64,000 bases of DNA, taken from Sulfuritalea sp. Its GTDB lineage: Bacteria; Pseudomonadota; Gammaproteobacteria; Burkholderiales; Rhodocyclaceae. The stretch covers positions 248,001 to 312,000 of the forward strand of contig JAMPYF010000001.1 of assembly GCA_023700805.1 (NCBI GenBank). Reading direction: 5' to 3'. Below, one piece after another: positions 1 to 64,000 of the stretch. The translations under genes were made by a program, and so were the position numbers. The notes beneath the pieces were generated by a model. That model was not told where the DNA came from and did not search any database. It was given only the letters and a program-made list of their open reading frames with translations. The stretch's first letter is position 1. Every line of letters starts with the position of its first letter.

Positions 1-509
1 AAGAAGTCGGCAAGGCGACGCCGATCCTGATGCTGACGGCGCGCGACACCCTCGACGACAAGATCGCCGGGCTCGAAGCCGGCGCCGACGACTACCTGGT
101 CAAGCCCTTCGCGCTGCGCGAGGTCGCCGCGCGCATCGTGGCGCTGGCCCGGCGCGCCCAGGCCAGCGTGGCGCAGGGGGAATTGCGCGTCGCCGACCTG
201 TGCTTCGACACCGCCACCTTGCGCGTCACGCGCGGCGGCCGCGACATCGCCCTGCCGCCGATCCCCTTGCGCATGCTGGAGACGCTGCTGCGCGCCTCGC
301 CGCGCGTGCTCGGCCGCGAGGAAATGGAGCGCGCCATCTGGCATGATGCGCCGCCGGATTCCGACGCCCTGCGCAGCCACCTGCACCTGCTGCGCGCCGC
401 GATCGACAAGCCCTTCGACCAGCCGCTGCTGCGCACCCGGCGCGGACTCGGCTGGCAGATCGCCGCACCTGACCCGGCCGAACCCGCCGCCGATGGCACG
501 CCGCCGTAG
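1..509 (+). CDS. OmpR/PhoB-family response regulator, C-terminal part
   Basis: The gene enters the window from the left, reading in frame from base 3. What remains is the end of a receiver domain, including the conserved Lys of the VKPF motif that follows DDYL, and then a winged-helix DNA-binding domain (about residues 65-145 of the visible part). The phospho-acceptor Asp and the true start lie outside. The stop codon overlaps the start of the histidine kinase by 17 bases, so the two form one translationally coupled two-component pair. The regulated genes cannot be read from the sequence; the OmpR/PhoB class is secure. Confidence 0.93.
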   Translation, partial: EVGKATPILMLTARDTLDDKIAGLEAGADDYLVKPFALREVAARIVALARRAQASVAQGELRVADLCFDTATLRVTRGGRDIALPPIPLRMLETLLRASPRVLGREEMERAIWHDAPPDSDALRSHLHLLRAAIDKPFDQPLLRTRRGLGWQIAAPDPAEPAADGTPP

Positions 510-1767
510 CCTTCGCCTGCGCGTCGCCATGGCCTTCGCCGGCCTCGGCGCCGCGCTGAGCCTGCTGCTCAGCCTCGGCATCTGGTTCGCCACCCTCGAC
601 GTGTCGCAGCGGCTGATGGACCAGACGCTGAAGGCCGAACTGGAGGACTACATGGCGCGCCGCGCGCGCAATCCGAACTCGCTGCCGCCGGCCGCCGCCA
701 GCCTGCGCGGCTACTCCATGGCGACCGGCTCCACCGGCGCCGACCTGCCGCCGCCCTTGCGCACCCTACCTGTGGGCCAGCACGAAATCGAACTCGACGG
801 CATCCCGTATCGCGCGGCGGTCGCCGAACAGGACGGCAGCCGCTACGTGATCCTGTTCGACGAAGTGCGGCAGAAGCGCCGCCAGCAGCGCTTCCTCGGC
901 TACCTGGTGGCCGGTGCGGCGTTGATGACCCTGCTCGCCGCGGTGGGCGGCCTGTGGCTGGCCGGGCGCGTGATCGCCCCGGTCACTGAACTGGCGCGGG
1001 CGGTGGCCGGCGCCGACCCGGAGAGTCCGCCGCGCCTGCCGGCCATCGCGGCGGCCGCCGCCCCGGGCGATGAGATCGACGAACTGGCGCAGGCCTTCGA
1101 TCGCTACCTGGTCCGCCTGGCCGCCTTCGTCGAGCGCGAACGCAGTTTCGCCGCCGACGCCAGCCATGAACTGCGCACGCCGCTGGCGGTGATCCGCGGC
1201 GCCGCCGAGGTGCTCGCCGAAGACCCGGGCCTCGACGCGGCGCAGCGCGAACGCGTGGCGCGCATCGAACGCGCGGCCGAGGAAATGGCGCAACTGATCG
1301 CCGCGCTGCTGCTGCTGGCGCGCGAGGACTACGCGCCGCTCGACGAGACCTGCGATGCGACGCGCCTTGCCGCCGCCTGCGTCGAGCGCTATCGCACGCT
1401 GGCGGCGTCGCGCGGCACGACGCTGAAACTAGCCGCACCGGCGACGGTGGAACTCAGGGTGCCACCGGCCCTGTTTGCCATCGTCATCGCCAACCTGGTG
1501 CACAACGCCGTGGCCCATACGCGCGATGGAGTCATCGCGGTCGCGCTCGACCCCGGGTCACTGACGGTGGCGGACAGCGGCAGCGGCATCGGCGACGAGG
1601 CGCTCGCCCGCGTCTTCGAGCGCCACTACCGCGGACCCGAGAGCGCCGGCGTCGGCATCGGCCTGTTCCTCGTCAAGCGCGTCTGCGACCGTCTCGGCTG
1701 GCAGGTCGCGCTGCGAAGCGATCTCGAAAAAGGCACTACGGTCACCCTGGACTTCACGACTTCTTGA
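493..1767 (+). CDS. Membrane sensor histidine kinase
   Basis: The protein has 424 residues and is the partner of the upstream response regulator. A first membrane helix (about residues 12-32) and a second (about 134-157) enclose a short periplasmic sensor of roughly 100 residues with no recognised domain. A HAMP-like linker follows, then HisKA with SHELRTP (phospho-acceptor His near residue 224), and a HATPase domain with the N box NLVHNAVAHT (about 333), the G1 box DSGSGIG (about 361) and the G2 box GIGLFL (about 388). The start at 493 was chosen because it overlaps the regulator and begins with a positively charged stretch before the first helix; longer in-frame upstream sequence is regulator coding in another frame. 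The signal is unknown. Confidence 0.93.
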   Translation: MARRRSLRLRVAMAFAGLGAALSLLLSLGIWFATLDVSQRLMDQTLKAELEDYMARRARNPNSLPPAAASLRGYSMATGSTGADLPPPLRTLPVGQHEIELDGIPYRAAVAEQDGSRYVILFDEVRQKRRQQRFLGYLVAGAALMTLLAAVGGLWLAGRVIAPVTELARAVAGADPESPPRLPAIAAAAAPGDEIDELAQAFDRYLVRLAAFVERERSFAADASHELRTPLAVIRGAAEVLAEDPGLDAAQRERVARIERAAEEMAQLIAALLLLAREDYAPLDETCDATRLAAACVERYRTLAASRGTTLKLAAPATVELRVPPALFAIVIANLVHNAVAHTRDGVIAVALDPGSLTVADSGSGIGDEALARVFERHYRGPESAGVGIGLFLVKRVCDRLGWQVALRSDLEKGTTVTLDFTTS

Positions 1768-1788
1768 CGCTGCCTTCACGCGGCAGCG
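1768..1788. other. GC hairpin after the histidine kinase
   Basis: Two 7-base arms, CGCTGCC and GGCAGCG, separated by 7 bases, start directly after the kinase stop codon. There is no U-tract, so it is only a possible weak terminator or a transcript-end stabilising hairpin before the permease gene. Confidence 0.35.
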
Positions 1789-1855
1789 CCTAGCATGATC
1801 GGTTGCTCCCGGCAGCCTGCCGGCTTTGAGCCAACATAACGATCTGCTAATATTC

Positions 1856-4477
1856 ATGGCTTCCGCCCTGCCACAGCCTCTCGGCGACGCGCCGACTCCC
1901 GCCAACATGAAACTGCCTGCCGGCCCGCTGGGCAAACTCTTCCCTTTCCTGCTCTGGTGGCCGCTGATCACGCGCCGTAGCTTGCGCGACGACCTGCTGG
2001 CCGGCTTCAGCGGCGCGCTGATCGTGCTGCCGCAGGGCGTCGCCTTCGCCACCATCGCCGGCCTGCCGCCGCAATACGGCCTCTACGCAGCGATGGTGCC
2101 GGCCGTGATCGGCGCGCTGTTCGGGTCGAGCTGGCACCTGGTGTCGGGACCGACCACGGCGATTTCGATCGCGGTCTTCGCCGCGCTTTCGCACCAGGCC
2201 GAGCCCGGCTCGGCGCAGTACATCAACCTGGTGCTGACGCTGACCTTCCTGGTCGGCGTGTTCCAACTGGTGCTCGGCCTGGCGCGCATGGGCGCGCTGG
2301 TGAATTTCATTTCGCATACCGTGGTGATCGGCTTCACCGCCGGCGCGGCGATCCTGATCGCGGCCAGCCAGGTGCGCAATTTCTTCGGCATCGACATCCC
2401 GCGCGGCACGCCCTTCTACGAAATCATCCGCCAGTTGATCGTGCAGGCCGGCAACATCAACCCCTGGGTCACCGGCGTCGGCGGCATCACGCTGGCCACC
2501 GGCATCCTCGCCCGCCGCCATCTGAAGAAGATCCCCTACATGATCGCGGCGATGATCGTCGGCAGCGTCGTGGCGGAAATCCTCAACCTCTGGCAGGGCC
2601 AGGATTCCACCGGCATCCGCACCGTCGGCGCCCTGCCCGCCCAGTTGCCGCCGCTGTCGATGCCCGACTTCTCGCTCGACACCTTGCGCCATACCCTCGG
2701 CCCGGCGCTGGTCATCACCATGCTGGCGCTGACCGAGGCCGTGTCGATCTCGCGCGCCATCGCGGTGCGCTCCGAGCAGCGCATCGACGCCAACCAGGAA
2801 TTCATCGGCCAGGGCCTGTCGAACATCGTCGGTTCCTTCTTTTCGGCTTACGCATCGAGCGGTTCCTTCAACCGCAGCGGGGTGAATTACGAAGCCGGCG
2901 CGCGCACGCCGCTGGCCTCCATTTTCGCCACGGCCTTCCTGCTGCTGGTGCTGCTGCTGGTGGCGCCGCTCGCCGCCTACCTGCCCAATGCGGCGATGGC
3001 CGGCATCCTGTTCCTGGTGGCCTGGGGCCTGATCGACTTCCACCACATCAGCCATATCTGGCACACCAGCAAGGCGGAATCGGCGATCCTCGCCGCAACC
3101 CTGGTCGGCACCCTGTTCAATCTCGAAGCCGGCATTTTCATCGGCGTCTTTCTCTCGCTGGTCATGTATCTCTACCGCTCCTCGAAGCCGGAGATCGTGC
3201 CCCTGGTGCCGGCGCCGGAGGAGGGCGCCTACCACTTCGTGCGCGCCAAGGGACGGCCCGAGTGCCCGCAGCTGCGCATCGTGCGCATCAACGGTTCGGT
3301 GTATTTCGGCGCCGCCAGCTACGTGCAGCAGGCCTTGCAGCAGATCGACGAGGACAACCCGCAGCAGAAATCGGTGCTGATCGCGGCCGCCAGCCTCAAT
3401 ACCATCGACATCGCCGGCGCCGAAATCCTGGCGCAGGAAGCGCGGCGGCGGCGGCGCCTCGGCGGCGGCCTGTATTTCTACCGCCTGAACCAGGCGAACT
3501 ACCAGTTCCTGCGCCAAGGCGGCTACACCAAGGACATCGGCGAAGGCGCCTTCTTCCCGGTGATGACCGACGTCACCAGCGCGCTGTACTGGACCCTCGA
3601 CCCCAACATCTGCCGTAGCTGCAAGACGCGCATCTTCAAGCCCTGCACCGGCAAGCTGCTGCCCGACGGCTTCCGCCGCCAGCGCCTGCTGCTCGCCACC
3701 GACGGCAGCGAATTCAGCCATGCGCCGCAGGAAATCGCCATCGCGCTGGCGCGGAGCTTCGGCGTCACGCTCGACGTGATGACCTCGGTGCCGACTGCGG
3801 AGGATGACGAAATGGCCCGCGCCCGGCTCGCGGTCGCCACGCGAGTCGCACTGGTGGCCGGCGTCGATACGGAAGAGATCGTGCGCCACGGCAAGCAGGC
3901 GGTGAAGGAAGTGGTCGCCGCCGCGACGGCCGCCGACACCAACATCCTGATCATCGGCCGCCGGCCGCCGCGCGGCGACCTCAAGCAGCGGCTGCTCGGC
4001 GACATCGCCGAGCAGATCATCGACCAGGCGCACTGCCATGTGCTGATCGCCGGCTGGCAGTCGCAGATGTGGCGGCAGCGCATCCTGGTCGCCAGCGACG
4101 GATCGATGGACAGCGATCGCGTCGCCGAAATCGCCGGTCAGATCGCCAAGGCCACGCGCACCCCGCTGACCCTGGTGGCGGCGGTGAGCAGCGGCAAGGA
4201 CCGCGGCAACGCGGTCGACGACCTGGCGCTCAAGGCCGCCCGGATCCGCGTCGAGGGCATCGAATGCGACAGCCTGATCGTCGACGGCGCCCCGGAACAG
4301 GCCATCCCGGCCACAGCGCGGGAGCTCGGCGCCGACCTGGTGGTGATCGGCTACCAGCAGAGCCTGGGCCGCGGCACGGCCGACCAGATCATCGGCCGCC
4401 TCGATTGCGCCGTGCTGGTGGTGCGTTCCGGCGCCGAGGCGCCGAATATCGACAGCGCGGTGGCGAAGCAGGCCTAA
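1856..4477 (+). CDS. SulP anion permease fused to STAS and two UspA domains
   Basis: This 873-residue protein is much longer than an ordinary SulP carrier. Residues about 25-430 form the SulP membrane domain (LPQGVAFATIAGLPPQYGLY and SGPTTAISI are typical). A STAS domain starts near residue 471. A short cysteine linker CRSCKTRIFKPC lies near 585, and two UspA domains begin near 609 (LLLATDGS) and 741 (ILVASDGS). SulP proteins move sulfate, bicarbonate, dicarboxylates or other anions across the inner membrane; the substrate cannot be told here. The UspA pair, as in adenine-nucleotide-binding UspA proteins, may sense nucleotide status. ATG 1856 was preferred over a TTG ten codons upstream; ATG 1907 is also possible. 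Confidence 0.9.
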   Translation: MASALPQPLGDAPTPANMKLPAGPLGKLFPFLLWWPLITRRSLRDDLLAGFSGALIVLPQGVAFATIAGLPPQYGLYAAMVPAVIGALFGSSWHLVSGPTTAISIAVFAALSHQAEPGSAQYINLVLTLTFLVGVFQLVLGLARMGALVNFISHTVVIGFTAGAAILIAASQVRNFFGIDIPRGTPFYEIIRQLIVQAGNINPWVTGVGGITLATGILARRHLKKIPYMIAAMIVGSVVAEILNLWQGQDSTGIRTVGALPAQLPPLSMPDFSLDTLRHTLGPALVITMLALTEAVSISRAIAVRSEQRIDANQEFIGQGLSNIVGSFFSAYASSGSFNRSGVNYEAGARTPLASIFATAFLLLVLLLVAPLAAYLPNAAMAGILFLVAWGLIDFHHISHIWHTSKAESAILAATLVGTLFNLEAGIFIGVFLSLVMYLYRSSKPEIVPLVPAPEEGAYHFVRAKGRPECPQLRIVRINGSVYFGAASYVQQALQQIDEDNPQQKSVLIAAASLNTIDIAGAEILAQEARRRRRLGGGLYFYRLNQANYQFLRQGGYTKDIGEGAFFPVMTDVTSALYWTLDPNICRSCKTRIFKPCTGKLLPDGFRRQRLLLATDGSEFSHAPQEIAIALARSFGVTLDVMTSVPTAEDDEMARARLAVATRVALVAGVDTEEIVRHGKQAVKEVVAAATAADTNILIIGRRPPRGDLKQRLLGDIAEQIIDQAHCHVLIAGWQSQMWRQRILVASDGSMDSDRVAEIAGQIAKATRTPLTLVAAVSSGKDRGNAVDDLALKAARIRVEGIECDSLIVDGAPEQAIPATARELGADLVVIGYQQSLGRGTADQIIGRLDCAVLVVRSGAEAPNIDSAVAKQA

Positions 4478-4483
4478 CCGGAC

Positions 4484-6187
4484 CTAGATGCCAAACAGTT
4501 TCAACAACGAATCCGTCAAGCCTTCCAGGCCGCGCCCGGTCACTCCGGCATGGCGGTGCAGACCGGGCATCTCTTCGTAAACGTAAACACACGCTGCGCC
4601 GGCAAACTGGTCGTTGAACAATTCGTCGTCGCCGCGCCAGTAGGAGACGAAGGTTTCGCTGCGCCTGACGGAATACAGCGCATCAGCACTGAAGCCCAGG
4701 GTCGCCGCCTGATTGATCAGGCGCCCGCGCCCCGCCGTTTCCAGGCGAACGCCGCGAGAGCCCCTGACGATCAGCCGGATCGGGCCGTGAAACGCCAGGT
4801 AGCGGAACTGGAATGTCAGCCAGGCATGCAGGTGGCCGACCCGCCAGTGACTGGTGATGCGCAAGGGCGCACTGCGCGGCTGCACCAGTCCGACCAGCGA
4901 CCTTGGCTGCAACACCATCGCCGAGCCGGCGGCGACCTCGATCACCGCAACTTCCAGCAACGGGTCCCGGATCGCCGAGACCACCACGGTTTCGCCCTGT
5001 TGCGGGGCGACGCGGATCAGCGCGTAGAGGCCGGCGGCGAGACTGGTGAAGGGATAGTTCCAGTCCAACAGCCATTTGGTTGTCTTGGCCGAGTGCGCCG
5101 ACGAGCTTTGCAGGTAGGCCGAATGCAACAGCAATTCCTCGCCGGGCTCGATCGCGACCGGGATCGACACGGCCGAGGCGCGCAGCAAGGCCGCATGTTG
5201 ATCGGCGGCGATCCCCGCGCTGCGCGCCAGCACCTGGATCGCCGGCTGGCGCGCCGCCCACGGGGCGATCGCGAAATAGAGCAGCAACTTGATGCCGATC
5301 GGTACCAGCACCAGCAGCGCGAGGATGCCGATCGCCGCGGGAAGCTGCGCGCTGATCGCGGGCCAGAAGTTGTGCGCCGCGGCCCAGAAGAAACTGCCGT
5401 GGCGGCGGCTCTGCGCGGACAGCGCGGCGTCGGCCCTTGCCAGCGCAGCCTCGACCGCACCGGCATCGATGCCGAATCCGCGCGCGGCGTCGCTGTAGCG
5501 GTGCTGGCTGAGTTCGACGGTCAGCTTGAGGTTCGCGATGCGATCGGCGATTTCCCTGGCCTTTTGCTGGAACTGCGCCTGCTCGGCGGCGAGGCGGTCG
5601 ATCCGCTCATGCTCGGCCGTGCCCGGAATCCGGCACTTGAAGCGGTGCGTTTCGCATATCGCGGCGATTTCGAGTTCATGCCTGGCCGCGTGGCTCCGCA
5701 GGCGCAGGTGCTCGACGGCGAGGGATTTGAGCCGTTCGCTGGCGTGCGCCACATCGCCGGCCAGCAATGCCAGTTGTCGCGCATCGGCTGCAGCCCGGGT
5801 CAGCGCGGCAAGCTCCATTTCCAGCACGGCCAGCCGCTGAAAGTCGGCAAGGTCGGGGAGTCCGTCGAATGGACTTCGCGACCTGATGGCATCGCGCTCC
5901 ATGGACTTTTCCGCAATCAGGCGATCGATGAATTGCGTCAATCCGCCGCCCTGCCCGGTCTGCGCGACTTGCCCAAGCTGGGTTTGCAACTGCCCGGCCG
6001 CACTCAGCAGGCTCGTGCCGAGCCGCGCACGGGCGGCCTGTAGCTGCTCCACCTGAGCGACGGCGGCTTGCGCCGCCTGCAAGCGGTTGTGGAACCACTG
6101 GCCGGCGACCAGCACCAGAACGATCAGGACGAAACTGAAGAAGTGACGCAGGATCCAGCGCAGCGTCGCCATCAGCAGCCGGCTCAT
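4484..6187 (-). CDS. Membrane protein with coiled coil and AIM24-like C-terminal domain
   Basis: A protein of 567 residues, convergent with the SulP gene. An N-terminal membrane anchor (about residues 14-31) is followed by a long Ala/Gln/Arg-rich helical segment, probably coiled coil, with two cysteines. A second hydrophobic stretch lies at about 282-308. The C-terminal 240 residues (SRGVRLETAG, LGFSADALYSVRRSE, YWRGDDELFNDQFAG) look like the beta-rich AIM24/DUF124 fold, from memory of that family. The start at 6187 was chosen because upstream in-frame sequence is low-complexity and the anchor begins there. Function is unknown. A clear AIM24-family protein also lies at 27313-28107. Confidence 0.75.
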   Translation of the reverse strand: MSRLLMATLRWILRHFFSFVLIVLVLVAGQWFHNRLQAAQAAVAQVEQLQAARARLGTSLLSAAGQLQTQLGQVAQTGQGGGLTQFIDRLIAEKSMERDAIRSRSPFDGLPDLADFQRLAVLEMELAALTRAAADARQLALLAGDVAHASERLKSLAVEHLRLRSHAARHELEIAAICETHRFKCRIPGTAEHERIDRLAAEQAQFQQKAREIADRIANLKLTVELSQHRYSDAARGFGIDAGAVEAALARADAALSAQSRRHGSFFWAAAHNFWPAISAQLPAAIGILALLVLVPIGIKLLLYFAIAPWAARQPAIQVLARSAGIAADQHAALLRASAVSIPVAIEPGEELLLHSAYLQSSSAHSAKTTKWLLDWNYPFTSLAAGLYALIRVAPQQGETVVVSAIRDPLLEVAVIEVAAGSAMVLQPRSLVGLVQPRSAPLRITSHWRVGHLHAWLTFQFRYLAFHGPIRLIVRGSRGVRLETAGRGRLINQAATLGFSADALYSVRRSETFVSYWRGDDELFNDQFAGAACVYVYEEMPGLHRHAGVTGRGLEGLTDSLLKLFGI

Positions 6188-6357
6188 GGCCTGCCTGCGC
6201 GCAGTCGAAGCCCGGCCGACGGCGGTCGACAAGCTTGGCGGGCGGGATTGATCAGCGGCATTCGAGCGTTCCGGTTTGGGCGGCCTGGCCACCACCGTTT
6301 CCGAGTTTGCCACGCCCCGCCGATCGCGATGGGGCTTTCTGATTCCCGTCGCCGTCT

Positions 6358-6373
6358 CGCCAGCGCCAACTTT
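6358..6373 (+). repeat. Short dispersed motif CGCCAGCGCCAACTTT, copy A
   Basis: One of six intergenic near-copies in the window. Here it sits 50-65 bases upstream of the adenosyltransferase start and is followed 13 bases later by CATAAT (6387-6392), a plausible -10 box. It may be part of a promoter-associated element. Other intergenic copies are at 21077, 27214, 36845, 47391 (reverse) and 62145. Confidence 0.5.
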
Positions 6374-6422
6374 CCGAACGCTGCGCCATAATCCCGCACT
6401 CCCCCACCACAGGAAGCCCGCC

Positions 6423-6974
6423 ATGGGACACCGCCTTTCGAAGATCTACACCCGCACCGGCGATGCCGGCACCACCGGCCTCGGCGACGGTTCGCGCACG
6501 TCCAAGAATTCCGCCCGCGTCGCCGCGATGGGCGACGTCGATGAACTCAACTCGCTGCTCGGCGTGATCCTCTGCGAAGAACTGCCGGCCGACATACGCG
6601 AGCTGTTCACCGGCATCCAGCACGACCTGTTCGACCTCGGCGGCGAAATCTCGATTCCGGGCGCGACGCTGCTGAAAGCCACCCAGCCGGCGCGCCTCGA
6701 AGCCGCGATCGACCGCTACAACGCCGAGCTTGGCCCGCTCAAGGAATTCATACTCCCCGGCGGCTGCCGTTCCGCAGCCCTCGTGCATCTCGCGCGCACT
6801 GTCTGCCGCCGCGCCGAGCGCATGACGGTGGCTTTGGCCGCCGAGGAAGCCGTGTCGGACGCCGGCAGGCAATACCTGAACCGCCTGTCCGACCTGCTGT
6901 TCGTGCTCGGCCGCTGGCTGAACAAGTCGGCCGGCGGTGGCGACGTGCTGTGGCAGAAGGGCAAGAACGCCTGA
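6423..6974 (+). CDS. Cob(I)yrinic acid a,c-diamide adenosyltransferase, PduO type
   Basis: This protein of 183 residues transfers the 5'-deoxyadenosyl group of ATP to cob(I)alamin, making adenosylcobalamin. The N-terminus KIYTRTGDAGTTGLGDGSR is the hallmark ATP-binding motif of the PduO type; GDVDELNSLLG and the C-terminal RRAERMTVAL and LNRLSDLLFVLGR segments are also conserved, and the length is normal. An AGGA Shine-Dalgarno at 6411 lies eight bases before the ATG. It reads away from the preceding membrane-protein gene and converges on the acetyltransferase gene. No other cobalamin gene is nearby, so it probably serves salvage or a distant B12-dependent mutase. Confidence 0.95.
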   Translation: MGHRLSKIYTRTGDAGTTGLGDGSRTSKNSARVAAMGDVDELNSLLGVILCEELPADIRELFTGIQHDLFDLGGEISIPGATLLKATQPARLEAAIDRYNAELGPLKEFILPGGCRSAALVHLARTVCRRAERMTVALAAEEAVSDAGRQYLNRLSDLLFVLGRWLNKSAGGGDVLWQKGKNA

Positions 6975-6990
6975 GGGCTTGTGAATAAAT

Positions 6991-9690
6991 CTACTGCGCG
7001 GGCTGCAGATCGAGCGTGCAGCGCACGATGCCGGCTTCCTCGGCGCGGCCGAAACTGAAGCCGAAGGCCTTGAGCAGGTTCAGCATCGGCTGGTTGTCGT
7101 ACATCACGTCGCCGGTGAATCTGCGGATGCCACGCGCGGCGGAATAGTCGATCATCTTGCGCAGCAGGCCGGAGCCCAGGCCCTGGCCCTTCAAGTCGGA
7201 GCGGATGATGATGGCGAACTCGGCGACATCGCTGTCCGGTGCGGCGACGGCGCGCACCACGCCGAGGGTTTCCGGCTCGCCGTCGGCGCCGGTGGCGCTG
7301 GCGATGAAGGCCATTTCGCGGTCGTAATCGATCTGCGTCAGCCTGGCCATGTCGCGGCGCGGAAGCTCCTTGACGTAATGGAAGAAGCGGTAGACCAGGT
7401 CCTGCTCGCTCATCTGGGCGAGGAAGACGTAGTGTGCCGCCTCGTCTTCCGGGCGTATCGGGCGGAACAGCACCGGCCGCCCGTTGCGCAGCGTGGCTGC
7501 TTCTTCGAGCGCCTGCGGGTAGGGCTGGATCGCCAGGCGGTAGGGGTTGATCGGCGCCGCCGATAACTGGATGTGGGCATCGACCACGGTCACGCCCTGG
7601 TGGTCGGCGAACAGCGGATTGATGTCGAGTTCGACGATCTGCGGCAAGTCGATCAACAGCTGCGAGACCTTGGTCAGCACCAGGGCGATCGCCTCGCGAT
7701 CCGCCGCCGGATAGCCATGGTGGGTCCCGAGCAGGGCCGCGGCGCGGCTGCGGCCGATCAGGTCATGGGCCAGCGGCATGTTCAGCGGCGGCAATCCCAC
7801 CGACATGTCGCGGTAGACTTCCACCGCGCGTCCGCCCTCGCCGAAAATGATCAGCGGGCCGAACAGCGGATCGCTGGCGACGCCGACGATCAGCTGCCGC
7901 GCCTGGCCGCGCGGGACCATGGCCTGGACGTTGAAACCGCCGATCGTCACCTCGGGGCACATCAGGCGCGCCCGCTCTATCATGCCGCGGGCGGCGGCTT
8001 CCACCGCATCGGCGGTTTCCAGGTTGAGCGCCACGCCGCCGATGTCCCACTTGCGGCGCAGGTCGCGCGACATCACGGTCAGGGCCACCGGCAGGCCGAT
8101 GCGCTGCGCGACCTGCGCCGCCTGCTGCGGATCGGCCGCCGGGTGAGTCGGCACCACCGGGATGCCGTAAGCAGAGAAGATGGCTTTGGATTCCGCCTCG
8201 GTGAGCTGCGTTCTGCCTTCGCCCAGCGCACCGCCCACGATGCTGCGCGCGCCCTCGACGTCGGGGCTGAAGCTGCTCGGGATGGACGGCGGAACCTGCA
8301 TCAGCAGTTCGCGTGCCAATCGATGATTGTCGATGTGGAGAAAAGCCCGCGCGCCATGGCCCGGCGTGGAGAAGGTCGGAATGCCGGCGTCGACGAAGCG
8401 CATGCGTTCGGCGGCGACGCTTTCGTCGCCGATCCAGCAGGTCAGCAGGTTGCAGGTGATGGATTTCGCGGCCTTGATCACCGTCTCGGCGATGTCGCGG
8501 CTATTGGTCAGCGCATTCGGCGTATGCATCACCAGTATCGCGTTCGCCGCGTTTTCCTCGCAAAGCACCTTGAGCACCGCCGCGTAACGTTCGGCGCTGG
8601 CGTCCACGCGCATGTCGATGGGATTGCAGCCGTCCCAGCTCGGCGGCAGGATGCGCCGCAGTCGCGCCACGGTCTGCTCGCTGAGCGCGGGCATCGCATA
8701 ACCGCCGAGATAGAGGCTGTCCTCGGCCATGATGCCGCCGCCGCCGCCGTTGCTGATCGCCACCAGGCGGCTGCCGCTCATCGGCCGCGAACGCACCACG
8801 GTTTCCACGGCGCCGAACAGTTCGTCGAGATGTTCGACGCGCAGGATGCCGGCGCGGCGCAAGACCGCGTCGAACACGTCGTCGCCGCTGATCAGGTTCG
8901 GCATGTCCAGGAACAGCGGATCGGCGATGCCCAGCAGGCGCTGGTGCGGCGCGCGGCCGGCCTTGATCGCCACCACCGGCTTGTTGCGCGCAGCCGCCCG
9001 CGCCGCCGCCATGAAGCTGCGCCGGTCGCGTATCGATTCGATGTAGAGCAGGATGGCCTGGGTATCCGGATCGCTGGCAAGAAAATCGAGGACTTCGCCG
9101 AAGCCGATATCCAGCGCGTCGCCGAGCGAGACGAAGTGGGAGAAGCCGACCTTCTTCGGCAGCGCCCAGTCGAGCACCATGGTGCCGACGGCATCGGACT
9201 GCGAAACGAAACCGAGCTTGCCCGGCTGCACCCGCATCTGGGAAAAGGTGGCGTTGATTCCCGACTTCGGCACCACGATGCCCAGCGTGCTGCCGCCCAG
9301 CAGGCGCACGCCGTGGCGCCGCGCGGCTTCGAGAATCACCTCGGAGAGCGGGCGCCCGTCGGCGCTGAGCGTGGTCGACAGGTAGCCCGCCATGATGATC
9401 GCGGCACGCGTGCCGCGCCGGCCGAGATCGTCGATCAGGGCGGGAATCGTTGCCGCCGGCGTGCAGATGATCGCCAGGTCGGGCGTCTGCGGCAGGGCCG
9501 CGACCGACGGGTAGGTCAGCACCCCGGCGACGGCCTCGCGCTTCGGATTCACCGGCATGATGACGCCGCCGAACCCGCCGGCCAGCAGGTTGCGCATCAG
9601 CACGTTGCCGATCCGTTGCGGGCGCGCACTGGCGCCGATCACGGCAATGCTTTGCGGATTGAACAGGCTTTGCAGGAAATGGAAGCTCAT
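6991..9690 (-). CDS. pat: Pat/YfiQ-type protein lysine acetyltransferase (ADP-forming acyl-CoA synthetase-like + GNAT)
   Basis: An 899-residue protein with the full Pat architecture: a CoA-binding Rossmann domain (FNPQSIAVIGASARPQRIGN, residues 10-29), succinyl-CoA-ligase-like domains, an ATP-grasp-like region (about 490-700) and a C-terminal GNAT acetyltransferase (about 730-895, with LKGQGLGSGLLRKMIDYS as the acetyl-CoA-binding loop). In Salmonella and E. coli the homologue acetylates and inactivates acetyl-CoA synthetase. A candidate substrate with the matching C-terminal lysine motif is encoded at 36958-38733. The gene stands alone; the divergent neighbour is behind an FNR-type box. Confidence 0.93.
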   Translation of the reverse strand: MSFHFLQSLFNPQSIAVIGASARPQRIGNVLMRNLLAGGFGGVIMPVNPKREAVAGVLTYPSVAALPQTPDLAIICTPAATIPALIDDLGRRGTRAAIIMAGYLSTTLSADGRPLSEVILEAARRHGVRLLGGSTLGIVVPKSGINATFSQMRVQPGKLGFVSQSDAVGTMVLDWALPKKVGFSHFVSLGDALDIGFGEVLDFLASDPDTQAILLYIESIRDRRSFMAAARAAARNKPVVAIKAGRAPHQRLLGIADPLFLDMPNLISGDDVFDAVLRRAGILRVEHLDELFGAVETVVRSRPMSGSRLVAISNGGGGGIMAEDSLYLGGYAMPALSEQTVARLRRILPPSWDGCNPIDMRVDASAERYAAVLKVLCEENAANAILVMHTPNALTNSRDIAETVIKAAKSITCNLLTCWIGDESVAAERMRFVDAGIPTFSTPGHGARAFLHIDNHRLARELLMQVPPSIPSSFSPDVEGARSIVGGALGEGRTQLTEAESKAIFSAYGIPVVPTHPAADPQQAAQVAQRIGLPVALTVMSRDLRRKWDIGGVALNLETADAVEAAARGMIERARLMCPEVTIGGFNVQAMVPRGQARQLIVGVASDPLFGPLIIFGEGGRAVEVYRDMSVGLPPLNMPLAHDLIGRSRAAALLGTHHGYPAADREAIALVLTKVSQLLIDLPQIVELDINPLFADHQGVTVVDAHIQLSAAPINPYRLAIQPYPQALEEAATLRNGRPVLFRPIRPEDEAAHYVFLAQMSEQDLVYRFFHYVKELPRRDMARLTQIDYDREMAFIASATGADGEPETLGVVRAVAAPDSDVAEFAIIIRSDLKGQGLGSGLLRKMIDYSAARGIRRFTGDVMYDNQPMLNLLKAFGFSFGRAEEAGIVRCTLDLQPAQ

Positions 9691-9870
9691 GGCGAGACCA
9701 TCATGACGGATTGGAAACGGGCCACCGGTGCGGTGCCGTACATGCTACGTCATGGCGCCCGCCTCCGTCGCGCCGGCATTCACCGTCCGCAATCGGGCAG
9801 CCCGCGGCCACCGCACCGGGGCGAGCTAAAGCCTACTTTTTTAGTATGGTTTTAAGTTTATGTTTTATAA

Positions 9871-9884
9871 CTGATTTACATCAA
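9871..9884. promoter_or_regulatory. FNR/Anr/Dnr-type binding site
   Basis: CTGATTTACATCAA matches the FNR-family consensus TTGAT-N4-ATCAA at nine of the ten fixed positions. It lies 59 bases upstream of the DUF2249 gene in an unusually AT-rich stretch (9838-9890), where an FNR-type activator would sit. This suggests oxygen- or NO-dependent control of the DUF2249/FmdE-like pair, and possibly of the divergent acetyltransferase gene. Confidence 0.72.
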
Positions 9885-9942
9885 TTTACCGGCGACGGAG
9901 AGAATGCATAGTGGCGTCACCCTAACCCACAGGTAAAACGCC

Positions 9943-10194
9943 ATGCATGTTCATCTCTCCCCCGATTCGATCTATCCCTTCGACGCCCGCGGCATCGCCA
10001 AGCGTTTTCGCCATGCCGCGATTTTCGGTGCGCTCGACGCGCTGCGCGCCGGCGAAACCATGCGTTTCGTCAACGACCACGATCCGCTGCCGCTGCTCGA
10101 CCAGCTGGTGCAGCGCTATGGCGACGCCGTGGAAATCACCTACCGCCAACGCGAGCCGGGCAACATCGTGATCGACTTCATCAAGCAGCAATAA
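9943..10194 (+). CDS. DUF2249 small protein
   Basis: A protein of 83 residues matching the DUF2249 family (DARGIAKRFRHAAIFGALDAL, then FVNDHDPLPLL and a C-terminal beta strand), which has a TusA/SirA-like fold. Members are frequent in denitrification and NO-response gene sets of proteobacteria. No catalytic cysteine is present. It has an AGGTAAA ribosome-binding stretch and is followed four bases later by the FmdE-like gene, so the two are co-transcribed. The FNR-type box upstream supports a role at low oxygen. The biochemical role is unknown. Confidence 0.85.
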   Translation: MHVHLSPDSIYPFDARGIAKRFRHAAIFGALDALRAGETMRFVNDHDPLPLLDQLVQRYGDAVEITYRQREPGNIVIDFIKQQ

Positions 10195-10198
10195 GACG

Positions 10199-10813
10199 GT
10201 GCAGACGCCGGCCTTCTACGCCCAGGTACGCCGCCTGACCGTGTATGACCCGCTCGCCGAATTCCTCGGCGCAGCGGAGAATGGCCGCATCGAATACGCC
10301 TACCTCGATGCGGTCAAGCTGGCCGGCCACTCCTGCCCTACCGTGGCCTCCGCCTACTGGATGACGCTGAAGGCGCTGACCCATCTCTACCCGGACAGCT
10401 TGCCGGAGCGCGGCGGAATTCGCGTCGCATTCCGCCAGGATCAGTTGTCGGGCGTCACCGGCGTCATGGCCAATGTCATCACCCTGCTCACCGGCGCCAC
10501 CCACGACACCGGCTTCAAGGGCCTCGGCGGACGTTTCGACCGGCGCCGGCTGCTGTATTTCTCGGCAGACGTCAGGGAGGAAATCCGCTTTACCCGCATC
10601 GATACCGGCCAGGCCGTCGATATTGCGGCGCGCCTGCAGTCTGTGCCCTTCGCGCCGCAGACCATCGAGCTGATGCAAAAGTGCCTCGACGGCAGCGCCA
10701 CGCCGGAAGAAGCCGCCGAGTTTCGCGCATGCTGGCAGGCAAGGGTGCGCGCAGTGCTGCTGGAGCACGGCGACGATCCCGAGGTGTTTGTGCTGCGCCC
10801 GGTCGGGCAATGA
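10199..10813 (+). CDS. FmdE-domain protein
   Basis: A protein of 204 residues with a GTG start four bases after the DUF2249 stop codon. The region DAVKLAGHSCPTVASAYWMT resembles the FmdE family (formylmethanofuran dehydrogenase subunit E), where GH-x-CP-x(3)-A contributes metal ligands. Stand-alone FmdE-like proteins are also found beside DUF2249 genes in denitrifiers, where they are not methanogenesis enzymes. Met/His/Cys metal binding is plausible, and the substrate is unknown. The start is supported only by coupling; no better in-frame ATG lies nearby. Confidence 0.78.
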   Translation: MQTPAFYAQVRRLTVYDPLAEFLGAAENGRIEYAYLDAVKLAGHSCPTVASAYWMTLKALTHLYPDSLPERGGIRVAFRQDQLSGVTGVMANVITLLTGATHDTGFKGLGGRFDRRRLLYFSADVREEIRFTRIDTGQAVDIAARLQSVPFAPQTIELMQKCLDGSATPEEAAEFRACWQARVRAVLLEHGDDPEVFVLRPVGQ

Positions 10814-10835
10814 AGCGGCGCCGGCAGGGGCCGGT

Positions 10836-11366
10836 CTAGCGAATCCGCGAGCGGCGCGCTTCCATGCAGTCCATCAGTTGCGCGCTGACGCTGCGCAGCC
10901 GCTGGTTGAGCAGCATCAGCAGTTCCATCATCAGCTTGACGCCGATGCGCGGCTCTTCGGTGATGATGCGCGACAGGCTTTCGCGGTCGAGCACGGCGAC
11001 TTCGACCGTATCGAGCGCGACGCAGCTGGCGAAGCGCGGCTCGCCGTCGATCAGCGACATTTCGCCCAGCGTCTTGCCGGGACCGGCGGTGGCCATGATC
11101 TGCGCCAGGCCGCGGACGTCCTTCTTGACGATCTCGACGCTGCCGTCCAGCACCAACAGCATGAAGTCCCCGCTATCGCCCTCGTGGATGATCTCGGTGC
11201 CCAGGGGCGCCCGGTAGCAGCGCATGTAGCGGGCGAGACCTTCCAGCTCGTCGGACTCGAAGTCCTCGAACAACTGGATGACCTCGATGATCTCGCGGAT
11301 GCGGCCGACGAAGGGCACGGCATCGCCGAGATATTCGACGTTGGGAATGTGGTCGATCGCACTCAT
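10836..11366 (-). CDS. Cyclic-nucleotide-binding (Crp-like sensor domain) protein without DNA-binding domain
   Basis: A 176-residue protein containing a cNMP-binding domain (about residues 32-150): GTEIIHEGDSGDFMLLVLDG and GPGKTLGEMSLIDGEPRFA, the latter corresponding to the phosphate-binding cassette. A short helical C-terminus follows, but there is no helix-turn-helix, so it is not a Crp/Fnr transcription factor. Its ATG overlaps the TGA of the prenyltransferase gene (ATGA), implying coupled translation. The pairing suggests it modulates or scaffolds the membrane enzyme, which is inference only. Confidence 0.87.
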   Translation of the reverse strand: MSAIDHIPNVEYLGDAVPFVGRIREIIEVIQLFEDFESDELEGLARYMRCYRAPLGTEIIHEGDSGDFMLLVLDGSVEIVKKDVRGLAQIMATAGPGKTLGEMSLIDGEPRFASCVALDTVEVAVLDRESLSRIITEEPRIGVKLMMELLMLLNQRLRSVSAQLMDCMEARRSRIR

Positions 11367-12247
11367 GGCCGTGGCATTATAGCCCCGCCCAGCAGCGCCA
11401 GCACCAGCAGCAGCCAACCCGCCGTGGCAGCCAGCAGGTGGGGGTCGGAAAGCAGTTCCTGCGCCGGATCGCCGCCGCCGCCGCGGGTATGCAGGCGCCA
11501 CAGGTAGCGCAGCATGCCGTAGAGCACGAAGGGCACGGTCGCGATCAGTCCGCGCGTGCCGTGCAGGGCCACGGTCTCCGCGCTGACCGTGTACAGCGCG
11601 TAGGAAATCACCGTGCCGGCCGCCGCGATGCCGATGAACTGGTCGAGCATCGGCGCCGTGTAATGCTCCAGCACGCGCCGGTGGCCGGCGCTTTCCGCCA
11701 GCAGCGCGTTGAGTTCGGCGCGGCGCTTGGCGAAGCCGAGGAACAGCGTCAGCATCAGCCCGCACAGCAGCAGCCATTGCGACGGGGCAATATCGAGGCC
11801 CAGGGTGCCGGCGAGGATGCGCAGCATGAAACCCGAAGCGATGATGAACACGTCGAGGATCACGACGTGCTTGAGGCGGTAACTGTAGGCGATGTTGAGC
11901 ACGACGTAGGCGAGGAAGATCCAGGGCGCCGAACCGGCCCAGAGCCAGGCGATGCCGCCGCCGGCCAGCAGCAGCACGGCGGCCAGAACGGCGGCGGAAG
12001 CCACGCTCACGGTGCCCGCCGCCAGCGGCCGGCGCTGCTTCTTCGGATGCAGCCGGTCCTGCTCGCGGTCGATCAGGTCGTTCATCACATACACGGCCGA
12101 GGCCAGCAGGCAGAAGGCGGCGAAGGCGGCCAGCGCCTGGCCGAGCCGGAGCGGATCGGTCCAGGCATGGCCGAACAGCAGGCCGACGAAGACGAAGCCG
12201 TTCTTCAGCCACTGGTGGGGCCGCAAAAGCTGGATCAGCGGCGGCAT
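11363..12247 (-). CDS. UbiA-family prenyl-phosphate phosphoribosyltransferase
   Basis: A protein of 294 residues with about eight membrane helices. The first Asp-rich motif is NDLIDREQDRLHPKKQRRP, where the HPKK-x-RP ending separates the decaprenyl-phosphate phosphoribosyltransferase group (Rv3806c-like) from ubiquinone UbiA. It would move phosphoribose from PRPP to a polyprenyl phosphate, making a sugar donor for cell-envelope glycans. Start 12247 follows GGGGGAAGC; a longer version starting nine codons upstream is less likely. It overlaps the glycosyltransferase by 13 bases upstream and the cNMP gene by 4 bases downstream. Confidence 0.85.
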   Translation of the reverse strand: MPPLIQLLRPHQWLKNGFVFVGLLFGHAWTDPLRLGQALAAFAAFCLLASAVYVMNDLIDREQDRLHPKKQRRPLAAGTVSVASAAVLAAVLLLAGGGIAWLWAGSAPWIFLAYVVLNIAYSYRLKHVVILDVFIIASGFMLRILAGTLGLDIAPSQWLLLCGLMLTLFLGFAKRRAELNALLAESAGHRRVLEHYTAPMLDQFIGIAAAGTVISYALYTVSAETVALHGTRGLIATVPFVLYGMLRYLWRLHTRGGGGDPAQELLSDPHLLAATAGWLLLVLALLGGAIMPRP

Positions 12248-13755
12248 GCTTCCCCCGGAAAGTATCGATCGCACATATAGCAGGCAGTTTGCGGCAGCCA
12301 GGCGGGAATCGCATAGTACTTCCGCCGCACGCCGGCCAGCACGCCCTCGCGGTAGGCCGCGTAGTCGAAACCCCGGCCCTTGACGCGCCAGAAACGCGCG
12401 CCGCGGATCTCGAAGCTGTCGGCGTCGACCTCGCGGAAATACTTGCGGTAGTCGTCGAGCTTAGGCGCGGACTTCCTCAGGATCAGGAAATCGCGGCCCG
12501 CCAGCGCACGGAAATCCGTCACCAGATCGTCGTGACGCGCATGGCTCGACGCCTCGCCGAAAACCACCACATACTGGCGCAGGTTGTAGCCCAGGGTCAC
12601 GGCGTTCGAATAGCCGTCCATCGCCAGCACCCAGTCCTTCCTGTACGGCTGCAGTTCGCGCGCCAGCGCCTGGTGCTCGAAAGTCAGCACGATGCCGTCG
12701 TAAAGCCGGGTCTTCTGCCAGGTTTCCAGCGGCACCCGCGAAACGACCAGGATCGCGGCGATGTGCAGCGTGGCGAAGCCGACGAAGAACAGCCCGAGCC
12801 GCCTCAGGCTGGCCGGGTTCAGGCGCAGCGTCAGCCAGATCAGGGCGAAGGGGACGAAGGACAGCAGCCAGTGCAGGCCGATCTGCTTGACCAGCGCGAG
12901 TGCGGCGAACAGTACGAAGGGCAGCCAGGCCAGCGTGCTCAGCGCCGGCGGGATCGAAGAGTTGGCGCTGGCATCACGGCGAACTGCGCGCCGAGTCTTC
13001 AGCGCCAGCCACAGTACCGGCGGCCCCAGCACATAGATCAGCGTCAGGGCATAGAGCAGCGGCGTCTTCAGCGACCAGCCGGCATCGCCATGGCGATTGA
13101 CGAAGTTGAACATGTAGTTCGGCCAGCAGTTGGCGCTGTTCCACCAGGCCATCAGCGCCAGCGCCGGCAGCGTGCAGGCGTAGGCGATGGCCAGCCCCGC
13201 CCAGGCGCCGGCCTTGCGCCTGCGCAGCACATCGACCAGGTAGGCGAAGCCGAGAATCGCCGCGAAGTACTTGGAGAGCACCGCGCCGGCCAGCAGCAAA
13301 CCGGCCGCCAGATACCACCTGGGCGCGTCGTCCTGCGACGCGCGGATCCAGGCCAGGCCCGAAAGCACGCTGCAATAGATCAGCGGCGTATCGGTGGTGA
13401 TGAACACGTTCCAGACATTCACCGGCGCCAGCAGCACCAGCGTCGCCGCCCACAGCCGGCGCTCTTCTCCCATCCCGGCGGCGACCAGTCGCGGCAGCGC
13501 CCAATAGATGGCCAGCGCCAGCAGGGCCGGCTGCAGGATCACCGGCAGGCGCAGCCACCATTCGGCATCGCCGAACTGCAGCAGGGCGGCCAGCCACCAG
13601 CCGATCAGCGGCGGATGGTCGTAAAAGCCCCAGTCCGGCTTCCAGCCCCACCAGATGAAATAGGCCTCGTCGCCGGTGATCGGAAACGCCGCCGCCAGCC
13701 AGAAGCGGAAGGCCAGCGTGAGGACCAGCAGCGCAGCGAACAGGCGGCCGGTCAT
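12235..13755 (-). CDS. GT39-family membrane glycosyltransferase (ArnT/PMT-like)
   Basis: A 506-residue multi-pass protein. The first periplasmic loop carries TGDEAYFIWWGWKPDWGFYDHPP, seen in the split motifs GDEAYF and YDHPP, with the acidic pair of the GT-C/PMT_2 family. This class takes sugar from a polyprenyl-phosphate donor on the periplasmic face. The gene leads a three-gene overlapping unit with the phosphoribosyltransferase, which could supply a lipid-linked pentose donor. A C-terminal soluble segment ends with three cysteines (ACYMC and EAC). The acceptor is unknown. Confidence 0.87.
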   Translation of the reverse strand: MTGRLFAALLVLTLAFRFWLAAAFPITGDEAYFIWWGWKPDWGFYDHPPLIGWWLAALLQFGDAEWWLRLPVILQPALLALAIYWALPRLVAAGMGEERRLWAATLVLLAPVNVWNVFITTDTPLIYCSVLSGLAWIRASQDDAPRWYLAAGLLLAGAVLSKYFAAILGFAYLVDVLRRRKAGAWAGLAIAYACTLPALALMAWWNSANCWPNYMFNFVNRHGDAGWSLKTPLLYALTLIYVLGPPVLWLALKTRRAVRRDASANSSIPPALSTLAWLPFVLFAALALVKQIGLHWLLSFVPFALIWLTLRLNPASLRRLGLFFVGFATLHIAAILVVSRVPLETWQKTRLYDGIVLTFEHQALARELQPYRKDWVLAMDGYSNAVTLGYNLRQYVVVFGEASSHARHDDLVTDFRALAGRDFLILRKSAPKLDDYRKYFREVDADSFEIRGARFWRVKGRGFDYAAYREGVLAGVRRKYYAIPAWLPQTACYMCDRYFPGEACRR

Positions 13756-13770
13756 GCGCGAGAAACGGCG

Positions 13771-13871
13771 TTCACCACCAAGACACCAAGAACACCAAGG
13801 GGCACCAAGCAAACCGATGAATTGCATGCCTTTCTTGGTGCATCTTCGTGCCCTTGGTGTCTTGGTGGTAA
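13771..13871. repeat. Large imperfect palindrome built of CACCAAG units
   Basis: The left arm (13771-13809) and right arm (13833-13871) are near-perfect reverse complements. The outer ends read ACCACCAAGACACCAAG and CTTGGTGTCTTGGTGGT, and the arms contain several CACCAAG repeats. The element fills the space between the end of aroG and the start of the glycosyltransferase gene. It resembles intergenic palindromic repeats common in proteobacteria and could form a long cruciform or transcript hairpin. Confidence 0.85.
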
Positions 13872-13894
13872 AGAATTTCTTGCGTCTGGCCTGG

Positions 13895-14962
13895 TCAGCG
13901 GTCCGCCAAAGCTACGCGGCGAGCCTTGACTGCGTTGGCGAGGATGTCCAGCGCAAGCAGCGTGTCGTCCCAGCCGAGACAGGCATCGGTGATCGAAACG
14001 CCGTATTCGAGCGGCTTGCCCGGCGTCAGGTCCTGGCGGCCTTCCTTGAGATGGGATTCGATCATGACGCCGAAAATGCGGTCTTCGCCGGCCGCCATCT
14101 GCGCCGCGATATCGCGCGCGACGTCGATCTGGCGCTTGAACTGCTTGCTGCTGTTGGCATGCGAGAAATCGACCATGACGCGCGCGGCGAGGCCGGCCTT
14201 GCCCAGTTCGATGCAGGCCGCGTCGACCGCGGCGGCATCGTAGTTCGGCGCCTTGCCGCCACGCAGGATGACGTGGCAATCCTCGTTGCCGTTGGTCGAC
14301 ACGATGGCCGAATGGCCGGCCTTGGTCACCGAGAGGAAATGATGCGGGCTGGCCGCCGCCTTGATCGCATCGACGGCGATGCGGATGTTCCCGTCGGTGC
14401 CGTTCTTGAAGCCGACCGGACAGGAGAGGCCGGAGGCCAGTTCGCGATGCACCTGCGATTCCGTGGTGCGTGCGCCGATCGCGCCCCAGCTGATCAGGTC
14501 GGCCGTGTATTGCGGCGTGATGGTGTCGAGAAACTCGGTGCCGCAGGGCAGGCCCAGTTCGTTGATCTCCCACAGGAGCTTTCTGGCCAGGCGCAGGCCG
14601 TCGTTGATGCGGAAGCTGCCGTCCATGCGCGGGTCGTTGATCAGTCCCTTCCAGCCCACCGTGGTGCGCGGCTTCTCGAAATACACCCGCATCACGATCA
14701 CCAGGTCGGCGGCCATGCGCGTCGCCTCCTGGCGCAGCCGGCGCGCGTACTCCATGGCCGCGTCGTAGTCGTGGATCGAGCAGGGACCGACCACCACCAC
14801 CAGCCGGTCGTCGGCGCCGTGCAGCACGCGATGCACGGCCTGGCGCGCCTGGTAGGTGGTTTCGGCCGCCGCGTCGCTGGTGGGAAACTCGCGCAGGATG
14901 TGGCCGGGAGGCGAGAGTTCCTTGATTTCGCGGATGCGTACGTCGTCGGTTATATGCTTCAT
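13895..14962 (-). CDS. aroG: 3-deoxy-7-phosphoheptulonate (DAHP) synthase, class I
   Basis: A 355-residue enzyme that condenses phosphoenolpyruvate and erythrose 4-phosphate, the first step of the shikimate pathway. The length and motifs are those of the AroF/AroG/AroH type I-alpha family: VVGPCSIHDYDAAMEYA, VYFEKPRTTVGWKGL and GFKNGTDGN, with C-terminal VSITDACLGWDDT. Start 14962 gives the family N-terminus (DDVRIREIKEL); the upstream extension is not conserved. The feedback specificity (Phe, Tyr or Trp) cannot be assigned safely. It is divergent from the 2-oxoacid oxidoreductase operon. Confidence 0.96.
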   Translation of the reverse strand: MKHITDDVRIREIKELSPPGHILREFPTSDAAAETTYQARQAVHRVLHGADDRLVVVVGPCSIHDYDAAMEYARRLRQEATRMAADLVIVMRVYFEKPRTTVGWKGLINDPRMDGSFRINDGLRLARKLLWEINELGLPCGTEFLDTITPQYTADLISWGAIGARTTESQVHRELASGLSCPVGFKNGTDGNIRIAVDAIKAAASPHHFLSVTKAGHSAIVSTNGNEDCHVILRGGKAPNYDAAAVDAACIELGKAGLAARVMVDFSHANSSKQFKRQIDVARDIAAQMAAGEDRIFGVMIESHLKEGRQDLTPGKPLEYGVSITDACLGWDDTLLALDILANAVKARRVALADR

Positions 14963-15105
14963 GCTTGGGCCTGGATGCTGGCAAAAGCGCAATTCTACCG
15001 GACGCACCGGCCGCGGCATGGCCGCAGGCCGGCGCCGCGCCGGCCCGACTCCCCAAGCGCACACGACAGGGGTATGCTTTCGTCGCATCAAGAGGGAGGT
15101 AAACC

Positions 15106-15702
15106 ATGTTCCAGGTACGCATCCACGGCCGCGGCGGCCAGGGGGTGGTGACCGCGGCGGAAATGCTCTCGGTCGCGGCTTTCGACGAGGGGCGCCACGC
15201 CCAGGCCTTTCCCAGTTTCGGCTCCGAGCGCATGGGCGCGCCGGTGGTGGCCTTCTGCCGCATTTCCGACCGCGAGATCCGCCTGCGCGAGCCGATCATG
15301 GAGCCCGACGCGATCATCATCCAGGACCCGACCCTGCTGCACCAGGTCGACGTCTTCGCCGGCCTCAAGCAGGACGGCTACATCCTCATCAACACCAACA
15401 AGACCTTCGACCAGCTGGGCCTCGGCGACATGATCCGCGACTGGCGCCAGGAGCGGCTATGCACGGTGCCGGCGATGGAGCTGGCGCTCAAGCACGTCGG
15501 CCGTCCGGTGCCCAACGTGCCGCTCCTGGGCGGCTTTGCCGCCATCGCCGGGGTGCTCAAGATCGAGTCGGTGATCAAGGCGATCAGCGAGCGCTTTTCC
15601 GGCAAGGTGGCCGCGGGCAACATCGCCGCCGCCAGCGAGGCCTACGCGATCGTCATTGCCGAGATGGAAGCGGCGCGCAGAAAGGAAAACCAGCATGCTT
15701 AA
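15106..15702 (+). CDS. 2-oxoacid:acceptor oxidoreductase, gamma subunit
   Basis: A 198-residue subunit (POR-gamma fold) starting the four-gene operon, behind a strong GAGGGAGG Shine-Dalgarno. The N-terminus VRIHGRGGQGVVTAAEMLS is the family signature, followed by SFGSERMGAPVVAF. In PFOR-type complexes it helps bind CoA and contacts the TPP and iron-sulfur subunits. The alpha gene begins inside its last codons (8-base overlap). A short spacer with TATGCT (15072-15077) as possible -10 separates it from aroG. Confidence 0.94.
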   Translation: MFQVRIHGRGGQGVVTAAEMLSVAAFDEGRHAQAFPSFGSERMGAPVVAFCRISDREIRLREPIMEPDAIIIQDPTLLHQVDVFAGLKQDGYILINTNKTFDQLGLGDMIRDWRQERLCTVPAMELALKHVGRPVPNVPLLGGFAAIAGVLKIESVIKAISERFSGKVAAGNIAAASEAYAIVIAEMEAARRKENQHA

Positions 15703-16948
15703 ACAGACCGAAGGCTCGCGCGCCGTCGCCGAGGCGGTGGCCCTGTGCCGCCCCGAGGTGATCTGCGCCTACCCGATATCGCCGCAGACCCATATCGTCG
15801 AAGCGCTGGGCGAAATGGTCAAGGACGGCTCGCTCGCGCCCTGCGAGTTCATCAACGTCGAATCCGAATTCGCCGCCATGTCGGTGGCCATCGGCGCCTC
15901 CGCCGCCGGCGCGCGCAGCTACACGGCGACCGCCTCGCAGGGCCTGCTCTACATGGCCGAGGCGGTGTACAACGCCTCCGGCCTCGGCCTACCTATCGTC
16001 ATGACCGTGGCCAACCGCTCCATCGGCGCTCCGATCAACATCTGGAACGACCACTCCGACGCGCTGTCGCAGCGCGACTCGGGCTGGCTGCAGCTGTTCG
16101 CCGAAACCAACCAGGAGGCGCTCGACCTGCACATCCAGGCCTTCCGCCTCGCCGAAGAACTCTCGCTGCCGGTGATGGTCTGCATGGACGGCTTCATCCT
16201 GACCCACGCCTACGAGCGCGTGGACATGCCGACCCAGGCCCAGGTCGACGCCTACCTGCCGACCTACGAGCCGCGCCAGGTGCTCGACCCCGCCGACCCG
16301 GTGTCGATCGGCGCCATGGTCGGTCCCGAGGCCTTCATGGAAGTGCGCTACCTGGCCCATGCCAAACAGTTGCAGGCGCTGGAGCGCATCCCCGCCTTCG
16401 CCGCCGAGTTCAGGCAGATATTCGGCCGCGACAGCGGCGGCCTGACCCACACCTACCGCACCGAGGATGCCGAGACCATCATCGTCGCCATGGGCTCGGT
16501 GCTCGGCACCATCAAGGACGTGGTGGACGAGATGCGCGAGGAAGGCCACAGGATAGGCGTGCTCGGCATCACGCTGTTCCGTCCCTTCCCGATCGCCCGC
16601 GTGCGCGAGGGCCTGCAGGGCGCGAAACGCGTGGTGGTGCTGGAGAAGAGCATGGCGATCGGCCTCGGCGGCATCCTGTCGACCAATGTGCGCATGGCGC
16701 TGTCGGGCCTGCACATGCACGGCTATACCGTGATCGCCGGCCTCGGCGGCCGCGCCATCACCAAGAAGTCGCTGCACGGCCTGTTCCGCGAGGCCGGGCA
16801 GGACGCGCTGGAGAGCGTGACCTTCCTCGACCTCGACTGGAACATGGTCAACAAGCAACTGGAGCGCGAGAAGGCGCACCGCCGTTCCGGCCCCGTGGCC
16901 GAAAACCTGCTGCGCGACGTCGGCGTCGTAGCCGCGCGCAACTATTAA
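15695..16948 (+). CDS. 2-oxoacid:acceptor oxidoreductase, alpha subunit (PorA-like)
   Basis: A 417-residue catalytic subunit: the pyrimidine-binding-type domain at the N-terminus (CAYPISPQTHIVEALGEM, YTATASQGLLYMAEAVYNAS) followed by domain II (VAMGSVLGTIKDVVDEMREEG). The pattern GLPIVMTVANRSIGAPINIW is close to pyruvate:ferredoxin oxidoreductases and to phenylglyoxylate dehydrogenase, so the substrate may be pyruvate or an aryl 2-oxoacid. It overlaps the gamma gene; a 140-base spacer containing a structured repeat separates it from the beta gene. Confidence 0.93.
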   Translation: MLKQTEGSRAVAEAVALCRPEVICAYPISPQTHIVEALGEMVKDGSLAPCEFINVESEFAAMSVAIGASAAGARSYTATASQGLLYMAEAVYNASGLGLPIVMTVANRSIGAPINIWNDHSDALSQRDSGWLQLFAETNQEALDLHIQAFRLAEELSLPVMVCMDGFILTHAYERVDMPTQAQVDAYLPTYEPRQVLDPADPVSIGAMVGPEAFMEVRYLAHAKQLQALERIPAFAAEFRQIFGRDSGGLTHTYRTEDAETIIVAMGSVLGTIKDVVDEMREEGHRIGVLGITLFRPFPIARVREGLQGAKRVVVLEKSMAIGLGGILSTNVRMALSGLHMHGYTVIAGLGGRAITKKSLHGLFREAGQDALESVTFLDLDWNMVNKQLEREKAHRRSGPVAENLLRDVGVVAARNY

Positions 16949-16968
16949 GCAGGGAAACGATGAACCCG

Positions 16969-17087
16969 TTCCCCATCCCCCCCGGCCCCCCTTGGCAAGC
17001 AAGGGGGGTGACGGGTGTTCAGCCGCTTCGCGGCTTCCGGATCGTTGACTGGCCGCCTCCTTGGGGCGGCCCTGCGGAGGCGACACC
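16969..17087 (+). repeat. Structured intra-operon repeat, copy 1
   Basis: The first of three copies of a repeat of about 110 bases. Hairpin 1 is CCCCCCTTG (16986-16994) with CAAGGGGGG (17000-17008). Hairpin 2 is AGCCGC (17021-17026) with GCGGCT (17030-17035). Hairpin 3 is CGCCTCC (17054-17060) with GGAGGCG (17076-17082). GGTGACGG links hairpins 1 and 2. The GGAGG of hairpin 3 is the Shine-Dalgarno of the beta-subunit gene, six bases upstream of its ATG, so folding would hide it. Confidence 0.85.
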
Positions 17088-18104
17088 ATGAGTTTCCAAC
17101 CCGTAAAGTTCTACCAGACCGGCACCTTCACCGTCGGCAACCGCCTGCTGCCGCCCGAAGAGCGCAGCGTGCAGGCCAGCGCGAAACGCTACAACTCGAT
17201 CAACTCCGGCCACCGCGCCTGCCAGGGCTGCGGCGAGGCGCTCGGCGCGCGCTATGCGATCGACGCCGCGATGGAGGCGGCCGACGGCCAGATCATCGCT
17301 GCCAACGCGACGGGCTGCCTCGAAGTTTTTTCGACGCCCTACCCCGAGACCTCCTGGCAGATTCCCTGGATCCACTCGCTGTTCGGCAACACCGCCGCGG
17401 TGGCCACCGGCGTCGCCGCCGCGCTCAAGGTCAAGCGCCAAAAAGGCCAAGGCGGCGATGTGCGCGTCGTGGCCCAGGGCGGCGACGGCGGCACCACCGA
17501 CATCGGCTTCGGCTGCCTGTCCGGCATGTTCGAACGCAACGACGACGTGCTCTACATCTGTTACGACAACGGCGGCTACATGAACACGGGGGTGCAGCGT
17601 TCATCCGCCACGCCGCCGGCGGCGCGCACGGCCACCACCATGGCAGTCGGGCCCGAACCCGGCAACGTCTTCGGCCAGGGCAAGTTCGTCCCGGCGATCG
17701 CCATGGCCCACGACATTCCCTATGTCGCCACGGCCACCGTGGCCGACCTGCGCGACCTCGAAGCCAAAGTCCGCCGCGCCATGGAAATCCGCGGCGCGCG
17801 CTACATCCACATCCTGGTGCCCTGCCCGCTGGGCTGGGGCACGGCTTCGCACGACACCATCCGCATGGCCCGGCTGGCCAAGGAAACCGGCATCTTCCCG
17901 GTGTTCGAGGCCGAGCACGGCGAGATAAAGTCGGTGCTGACGATACGGCGGCCGCTGCCGGTCGAGGAATATCTGCGGCCGCAGAAGCGCTACGCCCACC
18001 TGTTCGGCAAGAACCCCGCGGTGGAAACCATTGCGCATATCCAGGCGCTGGCCGACAGGAACATCCGCAAGTATCGCCTCGAAGCCCGCCAGGGGAGCCA
18101 TTGA
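17088..18104 (+). CDS. 2-oxoacid:acceptor oxidoreductase, beta subunit (TPP-binding)
   Basis: A 338-residue PorB-type subunit. ACQGCGEALGARYA opens the TPP domain, GDGGTTDIGFGCLSG carries the Mg-binding region, and YMNTGVQRSSATPPAA is the typical PorB signature. Together with alpha and gamma it oxidatively decarboxylates a 2-oxoacid to acyl-CoA, passing electrons to iron-sulfur centres. No ferredoxin domain is present in this subunit; the centres are on the fourth gene product. The Shine-Dalgarno lies in the preceding repeat. Confidence 0.94.
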   Translation: MSFQPVKFYQTGTFTVGNRLLPPEERSVQASAKRYNSINSGHRACQGCGEALGARYAIDAAMEAADGQIIAANATGCLEVFSTPYPETSWQIPWIHSLFGNTAAVATGVAAALKVKRQKGQGGDVRVVAQGGDGGTTDIGFGCLSGMFERNDDVLYICYDNGGYMNTGVQRSSATPPAARTATTMAVGPEPGNVFGQGKFVPAIAMAHDIPYVATATVADLRDLEAKVRRAMEIRGARYIHILVPCPLGWGTASHDTIRMARLAKETGIFPVFEAEHGEIKSVLTIRRPLPVEEYLRPQKRYAHLFGKNPAVETIAHIQALADRNIRKYRLEARQGSH

Positions 18105-18105
18105 C

Positions 18106-19728
18106 ATGGACAAGCCCTTCGCCATAACCCTCGATCCCGGTTCCTCGCTGGCCAACCACACCGGCTCCTGGCGCACCTTCCGCCCAGAATACGTCGACCG
18201 CCTGCCGCCCTGCAATGTCGCCTGCCCCGCCGGCGAGAACATCCAGGCCTGGCTGTTCCATGCCGAAAGCGGCGATTACGAAGCCGCCTGGCGCTCGCTG
18301 GTGGAAAACAATCCGCTGCCGGCGATCATGGGCCGCGTCTGCTACCACCCCTGCGAGGGCGGCTGCAACCGCCAGCATGTCGATGCCGCGGTCGGCATCA
18401 ATTCAGTCGAGCGCTTCCTCGGCGACGAGGCCAACAAGCAGGGCTGGCAGTTTGCCCCGCCCGCCGCCGCCAGCGGCAAGCGCGTGCTGGTGGTCGGCTC
18501 GGGCCCGGCCGGACTATCCGCCGCCTACCACCTGACGCGCATGGGCCACAAGGCGGTGATCCACGAGGCGGCGCCGCTCGCGGGCGGCATGATGCGCTTC
18601 GGCATCCCGAAATACCGCCTGCCGCGCGAGGTGCTCGACGCCGAGATCAACCGCCTGGTCGAGTTCGGCGTCGAGATCCAGCTGCAAACCAAAGTCAGCG
18701 ACGTGCAGCAGGCGCTGAAGGACGGCTTCGACGCGGTTTTCCTCGGCGTCGGCGCCCACATCGCCAAGCGCGCCTACATCCCGGCCGGCGACGCCAACAA
18801 GGTGCTCGACGCGGTCGCCGTGCTGCGCGGCATGGAGGACCACGACGCGCCGATGCTGGGGCGCAAGGTGGTGGTGTATGGCGGCGGCAACACCGCGATC
18901 GACGTCGCGCGCACCGCCAAACGCCTCGGCGCGGAAGAGGCGATCATCGTCTACCGCCGCACCCGCGACAAGATGCCGGCCCACGATTTCGAGGTCGAGG
19001 AGGCGTTGCAGGAAGGCATCTCGATCAAGTGGCTGTCGACCATCAAGGAAGCCGGCGAGTCGGACATCATGGTCGAGAAAATGGCGCTCGACGACAAGGG
19101 TTTCCCGCAGCCGACCGGCGAGTTCGAGCGCATCGAGGCCGACTCGGTGGTGCTGGCGCTGGGCCAGGATGCCGACCTCGCGCTGCTCGAAAACGTGCCG
19201 GGCCTGGTGGTCGAGGGCGGCATGATCCAGGTCGATGGCGGCATGATGACCGGCCACCCCGGCGTCTTCGCCGGCGGCGACATGGCCGGCAGCGAACGCA
19301 CGGTAACCGTCGCCGTGGGTCACGGCAAGAAGGCCGCGCGCGCGATCGACGCCTGGCTGCGCCGCGCCGAATACGCGCCGGCGGAAAAGCACGAGGTCGC
19401 CACCATAGAGCGCATGAACCCGTGGTACTACTCCGACGCGCCGAAGACCATGCGCCCGGTGCTCGACATCATCCGCCGCCAGTCCACCTTCGAGGAAGTG
19501 CTGGGCGGCCTCGACGAAAACAACGCGCTGTTCGAGGCGCGCCGCTGCATGTCCTGCGGCAACTGCTTCGAGTGCGACAACTGCTACGGCGTCTGCCCCG
19601 ACAACGCCGTGATCAAGCTCGGTCCCGGCAAGCGCTTCAAGTTCAATTTCGACTACTGCAAGGGCTGCGGCATCTGCGCCACCGAGTGCCCCTGCGGCGC
19701 GATCCGCATGGTGGCCGAGGAAAACTGA
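18106..19728 (+). CDS. GltD-like FAD/NAD(P) oxidoreductase fused to a 2[4Fe-4S] ferredoxin domain
   Basis: A protein of 540 residues starting one base after the beta stop. The N-terminus has the GltD-type iron-sulfur cysteines (CNVACPAGENIQ, CYHPCEGGC), then an FAD-binding motif VLVVGSGPAGLSAAYHLTR and an NAD(P) motif VVYGGGNTAIDVART. The last 70 residues carry cysteines for two 4Fe-4S clusters (CMSCGNCFECDNC...CP and CKGCGICATECPCG). It most likely moves electrons from the decarboxylase to NAD(P)+ or back, as the epsilon subunit of phenylglyoxylate dehydrogenase does, and it replaces the usual separate delta ferredoxin subunit. Confidence 0.92.
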   Translation: MDKPFAITLDPGSSLANHTGSWRTFRPEYVDRLPPCNVACPAGENIQAWLFHAESGDYEAAWRSLVENNPLPAIMGRVCYHPCEGGCNRQHVDAAVGINSVERFLGDEANKQGWQFAPPAAASGKRVLVVGSGPAGLSAAYHLTRMGHKAVIHEAAPLAGGMMRFGIPKYRLPREVLDAEINRLVEFGVEIQLQTKVSDVQQALKDGFDAVFLGVGAHIAKRAYIPAGDANKVLDAVAVLRGMEDHDAPMLGRKVVVYGGGNTAIDVARTAKRLGAEEAIIVYRRTRDKMPAHDFEVEEALQEGISIKWLSTIKEAGESDIMVEKMALDDKGFPQPTGEFERIEADSVVLALGQDADLALLENVPGLVVEGGMIQVDGGMMTGHPGVFAGGDMAGSERTVTVAVGHGKKAARAIDAWLRRAEYAPAEKHEVATIERMNPWYYSDAPKTMRPVLDIIRRQSTFEEVLGGLDENNALFEARRCMSCGNCFECDNCYGVCPDNAVIKLGPGKRFKFNFDYCKGCGICATECPCGAIRMVAEEN

Positions 19729-19802
19729 GAGCGGAGCCGGCCGGACCGCCGCCGCGGCTGGGCTACAATCCGTGCGGTACCCTGCCATGGAGGCGAAGCG
19801 CG

Positions 19803-20198
19803 ATGAGCGGACAAACTGGAGAACTGGAGCGGCTGCGCGCCTTCCTGGCTGGGCAGCCCGCGCTGGAATTGGCAATTCTCGTCGGCAGCCGCGCCGATGG
19901 CCGCGCCTGCGAAGGCAGCGACTGGGATATCGCGATTCAATGGCCGAACGAGCTGAGCCTGTTCGATACCCTCGCCCGTAGCGAAACCCTGCGCCGTGAT
20001 CTGGCGGCTTTGTTGGGCGTGACCGAAGATTTCATCGACCTGATCGATCTGCCGACCGCGCGCCTCGCCATGCGGGCGGCGGTGGCCGAAGATGGCGTAC
20101 CGCTTCATGGCGAAGACAGCCTAGCCTGGAACCGCTTCCTGGCTCGCACCTGGCGCGAGATCGAGGACTACGAATGGGAGCGCACGCGTGCGGCTTGA
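19803..20198 (+). CDS. mntA: MntA-type nucleotidyltransferase antitoxin
   Basis: A 131-residue minimal nucleotidyltransferase with the exact family motif GS-x(10)-DxD (GSRADGRACEGSDWD, residues about 28-42). MntA antitoxins neutralise HepT by adding AMP to a tyrosine of the toxin. The start was placed at the ATG after GGAGGCGAAGCG. A TACAAT at 19764-19769 could be the -10 box. The toxin gene starts inside its last codons, the usual arrangement for this system. Confidence 0.88.
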   Translation: MSGQTGELERLRAFLAGQPALELAILVGSRADGRACEGSDWDIAIQWPNELSLFDTLARSETLRRDLAALLGVTEDFIDLIDLPTARLAMRAAVAEDGVPLHGEDSLAWNRFLARTWREIEDYEWERTRAA

Positions 20199-20604
20199 CC
20201 TCTATCAGGCGGAAACCGCCTTTATCGCCCGCGAGCAGGGCGCGCTGCTCGACGAGGCGCGCCGCAAGCTGCTGGCCGGGGAAATCCTGTCGGGGCTGGA
20301 GCAGAACGGCGTGCTCCACGCCTTGCAGGTACTGATCGAAAATTCCATCGGCAAGACAAAGCAAATGCTCAAGGCCGCCGGGGAGCCCGTTCCCGTATCC
20401 GCCTACGATGCCTTTGCCACGCTGGCCCGCCATGGTGGGATTCGCGCGGATGAATTGCCGGCATGGAATGCCGTGATCGGCCTGCGCAACCGTATCGTGC
20501 ATGACTACATGAACATCGACATGGCGCGCGTGCTGGAGCTCGTGCAGCTCGGCCGCCACGAGTTCGTCATCGCGTTCCTGCTGGCCGATCCGCAGGCGGG
20601 TTGA
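20188..20604 (+). CDS. hepT: HepT-type HEPN RNase toxin
   Basis: A 138-residue HEPN-domain protein carrying the RX4HXY motif RNRIVHDY near residue 110, where Arg and His form the RNase site and Tyr is the residue AMPylated by MntA. Translation begins at GTG and overlaps mntA by 11 bases. The active-site residues are intact, so the toxin may be functional. The pair lies at the edge of a degraded stretch with an integrase fragment, consistent with acquisition by transfer. Confidence 0.88.
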   Translation: MRLDLYQAETAFIAREQGALLDEARRKLLAGEILSGLEQNGVLHALQVLIENSIGKTKQMLKAAGEPVPVSAYDAFATLARHGGIRADELPAWNAVIGLRNRIVHDYMNIDMARVLELVQLGRHEFVIAFLLADPQAG

Positions 20605-20817
20605 AGCAACCGGGCATGCCCTGTCGCCCGGCTGCCGATTCAAGCCGATCTTCTGAGTTGACAGCGAAGGCCGTGAGCGAGTGACGCAGAACGGCCATAG
20701 GATTAAACCGCTCGCGCGGTAATGGGAGCTCCGCTGTCGCATTGGAGGTAGGATGAAGCATAGTTCTGTCTATGTTGGGAACTGAGGCAATCCGCCTCGT
20801 TACCCAAGGAGCAGAAC

Positions 20818-20925
20818 ATGAAGACGTTCACGCAAGCCCCCAGTGAGTTGCGGTTACGGATGATCGAGGACATGCGGATGCGCAAGCTCGAACTCCGGAC
20901 ACCCTCCCGCTTAGGACACTTCTGA
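20818..20925 (+). pseudogene. Truncated tyrosine recombinase (integrase) N-terminus
   Basis: A 35-codon reading frame with a good GGAG Shine-Dalgarno encodes SELRLRMIEDMRMRKLEL, which resembles the first residues of XerC-like integrases of the type accompanying IS91-like elements. The reading frame then runs into unrelated sequence and stops, so both the core-binding and catalytic domains are missing. It is a deletion remnant of a mobile element. Confidence 0.6.
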
Positions 20926-21076
20926 GACAAACAACCCCGGCAATTCTTCCTTGAGCTCCTCCCCACGCCCAACAACCTGAGCGGCGCGCCTTGCACGCTG
21001 TGCAATCGGCGATCCACCGCGTGGAGCGATGAACGACGCGTGATGTGCGCAGCAACGGGGCGATAGCCGCCGTACT

Positions 21077-21157
21077 GCCAGCGCCAACTCTTGCCGCCGC
21101 CTTCCCTCCGCCTGCCAACGCGGCTATATTGGTCTCAAACGAAGAGCGGGGGGGCAT
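21077..21157 (+). repeat. Short motif copy B with leader resembling the acyl-CoA synthetase leader
   Basis: GCCAGCGCCAACTCTTGCCG is followed by a pyrimidine-rich stretch, then GGCTATATT (21122-21130) and a run of G before ATA. The same order (motif, CGCC-rich tract, GGCTATATT, G-run, ATG) occurs at 36845-36960 before the acyl-CoA synthetase gene. Here the ATG position reads ATA and no gene follows, so it looks like a decayed copy of that leader. Confidence 0.45.
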
Positions 21158-21222
21158 AAACCTTGGTCAATCATCTGCATGACCGCCGACGGCGCGCGAC
21201 TGGCGGCCGTGCCGGCCGGCCC

Positions 21223-21251
21223 TTGACGGAAGCAGCCTCTCATCCGACAAT
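21223..21251 (+). promoter_or_regulatory. Sigma-70-type promoter of the phosphoesterase/kinase operon
   Basis: TTGACG (21223-21228) and GACAAT (21246-21251) are separated by exactly 17 bases. Transcription would start near 21258, giving a leader of about 12 bases before the ATG at 21270. Confidence 0.65.
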
Positions 21252-21269
21252 CCGGTCGGCTGATCGCCC

Positions 21270-22010
21270 ATGAGAATTGCGGTCCTGGCGGACATCCACG
21301 CCAACCTGGAGGCCTTGCGCGCCTGCCTGGCGCACGCGGCGCGCGAGGGCGCCACCCAGTATGTCTTTCTCGGCGACCTGGTCGGCTACGGCGCCGATCC
21401 GGTCGCCTGCCTCGGCCTGCTGGCCGACCATGCGGCCAGGGGTGCGCTGCTGGTCAGGGGCAATCACGACGACGCGGCGCTGGGCGGCCTGTGCGAGACC
21501 ATGAACTTCGTCGCGCGCGAAGCGACCTACTGGACACGCGCCCAACTGGGCAGCGGCGAGCGCGATTTCCTGGCGGCTCTGCCCTACTCCGCACGGCGCG
21601 ACGATCTGCTGTTCGTGCATGCCGGCGTCAATGCGCCGGGGACGTGGGAATACATCACCAGCAACCTGCAGGCGGGACGCTGCATGGATGCCGCACAGGC
21701 GACGCTGACGTTTGCCGGGCACGTGCACCACCCGTCGCTGTATTTCGCGGCCGGCAGCGGCGTGCATCACTTCCTGCCCGTGGCAGGTGCGCCCATCCCC
21801 CTGAGCGGCCGCCGGCGCTGGCTGGCGATCGGCGGTTCGGTCGGCCAGCCGCGCGACGGCAACAACGCGGCGGCGTATGCGCTTTACGATGAAGAGCAGC
21901 GCATGCTGAAGTACTTTCGCGTGCCCTACGACCACCTGAGCGCGGCGCGCAAGATTCTCGCGGCCGGACTGCCGGAACGTCTGGCGCTGCGACTGCACAG
22001 AGGCGAGTGA
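21270..22010 (+). CDS. Metallophosphoesterase, YfcE/ApaH-like superfamily
   Basis: A 246-residue protein with the full set of dinuclear-metal motifs: LADIHAN (residues 6-12), FLGDLVGYG, VRGNHDDA, FVHAG and FAGHVHHP. This calcineurin-like fold covers phosphodiesterases, diadenosine polyphosphatases and Ser/Thr protein phosphatases. Its stop codon is immediately followed by the ATG of a Ser/Thr kinase gene with no gap, so an opposing phosphatase for that kinase or its targets is an attractive but unproven role. Confidence 0.88.
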   Translation: MRIAVLADIHANLEALRACLAHAAREGATQYVFLGDLVGYGADPVACLGLLADHAARGALLVRGNHDDAALGGLCETMNFVAREATYWTRAQLGSGERDFLAALPYSARRDDLLFVHAGVNAPGTWEYITSNLQAGRCMDAAQATLTFAGHVHHPSLYFAAGSGVHHFLPVAGAPIPLSGRRRWLAIGGSVGQPRDGNNAAAYALYDEEQRMLKYFRVPYDHLSAARKILAAGLPERLALRLHRGE

Positions 22011-23435
22011 ATGGAAAGCGCCGCTCACCTCAGGCCGGGAACGCAGATCGCCGCCTACCGCGTGCAGGAAAAACTGCGCGAAGGCGGCATGGCGTTGCTT
22101 TACCGGGTCGCCGCCGGCGACGGCGGCGAGGCCGGCCTGCTGAAAGTGCCGAAGCTGGAATTCGGCAGCCATCCGGCCTGCTATGCCGGCTTCGAGGTCG
22201 AGCAGATGATCCTCGCGCGCGTGGCCGGACCGCATGTGCCGCGCCTGCTGGCCAGCGGCGAAAGCGATTGCGGCCCCTACCTGGTGATGGAAGAGATCGC
22301 CGGCAAGTCGCTCGCCGAATTCGCGGCCGCTGCGCCGCTGCCGGCCGCCGAAGTCGCCCGGCTCGGCGCCGCGCTGGCCTCGGCGCTGCACGATCTGCAT
22401 CGGCAGGAAGTGGTGCACCACGACCTCAAGCCCTCGCATGTGATCCTGCGCGCGGATGGCCGGGCGGCGCTGATCGATTTCGGCCTGGCATTCCACGGCC
22501 ACCTGCCCGATCTGGCCGCGGCGGAATCCGAGAAGCCGCTGGGCACGCCGGCCTATATCTCGCCGGAGCAGATTGCCGGCGTGCGCGGCGATCCGCGCAG
22601 CGACGTGTTCTCGCTCGGGGTGGTGCTGTATCTGCTGGCCACCGGCCGGCTGCCCTTCGGCGAACCGGCCGGCATGGGCGGTCTGCGCCGGCGCCTTTAC
22701 TTCGATCCGCCGCCGCCGCGGCGCATCGTCGCCGACCTGCCCGAATGGCTGCAGGAAATCATCCTGCATTGCCTCGAAGTGCGCGCGGACGACCGCTACG
22801 CCACCGCGGCGCAGGTTGCGCACGACCTGCAGCATCCCGAGCAGGTGACGCTGACGCAACGCGGCCGCCGCCGCAAACGCGCCGGCCCGCTGGTCGCGGC
22901 CCGGCGCTGGCTGGCGGCGCTGTCCGCCGCGCCGCCGCCGCGCCGGGCGCCCACGGCCCACCTGGCGCTGGCGCCGCAGGTCATGGTCGCCATCGATACC
23001 GGCAGCGAAGCCCTGTTCCAGGCCCTGCGCGATGCGACGCGGCGCATCGTCGGCGGCGAGCAGCACTGGCGCGTGAGCTGCGTCAGCGTGCTGGAGCCTT
23101 CGCTGCTGACCGAGCAGGAAGACGGCGCCGAGATCATGCGCGGGCTGCACATGCAGCGCTTGGTGGAACTACACCACTGGGCGCAGCCCCTCGGCCTGCC
23201 GCAGGAGCGGCTGCGCTTCCACGTGCTCGAAGGCCGCGACGTGCCGGCGCGGCTGATCGAATACGCGCGCGCCAGCCATGCCGACCACATCATCATCGGC
23301 GCCCGCGGCAGTTCCGGCCGGCGCCGCCTGCTCGGCAGCGTGTCCTCGCGCGTGGCGAGCGAGGCGCCGTGCACGGTGACCGTGGTACGTGTTTCGCATG
23401 GCACCGGCATGAGCACAGAATGCGCTGATCCATAA
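22011..23435 (+). CDS. Ser/Thr protein kinase with C-terminal UspA domain
   Basis: A 474-residue protein. The kinase domain spans about residues 12-275: glycine loop REGGMALLYRV, Lys 45 in LLKVPK, catalytic loop HHDLKPSHVIL (Asp near 137; HHD instead of HRD) and DFGLAF (about 159), then GTPAYISPEQ. A basic Pro/Arg-rich linker leads to a UspA-like domain from about residue 325, ending with the nucleotide-loop-like GARGSSGRRRLLGS, one residue shorter between the glycines than the usual consensus. No membrane segment is seen, so it is probably cytosolic. It may be gated by ATP or AMP bound to the UspA part. Confidence 0.9.
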   Translation: MESAAHLRPGTQIAAYRVQEKLREGGMALLYRVAAGDGGEAGLLKVPKLEFGSHPACYAGFEVEQMILARVAGPHVPRLLASGESDCGPYLVMEEIAGKSLAEFAAAAPLPAAEVARLGAALASALHDLHRQEVVHHDLKPSHVILRADGRAALIDFGLAFHGHLPDLAAAESEKPLGTPAYISPEQIAGVRGDPRSDVFSLGVVLYLLATGRLPFGEPAGMGGLRRRLYFDPPPPRRIVADLPEWLQEIILHCLEVRADDRYATAAQVAHDLQHPEQVTLTQRGRRRKRAGPLVAARRWLAALSAAPPPRRAPTAHLALAPQVMVAIDTGSEALFQALRDATRRIVGGEQHWRVSCVSVLEPSLLTEQEDGAEIMRGLHMQRLVELHHWAQPLGLPQERLRFHVLEGRDVPARLIEYARASHADHIIIGARGSSGRRRLLGSVSSRVASEAPCTVTVVRVSHGTGMSTECADP

Positions 23436-23451
23436 ATCAAAACATTTGATT
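23435..23451. promoter_or_regulatory. 17-base perfect palindrome upstream of the rhodanese gene
   Basis: AATCAAA-ACA-TTTGATT begins in the kinase stop codon and lies 124 bases before the rhodanese ATG. It contains FNR-like half sites, but in the inverted order (ATCAA before TTGAT), so it is not a standard FNR box. It could be an operator for another dimeric regulator or a small hairpin. Confidence 0.4.
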
Positions 23452-23574
23452 GCCGACCGATTGTTCCGTAGTTTGATAGCGCGGGAGCGCAAACCGACAA
23501 TCAATAGTCAGGTACGCTTGCAGATGTTTTCACACTTTGCGCGGCGCCCGCCGCATACACGGAGGAGGATAAAG

Positions 23575-24030
23575 ATGCACACCATCAAGCAGGCATTCGT
23601 CACGTTCGTCAGTTGCGGTTTTCTGGTTGCCGGCGGCAGTGCGCTGGCCCAGGAAACACCCACCGCGGCTCCCGCCGGCGTCAAGCTGGTCGAAGCCAAG
23701 GCGGTGCAGGATCTGCAGGCCAAGGGCGCGGTGCTGGTCGACACGCGCAAGGCCAGCGAGTATTCCGACGCCACCATCAAGGGCGCCATCTCGGTGCCCT
23801 ACGATCCGGAGAAGAGCGCGAAGGACGTGAAGTTCGATGCGGCCCAGGACAAGTTCGACATGAGCAAGATCGCCGACAAGAACAAGGACTACGTCGTGTT
23901 CTGCAATTCCGGCACCTGCTGGAAATCCTACAAGGCTGCCGTCGTCATGGCCAAGGCCGGCTACAAGAACGTGCATTGGTACCGCAACGGCATGCCTGAC
24001 TGGAAGGCCCGCAAGCTGCCAATGGAATAA
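23575..24030 (+). CDS. Periplasmic rhodanese-domain protein
   Basis: A 152... 151-residue-range protein beginning after GGAGGAGGAT. A Sec signal peptide (residues 1-23, ending GGSALA before QETP) precedes one rhodanese domain with VLVDTRKASEYSDATIKGA and the active-site loop CNSGTCWKS. The Cys loop fits sulfur transfer or binding of thiosulfate, persulfide or similar species in the periplasm. It lies upstream of a putative sulfate exporter, which suggests handling of sulfur anions at the envelope. The start was chosen for the signal peptide and ribosome-binding site; a longer in-frame start upstream lacks both. Confidence 0.92.
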   Translation: MHTIKQAFVTFVSCGFLVAGGSALAQETPTAAPAGVKLVEAKAVQDLQAKGAVLVDTRKASEYSDATIKGAISVPYDPEKSAKDVKFDAAQDKFDMSKIADKNKDYVVFCNSGTCWKSYKAAVVMAKAGYKNVHWYRNGMPDWKARKLPME

Positions 24031-24051
24031 ATTCCATCCTGTTCCGTCCAT

Positions 24052-24086
24052 AGACACCGGGGGCGTTCCGCGCGTCCCGGGTGTCT
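24052..24086 (+). terminator. Hairpin between rhodanese and exporter genes
   Basis: AGACACC-GGG and CCC-GGTGTCT form a long GC stem with a small loop; TATAGATTTCC follows, which is a poor U-tract. It could be a weak terminator or attenuator that lowers transcription into the exporter gene, whose Shine-Dalgarno lies about 25 bases further on. Confidence 0.5.
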
Positions 24087-24122
24087 TATAGATTTCCCAC
24101 GAGCGACCGAGGAGGAACAAGA

Positions 24123-25877
24123 ATGGTCTATACAAAAAAATCGCCGGCGCTGCTGATCATCGGGATGGTCATGCTGCTCTGGGGCTGGCTCAACGCCAGC
24201 GGCAGCATCGATGGCATGCAGCAGTATTTCCAGAAGAGCGCCTACTCCGACCACCTGAAGGTCAAGGAGAAGTTCGACGCCGAGTTCCGCGTCGCCAGCG
24301 AAATTGCCGCGGCCGAAAACAAGCCGGCGCCGGACATGAAGATGCCCAAGTCCAAGTTCGACGAGGCCAAGGCCTTCCAGGCGAACATGAGCTACATCTT
24401 CGGCGGCGTCGCCACCCTGCTCGGCCTGCTGATCCTGGTGTGGACACCGAAGGAAGGCAATCTCGACTACTACCTCTCGATCTTCCCCGGCATGGCCTAC
24501 ATCCTGCTCATCGCCTTCGTCGTGCGCTGGGGCCTCGATCCGATGTTCGCCAACTGGGGCAAGGCCGCGCAACCGACGCTGGGCTGGAACTTCGCCAGCA
24601 TCTTCAACCTGAACTACGTGGTGCTGGGCATCGTCATCGGCATCGTCATCGTCAACGTGTTCAAGATCCCGGACTGGGCGGCGAACGGCGTGCGCACCGC
24701 GCGCTTCTTCCTCAAGACCGGCGTGATCCTGCTCGGCGCACTCTACAGCGCGACCGAACTGGCGCAGCTCGGCGCCATATCGGTGCTGTTGATCGGCGTC
24801 TTCGTGCTCGGCTCGATCGGCATCGTGCTCTACATGGGCAGGCGCATGAACACCGGCAATTCGATGACCGCGGTGCTCGCCTCGGGCGTCGGCGTCTGCG
24901 GCGTCTCGGCGGCGGTGGCGGCGTCCCCGGTGGTCAATGCCAAGGCCGGCGAGATCGCCTACACCATCGGCACCATCCTGGTCTGGGGCGTCGGCTGCAT
25001 GTTCCTGTTCCCGACCATCGGCCACATGCTCGGCATGGGGCCGGTGCAGTTCGGCGCCTGGGCCGGCACCGGCATCCTCAACTCGGCGCAGGTCGCCGGC
25101 GCGGCGCTGGCCTTCGACCCGCACGGCATCGAGACGCTGAAGGTCGCCGAGATCTTCAACATCACCCGCGTCCTGTTCCTGCCCATCGTCGTGCTCTGGC
25201 TCGCCACCTGGTATGTCAAGCACGAGGTCGGCGCCGAGAAGGTCGACCTGCGCAAGGTGCTGTTCGCCAAATTCCCGCTGTTCGTGCTCGGCTTCATCCT
25301 GATGTTCCTGCTGTCGACCCTCGGCGCCTTCACGCCGTCCGGCCACTACCAGGGCAAGTACTTCAGCAGCGAGCAGATCAAGGAAGACAAGCTGCTCAAG
25401 GGCAAGGAGACCAAGGCCATCGAAGCCGAGCTGGCGCGCCTCAAGGAACCCGCCGGCGCCAAGCAGCTGCAGGATTTCTTCACCGAGAAGGCGATCAACA
25501 TCGGCCAGCGCCACGCCACGCCGGAAGATGCCTACAAGGGCCTGGCCGAGCTGATCGCCAACCGCAAGGTGTCCACCCGCGAACAGGAAACCCTGCTCAA
25601 GGCCGTCGGCAAGATGAAGGGTCTCGATGCCGTCGCCGCCGGCGCGATCGACAAGGCGAGCAAGGCGGCCTACCACAGCTCGAAGACCATCGGCGCCTTC
25701 CGCGACTGGCTGGCCTGGCTGTTCGCTTTCGGCCTGATCGGCCTCGGCATGCAGATCACCATGGCCGCGCTGAAACAGGCCGGCGGCACGCCGCTGATCA
25801 TCGGCGGCGTGGTCGGCACGATCAAGGCGGTCGGCTCGCTGATCGTGGTGCTGCTGTTCATCAAAGAGTTCATCTAA
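24123..25877 (+). CDS. YeiH/UPF0324-family putative sulfate exporter, long form
   Basis: A 584-residue membrane protein behind GAGGAGGAA. The core matches the putative sulfate exporter (PSE) family: FLKTGVILLGALYSATEL, SVLLIGVFVLGSIGIVLY, ASGVGVCGVSAAVAASPVV and GTGILNSAQVAGAALAF. It is far longer than YeiH (about 350 residues). There is an N-terminal helix plus a soluble segment (residues about 28-85), and a charged insertion of about 115 residues (404-520, Lys/Glu-rich) before the last helices. Export of sulfate or a related anion is the family assumption and is not proven. A 42-residue membrane protein follows ten bases later. Confidence 0.88.
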   Translation: MVYTKKSPALLIIGMVMLLWGWLNASGSIDGMQQYFQKSAYSDHLKVKEKFDAEFRVASEIAAAENKPAPDMKMPKSKFDEAKAFQANMSYIFGGVATLLGLLILVWTPKEGNLDYYLSIFPGMAYILLIAFVVRWGLDPMFANWGKAAQPTLGWNFASIFNLNYVVLGIVIGIVIVNVFKIPDWAANGVRTARFFLKTGVILLGALYSATELAQLGAISVLLIGVFVLGSIGIVLYMGRRMNTGNSMTAVLASGVGVCGVSAAVAASPVVNAKAGEIAYTIGTILVWGVGCMFLFPTIGHMLGMGPVQFGAWAGTGILNSAQVAGAALAFDPHGIETLKVAEIFNITRVLFLPIVVLWLATWYVKHEVGAEKVDLRKVLFAKFPLFVLGFILMFLLSTLGAFTPSGHYQGKYFSSEQIKEDKLLKGKETKAIEAELARLKEPAGAKQLQDFFTEKAINIGQRHATPEDAYKGLAELIANRKVSTREQETLLKAVGKMKGLDAVAAGAIDKASKAAYHSSKTIGAFRDWLAWLFAFGLIGLGMQITMAALKQAGGTPLIIGGVVGTIKAVGSLIVVLLFIKEFI

Positions 25878-25887
25878 GGAGAACACC

Positions 25888-26016
25888 ATGTCGGAACAAA
25901 AGTTCGAGCGCGGCACCAGCCTGTCGATCTTCGTCAGCGACCGCAGGGAAGACATCGGTTCCCTGGTCTTCGCCCTGCTGATCGCCATCGGCATCGTGCT
26001 GTTCGTCGGCCAGTAA
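25888..26016 (+). CDS. 42-residue single-pass membrane protein
   Basis: A very small gene with a strong AAGGAGAAC Shine-Dalgarno eight bases before its ATG, ten bases after the exporter stop and just ahead of a strong terminator. The product starts with a charged cytosolic stretch (MSEQKFERGTSLSIFVSDRR) and ends with one hydrophobic helix (SLVFALLIAIGIVLFV). I do not recognise a family. Position and topology suggest a small partner subunit or stabiliser of the exporter. Confidence 0.82.
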   Translation: MSEQKFERGTSLSIFVSDRREDIGSLVFALLIAIGIVLFVGQ

Positions 26017-26039
26017 GCGACTTGCTGCCGCCATAAACC

Positions 26040-26083
26040 GTCCCGCCCCGCCCGCATGTCCGCCGGGTGGGGCGGGACTTTTT
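26040..26083 (+). terminator. Rho-independent terminator
   Basis: Two 15-base arms, GTCCCGCCCCGCCCG (26040-26054) and CGGGTGGGGCGGGAC (26064-26078), pair with a single G-T mismatch and are followed by TTTTT. It ends the rhodanese/exporter/small-protein transcript. Confidence 0.92.
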
Positions 26084-26128
26084 GTCGCCGCCCCATGCGG
26101 CGGCAACGGTAGTCACGGAAAATCAGAC

Positions 26129-26593
26129 ATGAGAACACCATTGAAACTGCTGCTCTGCCACCATGGCAGCAGCGGCGCGCAAGCGGCGGAAACCCTGGCC
26201 CACGAGTTCGCCGTGCCCGGCACCACCACCCTCGTCCATTGCCTGGTCGTGCCCGAACTCTGGGCCGGCATGCAGGGCGACGACTGGCTCAACAACGCAT
26301 CGACGCGCGACGCCTTCGGCAGCTACGTCGAGGGCATGCTCGAAAGCGACGCCAGGCGCGAGTTCGCCGCGGTGGAGTCGCGCTGCAGGGAACGCGGACT
26401 GGCCTATGCGTCGGTGATGCGCTTCGGCAATCCGGCCGAAACCGTGCTCGCCGTGGCCGCCGAGGTCGGCGCCGATCTGGTGGTCATCGGTTCGCCGCGC
26501 AAGAAGGGCGAGCAGGGCCTCAACTCGCGCATGGAACTCGAAAAGCTGGTGCGCAGCCTCAGCTGTCCGCTGCTGATCGCAGCCCATCCTTGA
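26129..26593 (+). CDS. UspA-family universal stress protein
   Basis: A 154-residue single-domain UspA protein (LKLLLCHHGSSGAQAA at the N-terminus, GADLVVIGSPRKKGEQGLNS near 120). The usual G-x2-G-x9-G-S nucleotide loop is not intact, so ATP binding is doubtful. It is the fourth UspA domain in the window. The next gene begins at TTG overlapping its stop codon, so the two are coupled. Confidence 0.85.
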   Translation: MRTPLKLLLCHHGSSGAQAAETLAHEFAVPGTTTLVHCLVVPELWAGMQGDDWLNNASTRDAFGSYVEGMLESDARREFAAVESRCRERGLAYASVMRFGNPAETVLAVAAEVGADLVVIGSPRKKGEQGLNSRMELEKLVRSLSCPLLIAAHP

Positions 26594-27201
26594 GTGCAAC
26601 ACCCGCAGCGGCGCAGCTGGACCAGGTCCGCGCCGAGACCCGGCTGCCGCTTGCTGCCGCGGCCGTGTTCGAGTTCCTCGCCGACATCGAGCGCCTACTG
26701 CGCCTCAACCCCCATCTCGCCGTCGAAACCTGGCAGCCCCTGCCCGACGGCGTGCGCTTCGCGGCGCACAACGAAACCAGCGGACGGCGCCTCGAAACCT
26801 TGATACGCGTCGAGACGACGCAGTCCACGCGCACCGTCGTCCTCCGCTATGGCGATGGCCTCAAGCAGGCGACCACGCTGGCGGTCGAGGCGGCGGAGGG
26901 CGGCGGCTGCCGCCTCATCATTACCGAACTCTATCCGATCATCATGGACGCGCAGGATCCGCGCGTCGCCGAAGTCGATCGCAGCCTGGGGCCCTGGGTC
27001 GATGCGATCCGCCGCCACCTGCTCGGCCGCCGGCGCTGGGGCCGGCTGCCCGGCTGGCGCTGGTGGCACGAAAGCTTCCTGCCCGGCATGGCGCCGCGCC
27101 AGCGCCGCATCGTGCGCATGATCGTCTGGGTCGGCGTGCTCGAATTCGTCGTATTCGTTTTCGTCGCGGCGATTTTCTGGGCGCAACGCCGGGGCGGCTG
27201 A
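26590..27201 (+). CDS. SRPBCC-like protein with C-terminal membrane anchor
   Basis: About 203 residues if started at the TTG that overlaps the UspA stop (TTGA); no closer ATG or GTG exists in frame before the domain. The first 130 residues look like a START/SRPBCC lipid- or polyketide-binding fold (RLPLAAAAVFEFLADIERL, ETTQSTRTVVLRYGDGLKQA). One hydrophobic helix near the C-terminus (MIVWVGVLEFVVFVFVAAIF) anchors it in the membrane. The ligand is unknown. The start codon is the weak point of this call. Confidence 0.7.
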   Translation: MSATPAAAQLDQVRAETRLPLAAAAVFEFLADIERLLRLNPHLAVETWQPLPDGVRFAAHNETSGRRLETLIRVETTQSTRTVVLRYGDGLKQATTLAVEAAEGGGCRLIITELYPIIMDAQDPRVAEVDRSLGPWVDAIRRHLLGRRRWGRLPGWRWWHESFLPGMAPRQRRIVRMIVWVGVLEFVVFVFVAAIFWAQRRGG

Positions 27202-27213
27202 GTTTCACCGTCC

Positions 27214-27234
27214 CGCCAGCGCCAACTCCTGCGG
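27214..27234 (+). repeat. Short dispersed motif, copy C
   Basis: CGCCAGCGCCAACTCCTGCGG lies about 80-100 bases upstream of the AIM24-family gene; GGTATTCTG at about 27274 might contain its -10 box. It shares its first 15 bases with the copies at 6358, 21077 and 36845. Confidence 0.45.
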
Positions 27235-27312
27235 CACCCGCGCCGGCCTCCGCAAAGTCCGGCGGGCAAATCCGGTATTCTGTGCGCCCCAATTCAAGCC
27301 GGAGACCGCAGC

Positions 27313-28107
27313 ATGGCCATGGACGTCATTGACTATTTCATACACGGCGACGACATGCAGTTCGTCGAAATCGAGCTCGATCCGGGCGAAGCCGCGATCG
27401 GCGAGGCCGGCAGCATGATGTACATGGAGGACGGCATCACCATGGACACCGTGTTCGGCGACGCCTCGGCGCAGCAGTCCGGCCTGTTCGGCAAGCTGGT
27501 CGGCGCCGGCAAGCGGCTGATCACCGGCGAATCCCTGTTCACCACGGTCTACACCCACCAGGGCCAGGGCAAGAAGCGCGTCGCCTTCGCCGCGCCCTAC
27601 GCCGGCAAGATCATCGCCTTCGACCTGCGCAAATACGGCGGCACCATGATCTGCCAGAAGGACGCCTTCCTTTGCGCGGCCAAGGGCGTTTCGCTGGGCA
27701 TCGCCTTCCAGAGGAAACTCGGCACCGGCTTCTTCGGCGGCGAGGGCTTCATCATGCAGAAGCTCGACGGCGACGGCATGGCCTTCGCGCATTCCGGCGG
27801 CACCGTGATCGAACGCCAACTGGCGCCCGGCGAAGTCCTGCGCGTCGATACCGGCTGCGTGGTGGCCTACACGCCGAACGTCGATTTCGACATCCAGTTC
27901 GTCGGCGGCATCAAGACCGCGCTGTTCGGCGGCGAGGGCCTGTTCTTCGCCGTGCTGCGCGGCCCCGGCACGGTCTGGCTGCAGTCCCTGCCCTTCGCCC
28001 GCCTGGCCTCGCGGATTTTCGCCGCGGCGCCGGTGCGAAAAGGCGGCGGCGGCTCGGGCGGCGAGCAGGGCGGCATCCTCGGCAGCATTTTCAACGGCGA
28101 CGACTAG
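27313..28107 (+). CDS. AIM24/TIGR00266-family protein
   Basis: A 264-residue protein of the AIM24 (DUF124) family, recognised by [20 protein letters not shown] near the start, [32 protein letters not shown] and [20 protein letters not shown]. These beta-sandwich proteins occur in bacteria and mitochondria with no settled biochemical role; membrane or cofactor association has been proposed. Residues around 20-190 carry the internally repeated half-domains. A GC hairpin follows directly. The membrane protein at 4484-6187 appears to carry a divergent version of the same fold. Confidence 0.92.
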
Positions 28108-28108
28108 G

Positions 28109-28126
28109 GGCCGGCTTCAGCCGGCC
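28109..28126. terminator. GC hairpin between convergent genes
   Basis: GGCCGGC and GCCGGCC pair around TTCA, two bases after the AIM24 stop and ahead of the convergent HD-GYP gene end. It lacks U-tracts on both sides, so at best it is a bidirectional Rho-type or weak terminator. A similar GCCGGC hairpin is at 31401-31416. Confidence 0.4.
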
Positions 28127-28154
28127 GTAGCGGATGGCGCTCCACCCTGCTGCG

Positions 28155-29441
28155 CTACGACGCCACGATAGGATCGCTGGCCGCCCGCCTTGAATTCATC
28201 TGGAATTGATCGGCGCAGGGCTGCGCCAGGCGGTAGACCTCAGGCAGGTTGGCCGCGATCGCGTCGTAGATGCTGAGATCGAGTTGCCCTTCCTCGCACA
28301 GCAGGCGCAAGTGGTCGAGCACGGCGGGGGCCGGCAGCGCATCGCGATAGGGGCGATCCTGCGCCAGCGCCTGGAAGATGTCGGCGGCCCGCAGAATCCT
28401 GGCCTGGAACGGAATCTCGTCCCGGGTCAGGCGGAACGGATAACCCTCGCCGTCGGGCATTTCATGATGATAGGATGCCCATAGCGCGATGTCCTCGAAG
28501 CCCGGGATGCGCGACAGGATGCGGTAGGTCTCGTAGGCGTGGCTGGTGATTTGCCTGCGCTCGCGGCCGGTCAGCGGTCCGGGCTTGTCGAGCACGGCAT
28601 CCGGAATCCTCAGCTTTCCCAGGTCGTGCAGGTAGCCCGCCAGCTCCAGCTTGGCGCAGTCGTCGTGATCGAGCCTGCAGCTGTCGCCGAGTATGCCGCA
28701 CAGATAAGCCGCGACGCGCGCCACGCCCTGCGAGTGATCCACCGTGAAGTGGCTCTTGGCGTCGACCACATGGGAAAACAGCGCCGCCACGCCGAGCAGG
28801 GTCTCGATGCCGGTCTCTTCCTGCCGCGCGCTGCGCGAAATGCGTGCCATGTACTCCGCCACCGGCCCGGTTTCGAGGCCGAGCCAGAATGCCTCCTTGC
28901 GCGAGACGCTGACGAAGGCCGCGACCAGCTCCGGGTCGAACATCCGGCCGGACTGCTCGAGCACCTTGGCCCGGATCGCCGGCACGCCCTCGAGCAATTC
29001 GTCGTTGAGGATCGCCGTCCCGGCCAGGACATCGACGCGGTCGGCGAGGAAAATCAGGTTGGCGATGCGTTCGGTCTTGCCGCAGCGATCCTTGAGTTCG
29101 GCCCAATGCGTATGGTGCAGGCGGATCGCCGGCGCCAGATGCGCGAGCGGCGGGAACTTCGACAGCAGGAAGGCGCCGAGCTTGGCGTGCGTCTGCGATC
29201 CCACCCAGTCGAACTCCTCGACCAGTTGCCGGTGCAGGTCCGAGGTCGAGACGCCGATGTCGTGCAGCAGGCAGGCGTCGAAAACCATTTCCTGGTCTTG
29301 CCGCGACCAGCCGAGCTCGCGCAGGATTTCCACCGCCATGATGCCGACGCGCTTGCCATGATGCACGTCGTCGATGCCCACCAGATCCAAAGAGTCGGAA
29401 AGTGCGTGGACGACGCTTCGGAAATTGACGAACAGGGGCAT
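28155..29441 (-). CDS. HD-GYP cyclic-di-GMP phosphodiesterase-like protein with two HD domains
   Basis: A 428-residue cytosolic protein. The first HD domain (about residues 25-180) contains CLLHDIG and IRLHHTHW. The second, about 220-395, is an HD-GYP domain with YLHDLGKLRIPDAVLDKPGPL and HHEMPDGEGYPFRL, the metal and GYP residues being intact, so cyclic-di-GMP hydrolysis is plausible. The start at 29441 gives a conserved-looking N-terminus; the upstream Arg-rich extension is rejected. It is divergent from the CZB-domain gene, and both may belong to one signalling pathway. Confidence 0.9.
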   Translation of the reverse strand: MPLFVNFRSVVHALSDSLDLVGIDDVHHGKRVGIMAVEILRELGWSRQDQEMVFDACLLHDIGVSTSDLHRQLVEEFDWVGSQTHAKLGAFLLSKFPPLAHLAPAIRLHHTHWAELKDRCGKTERIANLIFLADRVDVLAGTAILNDELLEGVPAIRAKVLEQSGRMFDPELVAAFVSVSRKEAFWLGLETGPVAEYMARISRSARQEETGIETLLGVAALFSHVVDAKSHFTVDHSQGVARVAAYLCGILGDSCRLDHDDCAKLELAGYLHDLGKLRIPDAVLDKPGPLTGRERRQITSHAYETYRILSRIPGFEDIALWASYHHEMPDGEGYPFRLTRDEIPFQARILRAADIFQALAQDRPYRDALPAPAVLDHLRLLCEEGQLDLSIYDAIAANLPEVYRLAQPCADQFQMNSRRAASDPIVAS

Positions 29442-29560
29442 GGGAAAAACGGCTTGCTCAGGGATGCGGCGGATGTGCCATATCTTACTCCTCCGCGCCC
29501 GGGCGCGACGCGCCAGAACTGCCCGCGCCACGGCCGTTGGCGGCCTGCGCCTGGATTTTC

Positions 29561-29590
29561 TTGACAGCACAAGCGGGAAGTCCCTACTAT
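29561..29590 (+). promoter_or_regulatory. Sigma-70 promoter of the CZB gene
   Basis: A perfect TTGACA (29561-29566) and TACTAT (29585-29590) are separated by 18 bases. The transcript would start near 29597, leaving a leader of about 35 bases. Confidence 0.75.
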
Positions 29591-29606
29591 TACTTTGGCA
29601 ATAATA

Positions 29607-29621
29607 CTAAAACCCTTTTAG
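29607..29621 (+). promoter_or_regulatory. Palindrome in the CZB gene leader
   Basis: CTAAAA-CCC-TTTTAG is a perfect 6-base dyad at about +10 of the predicted transcript and 11 bases before the ATG. It could be an operator or a leader hairpin; no strong Shine-Dalgarno is visible in this leader. Confidence 0.4.
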
Positions 29622-29631
29622 AAACAGGCTT

Positions 29632-29994
29632 ATGGATTTCGACGACGCAATGGCGGCCCATGTCATATGGAAGATCCGCCTGGCCCGATTGATCGACGAC
29701 GCCGGCGGCGAAGATCTTGAAAGCATCGCCGCCGGCGACGATGACGTGTGCGCCTTCGGCAAGTGGATACATGGCGAGGGCGCGCGGTACAAGGCGACGC
29801 CCGCCTACCAAGAGGTGTTGAGGAAGCATGCCCATTTCCACGCCTGCGCCGCCGAGGTGTTGCGCAAGGCCGAACAAGGCGACAAGGCAGCGGCCATGAA
29901 GGTCCTCGACGGCGCTTTCGAAGCCGCCTCGCGGCAACTGGTGAACGCGGTGGTGGAACTCAGGACGGAAGCGCAACAGGTCCCGCCACCCTGA
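29632..29994 (+). CDS. Stand-alone CZB (chemoreceptor zinc-binding) domain protein
   Basis: A 120-residue protein that is little more than one CZB domain. It has the early His in AAHVIWKIRL (about residue 10), Cys in DVCAFGKWIHGEG (about 41) and the paired His in KHAHFHACAAEV, the 3His/1Cys zinc site of the family. CZB domains normally end chemoreceptors or diguanylate cyclases (DgcZ) and sense zinc or cysteine oxidation. As a free protein it may work in trans on a receptor or on the divergent HD-GYP enzyme. Confidence 0.87.
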   Translation: MDFDDAMAAHVIWKIRLARLIDDAGGEDLESIAAGDDDVCAFGKWIHGEGARYKATPAYQEVLRKHAHFHACAAEVLRKAEQGDKAAAMKVLDGAFEAASRQLVNAVVELRTEAQQVPPP

Positions 29995-30004
29995 TCGCCT
30001 GGCG

Positions 30005-30026
30005 GCGCCGCGCGGGAACGCGGCGC
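30005..30026. terminator. GC hairpin after the CZB gene
   Basis: GCGCCGCG and CGCGGCGC form an 8-base stem around CGGGAA, followed only by TTAATG. A possible terminator of the CZB transcript. Confidence 0.45.
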
Positions 30027-30075
30027 TTAATGTCCGACGGCTTGCGCTAAATCAAACCCGGCATCGCCGCAAGAG

Positions 30076-30102
30076 GCAGAATTTATTCAGTCAACATTCT
30101 GC
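30076..30102. promoter_or_regulatory. Dyad upstream of the DUF2242 lipoprotein gene
   Basis: GCAGAAT (30076-30082) and ATTCTGC (30096-30102) are perfect inverted arms 13 bases apart, in an AT-richer patch 29 bases before the ATG. It may be a repressor operator overlapping the promoter, or an mRNA hairpin. Confidence 0.4.
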
Positions 30103-30130
30103 GTGGAACTCTTGTACGGGAGGACCGGAA

Positions 30131-30649
30131 ATGCGACGAATGCGCTTGCCTGCGGCGCTGGCCGCCGTCGCTGTGCTCGAGGCCTGCGGCGGGAACCTCG
30201 GCAACCGGGATGACCAGCCATTTCGCGAACAGCCTATGCATCGCTTCGACATTGCCGCGGCGCCGGCGACTGTCTGCACTGCGGCGAAGAAGGTGTTGCT
30301 CGGCGATGGCTATGTGGTAGCCCGGGCGTCGCCCGAGGACGACCTGGCGCTGATCGGCACCAGGGAGTTCATGGCCGAAAAGGATCACCCTGCCGTGCTG
30401 CAGTTCCACGCAAGCTGCCAGCAATCGGCAGCGGGTACGGCCTTGTTCGCCACGGCGGTCGAGAGCCGCTTCGAGATCTCGCAGACCAAACAGAAAACCT
30501 CGGTGGGCATTCCGATCGTCGCACCGATTTCCGTGTCCTCGACCACCACCTCCGAGGCCATGGTCAAAGTCGGCGGCGAGACGCTGCGCGAGGAAGCCAT
30601 GTATCGGCGCTTTTTCGCCGCGGTGATGCGGGAAATCAAGCCGCGATGA
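30131..30649 (+). CDS. DUF2242-family lipoprotein
   Basis: A 172-residue exported lipoprotein after GGGAGGACC. A short signal ends in the lipobox-like LEACGG (Cys near residue 19; Glu at the -2 position is unusual). The mature part matches DUF2242 of beta-proteobacteria: FDIAAAPATVCTAAKKVLLGDGYVV, VESRFEISQTKQKTSVGIP and VKVGGETLREEAMYRRFF. Function is unknown. Confidence 0.85.
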   Translation: MRRMRLPAALAAVAVLEACGGNLGNRDDQPFREQPMHRFDIAAAPATVCTAAKKVLLGDGYVVARASPEDDLALIGTREFMAEKDHPAVLQFHASCQQSAAGTALFATAVESRFEISQTKQKTSVGIPIVAPISVSSTTTSEAMVKVGGETLREEAMYRRFFAAVMREIKPR

Positions 30650-30840
30650 AAGCTGCCGCGAGGGGGCGGGTTGCACGGCGGTCGACGGGCCATGCAGGGC
30701 TTGCCGAGGACCCCGGTCAGGGGCCGCCATCCAAGAAATCGATCCATAGCGGCCCCCCCGCGCGGTCGGCATGTTTGCATATCGAGTGTCGCGGCCAACA
30801 CTGAGCGCGCAAGCGTGGCATGACTATCGGAGGTGCTCCC

Positions 30841-31383
30841 ATGCGGCAGTTGAAACTGATCAAGGCTTTTACCCTGATGGAATCGGGGCCTGTGGTCCTC
30901 GTGACGACCCATGATCGGAACAAAGACAACATCATGACTATCTCCTGGACCATGGTGATGGATTTCACCCCGGTATTCGCCATCACCACGGGTGAGTGGA
31001 ATCACTCCTTCGCGGCCTTGCGAAAACATCGGGAGTGCGTCATTGCAATTCCCACCGTCGACCTGCTGGACAAGGTGGTCGGCATCGGGACCTGCTCCGG
31101 AGCGGACACGGACAAGTTTGCCAAGTTCAGGCTCACGCCCGTGCAGGCCAAGCTCGTCAGGCCGCCCTTGATCAAGGAATGCCTCGCCAACATTGAGTGC
31201 AAGGTCATCGACATCGTCAAAAAGCACAACATTGTCGTGCTGGAGGCGGTTGCCGCCTACATCGACACCGCACGCAAGGAGAAGCGCACGGTTCACGCGG
31301 TTGGTGACGGAACATTCATTGTCGACGGGCGCAAGATCGACCGCAAGAAAATGATGGCCTCCAAGCTCCCGTCGGGCGTTTAG
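30841..31383 (+). CDS. Flavin reductase-like (DIM6/NTAB) FMN-binding protein
   Basis: A 180-residue protein of the flavin reductase-like split-barrel family (GPVVLVTTHDRNKDNIMTIS, FAITTGEWNHSFAALRKHRE, ECVIAIPTVDLLDKVVGIGT). ATG 30841 was chosen because GGAGG lies eight bases upstream; an ATG seven codons earlier precedes it. Members reduce flavin or carry FMN in small redox steps; the substrate is unknown. The gene stands alone in a region of poorly linked genes. Confidence 0.88.
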   Translation: MRQLKLIKAFTLMESGPVVLVTTHDRNKDNIMTISWTMVMDFTPVFAITTGEWNHSFAALRKHRECVIAIPTVDLLDKVVGIGTCSGADTDKFAKFRLTPVQAKLVRPPLIKECLANIECKVIDIVKKHNIVVLEAVAAYIDTARKEKRTVHAVGDGTFIVDGRKIDRKKMMASKLPSGV

Positions 31384-31400
31384 CATTCATTGGTCGGCCC

Positions 31401-31416
31401 GCCGGCTCAAGCCGGC
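31401..31416. other. GCCGGC hairpin after the flavin-reductase gene
   Basis: GCCGGC-TCAA-GCCGGC, very like the hairpin at 28109-28126 (both contain GCCGGCTT or its complement around a 4-base loop). Probably a dispersed intergenic stem-loop; it has no U-tract. Confidence 0.4.
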
Positions 31417-31537
31417 CGGAAGCCGCCGCCTGGAAATGTTCTCCATTGCGGCCCTGCTGCGCCGCGCGCCACCCACTCCATGCTGCCCAAAGCGCAGCCA
31501 CGTCCCGCTCCTTTTTGCTTGGTGTATCGTAGGCGCC

Positions 31538-32287
31538 GTGATCCCACTTCTGCTCTTGCACGGCGCCAATGGTGCGGCGCTGGAGATCGCGCCGCTGACT
31601 TATGGGCTGCGCAAGCTTGCGCCTGTATTTGCGCCCGATCTGCCGGGTCATGGTGGCCGCCCCGTGCCACAGGCGCTCAAGTTTTCCGATTTTGCCGCCG
31701 ATGTGATTGCGCAATGCGATGCACGCGGCCTGGAGCGCTTTGCCGCAACCGGCTACAGCCTGGGCGGGACTTTGGCGCTTTACCTCGCCCGACACTATCC
31801 GCAGAGGGTGTGCGGCGTGGCAACGCTGGCCGCCAAGGTGGTGTTCGATCAAGCGACGGTCGATTTGTGGACGTACTTGATAAGCGTCGATCGCCTTGGC
31901 AAGTCGGGCAATCCACGTCAGCATGAACTCGCGCGTCTGCACTATCCTCAGGATTGGCGCGCGGTGGCGCGAGCGAACCATGCGCTTTTTCTAAGCCTGG
32001 GCACCACTCCGCCGCTGAGCGAGTCCGATCTGCTGGCAATTGACGTGCCGAGTCTGTCGCTCTCCGGTGACAACGACCAACTGGTGCCGCGCACCGAGAC
32101 CGAGTGGCTGGTGGAAAAGCTGCGCGGCCTGGGCGGATTTTTTCCTGGCCAGGCGCATCCGCTGGCGGCCGTGTCCGTTGCTTACGTCATAAACACCATG
32201 GGCCAGTGGTTGCCGCATCTGGAAAAGCCGCTCGGAAAGCAGCACTATGCGGATAGCGGTGCGCGGGCAATATTCCCAAGTCATTAG
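31538..32287 (+). CDS. Alpha/beta hydrolase
   Basis: A protein of about 249 residues if GTG 31538 is the start, which places the first strand IPLLLLHGANGAALE at the N-terminus as usual. Ser in GYSLGG is the nucleophile, Asp in SGDNDQLVP and His in GQAHPLAAV complete the triad, and DLPGHGGRP is the loop after strand 4. No family-specific substrate pocket is recognised. Codon use is a little less GC-biased than in the neighbours. An in-frame ATG 34 codons upstream is possible but adds unconserved sequence. Confidence 0.8.
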   Translation: MIPLLLLHGANGAALEIAPLTYGLRKLAPVFAPDLPGHGGRPVPQALKFSDFAADVIAQCDARGLERFAATGYSLGGTLALYLARHYPQRVCGVATLAAKVVFDQATVDLWTYLISVDRLGKSGNPRQHELARLHYPQDWRAVARANHALFLSLGTTPPLSESDLLAIDVPSLSLSGDNDQLVPRTETEWLVEKLRGLGGFFPGQAHPLAAVSVAYVINTMGQWLPHLEKPLGKQHYADSGARAIFPSH

Positions 32288-32670
32288 CCCGGTCCGGCAA
32301 CCGCCGGAGTTCAGACGGGGCAAGTTGGCGACTCCGATTGGATGCCCGCCATGGTGAAGAACCTCGAGCGGCGACTTCCGGGCGCGGGCACCAGTTCGGC
32401 CAAGGTGCGGGTAACTGGTCATTTGGACAACGGCGGTCTGGCAGATGGTGGCTTTCGGGAACCCACCTCAGAGGCAGCCCACGGCCATGAGCCGCTGCTC
32501 AAGAATGCTCCTCAAAGAGGACGTTGGCGCCCGGTCCGTATGATTGATGATTGATATGGAGACCGAGATCGGATAATCTCCCCGTCATTCAATACCTTAA
32601 TGGCATTTCCATCGTGCCTGTGTTATTAGCGATAATCCAGAGTTTCTGCGCCTAAATATTGGTTGAACTC
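32288..32670. other. Gene-free stretch with falling GC content
   Basis: No convincing gene. A 70-codon open frame at 32342-32554 lacks a ribosome-binding site and family features. From about 32540 on the sequence becomes AT-rich (GATTGATGATTGATATGG and further) and probably holds the promoter of the next, lower-GC gene. Confidence 0.6.
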
Positions 32671-33267
32671 ATGCTCACTGACAAGCAGCTCAACGATGCG
32701 AATGCCTACGGTGAATGGCTGCGTCTTGCTGTACACGAAAAGAGCTTGCCTGCGAACAACCGAGTACGGGCGGCGGGTTCATGTCTTGGCATTGCACAAG
32801 ATCATCATCACGCGATCATCGTGCTCCTTGACGCAAGACTTTATGCGTCTTGTTTTGCGCTTCTGCGAGTTGCTTTTGAGGCATACGTTCGCGGTGAGTG
32901 GCTTGCCTTGTGCGCGACAGATACTCAAGTTCAAAAATTCTGGAAAGGTTGGGAGCCACCGAAGATCGACAAACTGCTGGACGCGCTAGCGCAAAAGGAC
33001 GCGTTCCAAGTGGGACGACTTTCTCTAATCAAGAAGCGCAACTGGAAGGCGCTTTGTGGATATACCCATACCGGCGGCATCCATGTCCAGCGTTGGAACA
33101 CTTCTGACGGAATCCAAGCAAATTACTCTGTAGCAGAGCTCCTGGAGGTACTTCGGTTTGCCGACGTCATTGCCACACTCGCTGTGCTCGGCGTTCTATC
33201 CTTGGCGGATGACGCCGCAACCTCGGAGAAACTGTTGGAGCGGTTCAAGGCAAGGATGGAGGCATGA
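32671..33267 (+). CDS. DUF6988-like protein (possibly HEPN-like), horizontally acquired
   Basis: A 198-residue, mostly helical protein. The pattern HHHAIIVLLDARLYASCFALL-R-VAFEAYVRGEWL and LCGYTHTGGIHVQRWN resembles DUF6988 proteins, as recalled from that family. The gene is visibly lower in GC than its surroundings and uses AT-ending codons, indicating recent transfer. It has no partner gene. ATG 32671 was chosen over a TTG four codons upstream. A defence or stress role would be a guess. Confidence 0.7.
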   Translation: MLTDKQLNDANAYGEWLRLAVHEKSLPANNRVRAAGSCLGIAQDHHHAIIVLLDARLYASCFALLRVAFEAYVRGEWLALCATDTQVQKFWKGWEPPKIDKLLDALAQKDAFQVGRLSLIKKRNWKALCGYTHTGGIHVQRWNTSDGIQANYSVAELLEVLRFADVIATLAVLGVLSLADDAATSEKLLERFKARMEA

Positions 33268-33483
33268 GTTCTGGCCCCACATTTCTGAGCGACTGCTTTG
33301 CTGGACTGGCTAAGTCCGTTAAGGGCACGGAGAGTGAATAGCACTTTTCGATAAGCTGCCGCCCGGATTTGCCACCCCTGCATTTATTGCTGGTGAATTG
33401 TTGAACGACAGCAACAATGCGTATTGCCGCCGTACATCAATTCGTAAGTAAGAACTTCGGGATGCCGAAACAGACTGTCCCCG

Positions 33484-35766
33484 TCAACCGCCCAGAATGG
33501 GCAAGCCGGCCTTCTCGCTGAACGCGGGTGTCCGGCGCAGCAATCCCAGCACCACCTGCAAGGCCACGGATACGGCGCCGACGATGAACACCACATCGCC
33601 GAAAGTTCGCGCCCAGCGCAGTGTTTGCAGCAAGGGCTGCTGCATGAACTCTTCGCTGCGCGCGTACCAGAGGCCCTGGCTTACGCTGGCGTGAAACTGG
33701 ATGAAGCCGATCGGCAGCAGGCTGCTGAAGATCATCAGTGCCAGGCCGGCATTGAGCCCCCAGAACGCGGTTTTCATCAACCCCTGGTGCAAGCGGTATT
33801 GCGGCCGGATATAGCGCAGCACCAGCAGCGTGAAGCCCAGCGCAAGGAAACCATAGACCCCGAACAGCGCGGCGTGGGCGTGCACCGGCGTGGTATTCAG
33901 ACCCTGCAGGTAGAACAGCGCCAGCGGCGGGTTGATCATGAAGCCGAAGACGCCGGCACCCAGCATGTTCCAGAAGGATACGGCGACAAAGAACAGCAGC
34001 GGCCATTTGAGTTCCTCCATCCAGGCTGCCCGCGCCTTGAGCCGCCAGTTTTCCCAGGCATCGTGGCCCAAGACGATCAGCGGCACCACTTCCAGGGCGC
34101 TGAAGCTCGCCCCGACGGCCATCACCGCGGTCGTGGTGCCGGAAAAGTACAGGTGATGGAAGGTGCCGGGGATGCCGCCGAGCAGGTACAGCGAGGCTGA
34201 AGCCAGGCTGGCGGTCGTCGCCATGCGCCGCGATACCAGTCCCAGCGTGGCAAAGACGAAGGCCAGGGCGGTCGTCGCAAACACTTCGAAGAAGCCTTCG
34301 ACCCACAAATGCACCACCCACCAGCGCCAGTATTCCATCACCGTCAGGTGGGTGCGCTCGCCATAGAACAGGCCGGCGCCATAGAACAGACCGATCGCCA
34401 CCACGGACGAGGTGAGCAGCGCCAGCAGGTTCTTGTCGCCGCCCGGGCGCTTCAGGGTCGGCGCGATGCCGCGCAGCATCAGCACCAGCCAGAAGGCGAT
34501 GCCGGCGAATTTGCCGATCTGCCAGAGGCGGCCGAGATCGAGATATTCGTAACCCTGATGGCCGAGCCAGAAATTGAGGTGGGGCGGCATGATCTGCGCT
34601 ATGGCAAAGTAGTTGCCGATGAAGGAACCGGCCACCACCACGATCAGGGCCCAGAACAGGATGTCCACGCCAAGCTTCTGGTAGCGCGGGTCCTTGCCGC
34701 CATTGATCAGCGGCGCGAGGAACAGACCCGCGGCGAGGAATCCCGTGGCAATCCAGAACAATGCCGCCTGGATGTGCCAGGTGCGCACCAGCGCATAGGG
34801 AAACCACTGCGAGAGATCCACGCCGTAGAACTTCTGGCCTTCAACCGTGTAGTGCGCGGCGAAGCCGCCGATCATGACCTGGAACACGAACAGCGCCACG
34901 ATCAGGAATAGGTACTTGCCCAGCGAGCGCTGCGACGGCGTCAGCGCGAAGCTGCGCAGCGGATCCTGCGCAGCCGCGGCCGGCAGCGGCTCGTCGTGGC
35001 GGCGCAGGAAGGCCCAGGCCCACACCAGCAGGCCGACACCGGCCAGCAGCACCACGATGCTGGCGATCGACCAGACGATGTTTTCGGTACTCGGCTGGTT
35101 GCCGATCAGCGGTTCATGCGGCCAGTTGTTGGTGTAGGTGACCTGCTGGCCCGGACGCTCGGTGGCGGCCGCCCAGGCGGTCCAGAAGAAGAAGTGGGTC
35201 AGCTTCACCCGGCGCTCCGCGCTGGGCAGGGTGTTCTCCTTCATCGCATAGTGCTCGCGGCTCTTCTGCAGTTCGGGCGCGTCGGAGAACAGGCGCTGGT
35301 AGTAGTCGGCGGTTTGCGTCATGGCTTGCGCGCGTCGCGCAGAGACCCTCAGCACGTCGCTGGCCGGGTGCACCCGGTTGCCCCGGTATTCGAGTTTCAG
35401 TTCTTCCCGCAGTTCGGCCTGCGCTGAGGCGCCCAGCGCCGCATACGGCTTGCCGTAGCCAAGTTGTGCCGCGAGGTCGAGCCAGGCGCTCAGTTCCCGG
35501 TGCAGCCAGTCGGCGGTCCAGTCCGGGGCCTGGTAGGCGCCGTGGCCCCAGATCGAGCCCAGTTGCATGCCGCCGACCGATTGCCACGCCGTCTGACCGT
35601 CGAGGATATCGTCACGGGTGAACATCACCGCGCCGTCGCCAGCGACCACCTGCCCCGGTATGGGCGGCGCCTGCCGATAGACCTCGGTGCCGTAGTAGCC
35701 GAGCAGCGAGAAGGTGAGCGCCAGAACGGCGATCAGGATGAACCAGAGTTTGCGGTAGGAGCCCAT
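33484..35766 (-). CDS. norZ: Quinol-dependent nitric oxide reductase (qNor)
   Basis: A 760-residue single-subunit qNor that reduces 2 NO to N2O with electrons from quinol. An N-terminal NorC-like extracytoplasmic segment without a haem c motif (residues about 30-220) is followed by a 12-helix NorB domain. Metal ligands are intact: His in RTWHIQAALF for haem b, HLWVEGFFEVF (His and Glu for FeB), and the His pair in FHHLYFSG. The intact FeB ligands argue against nitric oxide dismutase. It stands alone with no regulator beside it, so NO detoxification or the last part of a split denitrification pathway is likely. Confidence 0.96.
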   Translation of the reverse strand: MGSYRKLWFILIAVLALTFSLLGYYGTEVYRQAPPIPGQVVAGDGAVMFTRDDILDGQTAWQSVGGMQLGSIWGHGAYQAPDWTADWLHRELSAWLDLAAQLGYGKPYAALGASAQAELREELKLEYRGNRVHPASDVLRVSARRAQAMTQTADYYQRLFSDAPELQKSREHYAMKENTLPSAERRVKLTHFFFWTAWAAATERPGQQVTYTNNWPHEPLIGNQPSTENIVWSIASIVVLLAGVGLLVWAWAFLRRHDEPLPAAAAQDPLRSFALTPSQRSLGKYLFLIVALFVFQVMIGGFAAHYTVEGQKFYGVDLSQWFPYALVRTWHIQAALFWIATGFLAAGLFLAPLINGGKDPRYQKLGVDILFWALIVVVAGSFIGNYFAIAQIMPPHLNFWLGHQGYEYLDLGRLWQIGKFAGIAFWLVLMLRGIAPTLKRPGGDKNLLALLTSSVVAIGLFYGAGLFYGERTHLTVMEYWRWWVVHLWVEGFFEVFATTALAFVFATLGLVSRRMATTASLASASLYLLGGIPGTFHHLYFSGTTTAVMAVGASFSALEVVPLIVLGHDAWENWRLKARAAWMEELKWPLLFFVAVSFWNMLGAGVFGFMINPPLALFYLQGLNTTPVHAHAALFGVYGFLALGFTLLVLRYIRPQYRLHQGLMKTAFWGLNAGLALMIFSSLLPIGFIQFHASVSQGLWYARSEEFMQQPLLQTLRWARTFGDVVFIVGAVSVALQVVLGLLRRTPAFSEKAGLPILGG

Positions 35767-36092
35767 GGTGCAGCACTCTCATTGGGTTGCGTTCAAGCGA
35801 CCCATCGGGGTCTGACGGCTCGGCGCATCACCGTTGGCGACGAGCCTATTCGCGCGCTGCGACCAATTCCGTGCGCTGGCACGCATTGCCCGGGTAGCCG
35901 ACAGGAAAGCCATCGCTGCGCGTCATCGCTTAACCCTCAAATGCGCGTCAGCGCACAGAGATCGGCAATACGTTCGCGTAGCTTGGCCGCGACTCTACGG
36001 ATTCTGCTGCGTTGCAGTCCTGCGCTGCGGTCAGTTGCGCGATTGCGCTATACGCAATCATTGATTCATTGAACCCCACAGGGAAGACCACT
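35767..36092. other. Divergent intergenic region between qNor and DUF305 genes
   Basis: This 326-base region holds the promoters of both divergent genes. No strong FNR-type box was found; TTGATTCATTGAA near 36060 matches only one half site. Nothing else is recognised. Confidence 0.5.
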
Positions 36093-36662
36093 ATGAACAC
36101 CTCACTACTCGTTGCCGCGATGATCGGCTGCACATTGTCAGTACCCGTTGTCTCTGCCCAGGAAACAAACCTGTCCGCCAGACCGGCGATGAGCATGGAC
36201 ATGGACAAGAAAATGCCCCGGATGCAGGAGAACATGAAAACGATGCAGCAGCAGATGGATCAGCTCCAGGCTACAAGCGACCCGACGCGACGCGAGAATC
36301 TGATGCAGCAGCACATGCAGACCATGCAGGAAAACATGATGACCATGCGCGGCATGGGCGGCATGATGATGCAGGGCTCGACCGGGCACGGCGCGATGCA
36401 GCACGGCGCAGCCGGGTCGGATGCAATGAAGCATTCGATGATGGCCGGAATCGACAGCATGCAAACCATGCCCATGTCCGGTGAAACCGACAAGGACTTC
36501 GCGATGATGATGAAGGCGCATCATCAGCAAGCCCTGGACATGGCGCAGGTGGAACTCGAGCACGGCAAGTCGCCGGCGATGAAGTCGATGGCACGCAAGA
36601 TCATTTCCGCGCAGAAGAAAGAGATTGCCCAGCTCGATCAGTGGCTCGGCAAACAGAAGTGA
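36093..36662 (+). CDS. Secreted Met-rich DUF305 protein
   Basis: A 189-residue periplasmic protein. The signal peptide ends VPVVSA before QET. The middle is packed with Met and His (MSMDMDKKMPRMQENMKTMQ, GMGGMMMQGSTGHGAMQHG), typical of copper or silver binding. The last 60 residues match DUF305 (DFAMMMKAHHQQALDMAQ, GKSPAMKSMARKIISAQKKE). Such proteins accompany copper homeostasis; no copper pump or sensor is adjacent here. The divergent qNor is not obviously related. Confidence 0.88.
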   Translation: MNTSLLVAAMIGCTLSVPVVSAQETNLSARPAMSMDMDKKMPRMQENMKTMQQQMDQLQATSDPTRRENLMQQHMQTMQENMMTMRGMGGMMMQGSTGHGAMQHGAAGSDAMKHSMMAGIDSMQTMPMSGETDKDFAMMMKAHHQQALDMAQVELEHGKSPAMKSMARKIISAQKKEIAQLDQWLGKQK

Positions 36663-36957
36663 TTTATCGAGCGGTGTGGCACGGCGATGCACCTCTGATG
36701 CCAAGGCCAACAACCGCAAAGGTCGACAAGCGCCCCTCCCTCACTCCTTCACGCGGCCCCTGACCGCAGCCCTCGGTGGGCCCCGCATGGCCCCCCGGCC
36801 GCCGTGGGCGCGAAGCCGTGCTTCGCGACGGCCCCACGCCGTGTCGCCAGCGCCAACTCTTGCCGCTCCTGTCCGGCAAGCAAACGTCTAACCGAAACGC
36901 CGCCTTTCCCCCGCCCCCAGAAGGGGCTATATTTCCTGCATAAGCAGTGGGGGAGGC
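36663..36957 (+). promoter_or_regulatory. Leader of the acyl-CoA synthetase cluster
   Basis: A 295-base gene-free leader. It contains the short motif copy D (36845-36866), a CCCCCGCCCCC/GGGG stretch and GGCTATATT (36925-36933), whose TATATT is the likely -10 box; the -35 is not clear. A G-rich ribosome-binding site (GGGGGAGG) precedes the ATG. The same layout recurs in degenerate form at 21077-21157. Confidence 0.5.
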
Positions 36958-38728
<1,771 letters not shown>

Positions 38729-38733
<5 letters not shown>

Positions 38734-38840
38734 GCGCCGCCCGCCGGGCCGTCCCGAGGGCGGCGCAGTCAATATCCCGGAGCCGCGCAGCGGCGAACGA
38801 CCGTCACCCCCGTCTGCCGGGCGGGGGCTGGGAGGTGGGC
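38729..38840 (-). repeat. Structured intra-operon repeat, copy 2 (inverted)
   Basis: The same element as copy 1 in opposite orientation. Hairpin 3 arms are GCGCCGCCC (38734-38742) and GGGCGGCGC (38758-38766), hairpin 2 GCCGC (38782-38786) and GCGGC (38790-38794), hairpin 1 CCCCCG (38807-38812) and CGGGGG (38822-38827). Every stem keeps pairing although the bases differ from copies 1 and 3. The stop codon of the synthetase lies in its edge, and the GGGAGG after hairpin 1 is the Shine-Dalgarno of the E1 alpha gene. Confidence 0.8.
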
Positions 38841-38844
38841 AGCC

Positions 38845-39861
38845 ATGACTGATCATCGCGCCCCACCGCCGCCCTCCGGCCCCGTGCCCTGGGACAAGGA
38901 TTTCGCGCTGCGCCTGCTGACCGACATGCTGCGCATCCGCCGCATGGAGGAAAAGTCGGCCGAGATGTACGGCGCGGGCAAGATCCGCGGCTTCCTCCAT
39001 CTCTACATCGGCGAGGAGGCGACGGGCGTCGGCGCGCTGCACGCCCTGTCGCCGGACGACAACATCGTCGCCACCTACCGCGAGCACGGCCACGCGCTGG
39101 TGCGCGGCATGGACATGGGCGCGATCATGGCCGAGATGTACGGCAAACGCGAAGGCTGCGCGCACGGCCGCGGCGGCTCGATGCACCTGTTCGACGCAGC
39201 AACGCGATTCTATGGCGGCAATGCCATCGTCGGCGGCGGCCTGCCGCTGGCGGTCGGCCTGGCGCTGGCGGCGAAGATGCGGCAGGAGCAGCGCGTCACC
39301 GCCTGTTTTTTCGGCGACGGCGCGGTGGCCGAAGGCGCCTTCCACGAATCGCTGAACCTTGCCGCGCTGTGGCGTCTGCCGGTGCTGTTCTGCTGCGAGA
39401 ACAATCTCTATGGCATGGGCACGGCGATCGAGCGCAGCGAATCGCAGACCGACCTCTGCCTCAAGGCGGCCTCCTACGGCATGCCGGCGCTGCGTGCCGA
39501 CGGCATGGACATCGTCGCGGTGCACGAGACGACGCGGCAGGCGGTGCGCACGCTGCGCGAAAGCGCGGGGCCGGTGTTCGTCGAATACCAGACCTATCGC
39601 TTCCGCGCCCATTCGATGTTCGACGCCGAGCTCTACCGGCAGAAGGCCGAGATCGAGGAATGGAAAACCCGCGGCCCGATCCACACCTTCAGCGCGCGAC
39701 TCAAGGCCGAGGGCAAGCTGACGGAAGAAGAATTCCTCGCGCTCGATGCCGCGGCCGATGCCGAGGTCGCCGCCGCGGTGGCCTTCGCCGAAGCGGGCAG
39801 CTGGGAGCCTGTGGCTGACTTGCTGAAGGATGTCCTTACTCCTGCGGAAGGCAAGCCATGA
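38845..39861 (+). CDS. 2-oxoacid dehydrogenase E1 component, alpha subunit
   Basis: A 338-residue TPP-dependent E1 alpha of the pyruvate/acetoin dehydrogenase type. The TPP/Mg motif is [20 protein letters not shown]-x(8)-[16 protein letters not shown] and [10 protein letters not shown] are the usual flanking signatures. It decarboxylates a 2-oxoacid and, with E1 beta, loads the acyl group on lipoyl-E2. It is coupled to the beta gene by an ATGA overlap. Pyruvate and acetoin cannot be separated by sequence alone. Confidence 0.93.
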
Positions 39862-40832
39862 CGCGCACACTGAGCTACCGCGAAGCCATGCGCGAGGCCA
39901 TGCACGAAGCGCTGGCCAATGACCCGCGCGTGTTCCTGATGGGCGAGGACGTCGGCCGCTACGGCGGCACCTATGCGTTTTCCAAGGGCTTCCTCGACGA
40001 GTTCGGGCCCGAGCGCATCCGCGACACGCCGCTATCGGAACTCGGCTTCGTCGGCGCCGGCATCGGCGCGGCGCTGGGCGGCATGCGGCCGATCGTCGAG
40101 GTGATGACGGTGAATTTCAGCCTGCTGGCGCTGGACCAGATCGTGAATACGGCGGCCGCCCTGCGCCACATGTCGGGCGGCCAGTTCTCGGTTCCGCTGG
40201 TGATCCGCATGACCACCGGCGCCGGGCGCCAGCTGGCGGCCCAGCACTCGCACAGCCTGGAAGGCTGGTACGCCCACATTCCCGGCATCAAGGTGCTGGC
40301 GCCGGCCACCATCGAGGATGCGCGCGGCATGCTGGCGCCGGCGCTGGCCGACCCCGATCCGGTGGTGATCTTCGAGCATGCCGGGCTGTTCAACCTGGAA
40401 GGCGAACTGCCCGACGACTGGAGCGCCGACATCAGCTCGGCCAGGGTGCGGCGCGCGGGCAAGGACGTCGTCATCATCACCCACGGCGGCTCGCTGCCCA
40501 AGGCGCTGGCGGCGGCCGAAACGCTGGCCGGCGAAGGCATTGCCGCGGAAGTGCTGGACCTGCGCGTGCTGCGCCCGCTCGATGGCGCGGGCATCATGGC
40601 CGCGGTCGCCAAGTGCCGCCGCGCGGTAGTCGTCGACGAAGGCTGGAAGAGCGGCAGCCTCGCCGCCGAGGTCGTCGCGCGCATCATGGAAAACGCCTTC
40701 TACGAACTCGACGCGCCGGTGGTGCGGGTCTGTTCCGAGGAAGTGCCGATTCCCTATGCGAAACACCTCGAAGAAGCCGCGCTGCCGCAAGCGGAAAAGA
40801 TAGTCGCCGCCGTGAAAGGACTTTTCGCATGA
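39858..40832 (+). CDS. 2-oxoacid dehydrogenase E1 component, beta subunit
   Basis: A 324-residue E1 beta with [38 protein letters not shown] and VTVN... region conserved as [16 protein letters not shown], ending with the transketolase C-terminal domain ([12 protein letters not shown]). It forms the alpha2-beta2 E1 with the preceding gene product and shares ATGA overlaps with both neighbours, giving tight translational coupling through E2. Confidence 0.93.
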
Positions 40833-42004
40833 TCCAATTCAAGCTCCCCGCGCTGGGTTCCGACATGGACGAGGGCACCCTGCTGGAATGGAAAGTTGGC
40901 GTTGGCGACACGGTGAAGAAGGGCCAGGTGGTGGCGATCGTCGACACCTCGAAGGCGGCCGTGGATATCGAAAGCTGGCAGGAAGGCACGGTGCACCAGT
41001 TGATCGCCGAGCCGGGACAGAAGATGCCGGTCGGCACCGTGATGGCGACCCTGCTCGAAGCCGGCGAGGCGGCTCCGGCAGGAGTTGGCGCTGGCGCTGC
41101 GGCGCCCGCCCCGGCGCCCCCAGCCACCCCCGCTGCGGCCCCCGCGCCGCGCCGCATGATCTCGCCGGCGGCACGCAAGCATGCGGCGGAAAAGGGCATA
41201 GACCTCGACCGCGTCACCGGCAGCGGACCGCATGGCGCGGTGACGCTCGACGATGTCGAACGCGCCGCGGCAGCCGCCGCGGTCACCGCGGAACCTCCGG
41301 CCGCGGCGCCCGGGCCGGGCAAACCGGTCGACCGCACGGCAGACATGCGCAGGACCATCGCCGCCGCCATGAGCCGCTCCAAGCGCGAGATTCCGCACTA
41401 CTACGTCGCCGAGGACATCCCGCTGGCGAAGGCGCTGGCCTGGCTGCAGGCGGCCAACGCCGCGCGGCCCATGGCTGAACGCCTGCTGCCGGCCGCGCTG
41501 CTGCTGAAGGCCGTGGCCCTGGGCTTGCAGCGCTATCCCGAGCTCAACGGCTACTGGCGCGATGGCGAGTTCCAGGCCGAGCAAGCCATCCATCTCGGCG
41601 TGGCGATTTCGCTGCGCCAGGGCGGGCTGATCGCGCCGGCGCTGCTCGATGCCGGGAGCAAGACGCTGACGCAGCTGATGCAGGAACTGACGGACCTGGT
41701 GAAGCGCACCCGCGCCGCGTCGCTGCGCAGTTCGGAAATGAGCCGGGCCACCGTCACCGTGACCAATCTCGGCGACCAGGGCTCGCAGGCCGTGTTCGGC
41801 GTGATCACGCCGCCGCAGGTGGCGCTGGTGGGATTCGGCCGCGTCGCCGAACGGCCGTGGGCCGAGGACGGCGGGCTCAAGGTGCTGCCGGTGGTGACGG
41901 CCAGCCTCGCCGCCGACCATCGCGTCTCCGACGGCCATCGCGGCGCGCTGTTCCTGCGCGAACTCAACGACCTGCTGCAAAGACCCGAGGAACTGGAGAA
42001 ATGA
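40829..42004 (+). CDS. Dihydrolipoamide acyltransferase (E2)
   Basis: A 391-residue E2 with one lipoyl domain (lipoyl Lys near residue 43 in [12 protein letters not shown]), an Ala/Pro linker, a peripheral-subunit-binding domain (about 103-140: [19 protein letters not shown]) and a catalytic domain ending in [14 protein letters not shown], where His is catalytic and the usual HRVxDG is kept. It passes the acyl group to CoA. No E3 gene is present, so a distant lipoamide dehydrogenase must serve the complex. Confidence 0.93.
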
Positions 42005-42009
42005 CGACC

Positions 42010-42116
42010 TACCCCCCATCCCCCTTCCCCAGAAAGGGGGTGACAGCGGTTCGCGGCCTGATCGGCCGCTCCATCTTAATGACGGCGCCTCCTTGGGGCG
42101 GCCCGGCGGAGGCGCT
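42010..42116 (+). repeat. Structured intra-operon repeat, copy 3
   Basis: Same orientation as copy 1. Hairpin 1 is CCCCCTT (42020-42026) with AAGGGGG (42034-42040), hairpin 2 GCGGCC (42053-42058) with GGCCGC (42064-42069), hairpin 3 GCGCCTCC (42085-42092) with GGAGGCGC (42108-42115). The GGAGG of hairpin 3 is the Shine-Dalgarno of the acyl carrier protein gene, whose ATG follows four bases later, so pairing would occlude initiation. Confidence 0.85.
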
Positions 42117-42368
42117 ATGAACACATCCGAAATCCGCGCCGTGGCGCTGGCCACGCTGCTGTCCATTGCGCCCGAGGTCGAGGCCGACGAACTGCGCGGC
42201 GACCGCCCGCTGCGCAGCCAGGTGGATCTCGATTCGATGGACTGGCTGAATTTCCTGCTCGGACTCCACGAGAAACTCAAGGTGGAGATTCCCGAGGCCG
42301 ACTACGCGCGCCTGGTCACGCTCGACGACGTGGTCGCCTATCTGCAGCGCAAGCTGGCGGCGCAATGA
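42117..42368 (+). CDS. Acyl carrier protein
   Basis: An 83-residue acidic carrier protein. The phosphopantetheine site is DLDSMDWLNFLLGL, with Ser near residue 40. It is not in a fatty-acid synthesis cluster, so it is not the housekeeping AcpP. Directly after an E2 acyltransferase and in the same cluster as an acyl-CoA synthetase, it could accept acyl groups from either; that is inference. Its ribosome-binding site lies in repeat copy 3. Confidence 0.88.
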   Translation: MNTSEIRAVALATLLSIAPEVEADELRGDRPLRSQVDLDSMDWLNFLLGLHEKLKVEIPEADYARLVTLDDVVAYLQRKLAAQ

Positions 42369-42399
42369 ACCGCAGCCCTGCCTGCCGCCGATGCAAGCG

Positions 42400-42558
42400 C
42401 TAGCCGGTAGCCGAGCGCCTGACCGGCGGCCTGGCAGCCAGCCGGGAATACACCGCGTCGATGATTTCCGCTTCGCGCGGCGTCAGCGAGAAGAACCCGT
42501 AGCGACGCCAGGCGCGAATCGCGGCGCGAAGTTCCCCGAAAGACAATGGTGCGTTCAT
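42400..42558 (-). CDS. Small 52-residue protein, unknown
   Basis: A short antisense-oriented gene in the space between the carrier protein and the methyltransferase. A strong GCAGGAGGCAGGCC Shine-Dalgarno sits just before its ATG. The product (MNAPLSFGELRAAIRAWRRY at the start, then FFSLTPREAEIIDAVYSRL) is helical with no recognised domain. The ribosome-binding site is the main support; it may still be a chance open frame. Confidence 0.45.
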   Translation of the reverse strand: MNAPLSFGELRAAIRAWRRYGFFSLTPREAEIIDAVYSRLAARPPVRRSATG

Positions 42559-42731
42559 GGCCTGCCTCCTGCCGCATGCGTGCTGCTGGCTGGCCCGGTG
42601 ACCGGCCGGCAACGACATCCCGCAGTCTGGCATGGAAAGGCCGATTCCGAAGCCGCAAGAACCGGCGGAAAAGCGCGCGATATCGGCACCGTCCCCGGCG
42701 CCGCGCCGCGGCGCGCCGGCATGGACCGCAG

Positions 42732-43406
42732 ATGACGGACGAGCGCAGGCAGGACCTCGATCTCCTGCTCGATGAGATACGCGAGGAAATGCGCTGCACC
42801 CGCCACTACACCGGGCGCGCGGCGCTCGATCAACGGGTCGTCGCGGCGCTCGGCGCGGTGCCGCGCCATGCCTTCGTGCCGGACGAGCTACAATACGGCG
42901 CCTATGCCAATCGCCCCCTGCCGATCGGCCATGGGCAAACCATCTCGCAGCCCTACATCGTGGCCCTGATGACCGACCTGATCCGGCCCCGGGCCGACGA
43001 TGTGGTGCTGGAAATCGGCACCGGCTCGGGCTACCAGGCGGCGATCCTGTCGCGGCTGGTGAAGCAGGTTTATTCGATGGAAATCGTGGACGCGCTGGCG
43101 CTGCAAGCCGCCGCCCGCCTGCAGCGCCTGGGCTACGACAACGTCGAGGTGAGGGCCGGCAACGGCCGCCAGGGTTGGCCGCAGCATGCGCCTTACGATG
43201 CGATCCTGGTGACCGCCGCCGCGATGTCGATTCCCGCCGCGCTGATCGAGCAGCTCAAACCGGGCGGCAGCCTCGTCATCCCGCTCGGCGCCCAGCATGA
43301 CGCGCAGGACCTAGTGCTGGTAAGCAAGGACGCGGACGGACGCATCGAGAAAAGGAGCGTGCTGCCGGTAGTCTTCGTGCCCCTGACCGGGGCGCAGGAC
43401 CGCTGA
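42732..43406 (+). CDS. pcm: Protein-L-isoaspartate O-methyltransferase
   Basis: A 224-residue SAM-dependent methyltransferase that starts repair of isoaspartyl residues in aged proteins. It carries VPRHAFVPDELQYGAYANRPL, GHGQTISQPYIVALM and the SAM-binding motif VVLEIGTGSGYQAAILSRL, with LKPGGSLVIPLG near the end. The start is the ATG at 42732; the upstream in-frame extension is Arg-rich and lacks family features. Presence in a cluster with a Lon-like protease suggests protein upkeep during starvation. Confidence 0.94.
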   Translation: MTDERRQDLDLLLDEIREEMRCTRHYTGRAALDQRVVAALGAVPRHAFVPDELQYGAYANRPLPIGHGQTISQPYIVALMTDLIRPRADDVVLEIGTGSGYQAAILSRLVKQVYSMEIVDALALQAAARLQRLGYDNVEVRAGNGRQGWPQHAPYDAILVTAAAMSIPAALIEQLKPGGSLVIPLGAQHDAQDLVLVSKDADGRIEKRSVLPVVFVPLTGAQDR

Positions 43407-43531
43407 GCGGAGGCCCTTGACCTGCATCAGTTGACCGCGGCCCATGCAGGCGGATAGTGTCGAGAAACCGCGGCGGCATGCGCTGCGCCGGGGATGCATT
43501 CGAAGCGGATATTTGGAGAGGAGAAGCGACC

Positions 43532-43768
43532 GTGAGCAGCCATGAGAACAAGACCAGGGTGACCATCCTGACCGGAACCTACCGCATCAAGGGTTACATC
43601 GACCTGCTGCCCGGCGCCCGCGTCACCGACTACATGCAGGAGTCGCGGGAGTTCGTCGCGGTGATGGATGCCGAGATCTACGAAGCGGAAGTGGCGGGCC
43701 GGCAGGTGCTGATGGCCCCGTTCATCGACGTTAACCGCAACCACATCCAGATCATCACGCTCTGCTAG
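43532..43768 (+). CDS. Small conserved-looking protein, possibly DUF6812
   Basis: A 78-residue protein with a GTG start placed after GGAGAGGAGAAG. It appears all-beta (RVTILTGTYRIKGYIDLLPG, then FVAVMDAEIYEAEVAGRQVL and HIQIITLC), and its pattern recalls DUF6812, an uncharacterised family, although I am not sure of this. It lies between pcm and the alcohol dehydrogenase in the same direction, so it is probably co-expressed with them. Confidence 0.7.
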   Translation: MSSHENKTRVTILTGTYRIKGYIDLLPGARVTDYMQESREFVAVMDAEIYEAEVAGRQVLMAPFIDVNRNHIQIITLC

Positions 43769-43803
43769 GCCGCCGGGACGGCCGGTCCTGTTGCGCCGAA
43801 GCC

Positions 43804-44817
43804 ATGATGACCCGCATGCGCGCCATGCTCTTTGAGCGGCCCGGAATGCCGCTGCGCCTGGTCGAGCTGCCGCTGCCGCAACCGGGCCGCGGCGAGCTGC
43901 TGATCGAGGTGGAAGCCTGCGGCGTCTGCCGCACCGACCTGCACCTGATCGACGGCGAATTGCCGCATCCCCTGCTGCCGGTGATTCCCGGCCACGAGAT
44001 CGTCGGCCGCATCGCCGCCTGCGGCGCCGATGTCACGGACATGCCGATCGGCCGCCGCGTCGGCGTGCCCTGGCTGGGCTGGACCTGCGGCACCTGCGGC
44101 TTTTGCCGCAGCGGGCGCGAAAACCTGTGCGACGCGGCGCGCTTCACCGGCTACCGGATCAACGGCGGTTATGCCGAATACACGGTGGCCGATGCGCGCT
44201 ACTGCTTTCCCCTGCCGGCCGACGACGATGCGGCCGGCGACGCCGCGCCACTGGCGCCGCTGCTGTGCGCGGGGCTGATCGGCTACCGGGCCCTGCGCAT
44301 GGCCGGCGGCGCGCACCGTGTCGGCATCTACGGCTTCGGCGCGGCGGCGCATATCGTCGCCCAGGTGCTGAAATTCCAGGGCCGCGAGTTCCATGCCTAC
44401 ACCCGGCCCGGCGACCTCGCCAGCCAGGCCTTCGCGCGCGGCCTCGGTGCGGCCTGGGCCGGCGGCAGCGATCAGGCGGCGCCCACGCCGACCGATGCCG
44501 CGCTGATCTTCGCCCCGGCCGGCGCCCTGGTGCCGCTGGCGCTGCGCCGCCTGGAGAAAGGCGGCACGGTGATCTGCGCCGGGATACACATGAGCGAGAT
44601 TCCGGCCTTTCCCTACGACATCCTCTGGGGCGAACGCAGCATCCGTTCGGTGGCCAACCTGACCCGCAAGGACGGCCTGGAATTTCTCGAACTCGCGCCG
44701 CGAATCCCGGTTCGGACCGAGATCCACCGCTTTGCGCTGGAGCACGCCAACGAAGCGCTGCAACAATTGCGGCGCGGCGCATTCCAGGGTGCGGCAGTGC
44801 TGACGATGAAGGGCTAG
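43804..44817 (+). CDS. Zinc-dependent alcohol dehydrogenase family protein
   Basis: A 337-residue medium-chain dehydrogenase. The catalytic-zinc segment CGVCRTDLHLIDGELPHP with GHEIVG, the structural-zinc site CGTCGFCRSGRENLC and the Rossmann stretch VGIYGFGAAAHIVAQ are all present. It matches the group that includes AdhP-like and TIGR02822 enzymes, which occur in anaerobiosis-related clusters. It would interconvert aldehyde and alcohol using NAD(P)H, possibly acting on acetaldehyde together with the acyl-CoA synthetase. It starts at a double ATG (43804/43807 region is tight against the preceding gene). Confidence 0.9.
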   Translation: MMTRMRAMLFERPGMPLRLVELPLPQPGRGELLIEVEACGVCRTDLHLIDGELPHPLLPVIPGHEIVGRIAACGADVTDMPIGRRVGVPWLGWTCGTCGFCRSGRENLCDAARFTGYRINGGYAEYTVADARYCFPLPADDDAAGDAAPLAPLLCAGLIGYRALRMAGGAHRVGIYGFGAAAHIVAQVLKFQGREFHAYTRPGDLASQAFARGLGAAWAGGSDQAAPTPTDAALIFAPAGALVPLALRRLEKGGTVICAGIHMSEIPAFPYDILWGERSIRSVANLTRKDGLEFLELAPRIPVRTEIHRFALEHANEALQQLRRGAFQGAAVLTMKG

Positions 44818-44820
44818 CCC

Positions 44821-47280
44821 CTAATCGCGGTCGCCGCCGGCCGTCTTGCTGCGGTGGCGGCGCCGTCCGCCGGCGGCGAAGGACTGGCGCGCCTGCGACA
44901 TCTCGGCCATGCGTGTGGCGACCAGGTAGTTGATGCTGCCTTCCGGCACCACGCCTTCGTCATCCGGTTCGCCGGCGACGATGCCGGTCAGGAGTTCGAT
45001 GGCCTGTTCGACGGTGGCCACGGCATAGATGCGGAATTTCTCTTCCGCCGCCGCGGCGACGACGTCGGCGCGCAGCATCAGATGCTTCAGGTTGGCTTCG
45101 GGAATCAGCACGCCCTGGCGGCCGGTGAGGCCGCGCAGGCGGCAGATGTCGAAAAAGCCTTCGATTTTTTCGTTCACGCCGCCGATGGCCTGGACCATGC
45201 CGAACTGATTGACCGAACCGGTGATCGCCAGCGACTGGTCGATCGGCGCGCCGGACAGCGCCGAGAGCAGCGCGCAAAGCTCGGCCAGCGAGGCGCTGTC
45301 GCCCTCGACCGGGCCGTAGGACTGCTCGAACACCAGGCTCGCCGAGAGCGACAGCGGAACCTGGCTGGAGTAGCGCGTGGCGAGGAAGGACGACAGGATC
45401 ATCACGCCCTTGGAATGGATCGGGCCGCCCATCTCGGTCTCGCGCTCGATGTCGATCACGTCGCCCTCGCCGACCCTGACGGTGGCCGTGATGCGCACCG
45501 GATGGGCGAAGCGGAAGTCGCCGAGTTCGATCACCGCGAGGCCGTTGATCTGGCCGACATGGCCGCCGCTGGACGTGATCAGCAGGGTATTTTCGAGTAT
45601 CGCCTTCTGGTAGTGCTCGCGCATGCGGTCATGGCGCCGGACGCGGGCATCCAGCGCCGCCTCGACGTCCTCTGCGCCGACCGCGGCGCGGCCCGCGCGC
45701 TGCGCGCAGTGCTCGGCCTCGTGCAGCAGGTTGGCGATCTGCCGGGTGTTGGTGGAGAGCCGCTGCGCGTCGCCGACCAGGCGCGCCGACTGCTCGATGA
45801 CGCGCGCCACGGCGGCGCGCGCGAAGGGGCGCAGGCCGTCGCGGCGGCACAGGTCGGCGATGCGCCGCGCCAGGTGGCGGGTGTTCTCGTCGCTGCGCTC
45901 GACGTCGGTTTCGAAGTCGGCGGCGACGGGGAACAGCTCGCTGAACTCGGGATCGTATTCCTTGAGCAGGTAGTAGAGCAGCGGCTCGCCGAACAGCACC
46001 ACCTTGCACGACAGCGCGATCGGCGCCGGCAGCAGCGGCAGTGAGCTGGCGAAACCCAGGGCGCGGTCGAGCGATTCGATGCGGATTTCTCCGGCCTTCA
46101 GGGTGCGCTTCAAAGCTTCCCAGGCGAAAGGCTGGCGCAGCACCTTGTCGGCATCGAGCAGCAGGAAACCGCCGTTGGCGCGATGCAGGGCGCCGGCCTT
46201 GATCAGCGTGAAATTGGTAACCAGGGTGCCCATATGGGCGATGTGGTCGACCCGTCCGAGCAGATTGGGGAAGGTCGGATTGTCCTCGACAATGATCGGC
46301 GCCGCCTGGCTGCCGCCGTGATCCACCAGCAGGTTGGCGTGGTAGCGCTGCACCGAGATGCCGTCGCCGGTGAGTTCGAAGCCCTCGCTGTCGCCGTGCT
46401 GCTCGCGCAGGCTTTCGCCGTATTCGACGATGTCGGCCAGCACCTCGTCGAGGAAGCTCAGCACGTTCGCCAGCCCGGCGTAGCGTTCCTTGAGTTCGTC
46501 GATCAGGTGGCCGATGGCGAGGCTCATAGTGTCGCGGCCGAGCTGCTTCAATTGCCCCTGCATATCACGCCGCCAGCGCGGGAACTGGTGCATGAGCTTT
46601 TGCAGGCGTTCGCCGAATTCCTCGATCAGGTGGCCCAGGCGCAGCTTCTCTTCGTCGGGCAGCGCGGCAAAGACGTCGGGCGTCATCGGCTCCTCGCCGG
46701 CCAGCGGGGCGAAGGCGAAGCCCTGGGCGGTGCGCACCAGCGCTATCCCCTGCTTGCGGGATTCGTCGCCGAGCTCGTTCAGGGCCGTGGTTTCGCGCTG
46801 CTTCAATTCGTTCTGGATGGCCTCGGCATGGGTGCGGAAATCCTCGCTGTCGAAGGCCGCGGCGATCGCCGGCTCGAGTTCCTCGATCAGACGCTGCATG
46901 TCGCGCCGCAGCTCGGCGCCACGCCCCGCCGGCAGGGTCAGGACGCGCGGCGACTGGGCATCGGCGAAATTATTGACGTAGCAGTAGTCGTCCGGCGCCG
47001 CCTGACTGGCGGCCTTGGCCTGCAGCAGCGTGCGTACGTCGTCGTGACGGTTGCTGCCCGGCTCGCCGAGCACGAACAGGTTGTAGCCGGGACGCGCAAT
47101 GTCGATCGCGAAGCGTACCGCCTCGACCGCCCGCCGCTGGCCGAAAATCTCGTCCAGCGGCGGCAGCTGGTCGGAAGTCTCGAAGTCGAGCAGGACGGGA
47201 TCGCAGGCACGATACAGCGCCTGCGGAGCAACGGGTTTGAGATCGGTCACGGCGGGTGGGCTCGGTTGATTTGCGCTCAT
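44821..47280 (-). CDS. Lon-like ATP-dependent protease (LonB/LonC group)
   Basis: An 819-residue AAA+ protease. An N-terminal region with FGQRRAVEAVRFAIDIARPG and a modified P-loop (VLGEPGSNRH, lacking the canonical GK) is followed by a coiled-coil insertion (about residues 150-300), Walker B-like GGFLLLDADK and a Lon protease domain. Catalytic Ser is in EGDSASLAEL and Lys in GVNEKIEGFF. The missing Walker A Lys is seen in this family but implies weak or unusual ATP use. It converges on the dehydrogenase gene with a 3-base gap. Probably a stress protease. Confidence 0.92.
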   Translation of the reverse strand: MSANQPSPPAVTDLKPVAPQALYRACDPVLLDFETSDQLPPLDEIFGQRRAVEAVRFAIDIARPGYNLFVLGEPGSNRHDDVRTLLQAKAASQAAPDDYCYVNNFADAQSPRVLTLPAGRGAELRRDMQRLIEELEPAIAAAFDSEDFRTHAEAIQNELKQRETTALNELGDESRKQGIALVRTAQGFAFAPLAGEEPMTPDVFAALPDEEKLRLGHLIEEFGERLQKLMHQFPRWRRDMQGQLKQLGRDTMSLAIGHLIDELKERYAGLANVLSFLDEVLADIVEYGESLREQHGDSEGFELTGDGISVQRYHANLLVDHGGSQAAPIIVEDNPTFPNLLGRVDHIAHMGTLVTNFTLIKAGALHRANGGFLLLDADKVLRQPFAWEALKRTLKAGEIRIESLDRALGFASSLPLLPAPIALSCKVVLFGEPLLYYLLKEYDPEFSELFPVAADFETDVERSDENTRHLARRIADLCRRDGLRPFARAAVARVIEQSARLVGDAQRLSTNTRQIANLLHEAEHCAQRAGRAAVGAEDVEAALDARVRRHDRMREHYQKAILENTLLITSSGGHVGQINGLAVIELGDFRFAHPVRITATVRVGEGDVIDIERETEMGGPIHSKGVMILSSFLATRYSSQVPLSLSASLVFEQSYGPVEGDSASLAELCALLSALSGAPIDQSLAITGSVNQFGMVQAIGGVNEKIEGFFDICRLRGLTGRQGVLIPEANLKHLMLRADVVAAAAEEKFRIYAVATVEQAIELLTGIVAGEPDDEGVVPEGSINYLVATRMAEMSQARQSFAAGGRRRHRSKTAGGDRD

Positions 47281-47337
47281 ATGTCCGGCACGACCCGCTG
47301 CGGTGCCATGGCTTGCGCGACCCGGCGGGATGGCGGA

Positions 47338-47409
47338 ATTATGCCGGCAAATTCGCTGCGCGAGCATGCGGCCCGTCAAACGCCGCTCCGAAAGTTGGCG
47401 CTGACGGCG
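47338..47409 (-). promoter_or_regulatory. Leader of the Lon-like gene with short motif copy F
   Basis: On the minus strand, CGCCGTCAGCGCCAACTTT (47409-47391) is followed by CATAAT (47343-47338), about 60 bases before the ATG at 47280. Copy A at 6358 has the same CCAACTTT and CATAAT pair, with closer spacing. A promoter is plausible. Confidence 0.45.
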
Positions 47410-47471
47410 CGGCGGCAGTCGCTGTCGCTTCGCGGCCAGGCGACGGCGCCGCCAGCGCCACGCCGACAGGA

Positions 47472-47801
47472 CTACACGCAGCCGGTGGGCTTGGGCATTC
47501 CCGCGTAACGCGCCGCCTGCTTGGCCGGGCCGTAGGGGAACAGGTCGAACAAATACTTCTTGTCGCCGAACTGTTCGCCCAGCGAGTCGCCGATCAGCTT
47601 CGACATGACGCGCAGGTTCGGCGCCGTGCCGTTTTCGGCGTAGTACTCGCGGATCCAGCGCACCACCTGCCAGTGCTCGTCGGCCAGCGCCAGCTGGTCG
47701 CGCTCGGCGAGGCACTTGGCGACGTCCTCGCTCCAGTCGTCGAGCGACGCCAGGTAGCCTTCGGCGTCGGTTTCAATTTCACGGCCATTTACGTTGATCA
47801 T
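47472..47801 (-). CDS. tusE: TusE/DsrC-family sulfur-carrier protein
   Basis: A 109-residue protein with the family C-terminus GPAKQAARYAGMPKPTGCV. The penultimate Cys (CysA) is present, but the second Cys of true DsrC, eleven positions earlier, is Ala. It is therefore TusE-like or a regulatory DsrC-like protein, not a DsrC partner of sulfite reductase. TusE accepts persulfide from TusBCD for tRNA 2-thiouridine; no tusBCD genes are here. The gene reads toward the Lon-like gene but has its own promoter. Confidence 0.9.
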   Translation of the reverse strand: MINVNGREIETDAEGYLASLDDWSEDVAKCLAERDQLALADEHWQVVRWIREYYAENGTAPNLRVMSKLIGDSLGEQFGDKKYLFDLFPYGPAKQAARYAGMPKPTGCV

Positions 47802-47851
47802 GTTCTTGTCTCTCTGTGAGGGTTGGGGTATTACTTGACTAATTTTGTCGG

Positions 47852-47857
47852 ATTATA
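47852..47857 (-). promoter_or_regulatory. -10 box of the TusE-like gene
   Basis: On the minus strand a perfect TATAAT lies 51 bases before the ATG in an AT-rich stretch. No good -35 hexamer is seen 16-18 bases further upstream, so an activator may be needed. Confidence 0.5.
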
Positions 47858-48078
47858 GGATGAAGATCGGGCAGACGCATAGAGTCTTCTGCGCCGGCCA
47901 TCGCATAGTCTTATTCTTTGAGGGCGGCCCGGCCCGGCTTCGGCGGCCCCCCGACCACGGTGCTATGGACGCCCGCCCCCCAAATCCGGATAATTCGACC
48001 CGAACCGTTTGACGATGACCTGCGTGGATGGGTACTCCCGGCGCAGGTCAATTTTTTCCCCTGTTTCGAAAGTGCACC

Positions 48079-49971
48079 ATGGCCGCCGTCATGTCCCAAG
48101 TGGCACCCCCACCCGCCGCCAGCCGGCTCCTGCTTTCCGGCAACGAAGCCGTTGCCCGCGCCGTCTGGGAATCCGGCGTGCGCGTCGCCGCCGCCTATCC
48201 CGGCACCCCGGCCACCGAGATCATCGAATCCTTGGCGCGCTACCCCGACCTGCACGCCGAATGGTCGGTCAATGAGAAGGTCTCGATGGAAGTCGCGCTG
48301 GGTGCCTCGATGACCGGCGCCCGGGCCTTCTGCGCCATGAAGCACGTCGGCCTCAATGTCGCCAGCGACTGCCTGATGACCATGACCATCACCGGCGCCT
48401 ACGGCGGCCTGGTAATCGCCGTGGCTGACGACGTCGGCATGTCCTCGTCGCAGAACGAGCAGGATTCGCGCTTCTGGGGCCGCTTCGCGCACATCCCGGT
48501 GCTGGAGCCGGCGGATTCGCAGGAAGCCTACGAGATGGCCAAGTTCGCCTTCGGCCTCTCCGAGCAATACGAAACGCCGGTACTGCTGCGCCTGACCACG
48601 CGCATCTGCCACGTCAAGGGACTGGTCTGCGTCGGCGAGCGCGAGGCGCATGAACCGGCCGGCTTCATCAAGAATCCGCAGCGCTGGGTCATGGTGCCGG
48701 CCCATGCCAAGGTACGCATCCCCGGCCTGTTCCAGCGCGACGAGACGCTGCGCGGCGTCTCCGAAAGCTCGCCGCTCAACATCCTCGAAGCGGGTTCCGA
48801 CCGCAGCGTCGGCTTCGTGACCTCGGGCCCGGCCTACATGCACGTCAAGGAAGCCTTCCCGAATGCGCCGGTGCTGAAGCTGGGCCTTTCCTACCCCTGG
48901 CCACCGGAGAAGGTGCGCGCACTGGCGGCGATGTGCGACAAACTGCTGGTGGTCGAGGAAACCGAGAAAATCCTGGAGACCGAAATCAAGGCCGCCGGCA
49001 TCAGTTGCCACGGCAAGGACGTGCTGCCGAGCATGGGCGAACTGTCGCCGCAGGTGCTGAGCCCGGCGGTAGACCGCCTGCTCGGCAAGCCGGTGCCGCC
49101 GCCCACCCCTGCCGCCGCACCGCCCAAGGTCTTCCCGCGGCCGCCGACGCTGTGCGCCTCCTGTCCGCACATGGGCATGTACTACACGCTGTCGCAGATC
49201 AAGAACATCATCGTCACCGGCGACATCGGCTGCTATACGCTGGGCGCCGGCCACCCGTGGAATGCGCTGGACACCACGATCTGCATGGGCGCGACGATGG
49301 GCGTGGCGCTGGGCATGGACAAGGGCCGCGGCGCGGTGGACAAGAACAAGCGGATACTGGCCGTGATCGGCGATTCGACCTTCATGCACATGGGCATGCA
49401 GGGTCTGCTCGACATCACCTACAACCACGGCAACGTCACCGTCCTGCTGCTCGACAACAACACCACCGGCATGACCGGCGGCCAGGCCACCCCGGCTTCG
49501 GGCAAGGACATCCACGGCAAGGAAGCGCCGAAGGTCGACCTGTTCAAGATCGTCGAGGCACTGGGCGTGCCCAACGAACGCATCAAGGTGGTCGACCCCT
49601 ACGAACTGCCGGTGCTGTTCAAGACCGTGCGCGACGAGATCAAGATCGAGGGCCCCTCGGTCATCATCGCCCGCCGGCCCTGCGTGCTGATCGAGGACTT
49701 CAAGCCCTTCCGCCCCTACCTGGTCGAGGAGGACAAGTGCACCGGCTGCGGCAATTGCATCGAGGTCGGCTGTCCGGCGATCCACGTCACGCGCCGCGAG
49801 AAGGTGATCAAGCCCTCCGGGCGCGAGGTCGAACTGGCCTTCGTCAATATCGACAACCAGGCCTGCACCGGCTGCGGCCTCTGCGTCCAGCCCTGCGCGC
49901 CCGACGCGATCCAGCACGTGCCGCGGCGCGACATCCCGATCCACATCGTCAAGACCTCCAGCACCTCATGA
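48079..49971 (+). CDS. iorA: Indolepyruvate ferredoxin oxidoreductase, alpha subunit
   Basis: A 630-residue IorA: an N-terminal pyrimidine-binding domain (LLLSGNEAVARAVWESGVRV, AAYPGTPATEI), a C-terminal TPP domain (CPHMGMYYTLSQIK, GDIGCYTLG, IGDSTFMHMGMQGLLD) and two 4Fe-4S clusters at the end (CTGCGNCIEVGCP, CTGCGLCVQPCAP). It converts aryl-pyruvates from aromatic amino acids to aryl-acetyl-CoA, reducing ferredoxin. The start at 48079 was preferred; an ATG four codons later is equally good. It overlaps iorB by four bases. The 275-base upstream region shows no clear promoter. Confidence 0.95.
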   Translation: MAAVMSQVAPPPAASRLLLSGNEAVARAVWESGVRVAAAYPGTPATEIIESLARYPDLHAEWSVNEKVSMEVALGASMTGARAFCAMKHVGLNVASDCLMTMTITGAYGGLVIAVADDVGMSSSQNEQDSRFWGRFAHIPVLEPADSQEAYEMAKFAFGLSEQYETPVLLRLTTRICHVKGLVCVGEREAHEPAGFIKNPQRWVMVPAHAKVRIPGLFQRDETLRGVSESSPLNILEAGSDRSVGFVTSGPAYMHVKEAFPNAPVLKLGLSYPWPPEKVRALAAMCDKLLVVEETEKILETEIKAAGISCHGKDVLPSMGELSPQVLSPAVDRLLGKPVPPPTPAAAPPKVFPRPPTLCASCPHMGMYYTLSQIKNIIVTGDIGCYTLGAGHPWNALDTTICMGATMGVALGMDKGRGAVDKNKRILAVIGDSTFMHMGMQGLLDITYNHGNVTVLLLDNNTTGMTGGQATPASGKDIHGKEAPKVDLFKIVEALGVPNERIKVVDPYELPVLFKTVRDEIKIEGPSVIIARRPCVLIEDFKPFRPYLVEEDKCTGCGNCIEVGCPAIHVTRREKVIKPSGREVELAFVNIDNQACTGCGLCVQPCAPDAIQHVPRRDIPIHIVKTSSTS

Positions 49972-50588
49972 GCGCAAACGACATCACCAACATCCTGGTC
50001 TGCGGCATCGGCGGCCAGGGCGTCATGACCGCCACCGAGATCCTCGCCGAAGCCGCCATCGCCGAAGGGCACGACGTCAAGAAGACCGAAGTGGCCGGCA
50101 TGGCGCAGCGCGGCGGCGTGGTCACCTCGCACCTGCGCTTCGGCCGCAAGGTGCTCTCGCCGCAGATCGAACCCGGCACGGTGCAGGTGCTGCTCGGCTT
50201 CGAAGGTGCGGAGGCGCTGCGCTGGTCGCACTACCTGAAGCCCGACGGCCTGGCGCTGGTGAACAACGCCAAGCTGGTGCCGCCGGTGGTCGAACTGGGC
50301 CTCTTCGATTACCCCGAGGACCCGACCGGCCAGATGCGCGCGGCGGGCCACCGCGTGGTTTCCTTCGACGCCATGTCGATCGCCCGCGACCTCGGCGAAG
50401 TGCGGCTGGGCAACACCGTCATGCTCGGCGCCATCGCCGACTACCTGCCGTTCGCGCCGGACGTGCTGCTGGCCTGCATCGTCAAGCGCTTCGCGCGCAA
50501 GGGTGAGCAGGTGGTCGACGCCAACCGCCGCGCCTTTGCCGCCGGCCGCGAAGCCGTGGCCAGGCAGCTCGCCACGCCCCCCGCCTGA
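49968..50588 (+). CDS. iorB: Indolepyruvate ferredoxin oxidoreductase, beta subunit
   Basis: A 206-residue gamma-fold subunit ([41 protein letters not shown]) that starts in the stop codon of iorA (ATGA). It pairs with IorA in the complex. Aryl-acetyl-CoA products would feed phenylacetyl-CoA degradation or be released as acids. It is a separate paralogue of the gamma subunit at 15106-15702. Confidence 0.95.
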
Positions 50589-50607
50589 ACTTGAAACGGA
50601 ACAAGCC

Positions 50608-51455
<848 letters not shown>

Positions 51456-51459
<4 letters not shown>

Positions 51460-51956
51460 AACCCCTGGTCGGCATAGTGATGGGCTCGGATTCGGACTGG
51501 CCGGTGATGCAGGCCGCAGCCAGCGTGCTCAAGGAATTCGACGTACCCTTCGAGACCCGCGTGGTTTCCGCCCATCGCACCCCCGACCTGCTGTTCGACT
51601 ATGCCGCCGTGGCGCAGGAACGCGACCTGCGCGCGATCATCGCCGGCGCCGGCGGCGCCGCGCATCTGCCGGGCATGCTGGCGGCCAAGACCATAGTTCC
51701 GGTGCTCGGCGTGCCGGTGCCGTCGAAGCACCTCAACGGCCTCGATTCCCTGCTTTCCATCGTGCAAATGCCGAAGGGCGTGCCGGTCGCCACCTTCGCC
51801 ATCGGCGAGGCCGGCGCCGCCAACGCGGCGCTCACCGCGATCGCCATCATCGCCACGGCGAACGATGCTTACGGCCGCGCGCTGGCGCAGAAACTCGTGG
51901 ATTTCCGCAGCCGCCAGAGCGAAAAGGTGCTGGCCATGAAGCTGCCCGATCTCTGA
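51456..51956 (+). CDS. purE: N5-carboxyaminoimidazole ribonucleotide mutase
   Basis: A 166-residue class I PurE that converts N5-CAIR to CAIR in purine synthesis. Motifs are [32 protein letters not shown] and [12 protein letters not shown], with [17 protein letters not shown]. No purK gene follows; it must be elsewhere. It overlaps folD (ATGA) and hemF (TGATG). Confidence 0.97.
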
Positions 51957-52870
51957 TGGACCTCACCCCGATCCGCGACTATTTCACCGGACTGCAGGAT
52001 CGCATCGTCGGCGAACTCGAAGCCATCGAGGGATGTCCGTTTCTCAAGGATGCATGGGATCGTCCCCAGGGCGGCGGCGGCATTTCCCGCCTGATCGAGG
52101 ACGGCAAGGTATTCGAGCGCGGTGGGGTCAATTTCTCCCACGTCATGGGCGAGCAGATGCCCGCCTCGGCCACCGCACACCGCCCCGAACTGGCGGGTCG
52201 CCGCTGGCAGGCGATGGGCGTCTCGCTGGTGATCCATCCGCGCAATCCCTACTGCCCGACCTCGCACATGAATGTGCGCTTCTTCGTCGCCGAGAAGGCG
52301 GGCGAGGAACCGGTCTGGTGGTTCGGCGGCGGCATGGACCTGACGCCCTACTACGGTTTCGCAGAAGATGCCCGGCATTTCCACCAGACCTGCAAGGATG
52401 CCCTGGCGCGCTTCGGCCCGGAGGTCCATCCGCGCTACAAGAAATGGTGCGACGACTACTTCTTCCTCAGGCATCGCAACGAAGCGCGCGGCATCGGCGG
52501 CATTTTCTTCGACGACCTCAACGAGGGCGGTGAGGGCGGCGAAACTCCATTTCAGCGCTGCCAGGCGCTGATGCAAAGCGTCGGCGACAGTTTCACGACT
52601 GCCTACCTGCCGCTCGTCGAACGCCGCCGCGAGACGCTTTACGGTGAGCGTGAGCGCGATTTCCAGGCCTACCGGCGCGGGCGCTATGTCGAATTCAACC
52701 TGGTCTGGGATCGCGGCACCCTGTTCGGCCTGCAGTCAGGCGGACGCACCGAATCCATCCTGATGTCGCTGCCGCCCATCGTCAAATGGCGCTACAACTG
52801 GCAGCCCGCAGCGGGCAGCGCGGAAGCAAGGCTTTACTCGGACTTCCTGCCGCCGCGCGACTGGGTATGA
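51956..52870 (+). CDS. hemF: Oxygen-dependent coproporphyrinogen III oxidase
   Basis: A 304-residue enzyme that makes protoporphyrinogen IX by oxidative decarboxylation with O2. It has [41 protein letters not shown] and [12 protein letters not shown], plus [20 protein letters not shown] and [18 protein letters not shown]. It is expressed with purE by a 1-base overlap, and four other haem-related genes lie 600 bases downstream on the opposite strand. It serves aerobic growth; an O2-independent HemN would be needed under anoxia. Confidence 0.97.
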
Positions 52871-52911
52871 GCCGGACGCGCGGTCGCTGACCTCTCCCTG
52901 ACCAGGCGCGC

Positions 52912-53448
52912 ATGGACCACCACCGCTACAACTACTGCCCCAACTGCGCGACGCCGCTGCGCATGCTTTCGCAGGCGGAAGACGGCGGCCCGAAGTCACG
53001 TTTGCGCTGCCCGGCCTGTGCCTGGACCCACTGGAACAATCCGACGCCCGTGCTCGCCGCGATCATCGAAATGGCCGACCGCGAGGGGCAGGTGCTGCTG
53101 GCGCGCAATGCGGCATGGACCGGCAGGATGTTCGCCCTGATCACGGGTTTCATGGAAGCCGGCGAAACGCCGGAGGACGGCATCGCACGCGAAGTGTTCG
53201 AGGAAACCGGCTTGCGCGTCGAGGCGCCCAGACTGGTCGGCGTCTATGACTTCCAGCGCATGAACCAGCTCATCATCGCCTACCACGTGCTGGCGCGCGG
53301 CGAGATCGCCCTGTCGCCGGAGCTTGCCGAATACAAGCTGTTCCGCCCCGAAGACCTCAAGTGCTGGCGCGCCGGCACCGGCTACGCGCTGGCCGACTGG
53401 CTCACCGCGCGCGGCGTGACGCCGCAGTGGATCGAACTGCCGAACTGA
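52912..53448 (+). CDS. Nudix hydrolase with N-terminal zinc ribbon (NudC-like)
   Basis: A 178-residue protein. Cysteines CPNC (residue 9 region) and CPAC (about 35) form a zinc ribbon, and the Nudix box GFMEAGETPEDGIAREVFEE is followed by TGL, a perfect GX5EX7REUXEEXGU. The layout recalls NADH pyrophosphatase NudC but lacks its N-terminal domain, so the substrate is uncertain (NADH, ADP-ribose or another nucleotide). It lies 41 bases after hemF in the same direction and may belong to that operon. Confidence 0.9.
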   Translation: MDHHRYNYCPNCATPLRMLSQAEDGGPKSRLRCPACAWTHWNNPTPVLAAIIEMADREGQVLLARNAAWTGRMFALITGFMEAGETPEDGIAREVFEETGLRVEAPRLVGVYDFQRMNQLIIAYHVLARGEIALSPELAEYKLFRPEDLKCWRAGTGYALADWLTARGVTPQWIELPN

Positions 53449-53467
53449 TTTCCCGGACCGTGAAACC

Positions 53468-54655
53468 TCAGAGCACCGCAGCGGCGCGATAGTGCCGTAC
53501 CGCCAGCGCCGACTCTTCGAGCTGGTCCAGCAGTTGTGCCAGTTCGACATGGGCGGCTCGCGACGGCGCGATGGCCAGCGCCGCCTCCAGATAACTGCGG
53601 GCCTTGCCCCACAACTGCTGCTGGCGGCACAGCCGGCCCAGGGTCAGTAGCAGTTCGCCGTCGCGCGGCGTGCGCTGCAGCCATCTTTCGGCCTGGGCGA
53701 TGCGGCCGAGCACGTCGCCGGCGGGTTCCCCGGCGCGGCAGCATTCGCCATAAGCCAGCACCAGCGCGGCATCCCAGCGTTCGTCGAGCGCATCCTCGAT
53801 CACCCGCTGGGCTTCGCGGCAATCGCCCGCGGCCATCAGGGCTTTTGCCGTTTCCAGCGCCAGCGCCGGCTCGGCGCGATCACTGTCGTCGAGTTCGTGC
53901 CAGTAGCGCATCAGCCCCGGCGGATCTTCGCGCAGGCTGCGCAGGGCTTCGCGCACGGCACGGCTGCGGATCGGCGCCGCCTGCTCGGCGGTCAGCGCCT
54001 GATGCTTTTCGAGCTGGCGCACCAGGCGTGCCACTTCGCGCCAGTTGCCCAGCCCCTGCTCGGCGCGCAGGCTCAGGCGCAAGGCGGCGATATGCCGGCC
54101 CTCGCGTGCGGCGAAAGCATGCAGGGCGTCGCGCGCGTCCTCGAAGCGGCGTTCTTCGAGGGCGAATTCGGCCTCGGTCATCAGCCGCGCCGCCTGCAGA
54201 CCGGCGTTGTCGTGGCTGCGCATGCGCGCCGCCCATTCCGCCACACGCCCGGCATCGCGCAGGGCGTGCGCGGCGCGCCAGCCGGCCAGGGCCAGCATGC
54301 CGGCGGCCGCATCGTCTTCCGGCTGGGCCTTCTCGGCGCAACGCAGGGCGTGCCCGTAACGGCCTTCCTGCAGCAGGCGCCAGGCATCGCGCAGGGCCCG
54401 CGCAGCCTTTTCCTGCCGCCGCCGCCGGCGGAAATCGGCGACCGCGCGCGGCAAGGCCAGGGTGTGGCTGACGGCGCGCGCCAGCAGGTAGATGACGAAG
54501 AATCCGAACGCACAGAGCAGCAGAAACAGGTTGAGCGAGACCTCGGCGCGCCACGGCGGCAGCACCAACAGCACGTAGCCGTCGTTGTAGCGCGCGGCGA
54601 GCGCCAGCCCCACCGCCAGCGCAGCCAGGATCAGCAGCCAGAACACGGCGCGCAT
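53468..54655 (-). CDS. hemY: HemY membrane protein (haem biosynthesis-associated, TPR)
   Basis: A 395-residue inner-membrane protein of the enterobacterial HemY type, not protoporphyrinogen oxidase. Two N-terminal helices ([20 protein letters not shown] and NLFLLLCAFGFFVIYLLARA) are followed by a periplasmic or cytosolic TPR-like helical region to the end. It is last in hemC-hemD-hemX-hemY, the standard order in beta- and gamma-proteobacteria. A role in porphyrin handling is assumed from its position. Confidence 0.94.
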   Translation of the reverse strand: MRAVFWLLILAALAVGLALAARYNDGYVLLVLPPWRAEVSLNLFLLLCAFGFFVIYLLARAVSHTLALPRAVADFRRRRRQEKAARALRDAWRLLQEGRYGHALRCAEKAQPEDDAAAGMLALAGWRAAHALRDAGRVAEWAARMRSHDNAGLQAARLMTEAEFALEERRFEDARDALHAFAAREGRHIAALRLSLRAEQGLGNWREVARLVRQLEKHQALTAEQAAPIRSRAVREALRSLREDPPGLMRYWHELDDSDRAEPALALETAKALMAAGDCREAQRVIEDALDERWDAALVLAYGECCRAGEPAGDVLGRIAQAERWLQRTPRDGELLLTLGRLCRQQQLWGKARSYLEAALAIAPSRAAHVELAQLLDQLEESALAVRHYRAAAVL

Positions 54656-54662
54656 GAGGCTG

Positions 54663-55715
54663 CTACCGGGCGCTGCCGCCAGCGCTGCGCTCGCGGGCGA
54701 ACTTGAGGTTGCGCAGCGCCGTCAGGGTTTCGGCCAGTCCCGGCAGATCGAAACTGACATCGGTTGTCGCCAGCGTGCTCAGGGTCGATTGAGCCGACTG
54801 GACCGGCTTGGCGCGGCCGTCGAAGTAGCGTTCAAGCTGTTCGCGCGACTGGCGGATCTCCTCGCGGAAGACCTTGCCGTCGCGTTGCAGCAGGGCCAGG
54901 CGCGCATTGAGCAGGCGCAGCTTGAGGTTCTCGCGCAGGAAATAGCTCTGGTTCGGCGCCAGGAGCGCAGGATCGCCGTGGTCGATGCGCTCGATGCGCA
55001 CCAGTTGCCGGAATTCGCGCCAGAGGTCGGCGCCCAGTTCGCGCCAGTAATCGACGCTTGCCGGCCTGGCCGCAAGCGCCGGCTTGGCGGTCACGGCCTT
55101 GGGCCGCTGCTCGAAGGCCAGCGGCAGGCTGTCGACGGCGGCCACCACGCTTTCGATCTTCAGCGACAGCCCGCTGATATTGGCCCCGGGCGTGCCCTTG
55201 AGCCGCTCGATATCGCGCAGAATCAGCTTTCTGGCCGGCAGGAACTGCGGCTGCACGGAGCGCGCGAGACGGGCGTCGGCGCCCTGCAGCGCGATCAGCG
55301 CGGCCTCGACATTGCCGGCGAACTGCAATTGCTGCATGGCTATGACGACGGCCTGTTCGACCTCGGCCAGCAGGCGTTCGTCGCGGGTGCTGGAGATCTC
55401 CTGGTACATGGCCTCCAGCGCCACGGCCTGGCTCTGCGTTTCGGCCAGCTTGGCTTCGAGCGCGCCGACCTTGGCCTGCAGCGCGGCCATGGCGTCCTGG
55501 TTCTGGCGCGCCAGGGTTCGCCCTTCCCTGGCCACGGCGTCGCCCTCGCCCAGGCGTCGTGCGAGTTCCTGCTGCAGGCCGGCGACTTCCAGGCGCGTGT
55601 CGATCCACTGCGCGATGACGATTGCGATCGCCACTGCTGCCAGCAGCAGCGACGGCCGGCGCAGGCCATGCCACCAGCGGGCCGGCGGCGTTTCAGTTTG
55701 AACGGGCGTTTCCAT
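54663..55715 (-). CDS. hemX: HemX, uroporphyrinogen-III C-methyltransferase-like membrane protein
   Basis: A 350-residue protein with one N-terminal membrane helix (SLLLAAVAIAIVIAQWI) and a long Gln/Ala-rich coiled coil (about residues 50-110), then the HemX domain (YWRELGADLWREFRQLVRIE, FLRENLKLRLLNARLALLQR). Despite the family name, no SAM-binding site is seen. It overlaps the end of hemD by 23 bases and is followed by hemY after seven bases. Confidence 0.94.
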   Translation of the reverse strand: METPVQTETPPARWWHGLRRPSLLLAAVAIAIVIAQWIDTRLEVAGLQQELARRLGEGDAVAREGRTLARQNQDAMAALQAKVGALEAKLAETQSQAVALEAMYQEISSTRDERLLAEVEQAVVIAMQQLQFAGNVEAALIALQGADARLARSVQPQFLPARKLILRDIERLKGTPGANISGLSLKIESVVAAVDSLPLAFEQRPKAVTAKPALAARPASVDYWRELGADLWREFRQLVRIERIDHGDPALLAPNQSYFLRENLKLRLLNARLALLQRDGKVFREEIRQSREQLERYFDGRAKPVQSAQSTLSTLATTDVSFDLPGLAETLTALRNLKFARERSAGGSAR

Positions 55716-56475
55716 GGGATGCGAAGTATTGCATGAGTCCGGCCATCAGGCCGTCGTCACCGGGGCCGGTAGGGATCACCTTGGCCAGGCCGAGAGCTGC
55801 TGCCTGCTCGGCGATGCGGGCGTGCGGCACGAAGGCCGGGGTCTTTTTCAGCCAGGCCTGGCCGAGGCGGCCGACCATGTCGTAAAAATTGCGCAGGCCT
55901 TCGCTGCTGGTCAGGGTCACGGCATCGAGCTGAGCTTTCTCCCACAGGCTGAGCAGCGGCGCCGGATCGAGCTGCGGCGCGGCGCGGCGGTAGCAGGTCA
56001 CGTATTCGACGCTGGCGCCGCGCGCCCTGAGCGTGTCGCCCAGCAGTTCGCGGCCGCCGTCGCCGCGGAAAATGATCACGCGGCGGCCGCGCACATCGGC
56101 CAGGTCGGGAAGTTCGAGCAAGGCTTCCGAATCGAAGCGCAGCGCCGGCGAAATCACGTCGTGAATGCCGTGCCGCGCCAGTTCGCGTTCGCTGCTCTTG
56201 CCCAGGGCCGCCACGCGCAGCGCGGCAGGCCACGGCCGCCGCGGCAGGATCTGGGCCAGCGCCTTTTCGATCGCGTTGGGGCTGACGAAGACGGCCAGGT
56301 CGAAACTGTCGAGGCGGATCGCCACATCGAGCAGCGGCGAAACATCCTCGAGCTCGCGGATTTCGAGTACCGGGTAGAGCACCGGAATCGCTCCGGCCTC
56401 GGTCAGGGCCGTGGCGAAGTGCGCCGCCTGCCCGGCCGGGCGCGTCACCACGACATGGCGGCCCGCGAGGGACAT
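55693..56475 (-). CDS. hemD: Uroporphyrinogen-III synthase
   Basis: A 260-residue enzyme that cyclises hydroxymethylbilane with inversion of ring D. The family is poorly conserved, but VVVTRPAGQAAHFATALTEA at the start, FVSPNAIEKALAQI, and TLTSSEGLRNFYDMVG with FVPHARIAEQAAALGL are typical. It starts three bases after hemC ends and overlaps hemX. Confidence 0.96.
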   Translation of the reverse strand: MSLAGRHVVVTRPAGQAAHFATALTEAGAIPVLYPVLEIRELEDVSPLLDVAIRLDSFDLAVFVSPNAIEKALAQILPRRPWPAALRVAALGKSSERELARHGIHDVISPALRFDSEALLELPDLADVRGRRVIIFRGDGGRELLGDTLRARGASVEYVTCYRRAAPQLDPAPLLSLWEKAQLDAVTLTSSEGLRNFYDMVGRLGQAWLKKTPAFVPHARIAEQAAALGLAKVIPTGPGDDGLMAGLMQYFASHGNARSN

Positions 56476-56477
56476 GC

Positions 56478-57428
56478 CTAAGCGCCGAGCGCGGCGAGGA
56501 TTTCGGCGGCGCCCTGGCGCAGCAGCTCGGCGGCCAACTGCAGGCCGAGCGCCTCGGGGTCGGCGCCGCTGCCGCTGAGTTCGGCATGCGCCATGCGCGT
56601 GCCGTCGGGCGAGGCGACAAAGCCGCGCAGATAGATGCCGCCGTCACGCATTTCGGCATAGGCTCCCAGGGGCACTTCGCAACTGCCGGCCAGCGCGCGC
56701 GACACGGCGCGTTCGGCACGCACGCAGGCCGCGGTATCCGGATCGTTGAGCGGCGCCAGCCAGGCGGCTACGTCCGGCCGCGAGACCAGGGCCTCGATGC
56801 CCAGCGCGCCCTGGCCGGCGGCCGGCAAGGAATCCTCGGCCGCAAGCACGGCACGGATGCGCTGGCCGAGACCGAGGCGCGTCAGGCCCGCCGCGGCGAG
56901 AATGATGGCGTCGAACTGGCCTTCGTCGAGCTTGCGCAAGCGCGTGTCGAGGTTGCCGCGCAAGGGCGTCACGGCCAGGTAGGGATAGCGCGCATGCAAC
57001 TGGGCTTCGCGGCGCAGACTGGAGGTGCCGACCACGGCGCCGGGCGGCATGTCCGCAAGGCTGGCGTATTTGCTCGATACCAGCGCGTCGAGCGGCACTT
57101 CACGCGGACCGATGGCGACCAGGGAAAACTCCGGCTCCATCTGCATCGGCACGTCTTTCATGGAATGCACGGCGAGATCGGCCGCGCCGTCGAGCAGGGC
57201 GGCCTCCAGTTCCTTGACGAACAGGCCCTTGCCGCCGACCTTGGACAGCGGCCGGTCGAGGATCTGGTCGCCGCGGGTGGTCATGCCGAGCAACTCGACG
57301 CTGCAGGCCGGATAGAGTTGCCGCAGCAGGCTGCGCACATGCTCGGCCTGCCACAGGGCCAAACGGGATTCGCGCGTGGCGATGACGATGCGCTCAGGCG
57401 CGGATACGGGGAAAGGTAAGGAATTCAC
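56478..57428 (-). CDS. hemC: Porphobilinogen deaminase (hydroxymethylbilane synthase)
   Basis: A 316-residue enzyme that joins four porphobilinogens. Conserved parts are [51 protein letters not shown] and the cofactor loop with Cys in [25 protein letters not shown]. First gene of hemCDXY. Its promoter should lie in 57429-57598, but no clear hexamers were found. Confidence 0.97.
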
Positions 57429-57598
57429 TGGAAGGTCGATCGACGGAGAATGGATACGGAGATGCTGCTCGCTGGCCCGCCACGACGGTCTTGCAGCAGC
57501 ATGATTCCGCTGGCAATTCTAGCAGTCCGCCAAGCTTTTCGCGCGGCATGCCGAGACGCCGATCACCCGCCGGGGCCGGCCAGGCAGCAACCGAAAAA

Positions 57599-58555
57599 TC
57601 AGCCGGCGCTCGCCCGCACCAGCGAAGCGCTCTCGACCCAGCGTTTGATGCGATTGGCGTCGCCGATGCGGGTCATCTTGCCCCAGGAGTCGAGCAGCAC
57701 GATGATGATCGGCTTGTTGTTGAGCCAGGCCTGCATCACCAGGCATTTCCCGGCCTCGCTGATGTAGCCGGTCTTGGACAGACCGATTTCCCAGGTCGAA
57801 CTCCTGACCAGGGTGTTGGTGTTGTGGAAATGCTGCTGACGGCCGGCGATGCTGAACTCGCCGTCGGATGCCGTGGAAAACTCGCGGATCAGCGGGTACT
57901 GATGCGCCGCATTGACCAGCTTCGCCAGATCGCGCGGACTCGAGACATTGGCGGCGGTCAAGCCGGTGGCGTCCTGGAAACGTGTATCGACCAGACCCAG
58001 GTCCTGCGCCTTCTGATTCATGGCTGCGACGAAAGCCTCGCGACCGCCCGGATAGTGGCGCGAAAGCGCCGAAGCGGCACGGTTTTCCGAAGACATCAGG
58101 GCCAGGCGCAGCATTTCTTCGCGGGCCAGCTGGGTGCCGACCTTGAGCCGCGAGCGGGTGCCCTTGAGTACGTCGACATCTTCTTCGCCGATCGCCAGGG
58201 TCTCGTTCAGGTCCGGCTTGGCGTCGAGCGCCACCATCGCCGTCATCAGCTTGGTGATCGAAGCGATCGGCAACACCGAACCGGCGTTCTTTTCAAACAG
58301 GATGGCGCCGGTCGCCTGATCCTGCACCAGCACGGCAGACGACTGCAGGGCCAAATGCTGGGCATCGTCGAGGGACATGCTGCGCCGTATCGGTCGCGCA
58401 TACGCGACCTTCTTGCCCCTGAGCAGCACCGACACGCGCTGAGGCTTCTTCTTGGCAGAAGCGGATTTCTTTTTTTCGCCGGCCTCGGCCGTGCTCGGCG
58501 TCACGCCGGCACCGACTATGGCCGCAACCAACAACATCAGTAGTGCCTTCTTCAT
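57599..58555 (-). CDS. pbpG: D-alanyl-D-alanine endopeptidase (PBP7 type)
   Basis: A 318-residue periplasmic penicillin-binding protein. A signal peptide (residues 1-25, ending TAEA) and a Lys-rich segment precede the S11 peptidase domain, with SxxK in SITKLMTAM, SxN in SSENRAASAL and KTG in SKTGYISEAG. It cuts D-Ala-mDAP cross-links in peptidoglycan. GGAGGGG precedes the ATG, and TAGAAT on the minus strand near 58588 may be its -10. Confidence 0.95.
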   Translation of the reverse strand: MKKALLMLLVAAIVGAGVTPSTAEAGEKKKSASAKKKPQRVSVLLRGKKVAYARPIRRSMSLDDAQHLALQSSAVLVQDQATGAILFEKNAGSVLPIASITKLMTAMVALDAKPDLNETLAIGEEDVDVLKGTRSRLKVGTQLAREEMLRLALMSSENRAASALSRHYPGGREAFVAAMNQKAQDLGLVDTRFQDATGLTAANVSSPRDLAKLVNAAHQYPLIREFSTASDGEFSIAGRQQHFHNTNTLVRSSTWEIGLSKTGYISEAGKCLVMQAWLNNKPIIIVLLDSWGKMTRIGDANRIKRWVESASLVRASAG

Positions 58556-58672
58556 GGAGACGCCCCTCCTGCAATCGTTCGATTCTAGCAGACGAAATCC
58601 CTTGGAAAAAAAGATGTTTCTGGAGTTCTTGTTACAAATAAAGGAGTTGAACAGCAGGGTTCAGCAACTACA

Positions 58673-59809
58673 TTAATTCAAATCAAGAAAACGCCGCACT
58701 TCGTCGCGGCGCGCCAAGGTGTCCGCATAGCCCAGATCGATCAAGGCCCGGGTGTAGGGCTGCTCGAACAGCAGATAACTGGTCAGCGCCCCGCCGTTCT
58801 GGTTCATGGCGCCAATATTGCGCAGCAGGATCCTCACCGCCCAGGGCAAGGCCCGCGCGTGGCGCGCCGCCAGATGGTCGAGGCGCTGCGAAGGCGCAAT
58901 GGTCAGCACCTCGATCGGGCGCAGGCTGGTGCCGCGCTCGCGGCGCACCGCCTCAGGTATCAGCGACAGCGTCTGGTTGATGCGGCTCATCCGTTCCAGG
59001 TCCACCGACATGCTGTCGAGAAAGATGCTGGACAGCGCATGCCCGGCAATTTGCGCCAGCGATGGATAGCTGTCGCCGTTCGGCCGCGCATTCTCCTCGG
59101 CCATGCGTCCGGCACCGATGACCAGAATCCTGTCGGCGCCGAGATGGATGGCCGGCGAGACCGGCGCCACCTGGCGCATCGAGCCGTCGCCGAACCACTC
59201 CCGGTTGATATGCACGGCGGGAAACAGGAAGGGAATCGCGCTGGAGGCCATCAAATGATCGACCGAGATCTCGGTCGGTGCCCCTATGCGCTGGCTACGC
59301 CGCCATGGTTCGACATCGGCGCGGCCCTGGAAAAAGCTCACACTCTGCCCCGACGAATAGCCCGAGCAGGTGATGCTGACCGAATGCAGCGCCCGCCTTT
59401 CGATCGACTGCGCAATGCGGCCCAGATCGAGACTGTCTATCAACAGGCGGCGCAAGGGTGAGTTGTCGAGCAGCGAGTGCGGTGCGCGATGCGTCAGCCA
59501 GCCGAAGGCCAGTGTCGACAACCAGCTCACGCCGGCAACGCCGATTCCTGCCGGATCGGCACGATAGACCTGATGGGCGCTGAAGTTTTCCCACACCCGC
59601 AGCAGGCCCTCGACGCCGGCCCCGAAATCTTCGGCCGCCGCGGCCAGCGACGCGGCATTGAGGGCGCCGGCCGAGGTGCCGCAAAGAATCGGAAACGGGT
59701 TGCGCCGCGGCTGCGGCAACAACTCGCGGATCGCCTTCAGCACGCCGACCTGATAGCCGGCACGCGCACCGCCACCGGTGAGGATCAGGGCGGTGCGGGA
59801 TTCCGTCAT
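58673..59809 (-). CDS. Patatin-like phospholipase
   Basis: A 378-residue patatin-fold acyl hydrolase. The oxyanion loop is [17 protein letters not shown], the nucleophile Ser lies in [10 protein letters not shown], and Asp of the catalytic dyad is in WFGDGSMRQ (DGS in place of DGG/DGA). There is no signal peptide, so it acts in the cytosol or at the inner membrane. It starts seven bases after the malic enzyme stop and is probably co-transcribed. Confidence 0.92.
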
Positions 59810-59816
59810 AGGTCGA

Positions 59817-62099
59817 TCAAGCGCCGCTCCTGGCCTGCTGCTGCGCCTCCACCGACAACAGGGCAGTGACGTTCACGATGCGGCGCACCGTTGCGGTCGG
59901 CGTCAGGATGTGCACCGGGCGCGCCGCGCCGAGCAGCAGCGGCCCCACGGTGAGCCCGTCGCCGGCCGAGGTCTTGATCAGGTTGAAGGAGATGTTGGCG
60001 GCATCGAGCGTCGGCATGATCAGCAGGTTGGCCTGGCCCTTCAGCGTCGAATCGGGAAATACCTGCTGCCGGATGCTCTCCGACAATGCTGCGTCGCCGT
60101 GCATCTCGCCATCGACTTCCAGTTGCGGCGCAACGTTGCGCAGTATCTCCAGGGCGCGGCGCATCTTGATCGCGGTCGGCGTGTCCTCGGTGCCGAAACT
60201 CGAATGCGAGAGCAGCGCGACCTTGGGCGCCAGGCCGGAGCGCGCCACCTCGTCCGCCGCGAGCAGGGTCATCTCGGCGAGTTGTTCCGCGGTCGGATCG
60301 TAATTGACGTAGGTATCGCCGATGAACAGCGTGCGACGCGGCAGCACCAGCATGTTCATCGCATAGAAATGCTCGATCCCGGGTTTCAGCCCGATTACCG
60401 TCTCGACGTAGCGCAAGTGCAGCGAATGCTTGCCGAAGGTGCCGCACAACATCGCATCGGCATAGTTGTGCCGCACCAGCATGGCGCCGATCAGCGTGGT
60501 GCGCCGCCGCATCTCGCGTTTGGCATATTCCATGCTGACGCCCCGGCGCGACATCAGGCCGTGGTAGTCCTGCCAGAGTTCCTTGTAACGCGGATCGGAA
60601 TCCGGGCTGACCAGTTCGAAATGCTCGCCGGCGCGAATGCGCAGGCCGTGACGGGCGATGCTCTTGTCCACCACTTCGGGTCGGCCGATCAGGATCGGCA
60701 GGGCCAGGCCTTCGTCGCATACCGTCTGCACGGCACGCAACACGCGTTCGTCCTCGCCTTCGCAGAAGACCACCCGGGCCGGCTTCTTCTTGGCGGCGAT
60801 GAACACCGGGCGCATCAGCAGCCCGGTGGAATAGACAAAGTCGTTCAGTTGCTGGGCATACACGTCCATGTCGGCGATCGGCCGCGTGGCGACGCCGGAG
60901 TCCATTGCCGCCTGCGCCACCGCCGGCGCCACCTTGATGATCAGGCGGGGATCGAAGGGCTTGGGAATCAGGTATTCGGGGCCGAAGGAAAGCTCCTCCG
61001 TGCCATAGGCGGCGGTCACCACTTCCGACTGCTCGGCATGCGCAAGTTCGGCAATCGCCCTCACGGCGGCGACTTTCATCGCCTCGTTGATGGTCGTTGC
61101 GCCGACGTCGAGCGCGCCGCGGAACATGTAGGGGAAACACAGGACGTTGTTGACCTGGTTCGGATAGTCCGAGCGGCCGGTGCCGATGATGGCGTCGGGG
61201 CGCACGGCCTTGGCTTCTTCCGGACGGATTTCCGGGTCGGGATTGGCCATTGCCAGGATCAGCGGATCGCGCGCCATGGTCTTGACCATCTCCGGCTTCA
61301 GCACGCCGGCCGCCGACAGGCCGAGGAATATGTCGGCGCCGATTATCGCATCGCCCAACGAACGCGCTTCGGTCGCCTGGGCATAACGCGCCTTGGACGG
61401 GTCAAGCCCTTCGCGTCCGGTATGGATCACGCCCTTGCTATCGACCGCGAAGACGTTCTTCGGCTCGAGGCCGAGGCTCACCAGCAGGTCGAGGCAGGCG
61501 ATCGCCGCCGCCCCGGCGCCGGAGCAGACCAGCTTGACCCGGGCGAGATCCTTGCCGACCACCCGCATGCCGTTGAGCACCGCGGCGCTGGCGATGATCG
61601 CAGTACCGTGCTGGTCGTCGTGGAAGACCGGGATCTTCATCCGTTCGCGCAGCTTGGCTTCGACATAGAAACACTCGGGTGCCTTGATGTCTTCCAGGTT
61701 GATGCCGCCGAAGGTCGGCTCCAGCGAGGCGATGATATCCACCAGCTTGTCGGGATCGTTCTCGGCAACCTCGATGTCGAATACGTCGACACCGGCGAAC
61801 TTCTTGAAAAGCACCCCCTTGCCTTCCATCACGGGCTTGCCCGCCAGCGGCCCGATATTGCCCAGGCCCAGAACCGCCGTGCCGTTGGTGATGACCGCCA
61901 CCAGATTGGCGCGCGAGGTGTACAAGGCCGCCGTGGAGGGATCGCGCACGATCTCGTCGCAGGCGGCGGCGACGCCAGGAGAGTAGGCCAGCGACAAATC
62001 GGCCTGACCGGTCAGCGCCTTGGTCGGGGTAACGGCGATCTTGCCGGGTTTGGGGTTGCGGTGATATTCGAGCGCCGCTGCGCGGATACGTTCGTCCAT
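59817..62099 (-). CDS. maeB: NADP-dependent malic enzyme (MaeB, with phosphotransacetylase-like domain)
   Basis: A 760-residue hybrid enzyme. The malic enzyme part (about residues 1-425) has [30 protein letters not shown] and [10 protein letters not shown], with [20 protein letters not shown] as the cofactor fold. The phosphotransacetylase-like domain (about 430-755) is the usual regulatory, acetyl-CoA-sensing half. It decarboxylates malate to pyruvate with NADPH formation. ATG 62099 was chosen over the ATG three codons upstream because AGGAGA then sits eight bases before the start instead of overlapping it. Confidence 0.95.
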
Positions 62100-62429
62100 G
62101 AAAACCATCTCCTGTTAGCTTCGGCCTCAATTGTAGCGCCGTGCCGCCAGCACCAACTTTGTGACAAACCTGAAGTTTCCCGGCGCATTTCTCCAAAGTG
62201 GCCGGCAAGCCGGTCGCCACTCGCGGTCATCGCTGTCCGCCGATGGATTGCAGCAGCTGTCGGCCGGCCGCGGGCGGCATTCGATTGTGGGATAATTTGC
62301 GTTTATGTCAGCTCCGCAATCGGGCCACCCGCCCGCCGTTGCGGACAGCCGGAAGCCTTGTCGATCCTTACCCGCCGATCGCGCCGCAGGCCGGCGCGAC
62401 TTCAATTCCATAGTGGAGATTCTCGCGTC
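62100..62429. promoter_or_regulatory. Divergent intergenic region between maeB and PEP carboxykinase
   Basis: A 330-base region with the short motif copy E (62145-62160, CGCCAGCACCAACTTT). On the minus strand TACAAT lies 15 bases after TTGGTG inside that motif, a possible maeB promoter. On the plus strand GATAAT (62291-62296) may be the -10 of the PEP carboxykinase gene. Both genes act at the PEP/pyruvate/malate node, so joint control from here is plausible. Confidence 0.5.

Positions 62430-64000
<1,571 letters not shown>

What the first reader, a model, noticed from the sequence alone, without database searches (positions are those of the whole stretch)
16969..42116. Three-copy intra-operon repeat with three co-varying hairpins that carries Shine-Dalgarno sequences
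Seen directly: copies at 16969-17087, 38729-38840 (inverted) and 42010-42116 share a C-rich arm, GGGGGTGAC, a GCCGC hairpin and a GGCGCCTCC...GGCGGAGGCG hairpin. In all three stems the bases differ between copies yet still pair (for example CGCCTCC/GGAGGCG, GCGCCTCC/GGAGGCGC and GCGCCGCCC/GGGCGGCGC). Each copy lies between two co-directional genes of an oxidoreductase operon. In copies 1 and 3 the 3' arm of the last hairpin is the Shine-Dalgarno of the next gene, so folding would shut its translation; in copy 2 the other edge supplies GGGAGG. This looks like a dispersed element used as a translational valve or transcript-processing site.
Basis: partly seen in the sequence, partly recalled or inferred. 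Interest (0 to 1): 0.75.

Follow-up and report, generated by a model that had tools for sequence, protein, structure and literature searches.

The report
Mobile repeat targeting start codons
The three repeats are copies of a short, probably mobile DNA element that sits precisely at the start codons of genes inside operons and often carries a ribosome-binding sequence at the end next to the gene, so it can spread without breaking the genes it lands between.

Summary
In detail: three related copies with three compensating hairpins sit between co-directional genes. But it is not a three-copy operon element. A covariance model gives 102 matches (E<=0.1) in this 4.16-Mb genome and matches in all 31 genomes of its genus that were searched, own included; the genus is Sulfuritalea-like by inference. 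Orthologous sites in sister species are occupied, empty, or occupied in the opposite orientation. Empty sites suggest insertion at the downstream gene's start codon, often an ATGA stop/start overlap, leaving RTGA on both sides; an exact 4-nt duplication is seen for forward copies only. Of 66 copies with both sides assigned, 60 separate co-directional genes. Two subfamilies use opposite orientations, and a Shine-Dalgarno core is enriched at the end facing the start codon. The last hairpin is equally stable in both orientations, so the 'translational valve' reading is not supported. Best explanation: a non-autonomous palindromic mobile element at start codons of operon-internal genes that supplies a replacement ribosome-binding site. 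The mobilising enzyme was not found. Nearest kinds: MITEs, REP, Rickettsia palindromic elements. The papers searched gave no description of start-codon targeting with Shine-Dalgarno donation.

The parts
16960..16963 (+). ATGA, left copy of the putative 4-nt duplication flanking copy 1
   Evidence: sequence; sister G028 (L100) has a single ATGA at the junction
16964..17087 (+). copy 1 of the element, forward subfamily
   Evidence: model match G000:C37:264975-265088, 93.9 bits
17076..17082 (+). 3' arm of last hairpin, GGAGGCG, holds the SD core for the next gene
   Evidence: sequence, consensus fold
17088..17091 (+). ATGA, right copy; its ATG starts the next gene
17088..18104 (+). gene after copy 1: TPP-enzyme C-terminal domain (2-oxoacid:ferredoxin oxidoreductase beta-like)
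   Evidence: PF02775
15656..16948 (+). gene before copy 1: pyruvate/ferredoxin oxidoreductase alpha-like (start not settled)
   Evidence: PF01855, PF17147 in 15746-16945
38730..38733 (+). ATGA at stop-side edge of copy 2; TGA is the stop of the upstream gene
38734..38844 (-). copy 2 of the element, reverse relative to the genes
   Evidence: model match G000:C37:286728-286838, 87.3 bits
38830..38835 (+). GGGAGG, SD-like sequence supplied by the C-rich end of copy 2 read in reverse
   Evidence: start-facing duplex energy -14.7 kcal/mol
38845..38848 (+). ATGA at start-side edge of copy 2; ATG starts the next gene
36958..38733 (+). gene before copy 2: AMP-binding enzyme
   Evidence: PF00501
38845..39861 (+). 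gene after copy 2: dehydrogenase E1 component
   Evidence: PF00676
42001..42004 (+). ATGA at left edge of copy 3; TGA is the stop of the upstream gene
42005..42116 (+). copy 3 of the element, forward subfamily
   Evidence: model match G000:C37:290009-290120, 104.3 bits
42108..42112 (+). GGAGG, SD core in the 3' arm of the last hairpin of copy 3
   Evidence: sequence
42117..42120 (+). ATGA at right edge of copy 3; ATG starts the next gene
   Evidence: G002 has one ATGA there
40613..42004 (+). gene before copy 3: 2-oxoacid dehydrogenase acyltransferase (E2); start not settled
   Evidence: PF00198
42117..42368 (+). gene after copy 3: small carrier protein with phosphopantetheine site
   Evidence: PF00550

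Best explanation
A family of about 105-120-bp, non-autonomous, hairpin-rich mobile elements. It inserts at the start codon (RTGA) of operon-internal genes, often where that codon overlaps the previous stop (ATGA), and leaves RTGA on both sides, so the upstream gene keeps its stop and the downstream gene keeps its start. The insertion pushes the native SD about 110 bp away; the element end that faces the start codon tends to carry a replacement SD. Shown: copy number, site polymorphism, both orientations at one site, 4-nt duplication for forward copies, start codon at the edge, SD core enriched at the start-facing end. Inferred: that reverse copies also duplicate RTGA, that ribosomes use the SD, that a transposase acts in trans, and that the hairpins serve transposition or are its by-product rather than translation control.
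For: 102 matches in the own genome; all 31 genus genomes searched. c1 site, 24 sister loci read: forward in 4, reverse in 3, another insertion in 1, no insert in 16. G002 over 1.6 Mb: 37 orthologous junctions, 26 classed empty, 24 resolved; 10 of 24 overlap by 4 nt (184 of 1269 neighbouring pairs, P 0.0011) and 21 of 24 lie between an 8-nt overlap and a 10-nt gap (443 of 1269 overlap at all or are 0-10 nt apart, P 1.5e-7). At eight sites against up to seven sisters, 11 of 31 insert-free junctions differ from the occupied site by the element plus exactly 4 nt, at four sites, e.g. own GGAACT-ATGA-[element]-ATGA-TTGAAC, sister GGAACT-ATGA-TCGAAC. Start codon at the edge in 27 of 27 forward and 29 of 33 reverse copies. 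SD core: right end 15/22 forward vs 5/28 reverse, P 4.6e-4; left end read backwards 20/28 reverse vs 3/22 forward, P 5.4e-5.
Against: No transposase or longer autonomous copy found. The exact 4-nt duplication was seen only for forward copies; no insert-free sister junction of a reverse copy gave it. Edge tetramers are identical in only 13 of 23 forward and 14 of 26 reverse copies read. The start codon was chosen nearest the edge within the best-scoring frame, so its edge position is partly by construction. Some copies lie elsewhere: one in frame inside a helicase-like gene, one apparently convergent (C59:67985). Duplex energy with a recalled anti-SD was stronger at the start-facing end in 27 of 28 reverse but only 5 of 27 forward copies. 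Copies share ancestry, so the Fisher tests do not rest on independent events.
Confidence: 0.76

Rival explanations
1. The element is a cis-acting RNA valve or processing site: folding hides the SD and tunes expression of the next gene.
For: Stems covary; in forward copies the SD core lies in the 3' arm of the last hairpin.
Against: Reverse copies keep the same hairpin away from the start codon; the genes flanking the three window copies are of different kinds; sister species keep the same gene pairs without the element.
Confidence: 0.12
2. No real start-codon targeting: the element inserts widely and purifying selection leaves only copies at stop/start junctions that spare both genes.
For: Such positions spare both genes; other, unrelated repeats occur at some of the same junctions in sisters.
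Against: Longer intergenic, convergent and divergent regions should also tolerate copies (inference), yet 21 of 24 resolved empty junctions are between an 8-nt overlap and a 10-nt gap, and in 9 of 27 forward copies the start codon is at the edge although the upstream stop is more than 8 nt away.
Confidence: 0.3
3. IS200/IS605-like single-strand (Y1 HUH) mobilisation: RTGA is the cleavage tetranucleotide, not a true duplication.
For: No terminal inverted repeats, hairpins near both ends, tetranucleotide at the edges, orientation linked to subfamily (nearest-neighbour concordance 0.91 vs 0.50 permuted, 0 of 2000, 54 of 60 copies). Family traits are recalled.
Against: Of 30 Y1 loci examined (of 45 matches in the genus) none has a convincing copy nearby (best 11.8 bits, E 0.43); G017 and G019 (99% complete) show no Y1 gene but 43 and 23 matches to the element.
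Confidence: 0.3
4. Guide model: the variable arms of the last hairpin match the target gene's own SD, so the element chooses targets by pairing.
For: Single cases, e.g. C7:80885 left AGGAACTATGA, right AGGAACCATGA.
Against: Permutation reached the observed value in 244 of 5000 (with shifts) and 435 of 5000 (without) for 23 forward copies.
Confidence: 0.07

Closest known systems
Bacterial MITEs (review PMC10969869: start of abstract and passages seen)
   [quoted passage not shown] title only seen)
   Different: No terminal inverted repeats here; the words 'start codon', 'stop codon' and 'ribosome' do not occur in the main text of that review
Rickettsia palindromic elements (same review, passage seen)
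   Same: Palindromic elements of about 150 bp that can lie in frame inside genes; one copy here does so
   Different: There nearly half of 44 first-reported copies lie in coding genes; here one clear in-frame case, and 60 of 66 fully assigned copies lie between co-directional genes
REP elements with RAYT transposases (recalled)
   Same: Dispersed hairpin repeats without terminal inverted repeats
   Different: No Y1-linked copy found in the 30 loci examined; about 110 bp, three hairpins, RTGA at both edges
ERIC/IRU and Correia elements (recalled)
   Same: Short intergenic repeats that can lie within transcripts
   Different: Recalled to insert at TA; here RTGA at a start codon

Membership tests
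MITE | short, no coding capacity of its own, many copies | tested here: met
   model of 111 positions, 102 matches at E<=0.1
MITE | target-site duplication | tested here: met
   exactly 4 nt at 11 of 31 insert-free sister junctions, at four forward sites; not shown for reverse copies
MITE | terminal inverted repeats | tested here: not met
   24-nt ends match no better than shuffles: 10.2 vs 10.0 (27 forward), 11.2 vs 11.0 (32 of 33 reverse)
MITE | parent IS with matching ends | tested here: inconclusive
   none in the held sequence, a small part of the genus
REP/RAYT | linked Y1 REP-associated transposase | tested here: not met
   none of 30 Y1 loci examined, of 45 matches
IS200/IS605-derived element | tetranucleotide target, hairpins near the ends (recalled) | tested here: met
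IS200/IS605-derived element | no target duplication; guide bases matching the cleavage sites (recalled) | tested here: inconclusive
   RTGA on both sides fits either reading; guides not identified
cis-regulatory RNA valve | hairpin placed over the regulated start codon | tested here: not met
   hairpin equally stable in reverse copies, where it abuts the stop
known Rfam family | match at gathering score | tested here: not met
   0 matches in the window
Rickettsia palindromic element | frequent in-frame insertion in coding genes | tested here: not met
   one clear in-frame case; 60 of 66 fully assigned copies between co-directional genes

The most novel reading that the evidence does not exclude
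A mobile element whose machinery recognises translation start sites of operon-internal genes (RTGA in its SD context) and that has evolved two subfamilies of opposite orientation, each with a ribosome-binding site at the end facing the start: a transposon that pays its way by rebuilding the RBS it displaces, and that uncouples translationally coupled gene pairs across a genus.
Probability: 0.4. Interest if true: 0.82.

Novelty: new variant of a known kind. Interest (0 to 1): 0.6.

Why it matters
Overlapping ATGA gene pairs are reported to be widespread and translationally coupled (PMC6728339, abstract seen). An element that splits such pairs at the shared codons, with a built-in SD, is a repeated natural experiment on coupling: the same gene pair exists with and without it in sister species. 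It is also a clear case of a repeat whose covarying stems mimic a regulatory RNA while orientation, empty sites and duplications point to a mobile origin, and it raises the question of what enzyme could target start codons.

Tried and rejected
Rfam: no match at gathering score in the window. Y1 transposase as mobiliser: the own genome has one Y1 gene, lying among a different repeat; 26 of 31 genus genomes have Y1 matches, 45 in all, of which 30 loci were examined and none has a convincing copy nearby. Autonomous partner: half-element profiles over part of the held sequence gave 24 left and 11 right unpaired halves but no left-right pair 60-5000 nt apart; an earlier regex attempt was too strict. 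Guide model: weak. Phage and plasmid collections: no match for copy 3. A permutation script returned empty counts because of a data-type slip and was repeated. Duplex energy was set aside as an SD measure because G-runs dominate it; its result goes against my reading for forward copies. Literature: ten searches; eight looked for such an element or its kind, two for precedents; no account of it was seen in the listings, and most subscription papers are not held. Rows dropped: of 102 matches the 91 best were analysed, and the search itself scored 150 of 4805 first-look candidates; 25 of 91 lacked a gene call on at least one side; of 27 forward copies 2 were dropped beforehand and 2 had no readable edge, of 33 reverse 7 were unreadable; SD counts use 22 of 27 and 28 of 33; orientation test 54 of 60; of 37 G002 junctions 10 held an insert and 1 was out of range, leaving 26.

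Full report
What is there. The three copies are as described, and each is flanked by ATGA on both sides: 16960-16963/17088-17091, 38730-38733/38845-38848, 42001-42004/42117-42120. In copies 2 and 3 one ATGA holds the stop TGA of the upstream gene, and in all three the other ATGA holds the start ATG of the next gene. The flanking genes are of different kinds: ferredoxin oxidoreductase-like subunits, AMP-binding enzyme/E1, E2/carrier protein.

A genome-wide family. BLAST with copy 3 gave 43 matches at E<=10 in the own genome. A covariance model (R1) from 31 copies gave 102 matches at E<=0.1, 86 of them at 54 bits or more; 150 of 4805 first-look candidates were scored. Among 61 genomes including the own, all 31 of the genus match (12 to 62 matches; at most 62 candidates were scored per genome). 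Outside the genus 4 of 6 genomes of the family match (60, 11, 10 and one weak), and 1 of 24 genomes of other families has one match at E 0.0075. Named relatives with matches include Sulfuritalea MAGs, a Sulfurisoma MAG and Candidatus Nitricoxidireducens bremensis (23 matches at E<=0.01 in 80 loci). The window is Sulfuritalea-like (Sterolibacteriaceae) by inference from these relatives. Copy 3 has no match in the phage and plasmid collections.

Structure. On 31 copies 16 of 22 predicted pairs have compensatory changes, up to 17 sequences at one pair. Covariation shows that a hairpin is kept in the nucleic acid, not whether it works as RNA or as single-stranded DNA. Single copies fold only modestly better than shuffles. 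The two ends are not inverted repeats of each other.

Sites are polymorphic. At the c1 junction, of 24 sister loci that could be read, 4 carry the element forward, 3 in reverse, 1 another insertion and 16 none. At c2, 1 of 9 is occupied and 8 have no insert. At c3, of 11, 1 is occupied, 1 has a shorter related insert, 1 has a different palindromic repeat flanked by ATGAACA on both sides, and 8 have none. Against 1.6 Mb of G002, 37 own sites had an orthologous junction: 10 held an insert there (6 of this family, 4 of other DNA, by inspection), 1 was out of range, 26 were classed empty. Of these 24 had both genes resolved: 10 overlap by 4 nt, 2 by 1 nt, 1 by 8 nt, 8 are 0-10 nt apart, 3 are farther. 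In a rough gene map of the same 1.6 Mb, 184 of 1269 neighbouring pairs overlap by 4 nt and 443 overlap at all or lie 0-10 nt apart (P). G002 is a sister, not the ancestor, and starts were chosen near the stop in both sets.

Target duplication. Eight own sites were compared with up to seven sisters. Of 31 junctions without an insert, 11 differ from the occupied site by the element plus exactly 4 nt: three at C7:80885 (G011, G005, G023), two at C7:81744, two at C55:40068, four at C55:44421. All are forward copies. The other 20, including all at the three reverse sites C41:40035, C41:40816 and C41:43816, differ by other amounts. At C7:81744 G001 and G016 carry another insertion. In G002 the forward sites C37:290009, C4:202076 and C37:185853 also give exactly 4 nt, though the last is not an overlap.

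Gene context. Of the 91 best copies 66 had a coding call on both sides: 27 forward (stop, then start), 33 reverse, 3 stop/stop, 3 start/start. Some of the last six look misassigned on inspection; C59:67985 looks truly convergent. Co-directional 60 of 66 compares with 897 of 1269 (P 6.8e-5). The start codon lies at the edge in 27 of 27 forward and 29 of 33 reverse copies; the stop lies within 8 nt in 18 of 27 forward and at the edge in 29 of 33 reverse. The start was taken nearest the edge in the best-scoring frame, so this is partly by construction; a first pass that ranked starts by coding score often chose one further inside. I read the start codon as the constant target, with the stop at the edge where genes overlap. 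Edge tetramers: 13 of 23 identical forward; in reverse 24 of 26 TCAY at both ends and 14 of 26 identical.

Orientation and Shine-Dalgarno. The core sequence predicts orientation (concordance 0.91, permuted 0.50, 54 of 60 copies). In 13 aligned forward copies GGAG in the right arm is invariant; in 15 reverse copies it is not conserved. Counting GGAG, GAGG or AGGA: right end 15 of 22 forward and 5 of 28 reverse; left end read backwards 3 of 22 forward and 20 of 28 reverse. Anti-SD duplex energy agrees for reverse copies (27 of 28) but not for forward ones (5 of 27), where the other end's G-run pairs more strongly. The last hairpin is equally stable in both groups. This supports a ribosome-binding role of the start-facing end and argues against a hairpin that exists to mask it. 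Copies are related, so P values overstate independence.

Mechanism. Shown: presence/absence at orthologous junctions, both orientations at one site, RTGA at the edges, exact 4-nt duplication for forward copies. Inferred: mobilisation in trans by an enzyme not found, duplication for reverse copies, and use of the supplied SD. Whether start-codon targeting belongs to the enzyme or to selection is open. Other repeats at some of the same junctions show that the site type tolerates several families.

Comparison. The nearest described kind is the bacterial MITE (PMC10969869, passages seen), but terminal inverted repeats were tested and not met, so I do not file it as a typical MITE. One copy lies in frame in a helicase-like gene (HrpA-like by recall) in the own genome and in G018, as Rickettsia palindromic elements do. 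The literature searches (listed under Tried and rejected) showed no description of start-codon targeting with SD donation; they cover open-licence papers only.

Noticed in passing
L154 (C55:47340-47443) and L365 (G018): A copy of the element lies in frame inside a helicase-like gene and adds a net 33 residues, rich in proline and glycine; present in two species.
   Followed up: partly
L072; G002 stretches read: Other palindromic repeats (CCGCAGATGACGCAGAT and ACCGCAGAGACGCAGAGG types) occupy the same junctions in sister genomes, with TCAT/ATGA on both sides there.
   Followed up: partly
window 13771-13872: Inverted repeat TTCACCACCAAGACACCAAG... (arms 42 nt, 83% complementary, 18 nt apart), apparently between two minus-strand genes and not exactly at a start codon.
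   Followed up: no
L031: The only Y1 transposase match of the own genome lies among GTGAGCCTGGCCCC-type repeats; several Y1 loci of sister genomes have similar repeats.
   Followed up: partly
L154 about 3968-4138 (query 2969-3139): Another dispersed repeat of about 170 bp with many matches at about 75-85% identity in sister genomes.
   Followed up: no
L173 (C50:1705-1811 and 1818-1924); L142 and L123 at their first bases: Tandem copies of the element, as expected if a copy's edge can itself be a target.
   Followed up: no
window 21068-21097, 27206-27235, 36837-36866, 53493-53522: Short dispersed repeat of the GCCAGCGCCAACTCTTGC type, four copies in the window.
   Followed up: no
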